A DNA stretch of 64,000 nt from Flammulina velutipes. Lineage: Eukaryota > Basidiomycota > Agaricomycetes > Agaricales > Physalacriaceae. A model generated the notes under the pieces. The model was not told where the DNA came from and made no database searches. It was given only the letters and a program-made list of their open reading frames with translations. The stretch is from NCBI GenBank assembly GCA_011800155.1, contig CM022375.1:1364001-1428000 (forward strand), read 5' to 3'. Position 1 is the first letter of the stretch. Each line of letters opens with the position of its first letter. The position numbers and the translations under genes were made by a program. Below, one piece after another: positions 1 through 64,000 of this stretch.

Positions 1-2474
1 GCCGATCGATAGGCTGGTCTTGGGGTAAATTTTGGTTTCCCATCTTGCATTGTGTTCAAGCGGTCCTTTTCACGGCTTGTGTCCGGCCTGGTACTGTGGC
101 GTTCGCCTTGTACCTTTTTGAAGCGGCGTGTTGCCGTGTTGTTTGCAGGTGCTTGACGAGCTTCGCTAGAAAATCTTACGTTCTGATTGCTTTCTTTAGC
201 TTGCCGTTCGTATATGCGTTCAGCGCGTATTCCTTTCTCAATTATCAGCGCACGTTGGATGATGTCATTGACGGATGCGGATTCTGCTGTAAGTCCATCT
301 TGATTCAATTTGCTCCGAATTGCTGATGGGATTGCTAGCATTAATTTATGCTTGAAGCGATAGACGTCGGGTGGACATGGCATCATGCTGGTCCAACGTG
401 TTAAATCTGCGAATAGTTGACGGATACCTCCATCGACACGGTACGCCACACGATCAAACTTCTTGATTAGATCGTATAATGATGATTCATGAATGAACCT
501 TCGATATAGACTTGATATTACTTGTGAAAAGGTAGGCTGTTCGGGCTCATTATCTTCGTCAAAAAGGTTCCATTGAACATTCTCAACTGACTCGTGATAC
601 CACGCGCGCGCGTCTCCATCCAGGAATGTTCCTAACGCAGTGGTACGTTGAACGTCTACACTTGAGACGTCTTCAACACCGTTTTCGTCCATGTAGTATG
701 CTGGTCCGCATATATTCGCCGCTTTTAGCCATAATACTACAGACAAAATCCATTCGTCGAATTTAACGATGTCAGATGTTCCGTCATACTTGGATGGTTT
801 ATGCAACCCTTGCATGGTTGCTTTCTGAACGTTCGGGTCCAGACCTGTTCGTGTAGAAAGTAAGTGTTTCTTTATGATACGTTCGTATCGACTAAAGATT
901 TGAAGCATTACTTCCGTGTCAGAGCGGGTACGTGGGTTATAGTTGAATTCCTCAACTGACGAGTGTGCGTTGGGACCTTGCGATTGAAATCGCGCGCTCT
1001 GGAATTGACCTGGAGGGGGTTGTGCTCCCTTTGATCCGGGCGATCGTTTCCGTCGTCGATCCGGATCACTAGCGCCTCGTCCGTTACCACCGCTGCTTCC
1101 GTCATCTCCTCCACCGCCCCCGTTGCCAGGCGTTTGACGTGGCGGTGGCTTCTTTCCATCTGGTTTGTGAGGAGGTTTTTCTCCTTTATCCGATCCATCA
1201 TCGTCACCTGGGTCATCGGGATCGCCTGGTATACGTGAGGGTTTTGGAGAGTCTTTTATCGACTTATCCTCTTTCCCATGTTTTGACGGCGGACGCTCGC
1301 CATCATTGGGTGGAGGAAATTGCTTTCTTACCCAAACATATTCCTCTGGATTTTCTTCGTAACGACTTATCATTACTGACAATCCAGGACAGTCATGGTG
1401 AGTCACCAGACCTGCGATGGTAATATCAACTTGTTGTTCTGGGATTTTCGACCAACCATACACCACTAAATCATGTCGTCGGAGTTCTTCCTTCATTCCC
1501 ATTACAAATATAGCATGTCTGGTTCCATCCAACATTTCCTTACTGAATGGTCCCGTTGTTGGGAATGTTTTAGATGAGTTAACAGATGTCCATTCATCTA
1601 TGGCGCGTTTTGTATTCATCCGTCGGATGTAGTTTGACTGAGTTTCACTCTCGTGTCGGTGGAATTCCTCATTCTCAAAATAATGAGCCGTTTGGAGATT
1701 CGCGCTGAAATCTCCTGCTTCCTGATCAAATGGCAACATAGAGTTTAGTACGTGTTTTGGTTCCTCCCTTATCCTGCCATCGCGTTGTATATTGCTTGCT
1801 AAATAACGATTGATAGCTAATGGTGGAATCACCGTGTACGTTTTTCCATTGGTATGAATATGTTGCGTTGCTAATTCCCGCAACGCCTTCTCATGTTGAG
1901 CGATCAATTCTTGATGAGCAACAGCACGGAACTTCCGTTGTTCGTTCATCATGAACTGTATTTCCTCTGCCGTGTGAGGGCCATGATTCTTTTTGGCGTA
2001 AGCCGTGTTTACCATTCCTTTGATCTGCTGATCACTCATGTACCTTAACCATGCGTCATTGGCACCTGGTCTGTCTCCTGGTGCCGGCGGCGGCATTTTA
2101 ACACTGTGAGCTTCACTCTTCGGCTTGGTCCACGGTTTCTCGTCTTTTGGAGTAGCAAATGGATTTGATACTGGTCTGTCCGGGCTAGCTGATAGTATGG
2201 ACCCCGCAAACGGGTTGTACGGCTTCTTCTGTTCTCGCTTTTCTACGATATTCTGCAATCTTTCGATTTCCTTTTTCAGGTCTTCAGTATTGATATTATG
2301 TGATTGGCGAGATAACGCTCTAATAGATGTTGAACGCTTATAGCGCGGGGGTATCGGAGTTGCCTTCTCTTCTGGTAGTTCTTCTTGTTCTACCTTCGCT
2401 TCGAGGTCGCTAACTACTGCAGCAGATTGGGGCCTATGCGGCTGCGGAACTTTGATTTCCGGATGACTATCCAT
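1..2474 (-). CDS. Ty3/gypsy retrotransposon Gag, partial (C-terminus beyond left edge)
   Basis: A single reading frame on the minus strand stays open from an upstream stop near 2692 to the left edge (at least 824 codons from the first ATG at 2474). The N-terminal third is charged and low in complexity, with a Pro/Gly/Asp-rich stretch encoded around 1000-1250. The part encoded near 480-800 has the retrotransposon gag pattern: a long helical region with FDEWILSVVLWL, then GDARAWYHESV, then SSLYRRFI. The part nearest the edge is basic, as expected before a nucleocapsid region. Protease, reverse transcriptase and integrase would lie outside the window. The frame is open upstream of the chosen ATG, so the true start could lie nearer 2690. 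It is uninterrupted in the window, so the insertion looks young. Gag packages the element RNA into virus-like particles. Confidence 0.82.
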   Translation of the reverse strand, partial: MDSHPEIKVPQPHRPQSAAVVSDLEAKVEQEELPEEKATPIPPRYKRSTSIRALSRQSHNINTEDLKKEIERLQNIVEKREQKKPYNPFAGSILSASPDRPVSNPFATPKDEKPWTKPKSEAHSVKMPPPAPGDRPGANDAWLRYMSDQQIKGMVNTAYAKKNHGPHTAEEIQFMMNEQRKFRAVAHQELIAQHEKALRELATQHIHTNGKTYTVIPPLAINRYLASNIQRDGRIREEPKHVLNSMLPFDQEAGDFSANLQTAHYFENEEFHRHESETQSNYIRRMNTKRAIDEWTSVNSSKTFPTTGPFSKEMLDGTRHAIFVMGMKEELRRHDLVVYGWSKIPEQQVDITIAGLVTHHDCPGLSVMISRYEENPEEYVWVRKQFPPPNDGERPPSKHGKEDKSIKDSPKPSRIPGDPDDPGDDDGSDKGEKPPHKPDGKKPPPRQTPGNGGGGGDDGSSGGNGRGASDPDRRRKRSPGSKGAQPPPGQFQSARFQSQGPNAHSSVEEFNYNPRTRSDTEVMLQIFSRYERIIKKHLLSTRTGLDPNVQKATMQGLHKPSKYDGTSDIVKFDEWILSVVLWLKAANICGPAYYMDENGVEDVSSVDVQRTTALGTFLDGDARAWYHESVENVQWNLFDEDNEPEQPTFSQVISSLYRRFIHESSLYDLIKKFDRVAYRVDGGIRQLFADLTRWTSMMPCPPDVYRFKHKLMLAIPSAIRSKLNQDGLTAESASVNDIIQRALIIEKGIRAERIYERQAKESNQNVRFSSEARQAPANNTATRRFKKVQGERHSTRPDTSREKDRLNTMQDGKPKFTPRPAYRS

Positions 2475-2764
2475 GGCTCGTACTACTGGTGGCGCCGGGT
2501 GAGTGTATAGGTTTGTAAATTCAGGCGTTCCTAATTCCGGGTTCCCGAAGCTAAGTACACCAGTAAACCACGAGTTATTGTGGGCGTATCTATTACGAGT
2601 CCTTGCGTATTGATACGGTGATGTCTTGGGGTTGGGCGGCGGTCCGCCTCGCCTCGTGTTTGCACGCGGAGGTATGTTGAGCGGAACCGTCGATCAAAAT
2701 GACGTAGGATTTTCTCGATGACTCGAGATGACGCGTTTTATTAAAACAGCGTGGTTGCCTCGTG

Positions 2765-3012
2765 TTACAGCGAGGTCGATGATACGTTTCTCGTATCGTT
2801 CAAAAGTAGTCTATTCGCGTTCTAGTATGTTTATACTGATGCGAAAAAAAGTGTAAGGGTTACGGCCCACTTTGCTTTGTTCACTCGATCTTCGCACAAC
2901 AGGTGGTACTATTGTTAAAGACTACTTAGTGATACAAGCGATGTGGGTGGTAAAAAGTTAATCTACGTGAGCAAAGATCGAGCGGTATATAACTATGGTC
3001 AATATAATCACA
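2765..3012 (-). mobile_element. Candidate 5' LTR of the Ty3/gypsy element
   Basis: Reading the minus strand, the segment begins TGTGATTATATTG at 3012, has a TATATA box near 2986-2992 and ends near TGTAACA at about 2765. It precedes the gag frame. The outer boundary is placed where similarity to the neighbouring 7TM paralogs stops, within 2 bp of a splice acceptor. The inner boundary is a guess because the second LTR and the other target-site copy are outside the window. A primer-binding site was not recognised. Confidence 0.45.
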
Positions 3013-3014
3013 TG

Positions 3015-4020
3015 CTAAATAGAGATGGGGAAATATGAGTCATAAGGAACGTGTTAAGTAGGAATCGTTACAAGTCCATACCGTAATTGCATGCCCAAGA
3101 GCTTCGGCAAAACGCACCCTCTCATCGAGATACTCTGTAAAGTACTGAGTATGAATGTTGAGCCCAATTCTAATCATGTAAATGGCAGTATACAAGATGG
3201 AAGACTCGATCAGAATCTCCAGCAGTCCATGGTACGTCTTGAGTGATTTTCTCCAACCACTGACCGAAATGATGCGGCATATAATTGCAGTAGTGCAATA
3301 GATGTTTGTTATGATAGTTGCCGACAGATATGAGAGCTCCAGGTTGATCATTTGGTCCGGTGCCAAAATGATTGGTCTGAAGGAGATTATAGATCTCCAA
3401 ATGTAACAAACTATGAAGGCGGGTCTCAGAGCTGTAGAAAGGTCTCTAATGCACATACCTGATACTACTACGCAGGATGATCCGGGAATAATGACCACGA
3501 GCCATCGCCTACCGTACAGCACCCAGCATCGCCAGATCTATAGATTTTATTAATAACTGCGTAAGAGAATATAGTGACTATGCACTTACCATTGTCATGT
3601 CAGCCAGTAAAATGCTGGAAAGTGTCGCCACAGAATTTGGTATATTCAGCGGAAATAGCTCTCTGTATTTGAGGGAGAAAAACGCCACAAGTTGTGCTTC
3701 CCTGGTTTCCCCATGGTGTATGTAGATATTGTCCAGGAAGACCCAGCTACAGCTTGCATGAATTGTGACAAAGATCCACATGAAGGTAATAAGGACCGCA
3801 GAGCCTACACGAGGCCTGTTTCCGCAAGTCACTAAACAAGCAATCAAAGCTATAGAAGTCAGGCCAAGTGGGAGGACGCACAGGTCAGATAAAGTGCAAC
3901 GAAGTAGAGCGTGGTATATATTCCATAAGCCAGGATCTCGATAATGTAAGAATGAAACGATGTTGTCAGTTCATACAGAACTTCCGTATCTGTTAAACCA
4001 AAGCTGGAATCGGAGGACAT
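3015..4020 (-). pseudogene. 7TM protein, copy 1 of 4, last exon lost to retrotransposon insertion
   Basis: Exons 1-4 of the same gene as the copies at 6.5, 13.8 and 16.5 kb can be followed from ATG 4020. The first helix ends in YFVALYLT and exon 2 contains NRPRVGSAVLI. Exon 3 reads IWRCWVLYGRRW, and exon 4 carries YLSATIITNIYCTTAII and EILIESSILYTAIYMIRIG. The last intron starts GTATGGAC at the paralogous position (after ...HAIT) and ends in a good acceptor at 3015-3017. Where the paralogs continue with G(I/L)APTLIIARVAAG (helix 7 plus tail), this copy enters the candidate LTR. The seventh helix and cytoplasmic tail are therefore missing or replaced by element-encoded residues. No frameshift is seen in the remaining exons, so the loss may be recent. 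Confidence 0.75.
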
Positions 4021-4064
4021 GATAGTGGAGAGATCCTGACGAAAGTGACCATCCTCCAGAACAC

Positions 4065-4072
4065 CTTATATA
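4065..4072 (-). promoter_or_regulatory. TATA box of 7TM copy 1
   Basis: TATATAAG on the minus strand, 45-52 bp upstream of the ATG at 4020, inside an AGAACACCTTATATA block (plus strand) that recurs at 10547-10561 next to the copy 2 promoter. Confidence 0.6.
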
Positions 4073-6532
4073 CGGAAGAGAGAACAACATCACGATCTTG
4101 TCGGGTTATCTGTGTACCACAACGGTTATCCATGCTAGTAAGGCTGCACTTTCAATTGGATATATCTGGCGCCCTTCATTGATCAACATCCGGTGTACTA
4201 TCCAGTTGTTGGCAGGTAATGGAACAAGACGATCACTCTGTTCAAGATCGTCAACAAAGAGGCCCATATGAGCAACGTTTCAAGGATCCAGTGATCCCAA
4301 TATGCCCAACACTAAGTGTTGTGTCCCGAAACACATTTCCACTATGCTGATATCCTACTCTGGCAGTGGTTCGACGGAGCAGCCGGCGAGGGAGATTCAT
4401 CAACAATGAGTATATTTTTGAAGTACACGAACAGCATTACCTGTGCTTTCATCAGCCGAGAAGATAACCACCCGCAATACAGACGTACCGAACCCGCAAA
4501 CAATATGGCATCCTCAGAAACCGCGGCCCCTAGCAGTTCTTCGTTCCGCACGACGTAGTCCTCAATGAAGTGGAAATTGCATCACTCTTACCCTCGTTGC
4601 ATAAGACACCGGCAGCGCGAGCTGCTGCTGAAACTGACCGGAATCTCAGACGCGGGGTCCAATCGAAAGATGTGAACGAGCGACAGTGTGCTATAGAACT
4701 GCTCCTTGTGTCATCATCTGCTCCATTATGCGATTCGACACGCCTACACAAGTCTTGGAAAACCCTGAATGCACCAGGACCCACCTATGAACATAGGGTC
4801 AGCAAATATCCCCACACATTCAGTTCACAACGTACCACGGCAAAAAGAGAAGCCATGCAATGCGCAGGGGCTCCCAGTTGACTAGCGTGGAGAAGACACA
4901 GGCAGAGATTCGCATGCAGATAACGAAGATAAGATCTCCAGCTACATTCGAAGGATAGCCACGCCATCGTAGAAGATAGGTATCATCACAGAGATCTGCG
5001 AATCACATGCCCAAAGTAATGAATTCGCAGCTGTCATAAACAGCTGTAAATGCAATGTTAGAACAAGTATTCCAAGACGGCGATGGACACACCTACGAAG
5101 GGAATATTCGAGAGTGAAATGCCACATACCGCACCCAATGTCTATCCCGACGACCCACCGGTCATGCTCCCGTTTATTCATTTATCAAGGCGATCTGTAT
5201 CTACGTCTCCTTGAACGCCCTCCTCACGGGATCCAAAGGTTGCGGGGGCATATAACAAAGCAAGAGAAACTGGGTCAAGTGAACCCGGTGCTATCGAGTG
5301 CTTGGAGCTCGCAACTGGATCAACATATGCCCTCCCTCTCTAGAGCCCTGAGCGAACCGACGAGAGAGATGCGGCTACGCGCATCTGGCCCAAAGGTGCC
5401 TAAGTATGGCACAATGTAATTCAAAACAAGGTGGCCATGGATTCCGATGGGGCTACTGGGAGGCGATGAGATAGCGAGATGAAGCACAGGTGAGAGAGGG
5501 AACGTTGACTGCTGATGGGTGTGGGCGAAACAACGAGGAGGGCAATCACGCGTCCTGGGTGTGACGGGCGACGACTGCGACGGCCGAGCGGTCATGGACG
5601 ATGATGGAATGGTTCTGCGTTGGGTATGTCTATCTGTTTCTTAGCGGACAGCATGACAAGCTACAGAAGGACCATACCTTCAATCCTGAATCCCCTCGTC
5701 GTCTTCGTTGTGGAAATGCGCCTGCGTGGGCAGATGGGCGGTCGACATATAGAGGACGGCACCCTGTTTCTCTTCCGTTCATTTGAGGCAGATACGCACT
5801 TGTGATCCAAGATCGACGTGAGCTGATAGACGATCTACAGCGTAAAATCATTTCGATTTCGGCGGTAACCGTATCCTCTTATACGAGCTCTATTGGTGAA
5901 GCCAGACGTTGTACCGACAGATATACGCGAAGAAAGGCTGAGAATTGGGTGAACAAGGCGTAACACTAACAAAATGTGCAGTGGACGCGTACCATTTGGC
6001 AGGGCGAAACTTCCAAGATGGCGGCAGAAACATTTGTCTATATCCTTAGTCGTTCTATTGCTGGTATAGTCCGCACTCCTTCGTACACGCAGAGCTGAAA
6101 ATGAAGCGAGATGGGATCATGACGTGAGAAGGAAAGAAGACAATATTATCCACGTGGACTTGTAGACCTGTGTTTGGCACTGTGGCGCAGTCACTCCCTC
6201 TTGCCACTACCAGGCTTGTATCCAGCTCAACGCTCAGCGGAAGTCCAGCGGAGACTATCTTCACGTCCGTCATCTTCTTGCTATCAAACATGTCATCTAT
6301 CGCTTATATTCCTTCTATCGTTCAAGCATATTGCTATCTGATACTTATCGACACACAAAGAAGAGAACAGACAGGAAAGTACATTTCAAATAGTACATAC
6401 ATGCTTTGAGGGACAAATGAAGAAGTGGAAATCTTTGTCTCATATAGGTACGGCCCATCGAACGAGTAGATACACAATAGGTAGAAGGAAGAAGAAACAT
6501 CGAAAAAATTGTGGACGCTTACGAACCGTTCA
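4073..6532. other. Stretch without a confidently recognised gene
   Basis: Only short frames are seen. The minus strand at 4342-4551 and 4942-5181 encodes two hydrophobic stretches, possibly decayed membrane-protein exons that I cannot assign. A block at 6165-6200 (ACGTGGACTTGTAGACC and following) is about 80 percent identical to 11758-11798, so a dispersed degenerate repeat passes through here. Confidence 0.4.
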
Positions 6533-7822
6533 CTAAGCCTCCTTGGAAATTTCCGCCGGCTCGGTCTTTCTGGTATGCTTCGGAGTCTCACGAGAACTAT
6601 CGTCTGCCTCGTCCACATCGACAGACACTTCCGACCCCATGCTACGCTCGAGATCGACATTATCCACGGTAGTGCCAGTAGCTGGCTGCGCGAAACGCAA
6701 GCTCTCCGCCAAAGACCGTATCGTCGACCCTATATGAGGAAGGGATGTACGCGTCCAGGAATCGTCAGGTCGCGCATAACCCGCTGCTACGCGAGCAATA
6801 ATTAGTGTCGGCGCAAGTCCCTACAGGGTGGCATCAACAACAACAACTATATGAATCGGAAAAGATGGTGCAAACCGTGATTGAATATCCCATAGCTTGG
6901 GCAAATTGAACCCGCTCGTCGAGCTCCTCTGTAAAGTACTGGCTATGAACCTGGAGCCCAATGCGAATCATGTAGATGGTAGTGTACAAGATGGAGGACT
7001 CGATCAGAATCTCCATCAGCCCTCGATAAGTTTTGAGCGACTTTTTCCAACCACTGACGCTAGTGATGCGGCAGATAATCGCAGTGGTGCAAAATATGTT
7101 CGTAATAACAGTCGCCGACAGGTATGAGAGGTCCAAGTTGGCGACTTGGTTGGGTCTCAGAATGACGGGTCTAAATATGATGACGGTCCGCCAAACATAA
7201 CAGACTACAGAGTGGCAGACATCAGAGCGGTAGCCAAATTTGTTCTGAGGTAAGTACGTACCGAATACTGCTACAAGGGATAACCCAGGAATAATGACGA
7301 TGAATCGTCTTTTGCCGTATAGCACCCAGCATCGCCAAATCTACGGATTCTATGATAAAGGATGAAGAAACCGAGCGGGGTATGTACTTACCATTGTCAC
7401 GTCAGCCAATAGAACACTGATGAGTGCCATCACTGAGTTTGTTACAGCCAGTGGAAATAGCTCCCCGGTTTGGATAGAGAAAAGCGCCCCAAGTTGTGCT
7501 TCCCGGGTTTCGCCATGTTGTATGTAGATGTTGTCAAGGTATGCCCAACTAATGCTCGCATGGATAGTGACAAGGATCCACATGACGGTGATTACGACCG
7601 CAGAGCCTACACGGGGCCTGTTGCGGCAAGACACTAAACACGCAGTCTGAGATAGGGAGGTTAGGCTAGGCAAGAGGACATACAGGTCAGATATAGCGCT
7701 ACAAAGTAGACGGTGGTGTATACTCCGTAGGCCAAGATTTCGAGGATGGCGGAATGAAAGCGAGATAATAGCTCATATACAACTTCTGTGTCTGTGAAAC
7801 CAAATGAGGAGCCGGAGGACAT
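6533..7822 (-). CDS. 7TM protein, copy 2 of 4 (intact, promoter interrupted)
   Basis: Five exons (7822-7684, 7633-7392, 7340-7262, 7204-6876, 6820-6533) sum to 1077 nt, giving 358 aa. Splice sites are conserved with the three paralogs. Seven hydrophobic segments are visible: LEILAYGVYTTVYFVALYL; VVITVMWILVTIHASISW; a third ending at DVTMVIW; FIVIIPGLSLVAVFG; YLSATVITNIFCTTAII; EILIESSILYTTIYMIRIG; and GLAPTLIIARVAAG. A polar tail of about 80 residues follows, beginning YARPDDSW. The order fits an integral membrane protein with receptor-like topology. The family is uncharacterised and common in Agaricomycetes, and no ligand or G-protein partner can be read from the sequence. The start is fixed by the MSS-(D/G/P/E) beginnings of all four copies. 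A pogo-type transposon sits 31 bp upstream of the ATG. Confidence 0.82.
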
Positions 7823-7854
7823 GATAGCGGTCGCGAGAGATCCTAACCGAAGTA

Positions 7855-7878
7855 CAGTCGAAGTCCTAATAACCCATA
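7855..7878 (+). repeat. Left terminal inverted repeat of the pogo-type element
   Basis: Begins CAGTCGAAGTCCTAATAACC. It matches the reverse complement of 10511-10534 at 23 of 24 positions. Confidence 0.9.
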
Positions 7879-7994
7879 CCCCTCCGTGGACGCCCAGAGG
7901 TATGGGTTATCAGGGGATATGGCCTGCGGGGAAGGTCGGTTTTCCGGGCCGAACTAGAGTGTGGCGTACTATGTATTAGAGAACAAGTAGTATA

Positions 7995-10234
7995 CTACCG
8001 TGTATTGCCTACTTTAGGAAAGTAATCAGTAAGTTCAGTTACCCGCATCGCCTTCATATCATCGAGGCGGGTCTGACGTCCAAAGCCTGCCAACAGGGCC
8101 TCAAACTGGCGTGCAAATGGATCATCGCGATCTGAGAGGTATCTGCGAAGTGTTGATGACGCCTCCAAAGCCTCTCGTCGTGATGGCTTGGCCCTTTCGT
8201 CACAGTAATCATTGTCGTCCCCGCCTTGAATCTCTAGCAACTCTTCTCGGGCTCGTTTTTCCTTCACGGCATCACAGATTTCTTCATCCGACACTTCTTC
8301 GGCCATCACCTGCTCTTCTGGAGCCTCAAGAAGTTCCTCGATGTTCATCCGGTTTGCGAAACGAAGAACTCCAACAGACTGTAACTGATTCAGCGCTGTC
8401 TCCAGGTCATGCTCCGCTTGGGCGACATCATCAATGGTGTGATCACCGGCTGGTGGCGTAGTTGTGCTTAACGTGGCGGAATCACCGAGAGAGCTGGCGG
8501 AGGAGCAGGTTGTGAGGGTAGACAGTGAGGATAACCGAGATCGGGAAGGGTGCTCTGAAGATGACGGTGCAAGTGTGGATTCAGGTAAGATTCCAGTCTT
8601 CTTCCAGCAGTTGAAGATGGTCTGCTGGGAGACTTCGCGCCAGGAAAGATCAGCGAGCCGCATGGCCTCGAGTTGATCAATCTCATAAATGTTCGCCGCA
8701 GGGATGTTCTCTTCGTAACGGTCAAGTGCCCGTTGCATAGAGAGGCGTCGATAATGGGCCTTGAAGCATCGGATGATGCCAGCGTCCGCGGGTTGAATGT
8801 GGGAGGTGAGGTTTGGGGCGAAGTTTTTGACACGGATGTTGGTGAGGCCACGCGGAGGCTCATGGCCGCTGAAGTTGTCCTGTAAGAGAAGGATGTGGCG
8901 GTCCTGAAAGCGAAGCTTCTTGTCCCAATCTCGCAACCACTCCTGGTACAGCTTGGTGGTCATCCAAGCCTTCGCGTTGTTCCTGTAATAAAACCCAAGT
9001 TGTGCGCCTGTTCTCTTCTTGAATGCACGAGGTCTGTTGGCCTTGCCGATGATAAAAGGCGCTAAGGCCTCGCTTCCATCTGCGTTTATCGTGAGAGCAT
9101 AAGTCAGCCGCTTCTTGCTGCCCTTCACACCAGCCATTTGAGTGTCCATGAGACCACGGTCAGGTGGCATGCTAAAGAATTTGCACGTCAGAAGAGTGCA
9201 CACAGAGGATACAAACGGGATATTCTTACGCCCAGAAAAGCCCAGTCTCATCCATATTGAAGATGTCCTTCAAGGCATATCCATACTTTGCAATGAGTCG
9301 ACGAATGCGCTCGCGCTCAGCTTCAACGTCGGCTGGATTGACAGATCCCGCTTCACCATGGCGCTTGAACTCCTTCAGGCCACAACGTTTCTTAAATGAA
9401 CGGAGCCAACCATCACTAAGCGCTAAGCGCTCATCCTCCGGGACGTTGTTGAGATCAGCGAAGCGCTTCCATTTCTGGCGAAGAATCTCGCCGTTGAGAT
9501 GGATTTTATCGCGCATAGCCTTTGCGACCCACAACTCAAGCATCTCATCAACTTCCGGATGCTCCACCTGCTTCACCCTCTTCGCCATCGTTGCCGCTCC
9601 TCCCCTCGCCTTTGCCTCAGCATACTGTGACCGCCACTTTGCTTCATTCTTGACCCAATCGGAGATGAGAGGTTGTTTGATACAGAGATTTGGATAGAGG
9701 GGATTGAAATGCTTTGCCGTCTTCGTTTGGTTACTGCCGTTCGCATGGTGCCAGTCCAGAATTTCGATACGCTGCTCGAGTGTGGCGGTTTCCTTCTTCG
9801 TGAAGACCGGTAATTTCTTTGTCTTCTCTTTCGAGGGCTTCTCAATAGGTTGAGCAGGTCCTAAGAGACATAGGTACATGTAATTGGTAGAAGAAAATGG
9901 ATGACGCACTCTTTTTTTTATTGCCCGGCATGCCTATAATTTCCTTCCCGGCCTCCTTCACGTCACCTCCCAGCTCTTTTAGTTTCTCCACGATGGTCTT
10001 CTTCTGCGAGTCCAGATGCGATAGAGCACGGTCAATATCTGATGCCACTTCAAGCTCATCCAGGATCTGCTCTTCGTCAACTTCGTTCCCGGCGTTGTCA
10101 AGCCAGTGCTCATCCGCGGCTAAGATCTTCTCTTTGTTTGTCAGTCTGGCAATGAGGATGTCCTTTCTCTTCTTCGTATTGAGCTTGAGAGTAGAGAGTC
10201 CCTTTCTGAGAATTGCAAGGGTGCCATTCGCCAT
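7995..10234 (-). CDS. Transposase, DDE superfamily with CENP-B/pogo-like N-terminal DNA-binding region
   Basis: Three exons (10234-9910, 9860-9230, 9171-7995) sum to 2133 nt, giving 710 aa. Both introns have GT-AG ends: GTGCGTC..CTTAG and GTAAGA..TTTAG. The N-terminus (about 1-105) is a charged helical region. Residues about 110-300 form helix-turn-helix DNA-binding domains, with PVFTKKETATLEQRIEILDW, then a second domain around QKWKRFADLNNVPEDERLALS and SDGWLRSFKKRCGLKEFKRHG. The catalytic core follows: NMDETGLFW (first Asp), LLLQDNFSGH (second Asp) and SHIQPADAGII (third Asp), a DDD arrangement typical of pogo/Fot1 enzymes. A Ser/Thr-rich and acidic C-terminal tail ends the protein. The enzyme cuts and joins the element ends at TA sites. 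No lesion is seen, so the copy could be active. Confidence 0.9.
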
Positions 10235-10510
10235 GGTAAAGACGTGGAGGAGAGTCGTGACAGGTTGCGAACGCGTCGAACACGACCAATTAGCATAGCA
10301 AAGGTTAAATTTGATGTGGATATTCTAGAATCCTACTCGATATGGATACAAAACCGAGCCTGCCGGCACCCATATGGCCCTACTATGGGTTTTGCTACCT
10401 CCTCCGAGCTATGGATTATGGGGTATGGGGTGGTTATGAGATTTCCCCGCGAACAAGGTCGGTGGACACCCCGAAAGTATGGGTTAGAGGGAATTATGGG
10501 GTACCAGGAC

Positions 10511-10534
10511 TATGGGTTATTTGGACTTCGACTG
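10511..10534 (-). repeat. Right terminal inverted repeat of the pogo-type element
   Basis: Ends TTTGGACTTCGACTG, the reverse complement of the left end apart from one mismatch. It is followed directly by the TA target duplication. Confidence 0.9.
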
Positions 10535-10552
10535 TACTCGCGCTTAAGAACA

Positions 10553-10561
10553 CCTTATATA
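10553..10561 (-). promoter_or_regulatory. Displaced TATA box of 7TM copy 2
   Basis: TATATAAGG on the minus strand, inside the AGAACACCTTATATA block also found before copy 1. If the transposon and one TA are removed, this box would lie about 49 bp upstream of the copy 2 ATG, the same spacing as in copy 1 (45 bp). It now lies 2.7 kb away. Confidence 0.65.
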
Positions 10562-10808
10562 TCAATGGAAAGGTAAACAAAAGACGCACCTATTGTAATG
10601 AAATATCATTCCCGAGGCAAGAGAAACGATGATACTTTCCCGCATCATGATCCAGCTGGAATATCGGTGAACACATGTTGAAGAAGCTACACTTGAATTG
10701 AAACACCTCAAGAAAGCTGCGTGTAGGAATATCCGAAGCACCGATCATCTGGAGTGATCACCTTCTTGTTGACGGACGTGTCCTTATCTGTGAGCGACTG
10801 AATATCCA

Positions 10809-10862
10809 GGACATCTTGATCAGTGCCACTGATCAGGACATCTTGATCAGTGCCACTGATCA
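10809..10862. repeat. Two perfect 27-bp tandem repeats with internal TGATCA palindromes
   Basis: The unit begins GGACATCTTGATCAGTGCC and ends CACTGATCA. Two identical copies lie head to tail at 10809-10835 and 10836-10862. No coding context could be established. Confidence 0.9.
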
Positions 10863-13030
10863 AGGCCATAGCCATCGTTTTCCGATCCAAGAATCCAAAC
10901 CAGAGCACATTTCGAGGCCATGTCACCAGACGTGTTCTCTGGCTCTAGGCTACTAGGTTTGATCGTGAGATGGTTGGTAGAAACTTCCACGAAGCGCTCG
11001 GATCTCCCTTGGTATCTTTCAGAGTGCCCGAGCTTTGATGTGAATTTTTGAGCAGTAGGTGCATTCGAGAAGTAGGAGTACGCGAACCATTACTGTATTA
11101 CCTGTGTCATCATTAGCGAAGAATATACGCAAAAGCAAGGAAGACATACCGAAGTCCAATCCTACAATACGTTGGATGCCCATTGGTAGTCCCAAGCAAT
11201 TCGTATACTCGGATGTGTTACGTAGGTCGAGACCAAGCTTGCGATTTAGATATGACACTGTTCCTAGAGACTCGGAGTACATTCGTTTGCATAATAAACT
11301 GCAAGTCAGTAATTCGCAAAACTTGTTTGTCGCGGCTTCCATCAGTCAACAAAGGGGCCCAGGTTCTGGTGTCATCGACGTATTGCAGGCCCAACATCCA
11401 TTGAGGTGGCCACCAAGCCTCTGCCGTTTGACCACAAAGCATCTCTGTGTCAGCATAACACGACAGATACTCTCTCCTTTCGAATGGGACGAGGAAGTAC
11501 GACGATTATTGAACGATTCGGTCAACCGGCCCGTTTCCGTGATGAGAATAAATAGTACCAAATATGTTTTGGGAAATCTCAAACACGCAGTTTATTATGC
11601 AAAACCCTGTAACATCGAACACGTTCTAGAGTCAGCGAAGCTTTCGTCAAGTTCGTTCAAGACGCACCGTTGATTGACGGCATTTCAGGTCGAAATGAAC
11701 GATTCTGAGCGCGCTAATGTGGAACCATGGCGGGAGGAAACGAGGAACTAAACGCTCACGTGGACTTGTGGGCCTTTGTTTGGCAATGTGGCGCAATCAC
11801 TACCACGATCTGTATCACATCACCGCGGTCTACCAGACATTGTCTTCCTCGTTCGCTCTGGCCTAAGAATATTTCTGTAGACCAGAGCTTAGACCAGCTT
11901 GCTCGAGGAACTTCAACGGCAAATGTTATCGCAGCGAACTTGTCTAACATACGCGTGGGTGCGTAGAGGGGACGTCCCAGAAAAATAGCGATGGCGTTGG
12001 ATCACGCCAATTTTACAACCTTGGTTGGTTCCGCGATCACTGAGCCGAAAAGAGACTAACGTTTGCCCAGACGCATCATTCAGACCTTGTCGACATTCCC
12101 CATTTACACATTCTTGCAGCGGTATAGCCAGGAGGATGAATGGATAATCTGGTCTGAAGGTATGTTAGTTCTATGTCGAACTATGCTTAGAATCTCAATA
12201 AGCCGTTAGATACCCCCTACCACGCTTCATAGTCCATTTGCTTTCCTCGGATGTAGAGACAATTTGCATTCCCAATGGACAAGACACTACGGCGATATAG
12301 TTGAAGGGAAGAGAGTGATATCAACACCCTCGTTTCTTTCGGAACCTCCAAGACCTCCTCTGCTATTTACTTGCGCCACATATTCGAGGTATGTCAACTT
12401 GCGACCGTTACGAGCCTATACTCATCCGTAAACTTCCCCGTATCGTGTTGAAATGTTTGTTTCAATTGTCGCCTTTTGCTTTCTTCGATACATCCTCGCG
12501 GCTCCTGGAGCTGAAAAGGTCTCTACAAGGTTGAGCGCTAGACCAGAACGGACCGCTGTTGGGGACGACAATGCGGTTGTGAAGCCAAATATGATGGATG
12601 GGATTGATGGGCTGGTACGAAGGTATGAGGGCGATACGAAGAGCAGGATCGAGACTTGCATGTGTTGGAGGAGGCTGGAAGAGTTTGGGGTAAACCGTGT
12701 GCTCTTAATAACCAACGCGCGCGCGCCATTGAGACATGCATGTCCATGGTTCCCGCTGAATCTTGTCTATAGTTATTCGTATCGTACCCGGTGGCCCCTA
12801 TATTTATAACGTCGTCTCGTCTCTTTACTCATATCTCGCATCGTACTGGTACATACATACTCTTGTGATTCTTATTCACTGGTCGCGTCTACCTACAATA
12901 TTCCGCAATTTGTTGCTTATTGTCGACATTTGTAAACTCGTCATGACCCTCATTGGGTCATTCCTGCGGACGCTCCAGAGTCCAGGCGCGCCACTGACGC
13001 GTCTACCGCGTCAGAACTCTTGGCTTGGTT
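10863..13030. other. Stretch without a confidently recognised gene
   Basis: The minus strand near 11490-11224 has an open stretch (containing AWWPPQWMLGLQYVDD) that reads like protein but matches no family I know and is bounded by stops. 11758-11798 repeats the 6165-6200 sequence. A plus-strand frame at 12453-12809 starts with a hydrophobic segment but is otherwise unremarkable. All are left unassigned. Confidence 0.35.
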
Positions 13031-13035
13031 TTGAG

Positions 13036-13042
13036 TATATAA
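13036..13042 (+). promoter_or_regulatory. TATA box of the Gly/His-repeat gene
   Basis: TATATAA in GAGTATATAAGTGGCC, 71-77 bp upstream of the ATG at 13113. This is a strong core promoter, as expected for an abundantly or conditionally expressed gene. Confidence 0.7.
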
Positions 13043-13112
13043 GTGGCCAAAAGCGACGGTGCTTAGATAAATAAAGCTAACCATCCATCTTACCACTACC
13101 AACCAAACTACT

Positions 13113-13568
13113 ATGGATCTCGTCAACAAACTTACCAGCGGTGGCCACAACAACAACAACACGCATGGCCAGACGCATACCGGTACTCATGCCGGGGGAG
13201 GCGGAGGCGGAGGGCTGCTCAACAAAGTGGCGGCTGCAGCCGGGGCCGGTGGCGGCCACCAGAGCAATACGCATGGGGCGCATACTACGGGGACTCATGG
13301 GGGAGGCGGAGGCGGGGGGTTGTTGAACAAAGTAGCTGGAGCAGTCGGGGGCGGACACTCGGGCGGACACAACAGCAACCCACTCGGTCATCAGACGCAT
13401 ACGAGTACACAGACGCACGGAGGATCTGGAGGAGGGGGAGTTGGAGGTTTGGTGAATAAAGTTGTTGGAGGTGGTAACACCCACGGTCAGACACATACAG
13501 GTACCCATACGGGATCAGGAGGCGGAGCGGGTGGCCTGGTGAACAAAGTGCTTGGGGGTGGTCATTAA
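13113..13568 (+). CDS. Small Gly/His/Thr-rich repeat protein with LLNKV-type repeats
   Basis: Intronless, 151 aa, without a signal peptide or membrane segment. It begins MDLVNKLTSGGHNNN and has a repeating design: a (L/V)(L/V)NKV(A/V/L) helix seed, a glycine run, then a His/Thr/Gln stretch such as THGQTHTGTH. The seed occurs at about residues 3, 36, 71, 115 and 143. There are 17 histidines. Related short glycine-rich proteins with LL(D/N)K(I/V) repeats are common in basidiomycetes, and some are stress-induced, but no biochemical role is established. The histidine clusters could bind metal ions (inference). The strong TATA box suggests high inducible expression. The gene lies between 7TM copies 2 and 3 with no evident link to them. 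Confidence 0.75.
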   Translation: MDLVNKLTSGGHNNNNTHGQTHTGTHAGGGGGGGLLNKVAAAAGAGGGHQSNTHGAHTTGTHGGGGGGGLLNKVAGAVGGGHSGGHNSNPLGHQTHTSTQTHGGSGGGGVGGLVNKVVGGGNTHGQTHTGTHTGSGGGAGGLVNKVLGGGH

Positions 13569-13812
13569 TTATTCAGTTAGTGTATTACTATCTTATCGTA
13601 CCTCGTATTCTCAATTGTATGTGAACATATCAGACTCTCGATTCGGGATACAAGCACGTGAAACGTGAAGACTTGATTGGCACCACGTCAGGGGAAAATA
13701 CACGTTTAGAACAATTATGATGAGCTTCCAGAGGCTTGTACCTTCCGGAAGGAATCTTCCGCCCTCTCATTCTCCCTACCGTCCACAACTTCCATATCAC
13801 TATTGTCCGCCA

Positions 13813-15023
13813 CTAAATAGACACTTTGTCATCGGCCTGTGAACCTATATTCCGCTCGGGATCAACGTGTCCAGGAACCGTCCCAGTGGCTAGTTGGGAC
13901 AAATGCACATTATCCGCCACAATCCCCGTAGTTGATCCCGTATAAGGAAGGGAAGAGTGCGTCCAGGAATCGTCGGGTCGCGCATAACCCGCTGCCACGC
14001 GAGCAATAATCAACGTCGGCGCAATTCCCTAAACAATGCGATCAACAATCGTGTTTGTCTGGAACGAGAGTACCTACCGTGAAAGTCGAATATCCCAGAG
14101 CTTGAGCAAAGTACATGCGCTGATCGTGCTCCTCGGTGAAGTACTGAGCATGTATCTGCAGTCCGATTCTAATCGCGTAGACGGCGGTGTACAAGACGGA
14201 AGACTCGATAAGAATCTCCATCAGCCTGTGGTAAGTCTTAAATGACTTTCTCCAGCCACTGACAACGGCAATGCGGTAGACAATGGCAGTAGTACAGAAT
14301 ATGTTTGTAAGAACGGTTATCGACATATATGAGAGCTCCAGATTGACGATTTGGTCAGTGCTCCGAACACCATTGAATGTAACGGTTCGGATGGTGTGCC
14401 AGATATAACAGGCTATGCAGAGGTCAGAACGAGATCCGTTATATGTATACAACGTACCCGATCCAGCCACAAAGGATACCCCAGGAATGATAACGAAGAT
14501 CCATCGTCGTCCATACGGTACCCAACATCGCCAAATCTAAGGAATACATCTGAGAAATGGACGGAGATAACCAAAAAAGCGTGTACTTACCATGGTCATG
14601 TCGGTCAACAGAAAGCTCATGAACGATACGACAGTATCTGCTACACTCTGTGAGAAGAACTCCGTAGTTCTAGATAATAATCGTGTCCTGAATTGTGCTT
14701 CCCGAGATTCTCCATGTCGAAGATAGATGTTGTTTAGATATACCCAACGGATGCCTGCATGGATCGTGACAAGGACCCACATGACGGTAATGATGACTGC
14801 GGATCCTATACGAGGCCTCTCAGTCCCCCGAGACACTAAACAGGCCTTTGAGAATGTGAACTCTGGAGAAAATGAAACACGTACAGGTCAGATAAAGCGC
14901 TACAAAATAGGCACCCGTATATACTCCATAGACCAACATGTCGAGGACGTTAGCATGGAAAGTAGTCGCTAGCTCGTATACGACTTGTTCTTCCGTAAAG
15001 CCAAAATCCGATGGGGAAGACAT
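13813..15023 (-). CDS. 7TM protein, copy 3 of 4
   Basis: Same five-exon layout as copy 2. Exon 1 from ATG 15023 begins MSSPSDFGFTEEQVVYEL and ends in FVALYLT. Exon 2 carries ERPRIGSAVIITVMWVLVTI, and exon 3 WRCWVPYGRRW followed by a hydrophobic segment. Exon 4 has YMSITVLTNIFCTTAIVYRI and EILIESSVLYTAVYAIRIGL. The last exon starts after a GTAGGTAC..TTTAG intron (13.9-14.1 kb region) and encodes GIAPTLIIARVAAGYARPDD plus a shorter tail of about 50 residues. All seven helices are present and no frameshift was found. Function is unknown. It differs from copy 2 mainly in the loop after helix 4 and in the tail, where paralogs would be expected to diverge. Confidence 0.8.
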
Positions 15024-16510
15024 GATACAGCGGACTCTGATGATTGTGAGGAGAGGGAGTGTATTTAAGTAAGTCTCACCGTGCGACATATCAACATCGC
15101 AGCAAGGAAAGGAAGAGATACCCCTCGGCAACACCGAAGGGTTCGAGAGAAACCACAGCAATGCTGTCTTCTTCCAATCAGGATCGATCAACAAGACGTA
15201 CACGCACCATGCATCGACCTACAGTAAGTATACAATTCAAGGAGTCCAGACTGATGTCAACATCGGAACATGTTTGAATCGCCTTGTACAGTACACTCGA
15301 AGTGCAATCATGTTGAATACAGTACTTATGAACGGTGAGATTCTAGCCTTATCGTCGTCAGTCCGTCATCAAGCCGGATGGAAGCATCCCACCTCAGTGA
15401 CGCTAGTCAGATCATCTGCACGGCGTTTTCAAGTGCTGGCGCCCCCACAAAAACTTGGACGAAGATATCCATGTCGACTGAAAAGATGGTCGGTAATAAT
15501 AACAAAGATATAAAAGAGCGCTAACCCATAAATCATGAACGAGCCATATCTTCGCCGTTTCAGAGTTCATCACAAGGGAACTTCGTTGGGCTGCTGAGCG
15601 CTTATCACCCAACTCATAGCTTTGCGGCCAACAAAACAATTAAATTTTGCTTCCCCGAGAACAAGATTCACCGCATTGCTCTCAGCGCTGGAATTGTTGA
15701 GATCCTATCGTTGCTCCCGTAAGCCCAGCGCATCGTGCATAGCGACATCCAAAGAAATCGCCCATCTTCCATTTGAGCGTGGATCTAGTGAGGTTAACCC
15801 TCGTCGACGTCAGCGAGCGAGGAGGAATGCCACATGGGACGGAAGTTCTTGCCTGCAAGTGACTTTGACTCCAAAGAAGTTTTCCAAGGCTAGTTCAACG
15901 AACCGGAGACCAGATCACAGCCATTCCAGGAAGGAAAGAGAAGCATGGTCCATAGTTCAGATTCCAGTTGACAGAGAGATGGCTGGAAAGTGAAAGATTT
16001 CGTCGTGAAAGAATGCATCTGGCTAGAAAAAAAGAGTAGAATGTTAACTTTCTGATCCGCCTCAGCGTATCAGGACACACTAAAAAGACCAAGGATTCAT
16101 TCGATGATATGTTGACACGTCATCTTGGCCTCCAGCGTTCCCAAAACAAATGCGCCAGTTCTTCTCCCGGTGGATATGATAGGCAAGACCTTGGGCGGAG
16201 AGTTCATTCGACGGCAAGAATCCTTGTCGACAGCGCCGTGTTCGAAGTTCCAGTGAGCATGTTGACGACGTCAACACTGATGGTGGCAAGAAGCAGGAGA
16301 TTGTTGTGGTTTGTGGACACAAGTAGGTGCTTGATCCCATACCCTTTTCGTCGCTTCCACATTATAGATGAGACTTCGCAAAGGAGCAAATACATGAATG
16401 CCGAAAAAAACCACGAGAGTGGCGCAAAAATACATAAGCATAATTACACGTAAGTACAATCGTCCATTTATACATAACAAATAACAATCAGAAAACGTAT
16501 CAACCTCCTA
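15024..16510. other. Stretch without a confidently recognised gene
   Basis: The minus strand at 16480-16204 encodes two hydrophobic stretches in different frames, with a block at 16286-16345 that recurs in degenerate form near 22180 and 24545. This looks like a decayed membrane-protein gene. Nothing else is supported. Confidence 0.35.
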
Positions 16511-17794
16511 TCATTCCTTGTAAGAACCTTCCCCTTTCTCTTTTTGCATTTCTCCGGAGCTCAGGTTGAGTCTAGAATCACCGGGACCTCCTCCCTCCTT
16601 CGACCTACGCTCGAGATCAATGCTGTCCGCGACAGTATTGGTGGTTGGCTGTACAAAATGCAGACTCTCTGCAAATGACTGCATCGTCGACCGTATATGA
16701 GGAAGAGACGTCCGAGCCCACGAATCATCCGGTCGCGCGAATCCAGCTGCCACACGAGCGATAATCAAAGTCGGCGCAATTCCCTACATATTCTCATCAT
16801 CAACTATCGAAGCACAAAGCGATAGTAAAAGTGCGTACCGTAATCGAAGCTCCAAGAGCTTTCGCAAAAAGCGCTCGCTCGTCTAGCTCTTCCGTGAAAT
16901 AATGGGAATGGATCTGCATCCCAATCCTGATGGCATAGACGACGGTGTACATGATGGAAGACTCGATTAGGATCTCCATTAGGTTGTGGTACGTCTTCAG
17001 TGACCTCCTCCAGCCACTGACACCGACGATGCGATAGATAATGGCCACGGTGCAAAATATGTTCGTTACGACAGTGGTGGTTAAAAATGAGAGCTCGAGG
17101 TTGGTGACCTGGTCAGTGCTCCAGACAGGATCAAATGTGAAGACCACGATAGTTCGCCAGAGATAGCAGGCTATGTGGTGATATGTAAGTAGACACACGA
17201 GGAGACTTTGCATAACGTACCTGATCCCGCTGTAAGCAACAACCCAGGAGGAATGACGACCAACCATCGTTGGCCGTATAGCACCCAGCATCGCCAAATC
17301 TAAGCACAAACACATGGTAAGAGATAGATAGATAACTCAACGCGCCATTCTACTCACCATGGTAATGTCGGCCAACAGAAGGCTGACGAACGTCACCGAT
17401 GCATCTGCTACGCCCTGTGAAAACAGTTCCCCGTGCTGGGAGAACATACGCGCGCTGAGTTGCGCTTCTCGAGACTCTCCATGGCGTATGTAGATGTTGT
17501 CGATATAAGCCCAGCTGATACTGGCGTGGATCGTGACAAGGATCCACATAACGGTAATGAGGATCGCCGACCCCACGCGAGGTCTGTCGTTTCCTCGAGA
17601 CACTACAGTCCACGCACTTCAGAAAACAAAGGCTGCGCTGAGAAAATGGATGACATACGCGTTAGATAGAGCGCTACGAAATAGATACTGGTGTATATTC
17701 CATACGTGAAGATGTCGAGGATGTAGGAGTGGAGGATGGAGTGGAGCTCATACACGAGTTCTTCGTTTGTTAGGCCAAATTCCGAGGAGGACAT
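16511..17794 (-). CDS. 7TM protein, copy 4 of 4
   Basis: Five exons as in its paralogs, from ATG 17794 (MSSSEFGLTNEELVYEL). Exon 1 ends at a GTATGTC donor in the FVALYLT codons, and exon 2 starts at CTGTAG with SRGNDRPRVGSAILI. Exon 3 carries IWRCWVLYGQRWLVVIPPGL. Exon 4 has FLTTTVVTNIFCTVAIIYRI and EILIESSIMYTVVYAIRIGM. The last exon encodes GIAPTLIIARVAAGFARPDDSW and a Lys/Glu-rich tail ending at 16511. Seven hydrophobic segments and a cytosol-like polar tail make it a multipass membrane protein of unknown role. The loop between exons 3 and 4 holds the least conserved intron. It is the last member of this array; the strand beyond holds only decayed fragments. Confidence 0.82.
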
Positions 17795-18049
17795 GATAGT
17801 CGTGAACGAAGATTATGACGAGAAGAATTAAGTATGCTGAAGAACGTTGGTACCTTGTTTGATTATCAGAAAAACACCATCGACCCTAGTCACGGGAGCC
17901 AATTGGGACCGCGACATGTGTTGAAGCAATATATCTGGTAAGATTGGTTCAGCTTTGCATGAAGCGCCTACTATGAAGGAGTAAGGGTACCACAGGTATA
18001 TCTGACTCTCGGGTCATCCAATGCAGATTTCAAGCCCAATACTCACCGT

Positions 18050-18541
18050 CCGGAACACGCATCAACCAGAACGTCAAAATCCAGATATTGATTGCCACTG
18101 TCACTGTAAATCTCCCAGAGATCATAGATGCCTGTACAAATCTATGTTTCGAGCTGACATCCCAGTGTTCCGTGTCAATAGGCGTGTTCGAGAGTTAAGG
18201 ATTCAATGTTATCTCCTGATTGCTTGAGATGAACAAGTACCTAAGGCACAGTCGCCAAGCACGCCTAGTAGACTATAATACACGAACAGCATGTCATCGG
18301 TCAAGATAAGCATATTAAAACTAACGTACGTACCGACATAACCCACAATCCCACCATAGTATTCTGTCAAGAAGCCGAGCATCCTCCCATTGAATATCAA
18401 GTTCTCTCGTTGCGGGCGGGTGTTAGTTCTCGAAGCAGGGAAGAAGATTCCTCGGAGACTGGGGATAGACACGCCTCGTTCAGTGCACGTAGGATATCGA
18501 GGAGTCGCTTGAGTCCGATCTGTGTGGCGTATCCCAGGCAC
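18050..18541 (-). pseudogene. Decayed membrane-protein remnant
   Basis: Fragments readable on the minus strand include LLDILRAL (near 18500), NLIFNGRMLGFLTEYYGG (near 18370) and a clear hydrophobic helix GRFTVTVAINIWILTFWLM (near 18090). They lie in different frames with stops between, although a few plausible splice sites exist. A related piece (WPIDILRALRII) lies near 21380. I cannot name the family and cannot exclude a heavily split real gene. Confidence 0.35.
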
Positions 18542-18979
18542 TATCCCCGACGATGTTCCACTGGTGCTCGCCCTAGTGCCTATCTATCTATCGGAGACGG
18601 AAGCCGACTAGGATATCCCGTCGACGCATCGTGTAAGGACAGAGCAAATCGGTTTGACAATAAGATAGAATTCAGCGAGCAAGGTAGGGGAAACAGAATG
18701 AAGGACAGACAGGGGCGGCCAACTCAAGGATGGAACGGCGCAGACAGAGAAGGAACCTCTCGACGAACAGACTCTTGCTCGCTAGTCTAGCGTGCTGTCC
18801 TCGCCGTCCTTGGAGTCAAGTTGGGAATCTGTGTGGTGGCGCTTCTGCGACGGACAGTATTTCAATGAGTGTAGAGCCAGCATAGAGTTTAACATGCATC
18901 AATGTTCAGTGTAGCCTGTAATCGGTGAAGCTTAAGAGACGATGTCTATTTATCTCTGTTTGGTACAAAACTCTTCATC

Positions 18980-19790
18980 ACGAGACTTACACTCGTCAAC
19001 TTGCCCTCATCCGAAGACGTTCTGAAGCTTTAGTCAATGTTCACGACACGGACCAAACGCGGACTCAGTGCTGCTTTATAAAACCAGCTGGAATCGACTT
19101 GCTGAAGCTCCTATAAAAACCTGTCCGCTGCCTATGTGACGAGTGCTGGTTGCTATCTATCTGCTCTGGCTGTTTCCAACGACTATTATTTTCCCGGCTC
19201 AAACGTTCAGATCCTTCATGGGAATTCTCAACAGCTATTCGGTAACTTCCTAGCTTAATTACTTATTTCCGTGGATTCATGTAGGCTCCCATAGAAACTG
19301 TCTCGCCGCAGCGTTGTATGTCCGAGTCGATCTTGCGAATTTGGGAACCGGTTTATACGAGGCTGTCCAGGAAGACTTGTTAGTGTTACGATAGAGGGCC
19401 CATCATCTCTTATGCGCTCGTATTCCTCGAAAACAAAACAACGCGTTCTTGTCGGAGCAGGTGACCGTTACAGCTGGGCCCAATGGACACGACTTTCATC
19501 GATTAACTTTTGGCTAAGGTTCATTTTTTACCCACCCGATTCCAGCAACGGTCGCACTAGCTACTGGACATTAATTTGTGGCTGTTCGACTTGTGAGTAG
19601 TACGCTTGTCCTGTGGTACGCCTCAAATACACCTGGAAGGTACGGACTGAATCATATTGTGCCCTTAATCGTCGTACTATGGAGACAAAAGGACATTTGT
19701 AGAAAGATATACTCCCGGGGATGTGCTGATCTTGCACTGCATAATCCGCGGCGTAGTCTGTACTATGGAAACAGTCTGATTATAAAGTTC
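18980..19790 (+). repeat. Duplicated upstream block of prodomain-like gene 1 (paired with about 43000-43900)
   Basis: The block matches the reverse complement of 43.0-43.9 kb in several islands: the ACCAAACGCGGAC region near 19050, the CGAGTGCTG..ACTATTATT region near 19140, the AACGGTCGCACTAGCTACTGG region near 19550, and ATCTTGCACTGCATAAT near 19730. Both blocks sit directly before a member of the secreted prodomain-like family. The older part carries remains of a membrane protein, and the 3' part is the shared promoter. Confidence 0.75.
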
Positions 19791-19823
19791 GTCCTTTCAT
19801 TTCCATCCACAGTATCAAGTGCA

Positions 19824-20592
19824 ATGCACTTTTCATCATTCAACATCCCTCTCGGCGTCACATGTATTCTGGCAATCTGTGCGACCGGCCATCCTACCGG
19901 TACGGGCCTCGAGGCTCGCGTTCCAGGTCTTCCTTTGGAGTCCAATTATGGAGAACTTGATGTGGATATGAAATGTGAGTCCGGTACACGTTGCCTTGAG
20001 ATTGATCCTGACGTTGGTGCGCCACAGTTGTTACACCCGATGGCAGTGGCCAAGCGAGCGACCTCATACTCGAAATAACTTTCACGAATAAGTATGATGA
20101 GGATATTCAACTTTTAGAGGACGAAAACAGTGTTCTGGATAGATCGCGGCCTGTAGATGTGCTGTCATGGACTTCAAGTCGCATCGGGGTTCTTCCGAGA
20201 TTCAGAGGAGACTCTGGCACTGACAGCTCCGACTCAGATCACACTGATTCATATTCGGAACAAGGCAATTTTGTTTGGTTATTTCAAAAGTTATTCACTT
20301 AGCCCTTTATCAGACCCAAAGGTGCACACTACCGTGAAAAAGGGGAGCTCCTACGTGTTCCAATACAACGGTTTGTCATCCACGCGTGCGGTTCAAACAC
20401 AACTAACATGAAACAGTTGGGAAATCATACGACTTCCAAAGCGTTATGCCTGGGTCATATACAGCCCAGTTCACGCAATCTCAGTTTCGGATATCTATTG
20501 AGGGAAAGGTAGTCGAAGCCAAGGCAAATCTAAGCAGGACTATGATACCCGTTGAGATACAGGAAGACAAACAATCGCCAGATAGTCAATAA
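19824..20592 (+). CDS. Secreted orphan M35-prodomain-like protein 1
   Basis: Four exons (19824-19974, 20028-20264, 20314-20370, 20417-20592) sum to 621 nt, giving 206 aa. Residues 1-22 (MHFSSFNIPLGVTCILAICA) are a signal peptide. The rest is one beta-rich domain with the hallmarks of the prodomain of M35 metalloproteases. DLILEITFTNKYDEDIQLL corresponds to the (V)TNTGDEDLKLL segment, followed by SVL, then FRGD. KSYDFQSVMPGSYTAQF corresponds to the YDF..AGTYTF segment. No HEXXH zinc site or catalytic domain follows: the protein stops at 20592, so it is not simply a truncated protease gene. Intron 2 appears to use a GC donor (GCAATT). Secreted proteins of this shape could act as protease inhibitors or free-standing chaperone-like domains (inference). 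Confidence 0.75.
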
Positions 20593-22343
20593 CTAATGTG
20601 TGTACGTTACTTGACCTAATACAAAAGCAGTCCAATAGCATCGGTATCTGGCAGGTTGTTGTTTCTTGATGATAATCTGTGGCGTAATTACAGCTTGCCC
20701 TGGTTACCTTGCGTTTTAGCAGCGCATGGCCCTACACAGCCCGCCGCCGGAAGTTACGGAGTATAGAACAATCTAAAGAGGGTTCCAACGCAATCCTTTA
20801 CTTGCATGCGCCTCGCAAAGCAACCACTTGCCCTCGCTGTCGCGTGTGTTCAGGTAATGCGGCAGCTCATCCACTTAGAGCGAGAATCCAGACCAAACCC
20901 CTCCTTTTCATCAAATAGAATTCGAACGAGACGACGCTGAGAGAAAGACTATGGAGTACCTTCAGTTTGACACAAATATATCGGGCACTTCATACACTCA
21001 TCCGTCTAGAGGAAGTACGTATAGATTCTGACTTCAGCCACAGAAGTTCTGGATTACAACAGAAAAAGGGAAGACAGAGATGCAGAAACAAGCCATCGTG
21101 TCAGAGGAATACAAGTCCACGAAGAATTGGAATATAGAACAAGCGAGTTTGATAGATTGTAAAGTAGCGAAGATTTCAGCAGCATTGTTCACGGTACTCG
21201 TAAGACTGTTTCGTTCCCAGCATTGTCCTAATGGTACACTTGTCGCGGATGAGATTCTCGGACAAGGAGCGGAGGAGGCTAATCTGGCCTCAAAATCGAA
21301 TCCTCGGTGGCTGGGAATGAAAATTATGGTTGGCGATACCATGGGCGTAAGGAATGGTCGTGGAGGAGATAATTCGTAGCGCGCGGAGGATGTCGATGGG
21401 CCACTCGAGTCCAAATAACGTGAAAGGCCGATACCGGCAATGCCCGCTACAATCAAGCTAAGTACACTGCTACAGCCTATTTTACACCGTCAGTAGAAGG
21501 ACCTTACATATATCGTACTGACTATACTAATCGTAAATACTCATGATCGCTGCGCCCGGCTCTGCCGCACCCACCTGCGGTGGGTGCTCTCGAGCCAGCG
21601 CCACACCATCCCTTTGTTTAGGGTTTGCTAAAAAGTACAGTTTTGTGCTTTGAATTCGCGCCCTTGAGCCTAACCACATCGTTTGGAGGCTAGTCTTTAC
21701 GCGCTGGTGGCGCAACGGCTCTCGCAGACTCATTTCGGACACTACATCACGACTCTAAATCTCGGCCGAGGACGACCGTCAAAGACTTTCTAGACAGAAG
21801 GAATTTCTTTGAAAAATGTTCTATAAAGAAGGAAAAGAACGAATGAACGTGACCATTTACGTAACTCGCGTCCCATCGAGCGCCAAGCCCACATATTCTG
21901 GCAGGTGCCTTAAAATGTTGGCGGTAAAAGTGGTGTTTTCACGAGTATAAGACCCTCTACTAAAGTAGCGGGAATTGCCTGATGCACTCCGGTTAATATT
22001 GCCAGTCACGCCTATCCATCGGGGACAGGGATATGGGGGTTTTTGGAAGCCGTGGGAGATAGTATCGTCAACACATGGTGGGTAGGCCGAGTGGAAATTG
22101 AGGATTCCTGTCTGAGGAAAACGAATGGAGGGACAAAAGAAGGCAGAGAACGAACCTCTTGACGGACCAGACTCTTTTTGATGACGGTAAAAGGCAGGAG
22201 GTTGTTGTGCTTTGTGTATATATGTGGGCGCTCGATTCCATTGGTTCACCTCTGATCATTAGTGGACATGGAAAAATGAAATCATTTAAATAATGTGAAT
22301 TGCATATTGACAATGACATGGTACGAATGATTTTTTTCCATCT
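20593..22343. other. Stretch without a confidently recognised gene
   Basis: A decayed membrane-protein piece on the minus strand (about 21456-21320, WPIDILRALRII) and a degenerate repeat at 22140-22245 shared with 16.3, 18.7 and 24.5 kb are the only structures noticed. Confidence 0.35.
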
Positions 22344-23720
22344 CTATGAGTCGTACTTTGGCCTGGCCGCTAAGGTTATCTTAGCACCTGGTTCCGCCCA
22401 ATCTGCCGGCGGCTTGTCTTGGTTTTCCTGTAGTGTCAATCCGATATCTTTCATCTCTGCATCCGAGAACTTGGAAACGGGACCTTGAGTGTCACGGGTG
22501 TCTATCTCGCCTTTCGGGAACTTGGAGCATGACAGGAGGTGGTAATTCTTCTGTGTCAAATACGGCGCTTTCGCTTTCGTTTCCTTCCGAAGTGCGTATT
22601 GATAGAAGCCAGAGGTAATATCTGGAATGAATGTCAGTGAACGTTCTCAGAGGTCACAATCATTATATACCTCCACCGACGGGCATCATCGGTCTAAAGT
22701 AAACTGTGAGCAAAGAATGCCAGTGAAGTCATTAGAGTGGAACTTGCCCAGCAATCATGTCATAATCCTTGTCAGTGATGGCTTTGATTCTGGCTATGGC
22801 CTCTGGAGAGATATCGACTCGATTAGGACAGTTATTATACGTGCAGAACTGTGATTCTAACGTTCAGAACTGGTACGGTGGGATTTATCGCACTTACATC
22901 TGCATATTCTTCCTCGCCCTCCCATTCTTCATACGACCTGATCTTCAAGTCCTCTCTATAACCATGTTAGAATGAAGAAAACACTACTACTGTGTAGACC
23001 TACTGGGTTCCATCCCATTCATATTCTGTGGAATGGTCATTGGGAGCAGGTACTCATCGGAAACGGAAAGTACATACCAAATACAACGGCATGTGAACCA
23101 TCTTCTCCTCTTCCATGACAACCCCACTGAGCTGCGGCTCTCAACGAGTTCGTGAGATAGAAGGCACCTATGACATTTGCAATCAGCTACTGATCATTCA
23201 GCGTAAATGAGATATTGCTAGTACCATTGGCCGATAGATCTCCTGGATTGGGGAATATCCTGACACCTTTGTATAGCGAGCCGGCAAACCTTGGTGGTGT
23301 ACCGTGGAATAGCGTGATCTTTGAACTAGGATTGGGACGGTCCCTGGTGTCGAATTCGAATGCGACCTCTCCGAATTCATCGTCATTACCACGACGGCGG
23401 TTCGCCTGCGAGAATTCAGGGAATAGCTCGAGAAATTCTTTGTCGATGTATCTATCTTGGGATCGACTGTTGGCCATACAGAACTGACAGCGCGGTTAAG
23501 TACAGCATAAAATGCATATGCACAAAGGTATACGCACGCCGTCTGCAGTCTTGACGGAGAACCCTGATTTAGTAGATTTCCAAGAACCACCACCAGAGCT
23601 CTTAGAACCTTGTGAACCGGGGGATCCAGGCCCTCCTGGGTTAGGAGCAGCACTGGCAGACATTCCAAGTACGACGGCGCCGAGCAAGAATACTCGGAAG
23701 GAAGCGCTAAAGGCAACCAT
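22344..23720 (-). CDS. Secreted ADP-ribosyltransferase-like protein 1 (DUF3990-like motifs)
   Basis: Multi-exon gene from ATG 23720. A signal peptide (MVAFSASFRVFLLGAVVLGM, ending near SASA) is followed by a Gly/Ser/Pro-rich linker. Then come RYIDKEFLELFPEF, the motif KITLFHGTPPRFAGSLYKGV, NPGDLSANG, and after an intron FYLTNSLRAAAQWGCHG, VVFG and YEWDGTQ. The C-terminal third has FCTYNNCPNRV, MMPVGGG and DTRDTQGPVSKF, ending at 22344. The LFHGT / GD / FYLT..A..W order matches the ADP-ribosyltransferase-like fold seen in DUF3990-type proteins, where the His and Tyr line the NAD pocket. The catalytic Glu could not be assigned. The intron before PMMPVGGG has a GC donor (GCAAGT). Substrate unknown; four paralogs are in this window. 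Confidence 0.72.
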
Positions 23721-23820
23721 TTTAGAGATGTATTGGAGATTCTACGACCTATGGTGGGTTAGACAGAAACAACAGGCGCGTTGTGGAAACCTGCCTGCGT
23801 AAAAGAGAAAGGGCGAACCA

Positions 23821-23843
23821 ATTGCACCGGGCAGATAATGTTC
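23821..23843 (-). promoter_or_regulatory. Shared upstream element of the transferase-like family, copy 1
   Basis: ATTGCACCGGGCAGATAATG (plus strand) lies 101-123 bp upstream of the ATG. It is followed outward by a TTTTTAAATG AT-rich box. The same element precedes the other three family members. Confidence 0.7.
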
Positions 23844-23849
23844 AGCTCA

Positions 23850-24846
23850 TTTTCACTGCGTTTTTAAATGTTCGTGGCTGGGTGAATGGATGCGATGCGT
23901 ATGTTGGTTGTAGGTATCAGCAATGCAATGACATGCTGAAGTACTGACCAGACTGACACATTGCAATGTGTTTCGCAATATTGAACACTGCCACCGACAT
24001 AACACCGCACGCCATAATTGATAGTGATGAGGCAAATGTTAATCTGGGCAAGAGCATACTCACCGATGGTACTTTAGCTGTCATTCGTAGCTCCACGCTT
24101 CCCTCGCACGATATCGGAGGTGTTTGAGATACTTATGTGTTGATACATAGCACCTACCGGCCCGATAAATTGCGCCATCGCCCGTCGCATCGTCAATAGC
24201 CAGCCACTAGCTGTCTCTACCGCACCGCCGAACGTTAATTCGTCGCAAGTATCCTTCCGGTGTTCCTGAAGATGGGACTATCTTCCTTCCGTCCATAGTA
24301 CAGGCCATAGCCCTAAGCCTGTCATACATTTGAATACAATATATCGGTCTCATCCTTCCTCAGCGAGCTCACCCGAGTCTGGCAGACGATCGTTCCGTTC
24401 ATTTACATGGCCATAGGTTGTGGACCTGCGGAGAGTTGCATGACTGAATAAACCTGGGAGGGAAGTGGGGCCAAAGGCCCGAGTTTTCATTATCTTTGAA
24501 AAAGAAAAGCCTGTCTTGATGAAGATGCTGAAATCATTGGTGGTGATGGTAAACGGTAGAGTCTGTCGGTTTGTTGTAGTTTGTAGGCATATGTAGGCGT
24601 TCATTTCCCCCCGACGGAGGTATTTCCCCATTCGGTCCGGATTAGTCGGGTTATCTAAAATTTCACACTGGGGTAACACTTTCATATTCGAATAGGGTAG
24701 ACAACTGTGAGCAAGTATGAGTATACAGAGTTCTCCAGAACGTCCATGCCGCACGGTAATTTGTGCTGCGGCATTTGCCGACATTTAGTGTTTGTATGTG
24801 TTGCCATTTTTGGACACGTTCACTTGCAACGCTCATCGTCAATGCG
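23850..24846. other. Intergenic, no gene recognised
   Basis: Contains the distal promoter of the divergent gene pair and, at 24545-24600, the most degenerate copy of the repeat also present at 16.3 and 22.2 kb. Confidence 0.4.
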
Positions 24847-26885
24847 ATGTCGGTTGCAGTACTCGAAGTAAGAACTTTGACTTTACGGTCCACGGCTACT
24901 GACTCGGAATCAATCACGCAGGAAGCGGCAAGGAATGGGGACCACGCGGCCCTTCTTCATCTTCATGCTGTCCTCATAGCCGATACCTCTTTCAGCCCTA
25001 CCCTCGACATGCTGAAAATCTTCTCTTCATTTCTCTCAAGTAAACACCGACTAGACGCCAGCAGTCATATCGCCGCGCGCACACCTTCTGTACCTTTGCT
25101 AGGCATAGACTCAATCGCCAGCGCACTTGTTGCACTCAACATCGTCGAACGGACTTTCATTAAAGCCACCTCGCTCTATGATACGCGACTGTCTGCATCC
25201 ATCACTGATCTTTCACCTGCCATTATATCCTGGTTCATCATATTACTCCCAATCACTCCAGAACTCGGTCATTCCATTGTGGCGGCCCTCGGCAACACAT
25301 TATGCCTGCTTCTCTCCGATGACACAGCTTTACCAATAATCGCGCGTAACTCAGATATACTTTCACTGTTCCCCATACTCCTCGATACCTGGATCTACCT
25401 TTCCCAACTCCGTTCCCAAACACGCGACGAACTTGCTACATACACGTACGATTGCGTAATTTGCAATCTTCTCATGATATTCCATGAAGATAGAATGCTA
25501 CAACTGGCCGATGTCGGGGCTGCCGCGATTGAAGCACGTGCTGACGACTTCAGTGCTACGCTCGCCACAGAGCTCTCGACGCTTACGGGGCGCGTAGGCC
25601 AATCCACCAAAAAAATCCCCGACCGCCACTTCTCCGCCTTGATCCTTATATTGCATTACGCTAAACGAGGTTTACCTGCTCGCCGCAGCCTCGCTCGCTC
25701 AGGCATCCTTCCAATACTCTGTCGAGCCTTCCACAATGCTGTCAGACTCGAGATAGACGTGCATGACGAGTACGAGTTTATGAAAGACATCTTCATGTTT
25801 CTTCAGCTCGGGATAGGTTCATTTCTTCCTGGCCCACCCGAAAGCAGTTATATACCTGCCCTCCGCGAGAAACTTCTGCCTAGCGTCCTCCGCATGCAAC
25901 ATTTGGTGACAAAATGGGCGACTCCTCATCTATCCAGTGATTGGCACAAGCTCTCCCAGGAGATCGAGGTTCGCTCGATCAATCTTATTGAGCAGCTGAA
26001 TGCTGCCACCGCTTTCGAGTCTTGTCGTCGCTTGTTCCAGAGCTCAATCAAGTACATCGAACTCCTCGTTGAGAGGGATGAGCTGAAGCCAAGTGGAAAT
26101 ATCTGGAACGCTTTCACGCACCTGCAGACGCATTTGGTGTTGTATGGGGCAGAGAAGCGAATTGGGAGATCTACGAAGATTTGCACCAGCCCTTCGGTAC
26201 TTCACGCGTGTTACACATGTCTTCTCATTTAACGAGTCTTCTCAGTGTGTCAAGCACATCGTTTGGACAGAGAATGACTCAATACCGATGCGAGGGCATC
26301 GCTGTAGTGGCTGCCTCCTTGCGGAATACTGTTCCCTGTCGTGCCAGAAAGTTCATTGGAAGGAAGGTGGGCATCGGGGTCAGTGTTCAAAGATCAAAAA
26401 AGCGCGTGCAGGTAGAGTGATCCCAATATTATTCCCAATATTCCTACGCCTTTGACACCTTCTCCATAGATCTTTCGAGCCTTGGGCCATACTGTCCTCG
26501 GGATATCGACTTTATCCACGCCATAGCCGAGCGGAAACTGCAAAAGGACATATTAGCCCGTGAAGAGTTCAAGAAACAGAAATGGTTGTTTAGTATCATG
26601 AATGAGGTGATTGTCGTCAACTTTACATGTATTAACCATGGCTGGCCGGACAACGACCATGATACCATGCTTGGGGTAGATTTGCTGACGTTGTTCTGGT
26701 ATGATTTCTTGGAACAAACCAGGGAGCTCCTCATAGACTTCGAACAGAAACAGTGGCTGGACCTCCTCGATCGGAAGGGCTTGCAGACTCCGTATGTCGC
26801 GATTATAGTTTGTTCGAGGTTAGTGCAGTTGACGGATTTTGAGGGTCTCAAAGCGAGAGTATATCCCGTAGGGGTATTTACTTAA
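24847..26885 (+). CDS. MYND-type zinc-finger protein
   Basis: Three exons (24847-26196, 26246-26411, 26470-26885) sum to 1932 nt, giving 643 aa. The first 445 residues are a long helical repeat-like region without recognised motifs. The zinc finger spans about 446-495: ICTSPSCVKH supplies the first Cys pair, HRCSGC the second, then EYCSLSCQKVHW and HRGQC complete the C4-C2-HC ligand pattern of MYND fingers. A C-terminal domain of about 150 aa (from DLSSLGPYCPRDIDF) follows, as in many uncharacterised agaricomycete MYND proteins. MYND fingers bind proline-rich peptides, so a protein-interaction role is likely. The start is the first ATG that gives an ordinary N-terminus. The frame is open further upstream to 24763, so extra N-terminal residues cannot be excluded. 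Confidence 0.85.
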
Positions 26886-28029
26886 ATGATTGTACGTTTT
26901 TGATTTCTTGAAATTGTACGTACCACACGCTGCAGCTTGAGACGGTCCTGTGTGGCGTGGAATGTAGTGAATATCATCGGACCCAAAGGTGTATGAACAT
27001 GTGGAAGAATCGGAAGATAGTATGTAATCTATAAGCCACCGTAGCCCAGTATCATTGTGGTGACGAGGGCCGAGAGATTGCCTAGCGCCACCTCCTGGGA
27101 CAAGTCGGGCCGAGTCCGAGACGATCAGTGAACATTGAAATATCTACACGATAGTGGTTTATTGTGTGGAAATACATGAATGTTGAACGTTGCACGTCAA
27201 CCGACCAACCTTGACGTACATACGAACGTGCCAAAGCAAAAATTAATCAGGGTCGCTCTCACTCGTTGCCGATAGGCGCCGATCTTTTGCCTTGGACTTT
27301 TACCATCACGATGGCGCACTTACGCCACCATTTGTCCTGTACCATTCTCATTTAACGACGTCACAAATGAATAATACTCACCTTGGTACCCGTCTCTGCC
27401 TCAGACAACCAAACCTGGCTTTGTTCAAGGGAAAACTCGGTCTAAAACTTCTGTCACTTTCATAGGTGCGTATCCACGCTGTCGAAACGGCACGCGATTT
27501 GACACTATTTCAGCTAACCTACAATGTAATGTCCGTCTAGACGACGAGACCGTGGAGTTGTATCAACGTACTACGCTAGCTATCAGCCTGCCAATTATCG
27601 ATTCATCGAATAATTATTGGCGGACATACACGCCCTCTCTCATTTCTGGAGTGTTACTTTCAAGAGCGCTATTGATCCTCGAGTGGCGCCACCTGTGTAA
27701 ACCTTCTTTCCCGGTTCATCCACTAGTCCACGAGAACCTGACGAATTTATCTCCTCTGATGTTTGTGAATCTAGCTAGACGTGCGCTCAAACTTCCACAG
27801 GGGACGATGGCCATCAGGGTTGTGAGAAGTGACGCTCAAGGACAATGGTGTTCACCATTGTATTGTGTCACTTTGTTTGGACAATCTTGAACATGACAAG
27901 GAGCATCAAAGGGATAGTCATGCTTCAAGTGTCGCTCTTTTATTCCCGCCAGCATTTGCCTCTCGCTGTTCTCTAAGGTTTGTCTATCCTCCCGTCGTCC
28001 TCCTTCTATTCACGGTCTATCATAGAAGC
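26886..28029. other. Intergenic, no gene recognised
   Basis: Only short frames. Position 27552 opens a plus-strand frame of 112 codons without family resemblance. Confidence 0.4.
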
Positions 28030-29568
28030 ATGCCTTCCCCTCTTCTCGATCTTCCGAATGAGCTCCAACTCGAAATTATCAAGTATGTACTTGACTCAGA
28101 AGCGACGTCTGGATCACCCAGCGGTATCCTTCATTTCGTTCTCGCATCCGTCTGTCACCACTGGAGGATTCTCGTCAACAGCACCCCGTTTTTATGGACG
28201 TCGATTGTCATCGACAAGCATTGCGTCAGCCCTAGATCAACTGCCGACGCCGAACCCAACGATATCTTCGTGCGCACCGCCATTGCGTTAGAAAATTCAG
28301 CATATCGTCCAATCGACCTCACAATTCTTCTCCCTGATTTCCCGACCCCATCCTTTTCTCTCCGGGATGCGTACGCCCTGGCGCGCCTCCTAGGTCCCGA
28401 AGCCAATCGCGTGAAGTCGATCTTCATCTCGGGGAATAACTGGGAGATGCACCTAGCCGTACTCGAAGGATTCACCATGAAAGAGATGCCTGCCCTGCGC
28501 TCGTTCTCCCACATAATGTGGCAGCATTGTGATCTTTCACAGTACGACACATTCACCCAGCTCACGCCTTGGGCTACTGCTCATTCACCAATACTCACAT
28601 GTCCTATACAAGACGCGGACAGAGCCGAGGTTAACTCGTGGGGCAGGGAAAAATACCCTCAGCTCATTCATATCCGGATCCAAGGAGCACCATACGATCT
28701 GGCGAGGCTTCCCACGTCTAACCTGCAAGAACTCACTCTTGGGAACCAACCAGGTGGCAATCGACCAAACAACGCCCTTCTCCAACAGATGTTGTCGACC
28801 TGTAGCCATACACTTCAAATTTTACATCTATCTGGCATCTTCCAGTCCGGGATGTCTCAACACAAGATCCCATGCCCCGTCAACCTTCCGAGATTGGACA
28901 CTCTCTACGTCGCGTATGATAATCCGAATGACTTAGCTCACTTCCTACCACTCATCCTCGCTCCGGGTCTGAATACGCTGTCGATCTCCGATACCTCTAA
29001 TTTGATGAATGGCACGTCGTCCTTTTCGCGTAGATCCACAGATAACATGGTCGCGGCGATGATGGCGCACCTCCCTCTAGCTCGGCTCGAGACGCTCGAG
29101 CTGGATCACATCGTCTTCTGTGACGATATCCCGACACCAATGATTTGTATGATGCAGTACAAAGGGCTCATCCCCGAACCGTATCTTCCCTTGACTTTGA
29201 GATTCTTGCGCTCCCTTTCAGTGCTTAAACACCTCGTCATACGGGCCAAGGACAACAGCTTCTCGCGCTTCCTTTTCTCCTTAAACCTTCCCGCCACACC
29301 CCGATACAATCTTGATGGTGAACTACTTTCCACGTTGGAAGGAGAACAGGTTCATCTGTCGTCGTTGGAAACGATAGAATTCGACGTTCCGAGCAGTAGC
29401 TTCGATGAAGTATATAGGTTCGTGCTATGGCGGGCGCTTAGAGCACACAATGTGAATCCACTACACATCTTGGTACCGGCTTCACTCACCCGGGAGCTTC
29501 GCCGCGAGAAGCGTCTAGAGTTTGCCAAATCAAGGGCGTCGTTATTAAAGATTGCAAGCTGCGCCTAG
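28030..29568 (+). CDS. F-box protein with leucine-rich-like C-terminal region
   Basis: Intronless, 512 aa, from ATG 28030. The N-terminus MPSPLLDLPNELQLEIIKYV and the following LASVCHHWRILVNSTPFLW form a typical fungal F-box (residues about 5-55). The remainder has irregular leucine-rich segments (for example LQELTLGN, LQILHLSG, LNTLSISD and LETLELDH) consistent with a solenoid that recognises substrates. Such proteins link substrates to the SKP1-cullin ubiquitin ligase. Agaricomycetes have hundreds of these genes and individual targets are rarely known. The gene converges on the nitronate monooxygenase gene, leaving a 119-bp gap. Start choice follows the conserved LPxE spacing; the open frame extends upstream but without a better start. 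Confidence 0.88.
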   Translation: MPSPLLDLPNELQLEIIKYVLDSEATSGSPSGILHFVLASVCHHWRILVNSTPFLWTSIVIDKHCVSPRSTADAEPNDIFVRTAIALENSAYRPIDLTILLPDFPTPSFSLRDAYALARLLGPEANRVKSIFISGNNWEMHLAVLEGFTMKEMPALRSFSHIMWQHCDLSQYDTFTQLTPWATAHSPILTCPIQDADRAEVNSWGREKYPQLIHIRIQGAPYDLARLPTSNLQELTLGNQPGGNRPNNALLQQMLSTCSHTLQILHLSGIFQSGMSQHKIPCPVNLPRLDTLYVAYDNPNDLAHFLPLILAPGLNTLSISDTSNLMNGTSSFSRRSTDNMVAAMMAHLPLARLETLELDHIVFCDDIPTPMICMMQYKGLIPEPYLPLTLRFLRSLSVLKHLVIRAKDNSFSRFLFSLNLPATPRYNLDGELLSTLEGEQVHLSSLETIEFDVPSSSFDEVYRFVLWRALRAHNVNPLHILVPASLTRELRREKRLEFAKSRASLLKIASCA

Positions 29569-29687
29569 TGCTGAGATAGCAAGTTAGTTCTGTTATATCA
29601 TTTTCGTGGACTAAATGTGGCGCATCGGGTATTATGATGTCAAATTGTGTATTTTAATTCGTCTGAGTCTTTCCAAATTTATGTTAA

Positions 29688-30901
29688 TCATTCATGAATT
29701 GACAAATACGCGCTTTGAAGGGCACGTATAGCCCCTTCATTTAACTCGTCAACGAGCTCCTTCAAACACGGTGAGTGTTGAGTGAGGAAATGTCTAAAAT
29801 CCGATACCTTCGTGCTGCAAAGCTCGGAAACCAAACCTGCTCCGACCCCAGCCCATATGACATCTCGGCTCGTTTTACCTTCATTTTTGTCCCGCGCAGC
29901 GTTGGCCAGCCTCTCTTCGATCTTGATTCCTTTCCTTTCATCCGTAATTATCTCATTCGCTATCCCTCGACCATCCACGCCTTCTGGCCAGCCCACGGTC
30001 TTGTTTATTTCGTCGAAGGCATAGCTCCTAGTGGTAGACAACAAGTCGGCTTTCAGCAAAGCCTCTTTCTTCTCAGGCGCATAGCCGGACTCGTGCGTCA
30101 TGAGAAAGCGTGTACCGACTACGGCGCCAGCTGCCCCGAGGGTGATGTATGAGGCGATCTGAGGACCAGTGGCAATTCCACCTGCTACAATAATGACGGG
30201 TCCGTCCTTGGGAATGGCTTGGGTAACAGCGATGAGCAGCTGGCTTAGATGGGGAGCAGCCGCTGAGCCGTGACCACCTGCTTCATTACCTGAATAGAAA
30301 GTCAGAGGATAGATGGATACTTCTAGCGATACACCCCCACCTTGGACAACAATCACGTCTGCTTTCCATTCATTTGTCGCCCGAAGTGCCTCCTCGACAG
30401 AATTGACCAAGACGAAGATGACAGCTTGCGGTGCTTCAGCGCGTACTTGCTCGACGTAGTTTCCTACTTTATCTCCGAATGCGAACCAGATCGCTTGGAC
30501 CTTTTGCTTCAAGACGGAAGATACCCTGGGGTCAGATTCGGACCAGTCTTTCTCCAAGATCCAGGACAAGAAACCGACGCCGACCGGAAGATGAGCATCG
30601 GGAAGAAGGCCTAGTTCAGAACGGATAACTTGGAGTTGCTCAGTCAGCTTTTCCGGAGAGAGAGCACCTAAGAGCATCAGGTTAGGCTACTAGACGCTCT
30701 AGAGAGACCTTACCAGCTCCGATGAAGCCGAACGCTCCCGCCGAAGCAGCAGATGCAAGTAGCTTTGGATGAAACACGTTCGCCATTGGAGCCACTACGA
30801 TTGGTGTCCGCACATCTACGGAATTGATTTTGACGACGGCCGAGAAGGAAAGACGCAGACGAACTAAGGAGTTTAGTCAATCGGGTGGTAAGTCGGGGCA
30901 T
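29688..30901 (-). CDS. Nitronate monooxygenase (2-nitropropane dioxygenase family)
   Basis: Four exons (30901-30865, 30815-30714, 30667-30341, 30289-29688) sum to 1068 nt, giving 355 aa. The flavin-dependent TIM barrel is recognisable. PIVVAPMAN lies near the N-terminus, GAFGFIGAG follows, and PVGVGFLSWIL forms strand 3. VIVVQGNEAGGHGS carries the GHG loop next to the catalytic His. VIIVAGGIATG and GAAGAVVGTRFLMTHES form the phosphate-binding region for FMN. The enzyme oxidises alkyl nitronates such as propionate 3-nitronate to aldehydes or acids plus nitrite, detoxifying nitro compounds. The first intron follows only 12 codons, so the exact N-terminus is the least certain part. Probably cytosolic; no targeting signal is obvious. 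Confidence 0.92.
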
Positions 30902-32542
30902 GATGGTGGTCGATGATTAAGAAACGGTAATGACCGTCGGCGCGAAACAAGTCGCGCTCAGATACTTCACGAGTCACGTAATCACTACCAAACCGAATAA
31001 GTCCGACGTTATTCAACGCCATCTTGATAAAATCCTATGGATACAATACAACGAATGTCAAAGCTACGGAATGAATATATATGAAATAAGTATATCAACG
31101 AATTGCGAAACATGGAAGAGTGAGGGTATCACTTGGCGCGTGTTCTAATAGTGGAAGGAGCAAACGGTGTAAGTAAGAGCCTTTGAGTCAGCAGAGACAC
31201 AACTCACTGCGTCAAATCGTGAGCCTCAATGCATCACGCAACTACACAGCCGGTGCCAGAGCTGGACCGTTTGAGGGAGAGCCGGAAGAGAGTCGTCGAT
31301 CTCTACAGCGAACTGTGTATTGGGTTCCGTTCCGTGATCGCGTTGAGTGGGGACGAACGATATGATTGCGAAGGTGTCCATGTCAAGAGTGGTGGGTGAG
31401 GATTGTTAGCAGGCGATGTCGATGATTAGGTGATGTCGGGGAAATTAGGTGAAGGACAAAAGCTTTGGTACGGGGACCTTTTATAGCCTGGCGAGGCGGA
31501 GGTCTTGTTTGGCGAGTTTATTGTATCTTACGGATTCAGACAGAAAGATGTCACTGCTTGATACAGAGAACAAATAGTGGCGCTTGACTGACCAGATCGG
31601 GACAATAAGAACATTGCCTACATTTGGGGATTGCGCAGTGCGCAGTGAGTCATCGAGGTGGAGAGATTGACCGAGCCCACCGAAGAACAAACCAAGTCCA
31701 AGCTGGCAATGGGCTCTGAGCCCGAGACAAGGTACGCACTATCAATGACCCATGGCCAGAACGTCGAAGGCAGTGATGAGACAAGAGAAACATGAAGAGA
31801 TATGGGAAATATTAGGTCAGAGGGGACGGTGGTCAAACACAACAAGACTCCCGGTAAACGAGTGTATCGGCGTCGCGACGCATTTAAAGTACAGAGTTAA
31901 AGATCAAGAGGCCATTGCTTGTCTCTATTTGGTTTCGAGGTCGTCGGCTTTGTAGCATCTACGCCACGACCACACTACGTTGAAGCCGTAAGATGAATCT
32001 ACCTTGAAACGTAACACTCTTGCATTCTCTTGTATCATTAAACTACTGAGACATTTTTCTCTACCATTCGTCCGCACGCCAAACCGGAATGGTCATCTTC
32101 TCATCAGGAATCGTCCAAAGGCAATCTGTACCTGATCTGTACACTTCCTGGTTGTTTATTTCCGTGTTGTTATTGCTGAAAGATTGACTTCCTTAGGAAC
32201 ACACTGCTTCTCTGTGTTACTCACCGAAACGAGATCTCACCGAAACGGCAACCGGTACTATCCTCATACAATGTACCCAATGTCAAGGATCTCTATGGAA
32301 GGAAAGGACTGTCAAGGTTCCGAGAGGGGCAGTGCTTTCCTTCCACCCGCTTATTCGAAATATCCCTGGAAATCATGGTGGGGTGTTGTTGAAGTGGTAA
32401 TTTAGACCGAAGTAAGAGCCGGTGATGGACATGACTACGGGAACATGCTTCGAGTTGGTATGCACTGCCTGGCGTAGTTAATTACCCAACTAACCTAAGT
32501 ATAAATGTCTCAGGCTAATATGTGATATCGGTATCTAACTCG
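30902..32542. other. Intergenic, no gene recognised
   Basis: Short frames on both strands (for example minus 31845-31481) do not resemble known families and lack convincing splice or start context. The last 300 bp contain the promoter of the next gene. Confidence 0.4.
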
Positions 32543-33307
32543 ATGTACCTTTCGTTCCTACAAATCCCTCTCGGCGCTGCATGCCTTCTGGCAATCTGCG
32601 CGACCGGCCATCCAGTACAAGGAACGAATATTGACATCAAAGCTCGATGGCCAGGATTCAATACTAATAAAAATCCATTGGACCTGAAGATAGAATGTGA
32701 GCAGGAAAGAGGTACCTGTCCTTGCCATTTTGATACTGACATGTCACAGATATTGATCCTCCCTCGGGCAAAGCCAGTGATCTCGTCCTTCAGATAACTC
32801 TCCAAAGTAATGTCAAGGACCTACATCTCTTAAAGGATAGGAATAGAGTCCTCTTCGACAGGGCGCCTGTGGATGCGTTGACATGGAAATCCGGACTCTA
32901 TGGTACCCCCCAATTCAAAGGGGACTCGAAGTCAGCCGGTACAGAGATCGGTAAGCTGTTTCTCCCTTCCAAAAAATCATCCTCACTAATCCTCTCATAG
33001 ATCTTATTGAGAATATTTTCACGCTGAAGAAGGACATGTCTTACAAATTTCTCTACAAGGGTTTGTCATAGTTTATAGATGGGATACAATCATTGACTGT
33101 TGCGACACAGCTGGAGACTCGTATGACTTTGCAAAGGTTGCAGCGGGGACTTATATAGCTTCCCTCAAACCACCTTGGTTTTGGGTAATGTTGGATGGCG
33201 AGAAGGTAGATAAGGTGTATGTACCTGAAGTGGAATGTCCTATACCAATTGCGATAGCTCCGAAGAAGGAAGATTCAGCAGATATCCAAGTAATGTATGT
33301 AGATTAG
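32543..33307 (+). CDS. Secreted orphan M35-prodomain-like protein 2
   Basis: Four exons (32543-32696, 32750-32950, 33001-33060, 33111-33307) sum to 612 nt, giving 203 aa, with introns at the same places and phases as in gene 1. The signal peptide begins MYLSFLQIPLGAACLLAICA, followed by TGHPV as in two sister genes. The domain shows DLVLQITLQSNVKDLHLL, FKGDS and DSYDFAKVAAGTYIAS, the same landmarks as an M35 prodomain, with no protease domain after it. The core strand TLQSNVKDL has lost the usual TN.GDED spacing, so this is the most diverged member. It ends with a short acidic tail. It is head-to-tail with a broken sister fragment and with gene 3. Confidence 0.72.
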
Positions 33308-33565
33308 TTTTAGTTAGCTATGTTTCTGATTCGTGAATGCATGTGTGGTTCAGAAGGAAGAGGCTTTGCCGGTACTAGTTCCAGCTTCGGAAAAAGGCCG
33401 TCCTCAAAAAAGATGTGTGGCGTGACCCCATCGCGGGAATTCAACTAGGGTGGTAGTACTTGTATTCTGGAAGAGTGATCGTGGTGAGAAGGGCGGCACA
33501 AACAAACGGAGCAGAGCGTAGATTTCTGGCTGTACAGAATGCCGAACGGAGAAGTATATGTGTGT

Positions 33566-33739
33566 ACAACTTCCGAAACGTTGCCGCTGGGCACTAAGTA
33601 TACAGCAGAGTTCAGACCAGCTCAATTTTGGATATCGATTGGTGGGAAGGAAGTCGAAGCCAAGTCGAATCTAGAGGGCATCATAACGCCCGTTGAGCTA
33701 GAAGGACAAAGGAACCAAGGACCGTCGGGTTCTCCATGA
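33566..33739 (+). pseudogene. 3' fragment of an M35-prodomain-like gene, frameshifted
   Basis: The sequence from ACAACTTCCGAAACG to the stop at 33737-33739 is nearly identical to the last exon of the gene at 42.2 kb (positions 42215-42390 on the minus strand). A 4-nt insertion in GGGCACTA(AGTA)TACAG breaks the frame relative to that gene. Only the last exon is readable, ending ...VELEGQRNQGPSGSP. The flanking intergenic DNA is also homologous, so this is a product of the segmental duplication described at 33.5-35.0 kb. Confidence 0.8.
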
Positions 33740-34026
33740 GGGATTACTTAACTAGAAAGAAAAGAACTCAGGCTTGGTTCAATAATTCATGCGATTTGCG
33801 TTGTGAAGCGACTCGGATCATTTCTGACTCCAAACATACATATCATCAGTATCAAGTGCCGATCCTCCCGTGTGGCGTAACCGCACCATGGCAAAACGAC
33901 TGTGGCTGTGTAAATAAATTTCCTGCCCTACTCGTATGTGTATTGATCGGAGTCCGGTAACAGAGTATGGATCTCCACGGTTTGTCACAATATATAACGA
34001 TTGCCAAAGACGTCGTCGACACTCCG

Positions 34027-34990
34027 ATGCAACTACTCGTCGTCGCCCTCGTGTGTATTCCGGCAATACGCACGACAGCTCACCCACTTCGTGCCGGAGT
34101 CGATGGAGAATCTGGTATAATAGAAACAAGAGCAAAATTCCACTCCTCGTTCCTTGGCATCTCATTAAAAGGTATTGAAACGCCACACTTTTCGTTCTCC
34201 TCGTCCTATCTAACGATTGAAGCCCCCAAGAAAATCAAAAAGTTCGATGAGTTTATCGTCAAGATCACCGTTACGAATTACGGTGACGAGGATATTCAGC
34301 TTATTAGGACGCCAGATAGCGTTCTGTATGACAGGAAGGACTTCACGGAGGTTGATTCGGATAATGGCACATTGCCTCAAGGGCTCGCCGACTCGCTCCA
34401 GTGGATTGACTTGGGAGATGGAAAACCAAGATTTCGAGGCATTGATGACCGTGAAAAATGGGATATCGACAAGTTCATTAACCCGATGAGGAAGGTTGCC
34501 AAGGATGAATCGACTGGGACTTGGAATCGGAGGCGCGGTGGTGATAGTGACGGTAATGGCGATGGTGAAGATGAGGATGTAGGGTCCAAACCCAAACCCG
34601 AAGAAGGGAACGATGAGGACGTAGATTCCGAGTCCCAGCCAGAGAATGACACTAAGCGAAAACTAGACGGATTTGGGTTTGTACCAGATGCCGCTGAGAG
34701 AAAGAAGAGACTCGCTACATTGAAGAAAAGGGGGCTGAAGTTGAGCGGCTCATCGAGCAAAACCTTCTTGTATGACGGTATGTGCGTGGTGCGTGTGTGT
34801 GACGTTTTGTCTAACGGTTTATTCAGCGAACGAGGCGTACATATCCCATCCCAATGTAGCCAGATATGGCTTCCGGCTTATGCCACAGATGTTCTCGTAC
34901 ACAAAGAATGGAGGGAAGACAATATCGCAGACGGAAGTGACCTTGGAAGAGGATTTTACAGTGCAGCTCAAAGGTTCTGCGCAACAATAA
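34027..34990 (+). CDS. Secreted orphan M35-prodomain-like protein 3, with acidic insertion
   Basis: Three exons (34027-34171, 34223-34777, 34827-34990) sum to 864 nt, giving 287 aa. The signal peptide is MQLLVVALVCIPAIRTTAHP. The core contains FDEFIVKITVTNYGDEDIQL, RTPDSVLYDRKDF and PRFRG. The middle has an inserted stretch rich in Asp/Glu/Gly (DSDGNGDGEDEDVGSKPKPE and onward) that genes 1 and 2 lack. After DGFGFVPDAAERKKRLATL, which looks like a proteolytic-site-rich linker, the last exon gives YGFRLMPQMFSYTKNGGKT and the terminal strand. Its closest relative is the gene at 40.5-41.5 kb. Secretion is likely. The acidic insert could bind calcium or a basic partner (inference). Confidence 0.75.
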
Positions 34991-35204
34991 ATATTGGGGT
35001 TTTTTGACGTTAAGAGAGGCTTGTACCTATCTAATGCCTGAATCAATCTACAGCGCTAGACGAAGGAGTCGACTTTCCCTTGAAAGATCAAATCACCACC
35101 ATATGAATTCCACTGCACCCCCAGCAAAAATCAGGGTTTTGAGAGTTCCTACATTTAGACATTCTCCATCTTTATGACCGGCAAGGCCGAATCTCTGCTG
35201 GCCG

Positions 35205-36700
35205 TTATATCCTGATAACAGAGGTAGCGTTAGTCTCGCGAGAGGCGCAATCACATTCACTGACCAGGACGCTGGATGTCGGGGTCTCCACATTCGGCAC
35301 CCCAGACGCCGCGTCGCTACGCCGCATCGACACGACCACCTGATGCTCCTTCAAAACGACCGCTCGAAGGTTCAGTGTCGCGATGAAGGTGTTGCAATAC
35401 CTGGCATAGCCCATCTGCATCAATATCAAGATATATCGATGTAAGGCAAGCTTACAGTTCGCCTAGGATGAAGAATCTGCGCGCGAAGTCAGCGGGAGTA
35501 GAGGGGGGAGAAGAGGGCACGAACACCATGATATGCATCGTCGATCGCGGCATCGCGAGGAACATCACCAGATCTAGCGTAGCTGCAATGCTTGTCACCA
35601 GAGCGGTTTCCACGTTGAATTGGACGAGGCGGTGGATGAGGCCGGAGGTCTCCTTGAACTCGCTGTTGATTTTTCGACCAGATAGCTATTTATCGTCAGT
35701 AACGCTTCAGGGGGAGTAGGAGTAGCACTAACGATGATGGCCAAGGATATAGTAATGATGAGATCGCAGACTGCGCTGCCCGCGGACCAGATCTGTGTGA
35801 TAGCGTTAGTACGAACAAGCAAGATTCACTGGGATTGTTGATAAACGTACCCCCAGCTCGAGCTTCATGTCCTTCAGACTGGATAAGGCACGGCCGCGCT
35901 GGTTGAACTAGGTGGGATGGTCAGACGACTGTCACAGCATGAAAGTACTCGAGCCTTACCTTTACGACGAAGATCAGGAAGACCACTACTTCCATCAGCG
36001 CGAACTGTGAGCTTAGTTAGATAGATCCAGAGGAGGGTTGACAGACGTACACAGATGATAAGAGCTGGTATCCAGTTCTTCTTCGTTAGACACCGGATAC
36101 GCCAGGCGTAGAACGATTGTGTCAGGCTGCCCACTGTCAATTATCCAAATTAGAGAGACCCCCTTGAACCTAGAAGAGAGGGTACATACAGATGATGTTG
36201 AGTGGCATCATGATCACAGAAGACCAGTCCAGCCTCAGAAGCTTGTTGATATCACCCCATCCTGAGCCAAATGTATTCCACACCGCAATGATTAGGAATA
36301 GGATGAATAGGCTTTCGGTGATAAACATCATGGAGACTGTGAAGACGTCAATGCCGCAGAGTGTGCGCAGCCGAAGTACGTACCGAAGGCTTTGAGCGCC
36401 TTCTTGTCGTGGGGGAATCTGTTGAAGTAGAAACCTAACCAAGGGAGCGTCAAGGACAAGGAAGACAGGACGAGTAGCGATGACGCACAGACTTGAACAA
36501 CGAAGACCCCGTAGAGGAAGAAAGCAAATATATCGCCGATGATCTATGTGCGTTCGTTATGAAGTCACTCGGACAAAAGAAATGGTTGACGCACTAAAGG
36601 GCCGGTGCTGGTGAAACGGAATAGTCAGAACAAGCTGAAGTCGACTGCGGTATACTCACAGTAAGGTAACGTTGAGGCCAGGGATTTCGACGGGAGGCAT
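35205..36700 (-). CDS. DUF6534-family seven-helix membrane protein 1
   Basis: Many short exons can be followed from ATG 36700 (MPPVEIPGLNVTLL). Then come IIGDIFAFFLYGVFVVQVCF, YFNRFPHDKKALKAFVSMMF and ITESLFILFLIIAVWNTFG. Next are SLTQSFYAWRIRCLTKKNW and VCDLIITISLAII. The end, around RLVQFNVETALVTSIAA and ARYCNTFIATLNLRAV, is the C-terminal DUF6534 signature (two helices plus NTF.ATLN). The order (short outside N-terminus, YF.RFP.D..K motif after helix 2, SFYAWRI after helix 3 or 4) is typical of this very large agaricomycete family of unknown function. A variable hydrophilic tail ends at 35205. Exon boundaries in the middle were read from splice signals only and may be off by a codon or two. 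Confidence 0.78.
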
Positions 36701-37531
36701 GAGAAAGGAGGCAATGCACGGACAGCTATAGTCCCAACACCTTTATAAAGGTGGTATAATGATCAGTGTGGAGATGATTACGGGGAAGCGAGGGCTGTCG
36801 AAGTCCCCGTCCATATCGAACCGAAGTTGACACCCCGATCGTACTTAAGTACCTCTCGGAGTCTGAAGCATGCGTTAACCCAAATAGTTTTGATATGCGG
36901 TGTCTATCCTGTGGTAGATGATCAGATATATGACAGATCGCTCCCAGAGGAGCTTGTAAATCACATATCAAGGAAGGAAGGATTACTGAGGGATCAAGTT
37001 GACTACTACGCTCCACGGCGCATACTGGAAACGACGATTCCGTTCGGATGGCCTATGAAAGACGTTCATGAGTTGCAGGAGCGTCAAAGGTCAACAGCTA
37101 TACATCCAATCGCCGAGCCAGACGACGGTATTGCTGGCGGTGCGGCTGTGATCTGTCATCATGATTAGTAAGTGTGGCGTAAGCGAGGACGAAAAGGAAT
37201 TGTTCTTGGGAGATAATTGAAGCCGAAGGGGTACTGGATTATACAGAGCAGCAGTGGTGATAGGTTTATCTGAGACAGCGGTACCTCTACGAGGCAAGTG
37301 GAAATCTAGCGCGGACCTGCGACGGGTGAGATGCAGATTATACCGTAAATTAGATCATGAGAGGACATGGTGAGGAGGTGAGGAGAGGTCCGAAACATAA
37401 GGTAGTGCAGAAAGCGATGCGATATGTAGTGTGAGTTGTCCATAAAATCCTTGTAAAAAGAGAAAGGTCCGTATAAAGACATCCCTGTTTTGTGGTGAGA
37501 TAGACGTGAATGGGTTGAAAAAGGGGACATA
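36701..37531. other. Intergenic, one unassigned open stretch
   Basis: Plus-strand codons from about 36880 to 37168 read like protein (SLPEELVNHISRKEGLLRDQ) and stay open for more than 90 codons but lack an ATG start and any family match. It may be an exon remnant. Confidence 0.35.
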
Positions 37532-38159
37532 CTATAGTGCCCTAGCAGCGTTTCGGAGGAGCTGGAACCCAGACAGGAATACGACGAGGAAGGTGGCTGC
37601 GAGGGTGACAATGGTTGGTTGTGCGATGTAACTCGAAAAACTTGAATTGCATATCGTGCATTCCCAACCTGTACGTGCATGAGTTGGAGATCTATGAGAA
37701 GGGATAGAAAGGCTTACCGCTTGCCAAAGGTGTGTACGCCTGCGGTGTATAGAACGCAAAAGTAAGTGCACTGTTTGGGACCATGTATCCGCCGAGCCTG
37801 CTGGCTCCAAAGCCACGGTCGTCGCAGATGAGGAGAGTGCACGTTCCCTGGGGAAGCGGGTTGCTCGAATGCGACTGCTGGTAGGAATAGACGTCCCAGA
37901 CGACCTGCGTGGCATCCCCGTCAATGACGCCATCCGTCGCTGGGCCCACTGGGTACGTGTTGGCATTGTCGCATCGCGCCGACACTGTGAGATGCGTCGG
38001 CGTGGCGATAACGGATGTCATATTCCATGCAAAGGTGACCATCTGGTTTTCTGCGATTTTGTAGTAGGACGTTGCCGTCTGCGGTGGCTGCAGGATGGTG
38101 AGCCCACCAGCAGCAGCGGTCTGCGGAATAGAGAGCGTTGAAGTGCGAGACGACGACAT
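37532..38159 (-). CDS. DUF7137-family extracellular/membrane-anchored protein (N-terminus uncertain)
   Basis: Two exons joined by a GTAAGC..TACAG intron near 37680-37723. The body contains AAAGGLTILQPPQTATSYYK, FAWNMTSVIATP, TYPVGPATDGVI, VVWDVYSYQQSH, RGFGASRLGGYMVP and FAFYTPQAYTPLASGWEC. These are all landmarks of the fungal DUF7137 domain, a beta-rich cell-surface module. The last exon ends with a hydrophobic helix (TIVTLAATFLVVFLSGFQLL) and a short basic tail, so it is a single-pass membrane anchor. The conservative start is ATG 38159. The frame continues upstream through VFVVVAVVRSSLSA, which resembles a signal peptide, so a first exon probably lies beyond 38250. Function unknown; likely at the cell surface. 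Confidence 0.82.
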
Positions 38160-39119
38160 TGCGGACAGCGAAGAGCGAACGACGGCGACGACGACGAAGA
38201 CCTGGTGGACGTTGCAAGACAACCTCGAACGGTCGACAAACACGGTGATGGAAACACCGTCACACGTGACATCGCTCCTTCTTCTCGACGTCCATCATCG
38301 CCGGGCTGCCGATTTGTTCGTCGTCGTCGTCGGCCACGGTGACCACGATGCGATAATATGACATCTACGCGTCGAACGAATGCTTGTTAGGTCCGTCGTC
38401 TCTTGCCCTCATACGCACATCTTTGACCTAGTCGTAGTGGTCGCATATATGCACCATTTCTATGGCGAAATCGCTTTTGTTAGTCGTCGTCGTCAGTCGT
38501 GAGGCCAGCAATTACATGGCCCGGAATGCTCTTCATCTCTGGCAGCCTGCTGCATCATTTCTATGCGGGGAGTCGCCGCCTAGCGCCATAACGTGGTTAC
38601 TGGTACGCAGCATTGTTTGCTCCTGAGCACGATCATCATGTCCTTGCAGATTTTGGCGACATCATCCTGGAATATTGACATATCCTCTCGGGGACCATAG
38701 GCTCAGGCTGGACACTGCGGCTCAGTATCAAATACTGGCCGCGTTTGTTTGGTACTTTGAGCGTTTCCTAGACGTCTGGCTCTCTGATCTTGGAGATTTT
38801 GAATCTGGGTGCGCCACACTTACCGGTCACCCAGGCTCATTGACAGTTTCCCTCAAGGCGTTGCTTCTGGTATTCGCTTAGTTAGCTGTCAACCTCTGGC
38901 ATGGTACTGCACGAGTTGGAAGAGTACTGATAGCTGTGTATCTATTCAATCATGAACTTCTTTGACGCGATTTAACCATACCAAAAGGACGAAGAAGTTT
39001 CCTATGCCTGCCGTTGCATAGCCATTTGCTGTCGGATGTGACTATCCTTATCGATCTCTCTGCAGTCCGATATAAGTAGAGCGTCAACCCGCCCAGTTAC
39101 TTATCCTAGGCGATACGTT
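38160..39119. other. Upstream region with GAC/GTC trinucleotide runs
   Basis: 38155-38345 is rich in GACGAC/CGTCGTC triplets and probably holds the first exon(s) and promoter of the DUF7137 gene. From 38350 to 39119 I see no gene. Confidence 0.4.
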
Positions 39120-40395
39120 ATGCTCCGTCTCTGCATCCTTCTGTTCCATCTCCCTAGCGCGCTATCCGCTACGACGCAGGACGAGGATGCAGTGCCCCAG
39201 TCTTGCGATGACATCCATGACTGCCGTACGATCTTCGATATCGTCTGGGGGTGTCTCGCGACGCTCTTCGCGTGTACATGGCTAGCCGTGCACCCAAACG
39301 TTCCACCCTCTCACTGGGGTATGCTGATGAGGCTTTTGGGTCGAGTCATGATCATGTTTCTCACCCTCATCGCTCCCGAGATCATCGTCTTCTGGGCCGT
39401 GAGGCAATATCTCTTTGTACGCCAAATCACGAAAGGTGAGACAGCTTTCTGTGTGTCCTATCTACGTGCGCTGACCTCCTGGAACTTGTAGAGCACTCCG
39501 TCTCCAGATCCCATGCATTCTTTCTCTTGATGGGAGGTTTCGAAGATTCGCATGGCACTATCCTTACGCACATGTCCCCATCGATTGCCCGAGTGCCCGT
39601 CGAGGATATCGTCGACCGAAGCAAAAGCGACGTCCTATCCAAGACGGTAGCGTTGGTTCAGACCTCGTGGTTCGTCGTCCAATGTCTTGCTCGGGTCGCG
39701 CAAAAGCTACCCATCACCGAGTTGGAGCTCTCGACGTTGGCGTTCACGTCCTTGAACTTCTTCATCTATTTTTTGTGGTGGGACAAGCCGGTGGACGTCC
39801 AGCATCCAATTGTTATCCCACGGAGGCGCATCGGTCCAGTGGTGCCTAGCCTATCCGATGTAGCCGCTGCATCCTACGTTGAGAGAGGGATACCGAACTT
39901 ATGGATTGACGCATTGGGATGGCTTAATGTGGCCAGTTTGTCCTCGTTAGAGTATCCGGAGTGGAAGGGGAGCTGGTTGCAGCGGCTCTTTTCAATAATC
40001 CCGTTGCGGTCAGCAGCGAACCGTGGTCCCCAGCTGACCCCCTTTCGCTTGATTGCCTTGGTCTGCGAGGTCACTGCCGCCCTAGTATTTGCTCTATTGG
40101 ATCGGGGTTCCATTTTTGCGATGATTTTCAGAAGACATTGTGGATTGCCGCCTGTGGGCTCACCATGTTCGTTCCGGTATCGGTGAGTATATTGGGAGTC
40201 TTGTATGCCACGTCTACCAAGGAACAAATCCATGGCCATGTACTGGGGTTGAACGCGATTACGGGTATGCTTGCTTTTGCTGAATACGTGATCGCGCGCA
40301 TCATGCTGGTAGTTATCGCATTGACGTCCCTGCGATGTCTTTCATACAATATCTACAATGATGTTGAGTGGTCGGGATATATTCCACACGTGTAA
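39120..40395 (+). CDS. Uncharacterised fungal multipass membrane protein (TWLAVHPNVP family)
   Basis: Three exons (39120-39435, 39492-40084, 40132-40395) sum to 1173 nt, giving 390 aa. The protein begins with a signal-like hydrophobic stretch (MLRLCILLFHLPSALSATTQ), then CDDIHDCRTIFDIVWGCLAT. Next comes FACTWLAVHPNVPPSHWGML, a strongly conserved segment in this family, then LTLIAPEIIVFWAVRQY. SHAFFLLMGGF follows, then ITELELSTLAFTSLNFFIYF and LWWDKPVDVQHPI. Two or three more helices precede the terminal YNIYNDVEWSGYIPHV. Homologous proteins are widespread in ascomycetes and basidiomycetes without an assigned activity. A duplicate of its last 18 codons lies at 44430-44486. I name only the family pattern, not a function. 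Confidence 0.8.
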
Positions 40396-40515
40396 TAAAC
40401 CAGTTTTATCTTGTTTATTGACAAACACCCTTATTTTACCACGATCATTGAAGCTATGATGCCTACTTCGTATTATTCAGGCCTTGAATGTTCAGCATTC
40501 ACCAACTAGTTTTCT

Positions 40516-41481
40516 TCAGTCTTCCAATTCCATCTCCACTGTAAATTCCTCTTCTAAGCTCACGGTCTTCTGGAGTGTTGTCCTCCCTCCATCCCTTGTA
40601 TACCAGAACTCCTGCGGCTTAAGCCGGAATGAATATTTTCCTGTGTGAGAGCTGAAAATGTACGCATCGTCCACTTCAACTCGTCATCAGACAAAGATCA
40701 TGTAGGTTCACAACGCACATACCGTCATACAAGAAGGTTTTGCTGGACGAGCCGCTCAACTTCAGCCCTTTTTTCCTCAAAGTAACGAGTCTCTTCTTTC
40801 TCTCAGCGGCATCTGGCATAAACCCAAATCCGTCTAGTTCTCGTTCAGTGTCCTCCTCGGGCGTGGACTCGGAATCTACGTCCTCGTCGTTCCCTTCTTC
40901 GGGTTGGGGTTTGGACCTTACTTCCTCGTCTTCAACATCGCCATTAGCGTCACTATCTCTATCGCGCCTCCGATTCCAAGTCCCAGTCGATTCATCCTTG
41001 ACGGCCTTCCTCATCGGGTTCACAAACTTGTCGATATCCCATTGTTCACGGTCATACTTGCCCCGGAATTTTGGTTTTCCATCCCCCGAGTCGATCCACT
41101 GGAGCGAGTCGGCCAGCCCTTGAGGCAATGTGCCATTATCCGAATCGACCTCCGTGAAATCCTTTCTGTTGTACAGAACGGTATTTGGCGTCCTAACAAT
41201 CTGGATATCCTGGTCGTCGTAGTTCGTGAGTGTGATCTTGATGATGAAGTCGTATATATCAGTGATCCTTCTCCTGGGGACTTCAATCATTAAACAAAAC
41301 AAGCAGGACGGAAGTGTGGCGTTTTACGTTTTAGCGAGATACCCAGCAAGGAGCTGGATTTTCCTCTTGTTTGGACGAGCCCAGATTTTATTTCGACTGC
41401 GGCTCGAAGTGGGTGAGCTGTCGTGTATATTGCCGGAATACACACGACGGCGAGGGCGAGCGGTTTCTTTGCGATGCGCAT
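40516..41481 (-). CDS. Secreted orphan M35-prodomain-like protein 4, with acidic insertion
   Basis: Three exons on the minus strand from ATG 41481, mirroring gene 3. The signal peptide is MRIAKKPLALAVVCIPAIYTTAHP. The core has DFIIKITLTNYDDQDIQIV, PNTVLYNRKDFTEVD, LPQGLADSLQWID and PKFRG. The acidic insert (DGDVEDEEV and PEEGNDEDVDSE region) and DGFGFMPDAAERKKRLVTL follow. The last exon encodes GKYSFRLKPQEFWYTRDGG and ends EFTVEMELED. It is about 80 percent identical to gene 3 in the core and lies in inverted orientation to it. No catalytic domain follows. The 3' splice acceptor before the last exon (GAAG/TGGACG) is not a strong one, so that junction is the least certain. Confidence 0.74.
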
Positions 41482-42212
41482 CGGAATGCAGGATGGCGCT
41501 GGTAACATATTTGGCAATGGTTATATACCTGTGACAACGCATTTTAGAGAGCCGGTGTCCAATCATTACACATACGGATAGGACAGGATATTTGTTCACA
41601 CAGCCGCCGTCGTCTTGTCAGAAGGCAACGTAGCCAGTGCAAGGCGCGATTAGGCGGCGGGCCACACTTGACGATCGGCGTTGGATAGAGGTTTATCCTC
41701 GGGGCTCAAACCCCTCTTACTACTAAGTACTCAGAGCGGATTATATCTGCTTTGGAATGATGATAGAAACTGGAGTTCTATTACAGAGGAGGAAATTTTA
41801 CTATCTTACAAGCACTGATACGATGACAGAGATGATACATTTCAGTGACCATTTCCGCACTCCGACAGAGCCCGAAACGGAATGTATCCCGCCCGTTAAA
41901 ACGACGAAGGAAACGGCGCAACCACTGAAATCGTTACTGAAACGTACCGGCCCGGTCGTCCCGCGCATTTCAGTTGAACGGAGACCTTGGATTTTACTGG
42001 AACGCAGCGTTTCCGTAAGAATCTCAGGAGGGCTGGATCATACACTATCCTTGTTCATTTCAGTGTGCGGGATCTATACCATTTCAGCTGCAATATTAGG
42101 ATGGAGATGCAATTTTTCCTAATCCGCCGTGAGTATCCTAGTCGCTTAACAGCGCCAGATCGCATGAATTGTTGAACTTTGTCTACATTCTTTTTTAAAC
42201 AGTCAAGTAATC
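41482..42212. other. Intergenic of the duplicated block, with about 440 bp of extra sequence
   Basis: Both ends (about 41490-41640 and 42130-42212) match the spacer between the broken fragment and gene 3 at 33.74-34.03 kb in inverted orientation. The segment around 41660-42125 has no counterpart there and contains four CATTTCAGT-like words. It is an insertion in this copy or a deletion in the other. Confidence 0.6.
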
Positions 42213-42990
42213 TTATTGAGCACCCGACGGTCCTTGGCTCCCTTGTCCTTCTAACTCAATGGGCATCATGATCCGCTCTAGATTCACCTTGGCTTCGACC
42301 TCTTTCCCACCAATCGATATCCAAAACTGAGTTTGTCTGAACTCTGCTGTATAGTGCCCAGCGGCAACGTTTCGGAAGTTGTATGAATCTCCAACTGTTC
42401 CATGATGTTAGTGATTGAACAGCATACTTGGGGCGCAACAAACCGTGATATTGGAACGTGTAAGAGTCCCCCTTCTTAATGGCAATGTGCACCTTCTTGG
42501 GGTCTACTGGACGTTTCAGCGAACAGCTTGTAGAAAGCGAAGGAACTTGCCTTTGTTCAATTGAGTGTCTAGTTCCAACTCAGCATCATCAGAGCTTTCC
42601 GAGTCCCCTTTGAATGTCGGAAGAACGCCAACGGTACTTGAAGTCCACGACAGAACATCAACAGGCCCACCACTATAGAGCACGCTGTCTTTATCTTCTA
42701 AGAGTTGTATGTCTTCATCGTAGTTATTTGTGAATATTATTTCGAGTATGAGATCGCCGGCTTTGCGACTGTGGTCCTGCGTACGAACTGTGACGCATAC
42801 ATCAGTATTAGGATGGAATATGTGGTGTCCAGCGCTCACATTTTGTCTCCACTCCCAGTTCACCTTTGGTACCAAATCCAGGCAAGCGAGCTTCGATACC
42901 CGTACCAGAATTTTGTAGCGGATGACCGGTCGCACAGATTGCCAGAATACATGTGATGCCGAATGGGATGTTGAGTGATGAGAAGTACAT
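42213..42990 (-). CDS. Secreted orphan M35-prodomain-like protein 5
   Basis: Four exons with the same intron positions as gene 1, from ATG 42990 (MYFSSLNIPFGITCILAICA signal peptide, then TGHPL). The domain reads DLILEIIFTNNYDEDIQLL, DSVLYSG, FKGDSES, KKVHIAIKKGDSYTFQYH and DSYNFRNVAAGHYTAEFRQT, and ends VELEGQG-like to the stop at 42213-42215. Intron 2 starts with a GC donor (AACAAAG/GCAAGT), the canonical non-GT donor sequence. It is close to gene 1 in promoter and coding sequence and close to the broken fragment at 33.6 kb in its last exon. Secreted, single-domain, without protease domain. Role unknown; an inhibitor of M35 proteases is a testable idea. Confidence 0.76.
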
Positions 42991-42999
42991 TTTGCTTGA

Positions 43000-43900
43000 T
43001 GCTGGAGATGGAGATGAGAGCGCGACCTTTATATCAGGATGTTTCGGTAGCGCCTGACTACGCCGCGAATTATGCAGTGCAAGATCAGCACGTCCGCGGA
43101 AGTATATCCTTCTACGAGTATCCTATCATTTCCGTAGTATGACGAGTAAGGGAACAATTCGTATCTTGAAGATGTATTCAATGCGTACCTCGAGGCTCGG
43201 GGCAAGTCGAACAGCCACAAAACAACGTCCAGTAGCTACTAGCTAGTGCGACCGTTGCTGGCTTCGGGTGGGTGAAGAATTTACCTCTCCTCGATGTTAC
43301 CTGACGAAATTTATGTGCTATGCTTGGACGAACGTTGGGTGCAGCTGTAACGGGCACCACCCTCGACGAGAACACATTGTTTCGATTTCCAGGAGCATAA
43401 GAGAAGGAAGCCCTGGGTCGTAACGCTAACCAAGCCTCATGAACAGCCAGTGAACAGCCCCGCACAATGATACCGATTGCCGAAAAGTTCGCGAGATCGA
43501 CATGCACCGTTGTGGCGAAACAGGCTGTTACTATGGGAGCTTACACGGCAGGCAACCCATGGAATATGCCAGGGATGGAGTATACCGCATAGCCTTCGTG
43601 AATTTCTTTGGAGGATATGAACGTTTGAGCCACGAGAATAATAGTCGTAAGTTGAACAGCTATAGCGGCCAGATAGCAAACAGCACTCGTCACATATCGT
43701 TCCTTAGGAGTTTCAGCGAGTCAATGCCAGTCGAGGTTATACAGCAACACTGCGTCCGCGTTTGGTCCGCGTCGTAAACTTGGACTCGGAAAGGCGGAAG
43801 AAGAGAAAAGCCGGACATGCCAAAGCCGACGACTTTGGGACCAAATGGAGGTAAACAAGGATACCGCCTCTTCATGGACGACAACGTCTCCTTACTGAGT
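43000..43900 (-). pseudogene. Membrane-protein remnant and duplicated promoter before prodomain-like gene 5
   Basis: The minus strand at 43760-43560 reads AVLLYNLDWH, a stop, then TPKERYVTSAVCYLAAIAVQ and LTTIILVAQTFISSKEI, a clear hydrophobic helix, before another stop. The frame is broken at least twice. The lower half (43030-43260) matches the promoter of gene 1 at 19.5-19.8 kb. The pair shows that a membrane-protein fragment and a prodomain-like gene were duplicated together. Confidence 0.6.
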
Positions 43901-44429
43901 TACTCTGCGACACATTACGCTCTACACCGGCTTGAAATTCTGTTTTAGGGCTTCCAGAATACATTTTCCATTGCAGACGCGCTACCGCACAGCTTTGACG
44001 ACTCTCGAAACATTCTGTCTTACTCAACATACGACTAGGCTGCTAAGCTCTCCGTGACCCGCTAGTATCCATAAATACCTCGACTGTTCTCTCACATCTC
44101 CTTGAGTACCACCTTCACCATCCTCCCTCTCGTTGCATCACCTCAGACCCCAGGTGCTCAGCCATGCTGAACAGTCCTGTTTTTTGATGCACTGGGTGGC
44201 GTCAACGAATAACTGCCACGAATCCTGAAACGTGGATAGCGTTCTTGCTATAATCTATCGACCAGGGTCTCTTGTTGTGCTGTATCATGATCAGGCGCCG
44301 TTCCTTTGTGCACCTTCGTCGTTGGACTCACAACATTGTCAGCAATACAGGTGGCGTGACGTCGACGCTCCTACACACGGCTCTCTTTCTTGGCGTTAGA
44401 TGTGTCCCAGAATTCATTTGTTTCGAATT

Positions 44430-44486
44430 GCTTCTTGCAATCTTTACAATGATGTAGAGTGGTCGGGGTACATTCCACACGTGTAA
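44430..44486 (+). pseudogene. Duplicated C-terminal fragment of the 390-aa membrane protein
   Basis: Reads ASCNLYNDVEWSGYIPHV followed by a stop, against SYNIYNDVEWSGYIPHV at 40345-40395. The DNA identity extends past the stop (CACGTGTAATGAACC against CACGTGTAATAAACC). Upstream sequence does not continue the match. Confidence 0.85.
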
Positions 44487-44680
44487 TGAACCCGTTGTTC
44501 CTTGAATATCGAGAACAACGCTAGGGCTAGTTGTCAATTGACCTTCGAAGGGTTACTCACATCGATGCGCCACACTTGGCTCTGACAAATATCCGAGCAT
44601 TTATCACGGCACAATGATCATGAGACACGAAATACTAAATGAATTCGTTTAGAGGCTGTAGTACTGTATATGGGAACAAA

Positions 44681-46042
44681 TTATGTATCCTTTGGCCTGG
44701 CTGCCAAATCTATCTTACCATCGCCAGTTGCCCAATCTGCTGGGGGTGCAGCTGTGAATGAATTTTTGCCCGTCAGTCCAACGGATTTCATCTCCTCTTT
44801 CGAGAACTTTGCAACGGGGCCTTGGGTGTCGTGGGTGTCGATATCTCCTTGCTTGAACTTATCGCAGTCCAGGAGGTGGTAGCCAGTCCTCGTCAAGTAT
44901 GGTGACTTGGCCTTGGCCTCTTTGAGAAGGGCGTATTCATAGAAGGTGGGGGTAATTGCTGGAATGAATGTTAATGCCATATTTCAGTTCCAATGAAAGA
45001 CAGTACCTCCACCAACGGGCATCATCGGGCTAGAAAAAGTAATTAGACCGCGGGAACGTGCGCTCCTTTGAAAGAAACTTGCCCAGCTATCATGTCATGA
45101 TCCAACTCGGAGACTTTCTTGGCGTTGGCTAACAATTCTTTACTGAGTTTTGGCGATGTGCAGAGGTTGTAAGTGCAGAACTGCGTTGTCAAGTGTCAGT
45201 ATTGACGAACGCCGCCCAGATATGTTACACTAACAGCCATGTATTCTTCTTGGTTCTCCCAATCTTCATAGGATCGAATCTTCAAGTCCTTTCTATAACT
45301 GGTTAGCAAGACGAGATCGACATCGTGGCATTCACATACTGGGTTCCATCCCATACATATTCTGTGCAATAATCATGATTGAGGAGTCGTACGCGAAGGA
45401 GGGAAGGTACGCACCAAACACAGTGGTTTGTTCGACGGCTGTTCCTCTTCCATGGCAGCCCCATTGACCTGCGGCTCTCAACGAATTCGTGAGATAGAAG
45501 CCGCCTATAGAATCGATGAGACGTGATTCGGCGTGGTGGGGGAGTACCACAATTACCATTGGCAGACATATCTCCCGGATTGTTGAATATCCTAATACCA
45601 CTGTACAGCGAGCCGGCGTACTTTGGAATCGTACCATGGAACAGCGTGATCTTCGTTTTGGGATTAGGGCGGTTCTTGACATCGAATTTGACCACGACAG
45701 GCTCATCCTCGTCATCACTACCAGCACGACGGCTCTTCGATTTGGCGAAGTCGGGGAATAGTTTGAGGAATTTCTTGTCCTTAAACCTGTCAGGGGATGC
45801 GCTGTTGGCAATACATTTCTGGTGAGATGTTTCAGTGGCGTGTATGGAGGGAAGTGCAACAGAATACGGACGCCGTTGGCAGTCATGACTGAGTATCCTG
45901 AAGAGCTGGATGACGATGATGAATCGGATTTGGTAGAACCACTGGGAGATTTTCCTCGTCCGGGGCTTGGGACGGCGTGGGCAGATAGCCCGAGTACGAC
46001 CGCTACCGCGAGAGCTTGGAAAGAGGTGTTGAAGGCGACCAT
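44681..46042 (-). CDS. Secreted ADP-ribosyltransferase-like protein 2
   Basis: Multi-exon gene from ATG 46042 (signal peptide MVAFNTSFQALAVAVVLGLS, ending near AHAVPS). A Ser-rich linker follows, then DKKFLKLFPDF, a charged segment, TKITLFHGTIPKYAGSLYSG, NNPGDMSANG and, after an intron, FYLTNSLRAAGQWGCHG with TTVFG. YVWDGTQ lies in its own small exon near 45360. The C-terminal third includes FCTYNLCTSP, DHDMIAG, a GC-donor intron (GCAAGT), PMMPVGGG and DTHDTQGPVAKF, and ends at 44681. Same ADP-ribosyltransferase-like layout as copy 1. Predicted to be exported. No partner or immunity gene is evident next to it. Confidence 0.72.
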
Positions 46043-46149
46043 TGTGTATAGAAAGGTTGGGAGAGTTTATACGACCTGTATATGGTCAGGTTATACGGGC
46101 TGAGTATGGACGTAGGACTCACCTGCGTATAAGAGAGTAAGAGAGGAGT

Positions 46150-46171
46150 GATTGCACCAGGCAGATGATTT
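46150..46171 (-). promoter_or_regulatory. Shared upstream element of the transferase-like family, copy 2
   Basis: GATTGCACCAGGCAGATGAT (plus strand), about 108-129 bp upstream of the ATG at 46042, followed outward by CTTTAAAG as a TATA-like box. Confidence 0.65.
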
Positions 46172-46179
46172 CCAACTGG

Positions 46180-46972
46180 TATCTCCCGCTCCTTTAAAGC
46201 ATTTTCGTCGATGCAGTCGTATCCGTGCATGGCCTGAATCGGGTTGGCTTTGTTGGCATTAGTACTCAGCTTACGGGGCCGTTCGATGATCTTCCAAGCA
46301 AATGGTGGCTTCTGAGATCGGATCGCAGCCAGTTCAGGTCAGTGAAGTCCTATGTACTGATGTCGCCACAAAGTCTTAGGTCGAGCTGAGTTCAAGAAGC
46401 CGTAGCAATCAATATCCTAGTAAACTTTTCGCCAGCTCGTCTTCGCGTTGCCTCCATAGACATTCTTCCTCCTTCGATACGTCCCGAATCATTGCGCTCC
46501 ATATAGTTTCTCTCGTGTGGGCAAAGAACTCGGGTCTTCGAGACTGACGAGATATGGCGATTGTTCTTCGACATTCACAATGTCAGACCATCACAGTAGA
46601 GATGTCCATAGACGGCGAGGCAAGGCACGGTCCAGGTGGTCTTAAGATGGATCGATGAGATGTGGCGCCAGCAGCTCGAGTTCAGCTCGTTCCCATGGAA
46701 ACGATATTTTGAAGCCTACGACCTAGGAAGTACTTTTCGCAGAACACGGCACAGAATTCGCTAGGTGTGACGAAGAGGCGGATAAAGGGCCTTAGCTCGG
46801 TGGAGGCAGGAATCAAAGTCAAACACGGCCACGTGCCAGTGATCCAGCTCGAAAAACTTTTGACGAGAAGAATCGTTACATTTGAGCTTGGAGGCTAGCC
46901 GATCTCTAGATCTACATTTGAATGGACAATGATATCGAAACCTCTACTTGTGCTATCTGATGTCGAACCCCT
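46180..46972. other. Intergenic, no gene recognised
   Basis: No frame with family resemblance. The right end abuts the 3' end of the first dehydrogenase gene. Confidence 0.4.
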
Positions 46973-47764
46973 TTACCAAATGATCTCCCCCTCGTCGCCC
47001 CAGAAGAGACCTGCGTCTTGGTCAACGTGATGATATGAATGGAAGAAGAAGAACATACATGTCTTATCCTTATCATCAGGACCAAGCAGAGCCCAAGGAA
47101 CGATGACCTCAGCTGCCTGTGCTGTCGTCTTCCCTCCCGGCATGAATCCATTCAACTTGGTCGTCGTAAATCCGGGAGAGACAACATTGACCTTGACCTC
47201 TCCCGCCAGCTCCTTCGCCAGTGCGATAGAGTACGAATTAGCGGCCGCTTTGCTGGTGTTGTACGCCACTGCCGAGTGGAATACGCCGGCGGGGCTGGCC
47301 ATCCATCCGTTGCTGGCCATACCAGTGGATACGGTCACGACGGTGGCGTAGCCAGGTTTGGCACGGCGGAGGAGGGGAACGAAAGCTTGGGAGACGGATA
47401 TGAGGCCGAAAAAGTTGACGTCCATTGTTGCTTGGATGTTGGAGATTGGTTCGGCGGACGCGCCTTTGCTTTTGTCCATGCCGCTGTGTCCAGCGTTGTG
47501 GACTAGGGAGTCTAGGCGGCCTTCAGCTTTTTCGATGATGTCTTTGGCGGCGCTGACGGAGGAGGGGGAGGTAACATCGAGTTGGACGAACTTGACGGTG
47601 GACAGGCCACTCGCTTTGAGTTCGGATTGGGCCTGTAGACCGGATTTCTCGTTTCTGGAGGCAAGGTAGACGATGTGACCTTTCTCAGCGAGGATCCGGA
47701 CGATTTCGAGTCCTATTCCAGTGTTGGAGCCGGTGACGAGGATAACACGTTGGTAATTGGACAT
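46973..47764 (-). CDS. Short-chain dehydrogenase/reductase 1
   Basis: Two exons, with a GTATGTTC..ACGCAG intron before the last 12 codons; about 250 aa. The start is ATG 47764 (MSNYQRVILVTGSNTGIGLE). Family landmarks are complete: the TGSNTGIG dinucleotide-binding loop, LDVT, a HNAG motif, VSTGMASNG around the catalytic Ser, and YNTSKAA (the YxxxK catalytic pair), followed by NVVSPGFTTTKLNGF. The absence of an acidic residue right after the second strand (VYLASRNE) favours NADP(H). The C-terminus DDKDKTCLFWGDEGEIIW is typical of fungal carbonyl-reductase-like members. Substrate unknown. It is a tandem paralog of the gene at 48.7 kb, same strand. Confidence 0.9.
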   Translation of the reverse strand: MSNYQRVILVTGSNTGIGLEIVRILAEKGHIVYLASRNEKSGLQAQSELKASGLSTVKFVQLDVTSPSSVSAAKDIIEKAEGRLDSLVHNAGHSGMDKSKGASAEPISNIQATMDVNFFGLISVSQAFVPLLRRAKPGYATVVTVSTGMASNGWMASPAGVFHSAVAYNTSKAAANSYSIALAKELAGEVKVNVVSPGFTTTKLNGFMPGGKTTAQAAEVIVPWALLGPDDKDKTCMFFFFHSYHHVDQDAGLFWGDEGEIIW

Positions 47765-48177
47765 GTTTGAGACTGGGAGATTTGAGATGTCTTGTGAAGG
47801 GGTAGACCTTATATACGATTCGGATATCTGGATTGGAGTCTCATCAGTGCCGATGAAAGACGTATGATCGTGGATAAATTTATGCGTCTTACAGAACACC
47901 GTGACTTACTTTCGGAGGTCACCCGTTGAATAAAAATCAGCAGATACCGGCTGAATGGAATCGAATATGCGAGACTTTGACGAAACCCATGAATAAGCAA
48001 TCGTAAAGGGGGTTTTGGGATTGCGCCACCTATTGAGCTAGGCAGTCACACAGCGACTTGAGACAAGGACAAGATGCGCTAGGTCAAACAGCTGTTTTCG
48101 TATCATGGTTGTAGGTCCTCGATTGTCCAACATGATGGGAGGAAGAAAAACGGAACCAAGACGTCTTTCCGATCAGG

Positions 48178-48206
48178 AGTTCTAGGCCCGACCCACTCAT
48201 TCCCGA
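48178..48206. repeat. Conserved CCCACTCATTCCCG element, copy 1
   Basis: Contains CTAGGCCCGACCCACTCATT followed by CCCGA, about 415-440 bp upstream of dehydrogenase 1. Two more copies lie at 48546-48574 and 49949-49972. Confidence 0.75.
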
Positions 48207-48545
48207 TTGCGAAGTCGAAATCACATTCGTTGTCAGGTCCATTACATTGAATTTATACAGTGGACATAACTGACCCTTTTCGTCACATTTTTTCTCTACT
48301 GCCATAGAAGTAAGACTGATTAAAAAGAGGCTATCGTAAGATGCTTTTCAAGAGGGTGCTTGTAACCGAGAAATAGCCGAGTTGGTTCCTAGCTTTTAGA
48401 CACGACACAGTAAAATACAGTGGCCAAAAATCTCGTGTTATTGCTCCGTTACTATATATCCCTCGTTGATCAGTTCAGAAGCGGGCGATGTTCAAGCACA
48501 GCCACTTATGGGAGAAATCCGGCCTTCCGTCCCGATACTCCGATA

Positions 48546-48574
48546 GAGTCTAGGCTCGACCCACTCATTCCCGA
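48546..48574. repeat. Conserved CCCACTCATTCCCG element, copy 2
   Basis: Contains CTAGGCTCGACCCACTCATT followed by CCCGA, in the same orientation as copy 1, just beyond the 3' end of dehydrogenase 2. Confidence 0.75.
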
Positions 48575-48655
48575 ACATAGTGTTTATGGTCAATGATCAT
48601 TGAGATTCACTGCGGGTCTCTAATTATATGACCTTGGTCCGCCCCATTCAACATC

Positions 48656-49453
48656 TCACCATATGTTTCCTCCAACAGCAGACCAGAAGATACCTATTGC
48701 GTAGGCTTAGTTTCAACAACAGATAGCTAAAAGATGAAGAGGCTCACAGGTCTTGTCTTTGTCATCTGGGCCAAGAAGAGCCCAAGGAACGATAACCTCT
48801 GCACTCTGCTCCGCTGTCTTCCCTCCAGCTCTAAATCCGTTTAACTTGGTCGTCGTGAACCCCGGCGAGATCGAGTTAACCTTCACCTCTCCCGCCAATT
48901 CCTTCGCCAGAGCGATAAGGTAAGAGTTCGCTGCGGCTTTGCTGCTGTTATACGCAATCAATCCGTGCAACGCACCGACGGCATTGGCCATGTGTCCGTT
49001 GCTGGACATGTCGGTGGCGACGGAGACGATGCAAGCGTATCCGGGTTTGGCGTGGCGTAGAAGGGGGACGAAGGCTTGGGAGACGGATATGAGGCCGTAG
49101 AAGTTGGTGGCCATTGTGGTTTCGATGGCGGAGAAGGGTTCGGCGAGGGCGCCTCTGCTTTGGTCCATGCAGCTGACGCCGGCGTTGTGAACCAGGGTGT
49201 CGAGGCGGCCTTCGGCCTTCTCGATAAAAGCTCGGGCGGCATCGATGGAGGCTGCCGAGGTCACGTCGAGGGCGACGAACTTGACAGTGGATAACCCTTC
49301 AGCTTTGAGTTTCGATTGTGCTTCGAGACCAGCTGCCTCGTTTCTGGCTGAGAGATAGACGGTGTGACCCTTCTGAGCTAGGAGTCGGACGATTTCGAAT
49401 CCAATTCCTGTGTTGGAACCGGTGACGAGGATGATGCGTTGGTATTCAGACAT
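48656..49453 (-). CDS. Short-chain dehydrogenase/reductase 2
   Basis: Two exons from ATG 49453 (MSEYQRIILVTGSNTGIGFE). The last 12 codons follow a GTGAGCC..CAATAG intron and end SAVGGNIW, with the stop at 48656-48658. It contains TGSNTGIG, LDVTSAAS, VHNAGVSCMD, VATDMSSNG, YNSSKAA (catalytic Tyr/Lys) and SISPGFTTTKLNGF. It is about 75 percent identical to the neighbouring gene 1 kb downstream, including the intron position, so a tandem duplication. Both likely reduce small carbonyl compounds with NADPH, but the substrate cannot be read from the sequence. Codon and intron structure are intact. Confidence 0.9.
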
Positions 49454-49948
49454 GATGAGTTTCGAGGTCGAAGTAGTGAGAAGCCTTTGGGTCGCCTGTG
49501 GTATTTATATGTGGAAGAGCTTTGGGGATATATAGACCAATGATTGCAGAGCCGACGAGAGACGTAGTACATCTGCCGATTTCTGTATAGGAAGCATACG
49601 CGTATGACAGAGGAGTGTGACGCAGAATTGGCGTTCAACCGTTCTTCGTATTAGGGAGACGCGGTCTTCGTTGGCTTTGTAAGAGGGTAAGCATGTCATT
49701 ATGTACATGAAGATGTAATGATCGTAGACATAATTGCTGCGACAATTGATATTGAAGAAAGATCATTCGTACCGGCTAGGGAACCGAAAGGCTACAGCTC
49801 GATAATTAATACTCAGTAAAACAGTTGCGCGACTGGGAGAGCACTTGGTCAGTAGCTCGAGAGGGCACCATTCGAACTCGGAAGATTAAAATGGTCCTTC
49901 GTCGACGTCGTTGTAAATTGAAAGAGGTGATAGTCTCCGAGAAAGGCC

Positions 49949-49972
49949 TGGGCCTGACCCACTCATTCCCGG
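49949..49972. repeat. Conserved CCCACTCATTCCCG element, copy 3
   Basis: GGGCCTGACCCACTCATTCC followed by CGG, about 500 bp upstream of dehydrogenase 2, same orientation as the other two copies. Confidence 0.7.
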
Positions 49973-50209
49973 TTTGACGTAATGGTACTGTGGCGCCGGA
50001 TACAGGTCAATACAAAGACGGTTCTCTTCAAAGTCACTACATTACTCAATCGAATCATATGCAAAGCAACAGTCTCATGCAGCTATCAATTTTCAAATAA
50101 TGATAATCAGTATCTGAGTAAAGTAGAGTAGTCGACGCGTCATACGCAAAACCAAGCACTGTTCAACAGAACGTGAAGAGTAGTCTAATGGATCAAGCGA
50201 GGTGAGTCT

Positions 50210-50488
50210 TTAGTAGCATCCCATAAACTTGGCCTTGTACGTCCTGCATCCCATCCGTGGATTGTGATGGATGCTGGTCAACTAATGAGTACTCAGTATC
50301 GTGTTCGTATCTATCAGTTTGAAAGCGGACCGATGGATCTGTCTCTTTGAGAGATGTCCAGCTGACTGGAGCGGACGAGACGAGCAGCGCAGCTGCTAAT
50401 AGAGACGAGTTAGATCGTTCTCAAGCGCCACGGGGTACTCACCCATCAGGATGATCGTCGTTAGAGTCTTCGCGTTCCAGCGCGACAT
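50210..50488 (-). CDS. Small secreted peptide precursor 1 (C-terminus CY)
   Basis: Three short exons (50488-50443, 50395-50293, 50243-50210) sum to 183 nt, giving 60 aa. It has an N-terminal signal peptide (MSRWNAKTLTTIILMAAALL, then VSSAPV) and a polar remainder ending KAKFMGCY. A two-exon reading without the second intron is also open and would end at 50193 (82 aa). The spliced form is preferred because it gives a 50-nt GT-AG intron and the same F(M/R)(G/A)CY end as the gene at 55.2 kb. A TATATAG box lies at 50546-50552, about 60 bp upstream of the ATG. No known family is recognised. Confidence 0.55.
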
Positions 50489-51342
50489 ATTGAGTTGGTA
50501 AGGTCAGGTATTGGGTTCTGAACTCGATCCCCTAGTGTCGTCCGCCTATATACGTCCTACGTGAATACATTGATTGAATGGGGAGTTGAAGCACACATCC
50601 AAATTGGGAACAAGCACGGCGGCCAACAATGTACAAGGGCGGTGGGTCGGATGCCACGAGGAGTGTTTGCTATATGAGAGTATCTATGTCAACCACTCAG
50701 TTCCACCTAAAACAGTCGCAATGCAGTGTCTCTTTCTTCCTTCGTAGGCGGTTTCGGGGACTAGTAGAAGGCGTGTGGAAAATATAGGCAATTGGTCCCT
50801 ACATAGATTACATTCGCTATCTGATAGCCAGGCAATCCTCGAACGCTCTGTTCCCCTCGACATGACATTCTCCACAACAGTTCCACAACACGCAGAACGA
50901 GCGTTGATTACCACTTTCAGCCATCGGGATTGACGTGTTTATCTGATCAATCAATGACATCACCCATGCTCCTCCGCGGGTTTACTTTATTCTGGTCATT
51001 TGGGGTCTCTTTGCTTCATAGCAGAATGCGCAACAGTAGCTGGCTCCCCCATTTCATCCTCGCTTCCAGGTTAGATACTCGCTTCGTTTTGCAACGAAAG
51101 AACGTGCAAAAATGGCATGCGCACCGACCAGGTGATTGCTGCTATCGAAGAAGCCGCTGCAACCCCAAAGTAGCCATATTGACGTAGGTTGGAATGCAAC
51201 GCGTCATCGGACGCGTCGTTCCCGATCGCACGCCAGAGTCTCAGTATATAAGCCAGCGCGTCGTCACAAACGTCCTTCAGTTCTTTCCCTCTTACCACCA
51301 CCACCCACCCTTTACCCACCCAATCCAATCCTATCCACCACA
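50489..51342. other. Intergenic with promoters on both sides
   Basis: No gene recognised. TATATAA at 51245-51251 belongs to the CsbD-like gene (ATG 51343). The TATATAG at 50546-50552 belongs to the small secreted gene. Confidence 0.5.
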
Positions 51343-51788
51343 ATGTCTGACCCAAGGTGAGCCCGCTCGTCCCTTCGCTGCGTAGACGTGTTTCCTTATC
51401 GTTTCATCAGCAAAACCAGTGGACAGTACAACTCCGCCGTCGGAAACGCCAAGTCGGCAGTGAGTCCATTGCCCTCGTCGTCGTACTCAGCTCATCGTTA
51501 TTAAGGTCGGGGACGCCGTCGGCAGCACCAACTTGTCCAACAAAGGTTCACAGCAGCACGCTGAGGGAGAGGCCGAGACTACCGCCGCTAAGGTCCAAGG
51601 CTACGTCCAGGGAACCGTCGACTACGCCACGGGCGCCGTCAACAGCGTCGTTGGATCTATGACCGGAGACTCGTCGCAGCAGGCTAAGGGTGCGTCTCTT
51701 CCTTTCCCAACGATTGGATTTTTCTCATAGTCCTTTAGGCAACGTACAAGAAGAGAAGGGCAGTGCCAAGCAGGAGATCAACAAGTAG
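51343..51788 (+). CDS. CsbD-like protein (fungal mismatch/cruciform-DNA-binding type)
   Basis: Four small exons from ATG 51343 (MSDPSKTSGQYNSAVGNAKS, spliced). These are followed by VGDAVGSTNLSNKGSQQHAE, GEAETTAAKVQGYVQGTVDY, SVVGSMTGDSSQQAKG and NVQEEKGSAKQEINK, stop 51786-51788; about 98 aa. Repeated short amphipathic helices rich in Ala/Gly/Gln/Lys are the hallmark of the CsbD family. Close fungal relatives are annotated as mismatched base pair and cruciform DNA recognition proteins, small hydrophilic stress-associated proteins. Cytosolic or nuclear, no signal peptide. The strong TATA box 92-98 bp upstream fits stress-inducible expression. Confidence 0.85.
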
Positions 51789-52338
51789 AATGTATATCCC
51801 TTGTATGTATTGAGCGCAACGCGATGTGTACCTTCAGAAAAGACAATTTGTATTCTAAACCCCTCCCTGTGAGTGTCGTAAGCACGTGAATTCGCTGTAA
51901 TTTCCGCGAGTCAAAGCTCGTCAAAGGCAAGTGTGGCGCAGTGGTGGCCATTCTAGATATCGATGTGGATCGTACGCCCATTTACGCCGAAAGGGAGGGA
52001 TGTACCGCCGACCGAGATCGCGCTAACAGCGTCGCCAGGTAACCCCAAGCAATGTCAAAGGACTAGTACAGCAGTGGTGGTCGCACAATAAGGTGTAAGA
52101 CAATAATCGTGGCCCTGAGCGGAACGAAAGTCACGGAGAATGGACAACACAGATATTTTGAATCGTTACTTCAAGAACGTCCAAGTCGAGCCAAGTCGTG
52201 GTCACTGGCCAAGAACGATGTCAAGCCGGCTTCAATAGCATCAAACACGTGTGATAGGATCAGAGACGCCACATTCGATTAAAATGAACTCTTGACACAC
52301 TAGCGCTACTCCAAGCCTGTTCAGTTCCTCATTGAACA
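51789..52338. other. Intergenic, no gene recognised
   Basis: One GTGTGGCGCAG word at 51931 belongs to the dispersed motif discussed in the findings. Nothing else is supported. Confidence 0.45.
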
Positions 52339-53979
52339 TGGATTTCAGCGCGCAAGCGGTAAGAAATGGCCATGCTCCGAGCTCTGGCTACCGTCAAAAA
52401 ATTCATCCTCAGGGAGGCGCAGGGTCAATCGTGATTCGTCGGAATATTCAAATTCTATCTCTCTGCTATTTACCTCCATCTTCATGTGAGCACAGGCGAT
52501 GGCTCCTGTGCATATACCCAACGTCGAGAATGTCGCATGGCTGTGGGTGCGCTTATTGTGACCTTCCACCTAACCTGACGGAGCACGTACAGAACAGGAC
52601 CTAACGTTTGTCCACATCACCAATGCATCGACTCAGAGAAGACTAACGCGTCAATAGGCTCTTGGTTACATGTGGAGCTACTGTCTTTATGGAATGCTTA
52701 TCATTCAACTTTGTAAGATGCAAGGACGCTTGTTCTCTAAACTAACACGACGCGCAGATACCTATTGTAATCAATTCCCGAATGACAGACTGCAACTCAA
52801 ACTACTTGGTTCGCATACTCCGGCTTTTGATTCATTCCGTCTCTGATAAACAGTCGCTTGTAGTCTGGTCCATGTTCATTCTCGAGTCAATTTTCACACT
52901 ATTTATGACCATCGCCGCATGGAACGCATACGGTCCTGGATGGGGAGACCCAGAGACTCTCGGGCGCATTGATTGGTCTTGGGCTCCTCTTCCACCAATT
53001 AGTGGTGTCTGTGAGTCGTTCTTATATCGACTCTGCCAGTGACGACTTAAACACAAGCAGTGGCGCTTGTGGCGCAGTCATTTTATGCATGGCGGATTTG
53101 GCGCTTGGGAAAGAAGATTTGGCTTCCCATTTGCGTTATATGTGTGCGTCTGTCACGCAAATGTTGGAGACGGTCTCCGTTCACTGACCTCGCATTAAGG
53201 TGGGGGCCACGTCAGCGATCGCCATTATCTATATAGACGTTGTGGTGAGTACGCTCACAGATAACGTTTAGACTTCTCTGACGGGCAGCTAGTTTTTTAT
53301 GCGAGGACACTACGTACCAACTCTCTTCGAGCTCGAAACGTGGATCATTGTTTGACGTGTCCTTTCTTCCTTTCATACCGTCTATTGAAACTTGTATAGG
53401 TTTGGCTATCTTGTGGCGCACTATGTGATATGATGATCACAGTCTCTCTAATCAGCATCGTAAGTCCTCTACGCGAAGGGACTGCAGCGTTTCCTGACTT
53501 GCTACAGTTCAAGAATCACCAGAAGAATACGGGGTATCGAGACACGATGAGGACCATAAACAAGCTTATTCGATTCAACGTCGAGACAGGCTTCATCACC
53601 AGTGTTATTTCCATAGTCCAACTGGTGCTGTTTATCAGCACGGGACATCAATGGAACCTTCATTTCATGTTGTACGTTGCGCATTTCTCGTTTCAAACTT
53701 CGAGTCTCTCATATTCCATGTACTAGCTTCCTCATCCTGGGAAAGTTGTAAGGCCTCTTATTTGCTATCATTGACCTCTATAACCTAACCTATTCGTTTA
53801 GGTACGCCAACACCCTGGTTGCGACGCTAAACTATCGCGAACTGCCGTTCTCGAATGGAGGCAGCGGGGATTCTAGTACAGTAATCATGAGCTCGATGTG
53901 GGCTGACGGTTCTCGGTCTGATTCGATGGCACCATCATACGGCTCGTACCCAGGCTGTGCAGCATCGTCGAATGACTGA
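52339..53979 (+). CDS. DUF6534-family seven-helix membrane protein 2
   Basis: Multi-exon. From about 52658: ALGYMWSYCLYGMLIIQLYT, then YCNQFPNDRLQLKLL (the Y..FP.D...K motif of the family), VWSMFILESIFTLFMTIAAW and GPGWGD. Then VALVAQSFYAWRIWRLGKKI follows, with DMMITVSLISI before the DUF6534 part TINKLIRFNVETGFITSVIS and FLILGKLYANTLVATLNYRE. The tail ends CAASSND with the stop at 53977-53979. All landmarks match the gene at 35.2-36.7 kb. Function unknown; plasma-membrane or internal-membrane protein. The first exon is uncertain: ATG 52339 (MDFSAQA, donor GTAAGA) is the best candidate, but the first helix looks incomplete. Confidence 0.75.
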
Positions 53980-55155
53980 TTTCCCAAAGTAATCTGTATA
54001 GAGCAACCACATGTTCATACTCGCCTGCGCTAGTCTTTGTGGTCGCAAAGTGAACGCTTCTCGTGCTTATGGCTATGTCCCACTCCAGAAGCATATTGAT
54101 CATCGCCTTGGGATTACTGAGTTGAAGTGCGAATCTCGGGTTGTCTATCTATAACTTTGAACAAGGACCGACTTTGCTAATATATGGGAGCGATGTGCGC
54201 TATTGAGACTCAACAAGAACAATATGCTCTCTTGTACCCTTTGGCGAAATGGTACGGCATTGCTGTATTGCGCCGGCATCTGGGTAACGCTTTGTGGCTC
54301 CTGCTTTCAAACGAATCTCCAAATCCGGAAACAATGCGCTCCGATGCGTCACAGGCCCAAGAACGTGGGAACAAACTTCCCCGCGTACGCTGTCCATTAA
54401 ATTTATCCTTTCAGACGTTGCATAGGCTAGACGGCAGCAACGAACTTACCGGAATTTGGTGAAATCTCAAACGGTACCGTGATAAATTAGCGGATTCAAC
54501 TGTGCTCAGGAACCACATTGTCTACCTCCGCACAAGATTCTGCTTACCTCGACACGTACCAAGTTTGTACCTATCAACAAGCCTATGTTCGTTCCTCAGA
54601 CTCTTATGCCGGTCACTCACGGAAGCCCACGGTGAGTACCCAGCACCACGAGCGTTTCCTTTTCAAGCCTCTCCCTTTGCTGACCAGCCGCCGCCACAAA
54701 CTTGCCTCAAGACTAGGGAAGAAGCTGATAGGTACTGACACTTCTCCGTATAGAACGGTGGACACGCCCCAGCTGCTGGTATCGATTCCTGCGCATTCCG
54801 AGTCGACCAAATAATTGACGCCAGCCATTGTCCTCGAACAATAAGCGCCTCCACCCTGCAGTTTTTAGTACATACTCCCGACGGAATCCATGGTTACCAC
54901 TGACAGACATTGACATATTACTGAACTCAACCCCGGTCCCCTACCGACCTCGCCGCCCTTGTTCCCGTTTTGGGTGCGTCCTTATACCTCGCATTGTACA
55001 AGCGACTGTCTCGATTAGGGAGCGCCCTTCACTGCACCATGCTACATATACCTCCCCAATCCCCTCATCCCTAAATCAAACGCACCTTCCATTGTCCTCT
55101 CCCCAAATACAAGAAATTCACCGTCCCCCTCTGAATTTCATCTCCATCTCCTACG
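53980..55155. other. Intergenic with one unassigned spliced frame
   Basis: A plus-strand frame from 54488 runs through SAQDSAYLDTYQVCTYQQAY and can be spliced (GTGAGT..CGTATAG) to a stop at 54903. It lacks an ATG start in the visible exon and matches no family. It may be part of a gene whose first exon I could not find. Confidence 0.35.
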
Positions 55156-55501
55156 ATGCAGGGCAAAGTTCTCATTGCGCTGATCTGCAGTTCGAGTATG
55201 TCGTTTATCTTTGGCCGGGATTTTTAGCTTAACCATCGTCATCAGTGGCGCTCCTCGTTTCGTCCTCCCCCATCCCATTCGACCGACCGATACGAGCAGA
55301 TTCAGTCGAAGACGTCGTGCGTGACCCTATTCCTATCCTTCCAACGTATCTAATTGTCTCTTATAGGCTGCACGCATTTCTGTCGTAGTAACAGCTGGCA
55401 CCGAATCATCATCATTATCCTCCGCACCGACGACTGAGTTCATCTCGACGCCTGAAGAGAAGCGTGGATGCATGGGGCATGGATTCCGAGCTTGCTACTA
55501 G
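55156..55501 (+). CDS. Small secreted peptide precursor 2 with Lys-Arg cleavage site and C-terminal CY
   Basis: Three exons (55156-55195, 55246-55316, 55367-55501) sum to 246 nt, giving 81 aa. The signal peptide MQGKVLIALICSSMALLVSS is followed by a Ser/Thr-rich spacer with two Arg sites (RPIRA), then STPEEKR just before the last 11 residues, GCMGHGFRACY. A Kex2-type protease cutting after KR would release an 11-residue peptide with two cysteines that could form a ring. The first intron falls at the same place and phase as in the gene at 50.2 kb, and ALLVSSSP resembles ALLVSSAP there, so the two are probably related. No known peptide family was recognised. It is not a CaaX mating pheromone, since Cys is second from the end. 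Confidence 0.6.
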
Positions 55502-55906
55502 CCGTCCGCCTACCCTTCTTCGTGCTCGTCATCTTCATTGGTGCGTTATGTCCTTGCTGTCCCCACCGACTTTATATCTAATCCTTCTTCAGCCTTTCGT
55601 CGCTGTAAATAAGCTTTACTCCATGTTATACGGACCATGCTCTCCACCACCATGTATCGATAGTTTTCTCCTTCAAGTTTTCTCGTAGCTACCCATTGTG
55701 TGGCGTCCATTCCTTGATTCACCTCTTTCTTTACCGGCTGCTCTGTCGCGCGTGTTATACATTAGACATGTACTGGATACTATTACCTCTTGTTCTCTAC
55801 CAATTTATAGCTGGTTGTTTTTTTCGTGTCATAAATGAGTGGCGCAGATCAATAACTTAGTAATTTGGGATGTACAACATAGAAGAGAATACGCTCCAAC
55901 AGCTAG
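55502..55906. other. Intergenic, nothing seen
   Basis: No supported feature apart from two words of the dispersed TGTGGCG type. Confidence 0.5.
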
Positions 55907-57642
55907 CTAATGTAACTTCTTTATCGCATCAAGCGATAAGACCTCCATGCCATCCTGCCAACCCCTCAACCGACGCACAGTCTCCCGTAACATCAACAAC
56001 AAAACCCGCCTGATTTTGACCAGCGCTCCATTGGCAACACCAAATGCTGGTGGGGCCCACGGTAACACTCTTCCGTGAGTCGAAGGGCAATCCAAAAAGA
56101 GGTCCAACAGTTCTTGGTCGCCCTTGCGGATAAACTGCTCCGTCCGTAACAAATAACAGCAATAGCAAAGCTGATGGGAAACACCCATATCGTCGTCGAG
56201 ATTGGCGAACAAATATGACATAGCGGGATCGAGAGGATTCGACTTCGTCTCGCACGTCGGTAAACACAAGAGCGCCGCCTCAGGATGCACAGAAGCCGAC
56301 ACCCGTTGCTGCAGATCCCAACGTCGAGTGAAGATCCAGCCTTCCTTCTCGTCAACCACGGAAAGGAACGATCTCAAAGCGTCGTAGTACGTCTCATCCG
56401 ATTCCAAACGAGATTCACCGGTAAAGACGTAGAGGACACGAACTGGAGGAATTGACGAACGCGATAGATGGTTATAGTGACACTGTAACCAAACGGCGGA
56501 ATTCAGCATGCCGAGGATTTTCTCAATGTAATTATCGAGAAGTGCTGGGATGTTTGGGAGTCCGGTCAACGGAAATCGAGGCAGAGGGCACAATTCGAAT
56601 GTACCATCCCCGGCTGTAGTAGGCAATATCAATTAGAGCTCGAAAAGTTCCATAGCCACTCACTTCTCTCCAAGCTTAATGGATGGGCCTTATAACAGTC
56701 ACTCAGCGCGAGCGCAAGATTCGGATATCCTAAAAGTCCTATCCTGAATTCTTCTTGTTTCAAATTACGCTGATAAGTTTTCAGGAAACGCAGATATGGC
56801 ATCACGTTGGATTCTTTCGCATTGGCCAAGCCGTCCAGCACATTTCCTAGACCGTTTACGAAGAGCTGAACTTCAACAATACTCTCCAGAGATAGCCACT
56901 TGCTGAGAGGTCTAGTGTTAGGTCGATGGAGAATCTCCGTCGCGAAGATTTGGGCGTCATCCACGTCGAGACACTGAACGAAGAGGCCATCACGAAAAAG
57001 ACCAGTATCTTCTGTAAAGGAAGGTGTCCAATGCGAGAGTATGGTGCGGATTTCACCAGTGTGCGGCCCCGGCCCCGGCGGGAGAAGGGCATCAGAGGCA
57101 ATAACATCTTGTCGAATCCTAGTGATATGGTCGAGGGATAGTCGGTCTCCGGTGTTGCATTTCAAGGCCATCCACAGATTTCCTAGAGAATCGACTATCG
57201 GAGCTAGTATTTCGTCAGGTTATAAACACAACGTTGCCACAAAATATACCTTTTTCTGGCACCGTTGTGACAGATATGACATCCTTTTCTCCTGGGGATT
57301 GTCAGATCCAGTGACTGGAAATTATAGATAGAAGTACTTACGTATCGGTGTTGCGCTATCGGAAGAGGCAACCACAAGTTCGAGACCCGACTCCATCGTC
57401 AAACGCCCAGTGACAGCGACTCTCCTAGAATCCGTACTAAGACGGATCGCGAGATGATTGTAAAGCGACAGGTTGGGCTCGGGGTGATTCACAGATACTC
57501 CCGACGAGATCGTAGGATTCGAGAAAACATCCCAATGCTGAAGGCGATAGAGAAGCCCAGAAATTCGACAAATGTCCTCTCTCAAAGACTGCGTAGCGTT
57601 ATCCATTGATATGGTGAGGGCAGGTGGCAGATGGAGGGGCAT
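55907..57642 (-). CDS. OTT_1508-like deaminase-domain protein
   Basis: Four exons (57642-57342, 57291-57250, 57203-56664, 56613-55907) sum to 1590 nt, giving 529 aa. The N-terminal 300 residues are helical, with LREDICRISGLLYRLQHW near the start and FVQCLDVDDAQIFATEILHR in the middle, a layout seen in many fungal members. The C-terminal deaminase core has VHPEAALLC, the H-x-E zinc/proton-shuttle motif, and about 40 residues later GVSHQLCYCCYLL, which supplies the C-x2-C zinc ligands. Spacing and the GVS(K/H)..C..C context match the OTT_1508-like deaminases expanded in fungi. The family is thought to act on nucleic acids or nucleotides; the substrate is unproven. Key residues are present, so it may be active. 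Confidence 0.8.
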
Positions 57643-58411
57643 CCTTTATTATCGCGTGGTGTACTAACGTCTTTTGTTACGTGTTGGTCATCGTCCAAAC
57701 AGATGACTATGGCTATATGTCAGGACAAAGAACTATGGCTATATCAGGACAAGGAAAGTGAAGATGCCTTGTTGAATGAATGGTCTTCGGCCCTCGGTTC
57801 AGCACGCAGCTCGGTTTAGGCCGATTGAAATCTGCCGTAGGAGAGAGATTCAATCAGGACGCTATGAGCTTGTCGAATCATAACAGGCTTCGGAGGTTTA
57901 ACTGTCGTGGAGGATGATGGTAAAATACCAACCACGAAATATGGCTACCACGCGCCTTTCCTTTTCATTATGTCACATGATGCCATCCCCAGCGGCTAAT
58001 TTTACTCGTCAATTGGAGCGCACGTCTGCCATACGCTTCACCATCAGGACAATTGAACTTTTTCTAGACCATCCGAAATGCATACAACGAGCAAAATGGA
58101 TCTGAGAGATCAAAATCCTACCCGCCGATCAATTAGTAGGCTCCGGACGACTATTGAATCAGGCAGGCATGATTCAGTAACGCTGCCCAAAATGTGTACG
58201 AGAGGTTGCGTCAATACTTAGCCGACAATCTCCTGATATAGTAGTTATGCAACACGTTGCGTGAAGGCGGGGATGTTCCATGGTGATAAGCAACGATTTA
58301 ACGAGGATCGTGCTACGACCCCGAAAGGCAATACTGATTTCAACGGTTGTCCTTTGAAATAGGAATCACGTAGCACCGAGAGACATTTAAAAGAGCAGTA
58401 AAAATGACTTC
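57643..58411. other. Intergenic, nothing seen
   Basis: Short frames only. The right end is the promoter of the next gene. Confidence 0.45.
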
Positions 58412-58433
58412 AACATTATCTGCCCGGTGCAAT
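58412..58433 (+). promoter_or_regulatory. Shared upstream element of the transferase-like family, copy 3
   Basis: AACATTATCTGCCCGGTGCA in gene orientation, 103-124 bp upstream of the ATG. The AT-rich ATTTAAAAG box precedes it at about 58385. Confidence 0.7.
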
Positions 58434-58535
58434 TACTTCTCTCCAGACTCTTACGCAGGTGAGCCTTCCCTGGCTACTCACTTGCCCTGTCTTACCAGTG
58501 ATAGGTCGTAAAATATTCTCAACTCTTCTCTAACA

Positions 58536-59851
58536 ATGGTCGCCTTCACCTCTTCCTTCCGAGCAATTCTGCTCAGTGCTATCCTTCTTGGGATGTCCGC
58601 CAACGCTGCCCCCAGCCCAGGACCAGGCTCCCCCGGTTCTACGAATTCTGTAGGCTCAGGATATTCAATCGAGACGTCGGATGGGGTATGTGTCCACTCA
58701 AATCCTCAAATCCCATCTCACACTATACTGGCATATGTTTAGAACACCTGTCAAGCAAACAGTGGTTCTCATCTCAGGTTTAAAGACCCAGAATTCCTCG
58801 AACTATTTCCCGAATTCAAGAACCTCTCGACGCACCAACGCCGGGCAGGCGAAGGTGGATTCGATACGAAGAACCGTCCCGATCCTAGAACTACTATCAC
58901 CTTGTTCCATGGTACGGTTCCTAAGTTCGCTGCCCCGCTATACGACGGCATCAAGATCTTCCCTAACCCGGGTGATTTGTCGAGCAATGGTAATCACATT
59001 ATTTGTCGTCGCAGAATAATTATTGACGGGGAATGGGATAGGTGGTTTCTACCTCACGAACTCGTTGAGAGCCGCGGCGCAGTGGGGTTGTCATGGAAGA
59101 CAACAACCTGTCCCACAAACAGCTGTATTTGGTATGTGCATTTAGATCCCAACAAGTAGACCTTACCAATATTCTCCAGAATATGTCTGGGATGGAACGC
59201 AGTATATATATTTCCCGTGACTGCATTTTCATCCCCAACTAACAGATTCTAGGAAAGATTTGAAGATTTTGTCATACGGCGAGAAAGGGTTCGATGCTGA
59301 GGACTTCTACAAGGACGTAAGTGACAAATGCCGCTACTGCGCGTGAATACTGACCGTTCTTCCTATCAGTTCTGCGCATCCCATTATTGTCCTGATCATG
59401 TTAAACGAACTAAAGCCATGAAGGAAATTGACGATGCAAAATATGATATGATTGCAGGGTACGCTTGTTTTTCTATATTCATATGCATGAGTTTTAACGG
59501 ATTTATACAGGCCTATGATGGCTGTAGACAGTACGCTATTACGCGCATTCCTCCCTGGCATGATTACTGACACGTATCTTAGAGATCACCAGCGGATTTT
59601 ATCAATACGGAGTGCTCAATATTGAGAAGACAAAGGAACCGTATTTGAAAAGGACGGCTTACCATCTCTTGGACTGTGCACTTTTCCCCCAAGATGAGAT
59701 AGACACAGAAGATACTCAAGGTCCCGTTGAGGAGTTCTCGTCCGAGGAGAAGCAATCTGTGGGTCTGACGGGTGACAACACATTTACAGAGAGGCCAACG
59801 TGGAAGGGGGATGGCGAGATTGATTTGGGGGCTAGGCCAAAGGTTGCCTAG
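58536..59851 (+). CDS. Secreted ADP-ribosyltransferase-like protein 3
   Basis: Multi-exon gene from ATG 58536. Signal peptide MVAFTSSFRAILLSAILLGM with SANA cleavage site, Pro/Gly/Ser linker to about residue 50, then FKDPEFLELFPEFKNL. TTITLFHGTVPKFAAPLYDG lies near residue 105 and NPGDLSSNG after it. Beyond a 56-nt intron come FYLTNSLRAAAQWGCHGR (near residue 140) and AVFG. YVWDGTQ spans a splice site. FCASHYCPDHV, YDMIAG, PMM and DTEDTQGPVEEF lead to the stop at 59849-59851. In this member the intron before PMM uses an ordinary GT donor, and PMMPVGGG is changed to PMMAVD. The LFHGT and FYLT pocket motifs are intact. Likely secreted enzyme or binding protein; target unknown. Confidence 0.74.
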
Positions 59852-60006
59852 ATACAACTGTTATTAGATTACATGTGTTGCGTCCACAATAATCAATGAC
59901 CTTCCGATGATTCCAGTTGTCCTTTTCCATGCAATTGCTGATTTGTTCGCTCAAGCCTGGCGATCACACATGAAGATAAAATGAGGTACTATGGTAAGTG
60001 CTGTAT

Positions 60007-60135
60007 TAGGGAGTATTAGCTGAGTTCTGAAAGTACTTTCGGCCAACAAAAAACCCCTTCTCGTCCAATGAGCGCTAGCCATTCCACCGATATTGATCGC
60101 TGAAACCACTTTTAGACGCCAGCTAATACTCCCTA
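60007..60135. mobile_element. Miniature inverted-repeat element, about 125 bp, TA flanked
   Basis: GGGAGTATTAGCTG at 60009-60022 is the exact inverse of CAGCTAATACTCCC at 60120-60133, and both are flanked by TA (60007-60008, 60134-60135). Inverted similarity continues imperfectly for another 20 bp. Size, TA duplication and lack of coding capacity suggest a Tc1/mariner-type miniature element. It lies between two convergent transferase-like genes. Confidence 0.8.
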
Positions 60136-60449
60136 TTGCGTCAGAAATACACCGATATCAAAGGAAGACGATAAGGACACAAGTCCTTCGCGCAACACGT
60201 GATACAATGGTTGCGCCACACTTCTCCGTCCCGCGCTGATCGAGGATTTGTGTAATTGCTCTGTGAGACATTGTTCGGGTACAAAATGGATAAGCTCGAC
60301 TATATTAAATCACCACAATGTGATCGTTGACCGAGAACAGGAGTGGCGTCGGCCTCAAGGGAAAAGGTAGAGTTATTAATTAGATAGCGTCATCACGAAC
60401 CTCATATATTTTGTGTACTATAGACTAAATGTATGATACGCTAGATACA
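60136..60449. other. Intergenic, nothing seen
   Basis: No supported feature apart from a GCGCCACACTT word at 60213. Confidence 0.5.
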
Positions 60450-61857
60450 TTACTCTTTCTTTGCGTCTGGCCTAGCCGCTAGGTCTACCTTCCCAGCGTC
60501 GTCGTTCGCCCACGATCGTGGCGGTGCTCGACTTTTATAGGACTCATCTTGTGTCCATCCAATATCATCCTTTTCTTCCTTTGTGAATTGGTCAACGGGA
60601 CCTTGGGTATCTCGTGTGGTTATCTCTCCTGGTTGGAATTTATCGCACTTCAAACTATGGTAGGCCACTCTTGTCAGGAATGGCGGCTTAGCTATCGCTT
60701 CTTTTAGGATCGCGTATTGATAGAAACCGGGTGTTATATCTAAAGTGACATTTAACGTGGGATTGCGAAATAGATGAGCTAACATACCTCCACCGACAGG
60801 CATCATTGGTCTATATAAACCGTTAGGCTCCATATCATAGTGCGAAGCAATCAGAAAGGAACTTGCCCAGCAATCATGTCATGATCCTGCTTGACCAGTG
60901 CCTTAACTTTCTTCTGCATTTCTTTAGAGACAGCTATTTCGTCTGAACAGTTGTTATAGGCACAGAACTGCGGAATTAAAAGTTCAATTTGATGTGGGCC
61001 ACCAAGTGTCTCTGACTCTTACCGCTCTATATTCTGCTTTCGTCGTCCAGTCTGCATAGGACCGAATCTTCAAGGAACCTCTGCAAGTGTGTTAGTGTGG
61101 CGTAGTCATCGCGATGTGAACGCACTTGGTCGGATTCCATTTATATTCTACATGATCATCATTGGTACGGTGCAGTCGCTGAGAACGAGAGGATACGCAC
61201 CAAATACAACAGTTTCCGTGGCATTTTCTCGTCTTCCATGACAGCCCCATTGAGCTGCGGCTCTCAACGAGTTCGTAAGATAGAAGCCACCTAGGTTATT
61301 TCGGGTCAGAGAAACATATAAGCAAGCTGGCGTGCATCCTACCACTGGCCGACAGGTCTCCCCGATTTTTGAAGATCTGGACACCGTTGTACAATGATCT
61401 GGCGAACCTTGGCGCTGTACCATGAAATAGCGTAATTTCTTCAGTAGGTTCAGGACGGTCTTCAGTGTCGAACTGGAAGGAACCCTCTTCCGGTTCCACA
61501 GACCCTTCATCGCCACTAGCACGACGATTATTCGAAGGGGATTTGAATTCGGGAAATAGCGAGAGGAAGTCCGGGTCGGTAAACCTGTCTCGGGAACCGC
61601 TGTTGGCTATACATTCCTAGCGTTGCGTGTCAGCACGGGATAAAGCGTGAGCGAGGCGGGATACTGACTTTGCCATTGACAGTCTTGATTGAGTATCCTG
61701 AAGAGGTCGATATTGCCGAATTGGCGATTGAATAGTCAGATATCGGGGAAGAGGGAGTATCTGGTTGTTGTGGGCTCCCGGGAGCGGCGTTAGCGCAAAT
61801 CCCGAGAGCAATGGCAGAGAGAACAAATGCTCGGAAAGAAAAGTTGGAGCCAGGCAT
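60450..61857 (-). CDS. Secreted ADP-ribosyltransferase-like protein 4
   Basis: Multi-exon gene from ATG 61857 (MPGSNFSFRAFVLSAIALGI, cleavage near CANA). A Ser/Pro linker carries a partial internal repeat (YSIANSAISTSSGYSIK), followed by TDPDFLSLFPEF and an acidic segment. EEITLFHGTAPRFARSLYNG, NRGDLSASG, FYLTNSLRAAAQWGCHGR and VVFG come next. The C-terminal part has FCAYNNCSDE, DHDMIAG, a GC-donor intron (GCAAGT), PMMPVGGG and TTRDTQGPVDQF, ending ARPDAKKE at 60450. Unlike the others it starts MPG rather than MVA. Pocket motifs are intact. Convergent with copy 3, 600 bp away across a miniature element. Confidence 0.73.
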
Positions 61858-61948
61858 TTGGTAAAGAGCACTTTTGGAAGATTATACGACCTATATCTGG
61901 TTGGATTGTATAGGTGGAGACTTGGGAAGGCCTACCTGCGTTAGAATT

Positions 61949-61971
61949 ACTGCGCCGGGCAGGTGATGGTT
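61949..61971 (-). promoter_or_regulatory. Shared upstream element of the transferase-like family, copy 4
   Basis: ACTGCGCCGGGCAGGTGATG (plus strand), about 92-114 bp upstream of the ATG at 61857. Two positions differ from copy 1 in the CGGGCAG core flanks. Confidence 0.65.
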
Positions 61972-62163
61972 CAACTCGTATTTTCCTGTGGTTTTGAGTC
62001 TGCCTCGCCGCCTGTGGGACCTTCCAGCGGTTGACATTAGCATTGCAATGACATGTCCAAAGCACGGGGTCGACCTGAAATTTCAAACCGAAAAATGACG
62101 CCATTTATAGCAGTATTCTTGCATGTTTTGTAAAGACGACAATCTCCATGGGACACCGCCACC

Positions 62164-62817
62164 CAGGGGGATGGCACTGGAAAATTCCGCGAGATACGCT
62201 GGTGCAGCACCCTACGTCATTTCTGTCCATTTTGGTCAACGGCAATGTGCCGAATTTGATCTCATCAATCGATAGATAGATACTACGACCGCGACGGTCA
62301 TCTAAGAATATCATCTATATCTATCATGGCACGCAAAAAGGCGCCAACCAAAACGCACAACGGCCCCGATCTCTACACAACATACCACCATTCTGATCGA
62401 GGCGCCGGCTCAGATGATCTCTGATGCATTCATATCGAGAGCGGAGGAGAGACTTATGGGGGTGGCAGAGGATGTTACAGAGGAGTTCAGAGAGCGTACG
62501 CGTCATGTCGTTCCAGATAGTGAGGGAATGGAGGCCGTACAGGAGATCTTGAAACGGGAAAGAGCAGCAACTATTACGGTACATACTTATACAAAGAGGC
62601 AGCGAGCATGTACATACAGTAGACCAAATTCATAGCACATAAATACAATAGCCTTCATTGGGTTAACACAGCAACTCTACGTTATTCTGTATGCAGACGC
62701 GCCACAGCCGTGCCCTAGCCGAGCGGCTGATGTCGGCAAGACCCTTAGAAGACCTAGACTATGACGTGGGGTGCTGCACCAGCGTATCTCACGGAATTTT
62801 CCAGTGCCATCCCCCTG
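62164..62817. mobile_element. hAT-like non-autonomous element (654 bp) with perfect 8-bp target duplication
   Basis: 57-bp terminal inverted repeats (62164-62220 and 62761-62817, two mismatches) start CAGGGGGATGGCACTGG. They are flanked directly by identical CCGCCACC (62156-62163 and 62818-62825). An 8-bp duplication and CAG start point to the hAT superfamily. The interior holds no transposase. It contains a 32-codon frame from 62326 (ARKKAPTKTHNG near its start) and another open stretch at 62410-62600 without family match. Confidence 0.88.
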
Positions 62818-62825
62818 CCGCCACC

Positions 62826-63918
62826 GTCGCGTAGCTACTCACTGCATCAGGGCTAATGTTGATATTGATTGAATGTGCTAGAGTAAGAGTGTCGATATCC
62901 CTCGGACTCACCGGTTCCAAGTCTGAAGTCAGGTATCCTTGATAGTTCGCCTTTGCGTGATACGACTGTGAGGGAAATAGAGCGGAATCTGCCAGCCAGG
63001 TAGAGTCGCGACGTCACGAAGAGCAATAGTCGTCTGAGAGATCACTACAGCATGCATCGCCTACTTAAAAACAGAGACTCCGAATAGCTGTAATATGAAA
63101 ATCGCCGAGGCGTTGGCTGCTGACGCCCCGGCCCTTCAGATTGAATGAAACAAAGGAGACCTTGTTGATAGCTGGTGGTCCATGGTGGTGGTAGTCCACG
63201 CACACATTTGATACGATCAACAACTTACATGATCATTTCAATCCTGACTGTGGCGTCCCTAATTTTCGTCCAATCCTTCCTTCGTTTAACCTTCGATAAT
63301 TCGAATGTGTCGCCGTTTTGAAAGGGCATGCCATACCTTTTCTATGATGCTTTACACGGAGAAATCTGCCAGGTGCGGCCGTGGACACGGATTATAGGAA
63401 CACTGCCTGTAATTGTATGATTAGGGTTGAGATAATGAAATTAAGTGATGAAAAGACAAGCTAAATCCGTAGCTGTGGTGTGGCGGTAGGTGTTCGTATG
63501 CTATGCGCATATTTGCACGGTTACGTGATGCATGCGTAGCAATGCTTTATTGCTGTTACCGAGCAAGTCCCTGTGATCCATATATCGATGTTTGACGGCG
63601 CCACATAATCTGCACAGCGAGGAAATTGTTGCACTGTCTCCCTCTACGCAGCAAATATACGGCTCCGCGACTGTTCAACGTTCAACGTTCAGACTTTTGA
63701 AATGAACTTTCTCCGATAATTGCAACACGCGGTGTGCACGTGGGTGCGCACATGATTCGATTTTTTGTTTCGTTTGACATAGGTTTGCCTCTTACCACGA
63801 CGACAGTTCATGAAAATCGGTCACTGAGGATTGCATTTCCTTTGATTTATGGTTAATCTGGCCTTCTGGATGCTTCATCTCGCACGATTTCATTAATTCT
63901 CGACCCTCGACTATCACC
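62826..63918. other. Intergenic, nothing recognised
   Basis: No gene seen. Contains three copies of the dispersed TGTGGCG/CGCCACA word (63249, 63479, 63599) and the presumed promoter of the gene that leaves the window. Confidence 0.45.
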
Positions 63919-64000
63919 ATGCCTTCATTTCTGTCGAAAGTCTTTGGACGTAAAAAGTTGGACGACCAGGACCTGTCGCCGGCCCGCGTGTCGGCCCCGT
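63919..64000 (+). CDS. Start of a gene running off the right edge
   Basis: ATG in a good context (CACCATGCC) opens MPSFLSKVFGRKKLDDQDLS and continues PARVSAP to the edge with no stop. The start is basic and hydrophilic and lacks a signal peptide, so a cytosolic protein is likely. Too little is visible to name a family. Confidence 0.6.
   Translation, partial: MPSFLSKVFGRKKLDDQDLSPARVSAP

Follow-up and report, generated by a model that had tools for sequence, protein, structure and literature searches.

M35 metallopeptidases form secreted families in fungi, some of which serve virulence (PMC7215534), and some are used in proteomics as Lys-N type enzymes (PMC11985622). According to the account in PMC11985622, M35 propeptides are cleaved off, partly at Kex2 sites, and a recombinant mutant peptidyl-Lys metallopeptidase gave mature enzyme and released propeptide as separate bands. 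Subtilases are known to have stand-alone propeptide-like inhibitors, among them one from Pleurotus and SUB1-ProM of Plasmodium (PMC6993865). The free-standing prodomain genes analysed here (orphans) resemble the MEROPS I9 inhibitors described in that source (Pleurotus, yeast, Arabidopsis, Plasmodium SUB1-ProM) in that the propeptide is its own small gene, and SUB1-ProM is secretory, as the orphans are predicted to be. They differ from I9 in the peptidase concerned (zinc M35, not serine S8), in their evident homology to prodomains of their own genome and in forming a multigene family, and their inhibitory action is putative. With the N-terminal prodomain of M35 peptidases (deuterolysin / peptidyl-Lys metalloendopeptidase), the orphans have the profile, intron positions and phases, leader and domain boundary in common; unlike M35 metallopeptidase genes, they are separate genes in which no catalytic domain follows. 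No report of a stand-alone M35 prodomain was found in the literature searched, which lay mostly outside subscription journals.

ADP-ribosyltransferase (ART)-like genes lie among the orphans. Their products have HGT, FYLT and FE motifs in common with DUF3990 (PF13151), which belongs to the ART clan as described in PMC7955679, but score under its cut-off and carry a leader and an N-terminal extension in addition. ART-like proteins of Beauveria bassiana are described as secreted, multi-copy and of ART fold (PMC12099005); the family here is likewise multi-copy, with predicted secretion and a putative ART fold. That source likens their clusters to heat-labile enterotoxin and diphtheria toxin, and the comparison was made by description only.

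Gene models in the window

The window, a stretch of 64,000 nucleotides from Flammulina velutipes, corresponds to C8:1364001-1428000 of a genome of 38.1 Mb in 23 contigs. Gene models were spliced from the window sequence and by paralogue comparison; the fragment was located by self-comparison.

19824..20592, + strand: prodomain gene A, 4 exons, 206 aa; leader and stand-alone M35 prodomain
32543..33425, + strand: prodomain gene B, 5 exons, 221 aa
about 33565..33740, + strand: 3' fragment of an E-like prodomain gene (broken copy)
34027..34990, + strand: prodomain gene C, 3 exons, 287 aa; long acidic insert
40516..41481, - strand: prodomain gene D, 3 exons, 289 aa; long acidic insert; open frame
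42213..42990, - strand: prodomain gene E, 4 exons, 210 aa
22344..23720, - strand: ART-like gene F, 8 exons, 337 aa; leader, H-Y-E triad
44681..46042, - strand: ART-like gene G, 8 exons, 333 aa
58536..59851, + strand: ART-like gene H, 8 exons, 316 aa
60450..61857, - strand: ART-like gene I, 8 exons, 348 aa

Introns in these models measure about 50 bases. Of the five prodomain models, that of gene A carries the most doubt, since its intron 2 needs a weak GC donor (GCAATT). A hydrophobic leader, as judged by hydropathy only, was found at the start of all nine genes A-I (best 9-residue mean hydropathy 2.6-3.6). Prodomain proteins A-E end where the prodomain ends, and an M35 catalytic domain was absent in a Pfam scan of these five. 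The first-pass annotation had counted four intact prodomain genes and one broken copy. Five proved to have open frames; the broken copy is present as the E-like 3' fragment (33565-33818 vs 42383-42135, 83% match), and gene D, found open, may be the copy that was taken for broken. Other parts of that annotation were borne out: the signal peptide with a stand-alone M35-prodomain-like domain by leaders, profile match, common introns and the absent catalytic domain, the four leader-bearing ART-like genes by open frames and the H-Y-E triad in F-I, and the interleaving of both families by the spliced models. F-box, nitronate monooxygenase and SDR genes are neighbours in the window, and Rfam and tRNA scans were empty. 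These neighbours, the short introns and the Mycena relatives of the ART family indicate a mushroom-type basidiomycete.

Paralogue identity is 38-71% for the prodomain proteins (within A/B/E and within C/D) and 49-60% for F-I. The dN/dS ratios, which are pairwise averages and compatible with local positive selection, were 0.35 for A-E (bootstrap 95% interval 0.23-0.52), 0.38 for A-B (0.21-0.60), 0.37 for B-E (0.21-0.58) and 0.52 for C-D (0.38-0.74), and 0.17-0.30 for five ART pairs in the window; the 95% interval lay below 1 in 9/9 window pairs (4 prodomain, 5 ART). Because of these intervals and the paralogue identity, the nine genes are not regarded as chance reading frames. By the same ratios, the orphans are maintained as proteins under purifying selection.

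Descent of the orphans and the M35 set of the genome

A profile of the five orphans was aligned by hhalign with one of ten M35 prodomains from the same genome at a probability of 99.5% (E 5e-23), which confirms the resemblance proposed in the first-pass annotation; the profile-profile probability of the ART family against M35 prodomains was 0.4%. Two phase-1 introns, one after ...SLK and one between ...YN and VGD, are common to orphans and own M35 genes. Both occur in 5/5 orphans; among the M35 models the second was found in 11/11 and the first in 9/11 (one model started after exon 1, and in one the intron was modelled in phase 0). This agreement in place and phase is read as common descent. 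An N-terminal prodomain resembling the orphans is present in most M35 genes read. At the level of sequence it is thus shown that the orphans derive from M35 (deuterolysin/aspzincin) peptidase genes of the kind this fungus has and that they retain signal exon and prodomain exons without the catalytic domain. Their duplication took place in situ on C8. They are nevertheless strongly diverged from M35 prodomains, with long stem branches in the tree. A protein database search with gene E gave a single short relative (P0001), and the M35-prodomain profile had no hit in a search of PDB sequences.

Genome-wide, 53 matches to the catalytic domain (PF14521) were obtained, none of them inside the window, and grouped into 47 M35 places, 13 of which were judged from search rows alone. 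At 41/47 places a prodomain hit lies at most 2 kb upstream. Two more have a prodomain by profile (C2:3598.5k and, weakly, C4:3475.8k), at one place on C5 the prodomain and catalytic matches are about 2.5 kb apart, and at C7:2139.6k stops fall inside the match. Two places (2/47), C1:4386k and C1:4433k in the M35 cluster of C1, gave no prodomain match; both were modelled with a leader exon, a phase-1 splice, a short linker and a catalytic domain bearing HExxH. Since the splice-model query for C1:4433k was assembled from that locus's own reading frames, independent support for its prodomain-less state consists of the absent prodomain matches.

A search with gene C revealed two more orphans 35-37 kb upstream of the window (C8:1328.0-1328.9k and C8:1326.6-1327.4k), so that C8 carries seven orphan gene models, all with open frames. 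Additional prodomain pieces were seen by eye near C8:1327.7k and 1329.2k. Two further prodomains without a catalytic match lie in the C1 M35 cluster near 4370.0k and 4376.0k, the former with no leader seen. In a tree of 39 rows, which omitted the prodomain-less L056 and L058, the interrupted L067 and the weak L060, the C8 orphans formed one clade (98/91) and the C1 pair another (100/100); a single orphan clade was not rejected by the AU test (p 0.19). No M35 gene adjoins the C8 orphans; the M35 match on C8 that comes closest to one of them, at 904.9k, is still about 0.42 Mb away. Mis-annotated M35 halves with a nearby catalytic exon are ruled out on C8, where no PF14521 match falls between 905k and 2728k, and on C1, where no catalytic match lies within 2 kb of the orphan exons.

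The ART-like family and its neighbourhood

The genome holds seven close ART copies, namely F-I, J and K at C8:1436.3-1440.1k and one at C9:202.2-203.5k, and four more distant places on C10 and C13. A search with gene G gave one Mycena protein; with its profile, nine proteins were recovered, of which seven were additional Mycena proteins (P0009 was omitted from the alignment used for the fold). The close copies keep an H-Y-E triad of the DUF3990 type: HGT, FYLT and E are invariant in 8/8 rows of the ART alignment and present in copy J too; the triad is lost in 3/8 aligned Mycena relatives (P0008 without H, P0003 and P0005 with Q for E). DUF3990 matched weakly (E <= 0.1) in 8/8 ART rows; three window proteins scored 21.1-25.8 bits, below the curated cut-off of 32.2, and no other row exceeded 25.8. 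Precomputed annotation assigns PF13151 to the Mycena relative P0007. A predicted model of a Mycena relative appears to match ART folds, but its mean pLDDT is 58.7; Foldseek with this model returned no match at E <= 0.001, an unrelated phage protein being the top row, and a PDB sequence search with the ART profile gave only non-significant matches (best E 0.23). The ART-like assignment made in the first reading is upheld by the triad and the weak DUF3990 match, the putative fold being taken from this modest model of a relative. The genes most likely constitute an independent secreted family of H-Y-E ADP-ribosyltransferase-like proteins, duplicated in a duplication-prone region, whose products would probably modify an extracellular target or one in another organism.

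Self-comparison of 94 kb revealed single-gene duplications with some flank, e.g. 19032-20559 with 43786-42252. The same stretch contains seven copies and partial pieces of a membrane-protein-like gene, and an SDR pair is duplicated. Synonymous divergence is nearly equal in the youngest pairs of both families, with dS 0.35 (0.26-0.45) for C-D and 0.37 (0.27-0.46) for J-K, an ART pair outside the window with dN/dS 0.50 (0.36-0.69). A younger age of C-D than of every ART pair is not borne out by these values. Similar-aged pairs in both families neither prove nor contradict a joint spread.

The first-pass annotation had held that the two families spread together, and an island in which the ARTs attack, the prodomains protect and both families moved as a unit would account for the interleaving, for the like spacing of A-F and E-G (1.7-1.8 kb), for the overlapping dS intervals of A-E (0.56-1.09) and F-G (0.84-1.60) and for the near-equal youngest pairs. 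We regard such an island as very unlikely, and the claim of joint spread was not sustained. The orientations of A-F and E-G differ, the A/E homology stops short of the A-F gap, and no duplicated block with both a prodomain and an ART gene exists in the 94-kb self-comparison, by which a single block duplication is ruled out. G shares 65% protein identity with the C9 copy and 62% with F, although dS does not rank the two in this order. Outside C8, 0/5 ART places of this one genome lie near M35 or prodomain hits (the nearest is more than 1 Mb from the C9 and C10 places, and C13 has none), and the ART search gave no match on C1, home of the other orphan pair. The membrane-protein-like family and the SDR pair were, moreover, duplicated in the same stretch. 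The duplications are gene-sized, other families were duplicated too, and the ages do not decide. We conclude that this neighbourhood is prone to duplication and that several families grew in it, perhaps during shared bursts. Logically, the orphans' nearest partners would be the fungus's own M35 peptidases and not the ARTs.

Possible roles of the orphan prodomains

Genes A-E each have a leader, as far as hydropathy tells, and no catalytic domain, as in a stand-alone propeptide inhibitor. They may reasonably be read as free-standing inhibitory prodomains, for which the subtilases offer a good precedent (PMC6993865). By analogy with the subtilase propeptide inhibitors, on which the proposed binding in trans is based, the orphans probably act in trans on secreted M35 peptidases, as inhibitors or chaperones, and are located beside an independently duplicated ART family. 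They would be secreted, meet the large secreted M35 set of the fungus and bind an M35 catalytic domain in trans, as inhibitor or folding helper, and might thereby dose or time proteolysis; alternatively, they may cover M35 enzymes that have no prodomain of their own. The distance of the C8 orphans from any M35 gene counts against such a regulator, and, having diverged strongly from the M35 prodomains, they could have taken on a new role.

That divergence, with the long stem branches, the long acidic insert of C and D and the lack of an M35 match within about 0.4 Mb, would also suit a beta-domain re-used for binding, adhesion or an effector role with no peptidase partner. The orphans keep the core pattern, the frame of the introns and the boundary of the prodomain, however, and ordinary M35 prodomains of this genome have acidic inserts as well; we consider re-use rather unlikely. 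Functionless, decaying M35 remnants are suggested by the fragment at 33565-33740, the pieces near C8:1327.7k and 1329.2k (by eye) and the weak donor of gene A; with dN/dS below 1 and 95% intervals excluding 1 in 4/4 prodomain pairs, and with the open frames of the seven C8 models, decay appears highly improbable. A division of M35 into separately encoded and separately secreted halves is unlikely; in such split zymogens, the seven free prodomains of C8 and the two of C1 would come together extracellularly with the two prodomain-less catalytic subunits of C1, and activity would be set by the ratio of the two gene families instead of by precursor cleavage.

The point of interest is that the M35 prodomain and catalytic domain are dissociated into separate genes in one genome. 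With orphan prodomains and prodomain-less M35 enzymes both present in this genome, prodomain action in trans becomes directly testable. If the orphans do inhibit or fold M35 peptidases in trans, fungi would hold a genetically encoded set of M35 inhibitors comparable to I9 for subtilases, and specific M35 inhibitors would become available as laboratory tools.

Repeated families and mobile DNA around the PRO and ART genes

Self-comparison of the stretch that carries the PRO genes (secretory leader plus stand-alone M35 prodomain) and the ADP-ribosyltransferase-like (ART) genes revealed a third multi-copy family, with 7 gene-sized copies, mostly 65–75% identical, and partial pieces also present upstream. 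By visual reading of two copies, the family resembles a multi-pass membrane protein; a Pfam scan of one exon gave no match. A tandem pair of short-chain dehydrogenase genes (75.5% DNA identity) was found by self-comparison and Pfam scan. The stretch also contains mobile DNA, as one of its ORFs encodes a DDE_1 transposase domain (E 8e-36). A 221-base repeat, detected by self-comparison, occurs in copies about 10 kb apart with 100% identity and is a very recent copy.

Repeated and mobile features in the window and its flanks
2852-3072: 221-base repeat
about 7.1-7.3 kb 5' of window start (L051, a stretch read outside the window): 221-base repeat
3069-4046: third-family copy
6628-7853: third-family copy
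13850-15027: third-family copy
16605-17800: third-family copy
contig C8, about 5-20 kb beyond window end: further third-family copies
7995-9251 (-): ORF with DDE_1 transposase domain
47043-47765: short-chain dehydrogenase gene
48731-49454: short-chain dehydrogenase gene

Intron borders and a mosaic PRO relative

In the gene models of both families, GC-AG introns are found repeatedly at the same positions: intron 6 in ART genes F, G and I, and intron 2 in PRO genes A and E. The database protein P0001 (142 aa), which originates from short contigs, is a mosaic whose 5' part resembles gene A and whose 3' part resembles gene E. This reflects either a gene conversion event in a different strain or a chimeric assembly.

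M35 peptidases and Mycena ART relatives

Genome-wide, the M35 peptidase set is large, with 53 matches to the catalytic domain PF14521 at 47 places, many of them clustered on contigs C5, C1 and C8. At one C5 locus (L067, 694.9-698.3k), about 2.5 kb separates a prodomain match from a catalytic domain match, an arrangement that looks like a single interrupted gene. In the alignment of the ART family, 3 of 8 Mycena relatives (P0003, P0005 and P0008) each lack one of the H-Y-E triad residues through loss, and some may therefore be inactive transferase-like proteins.
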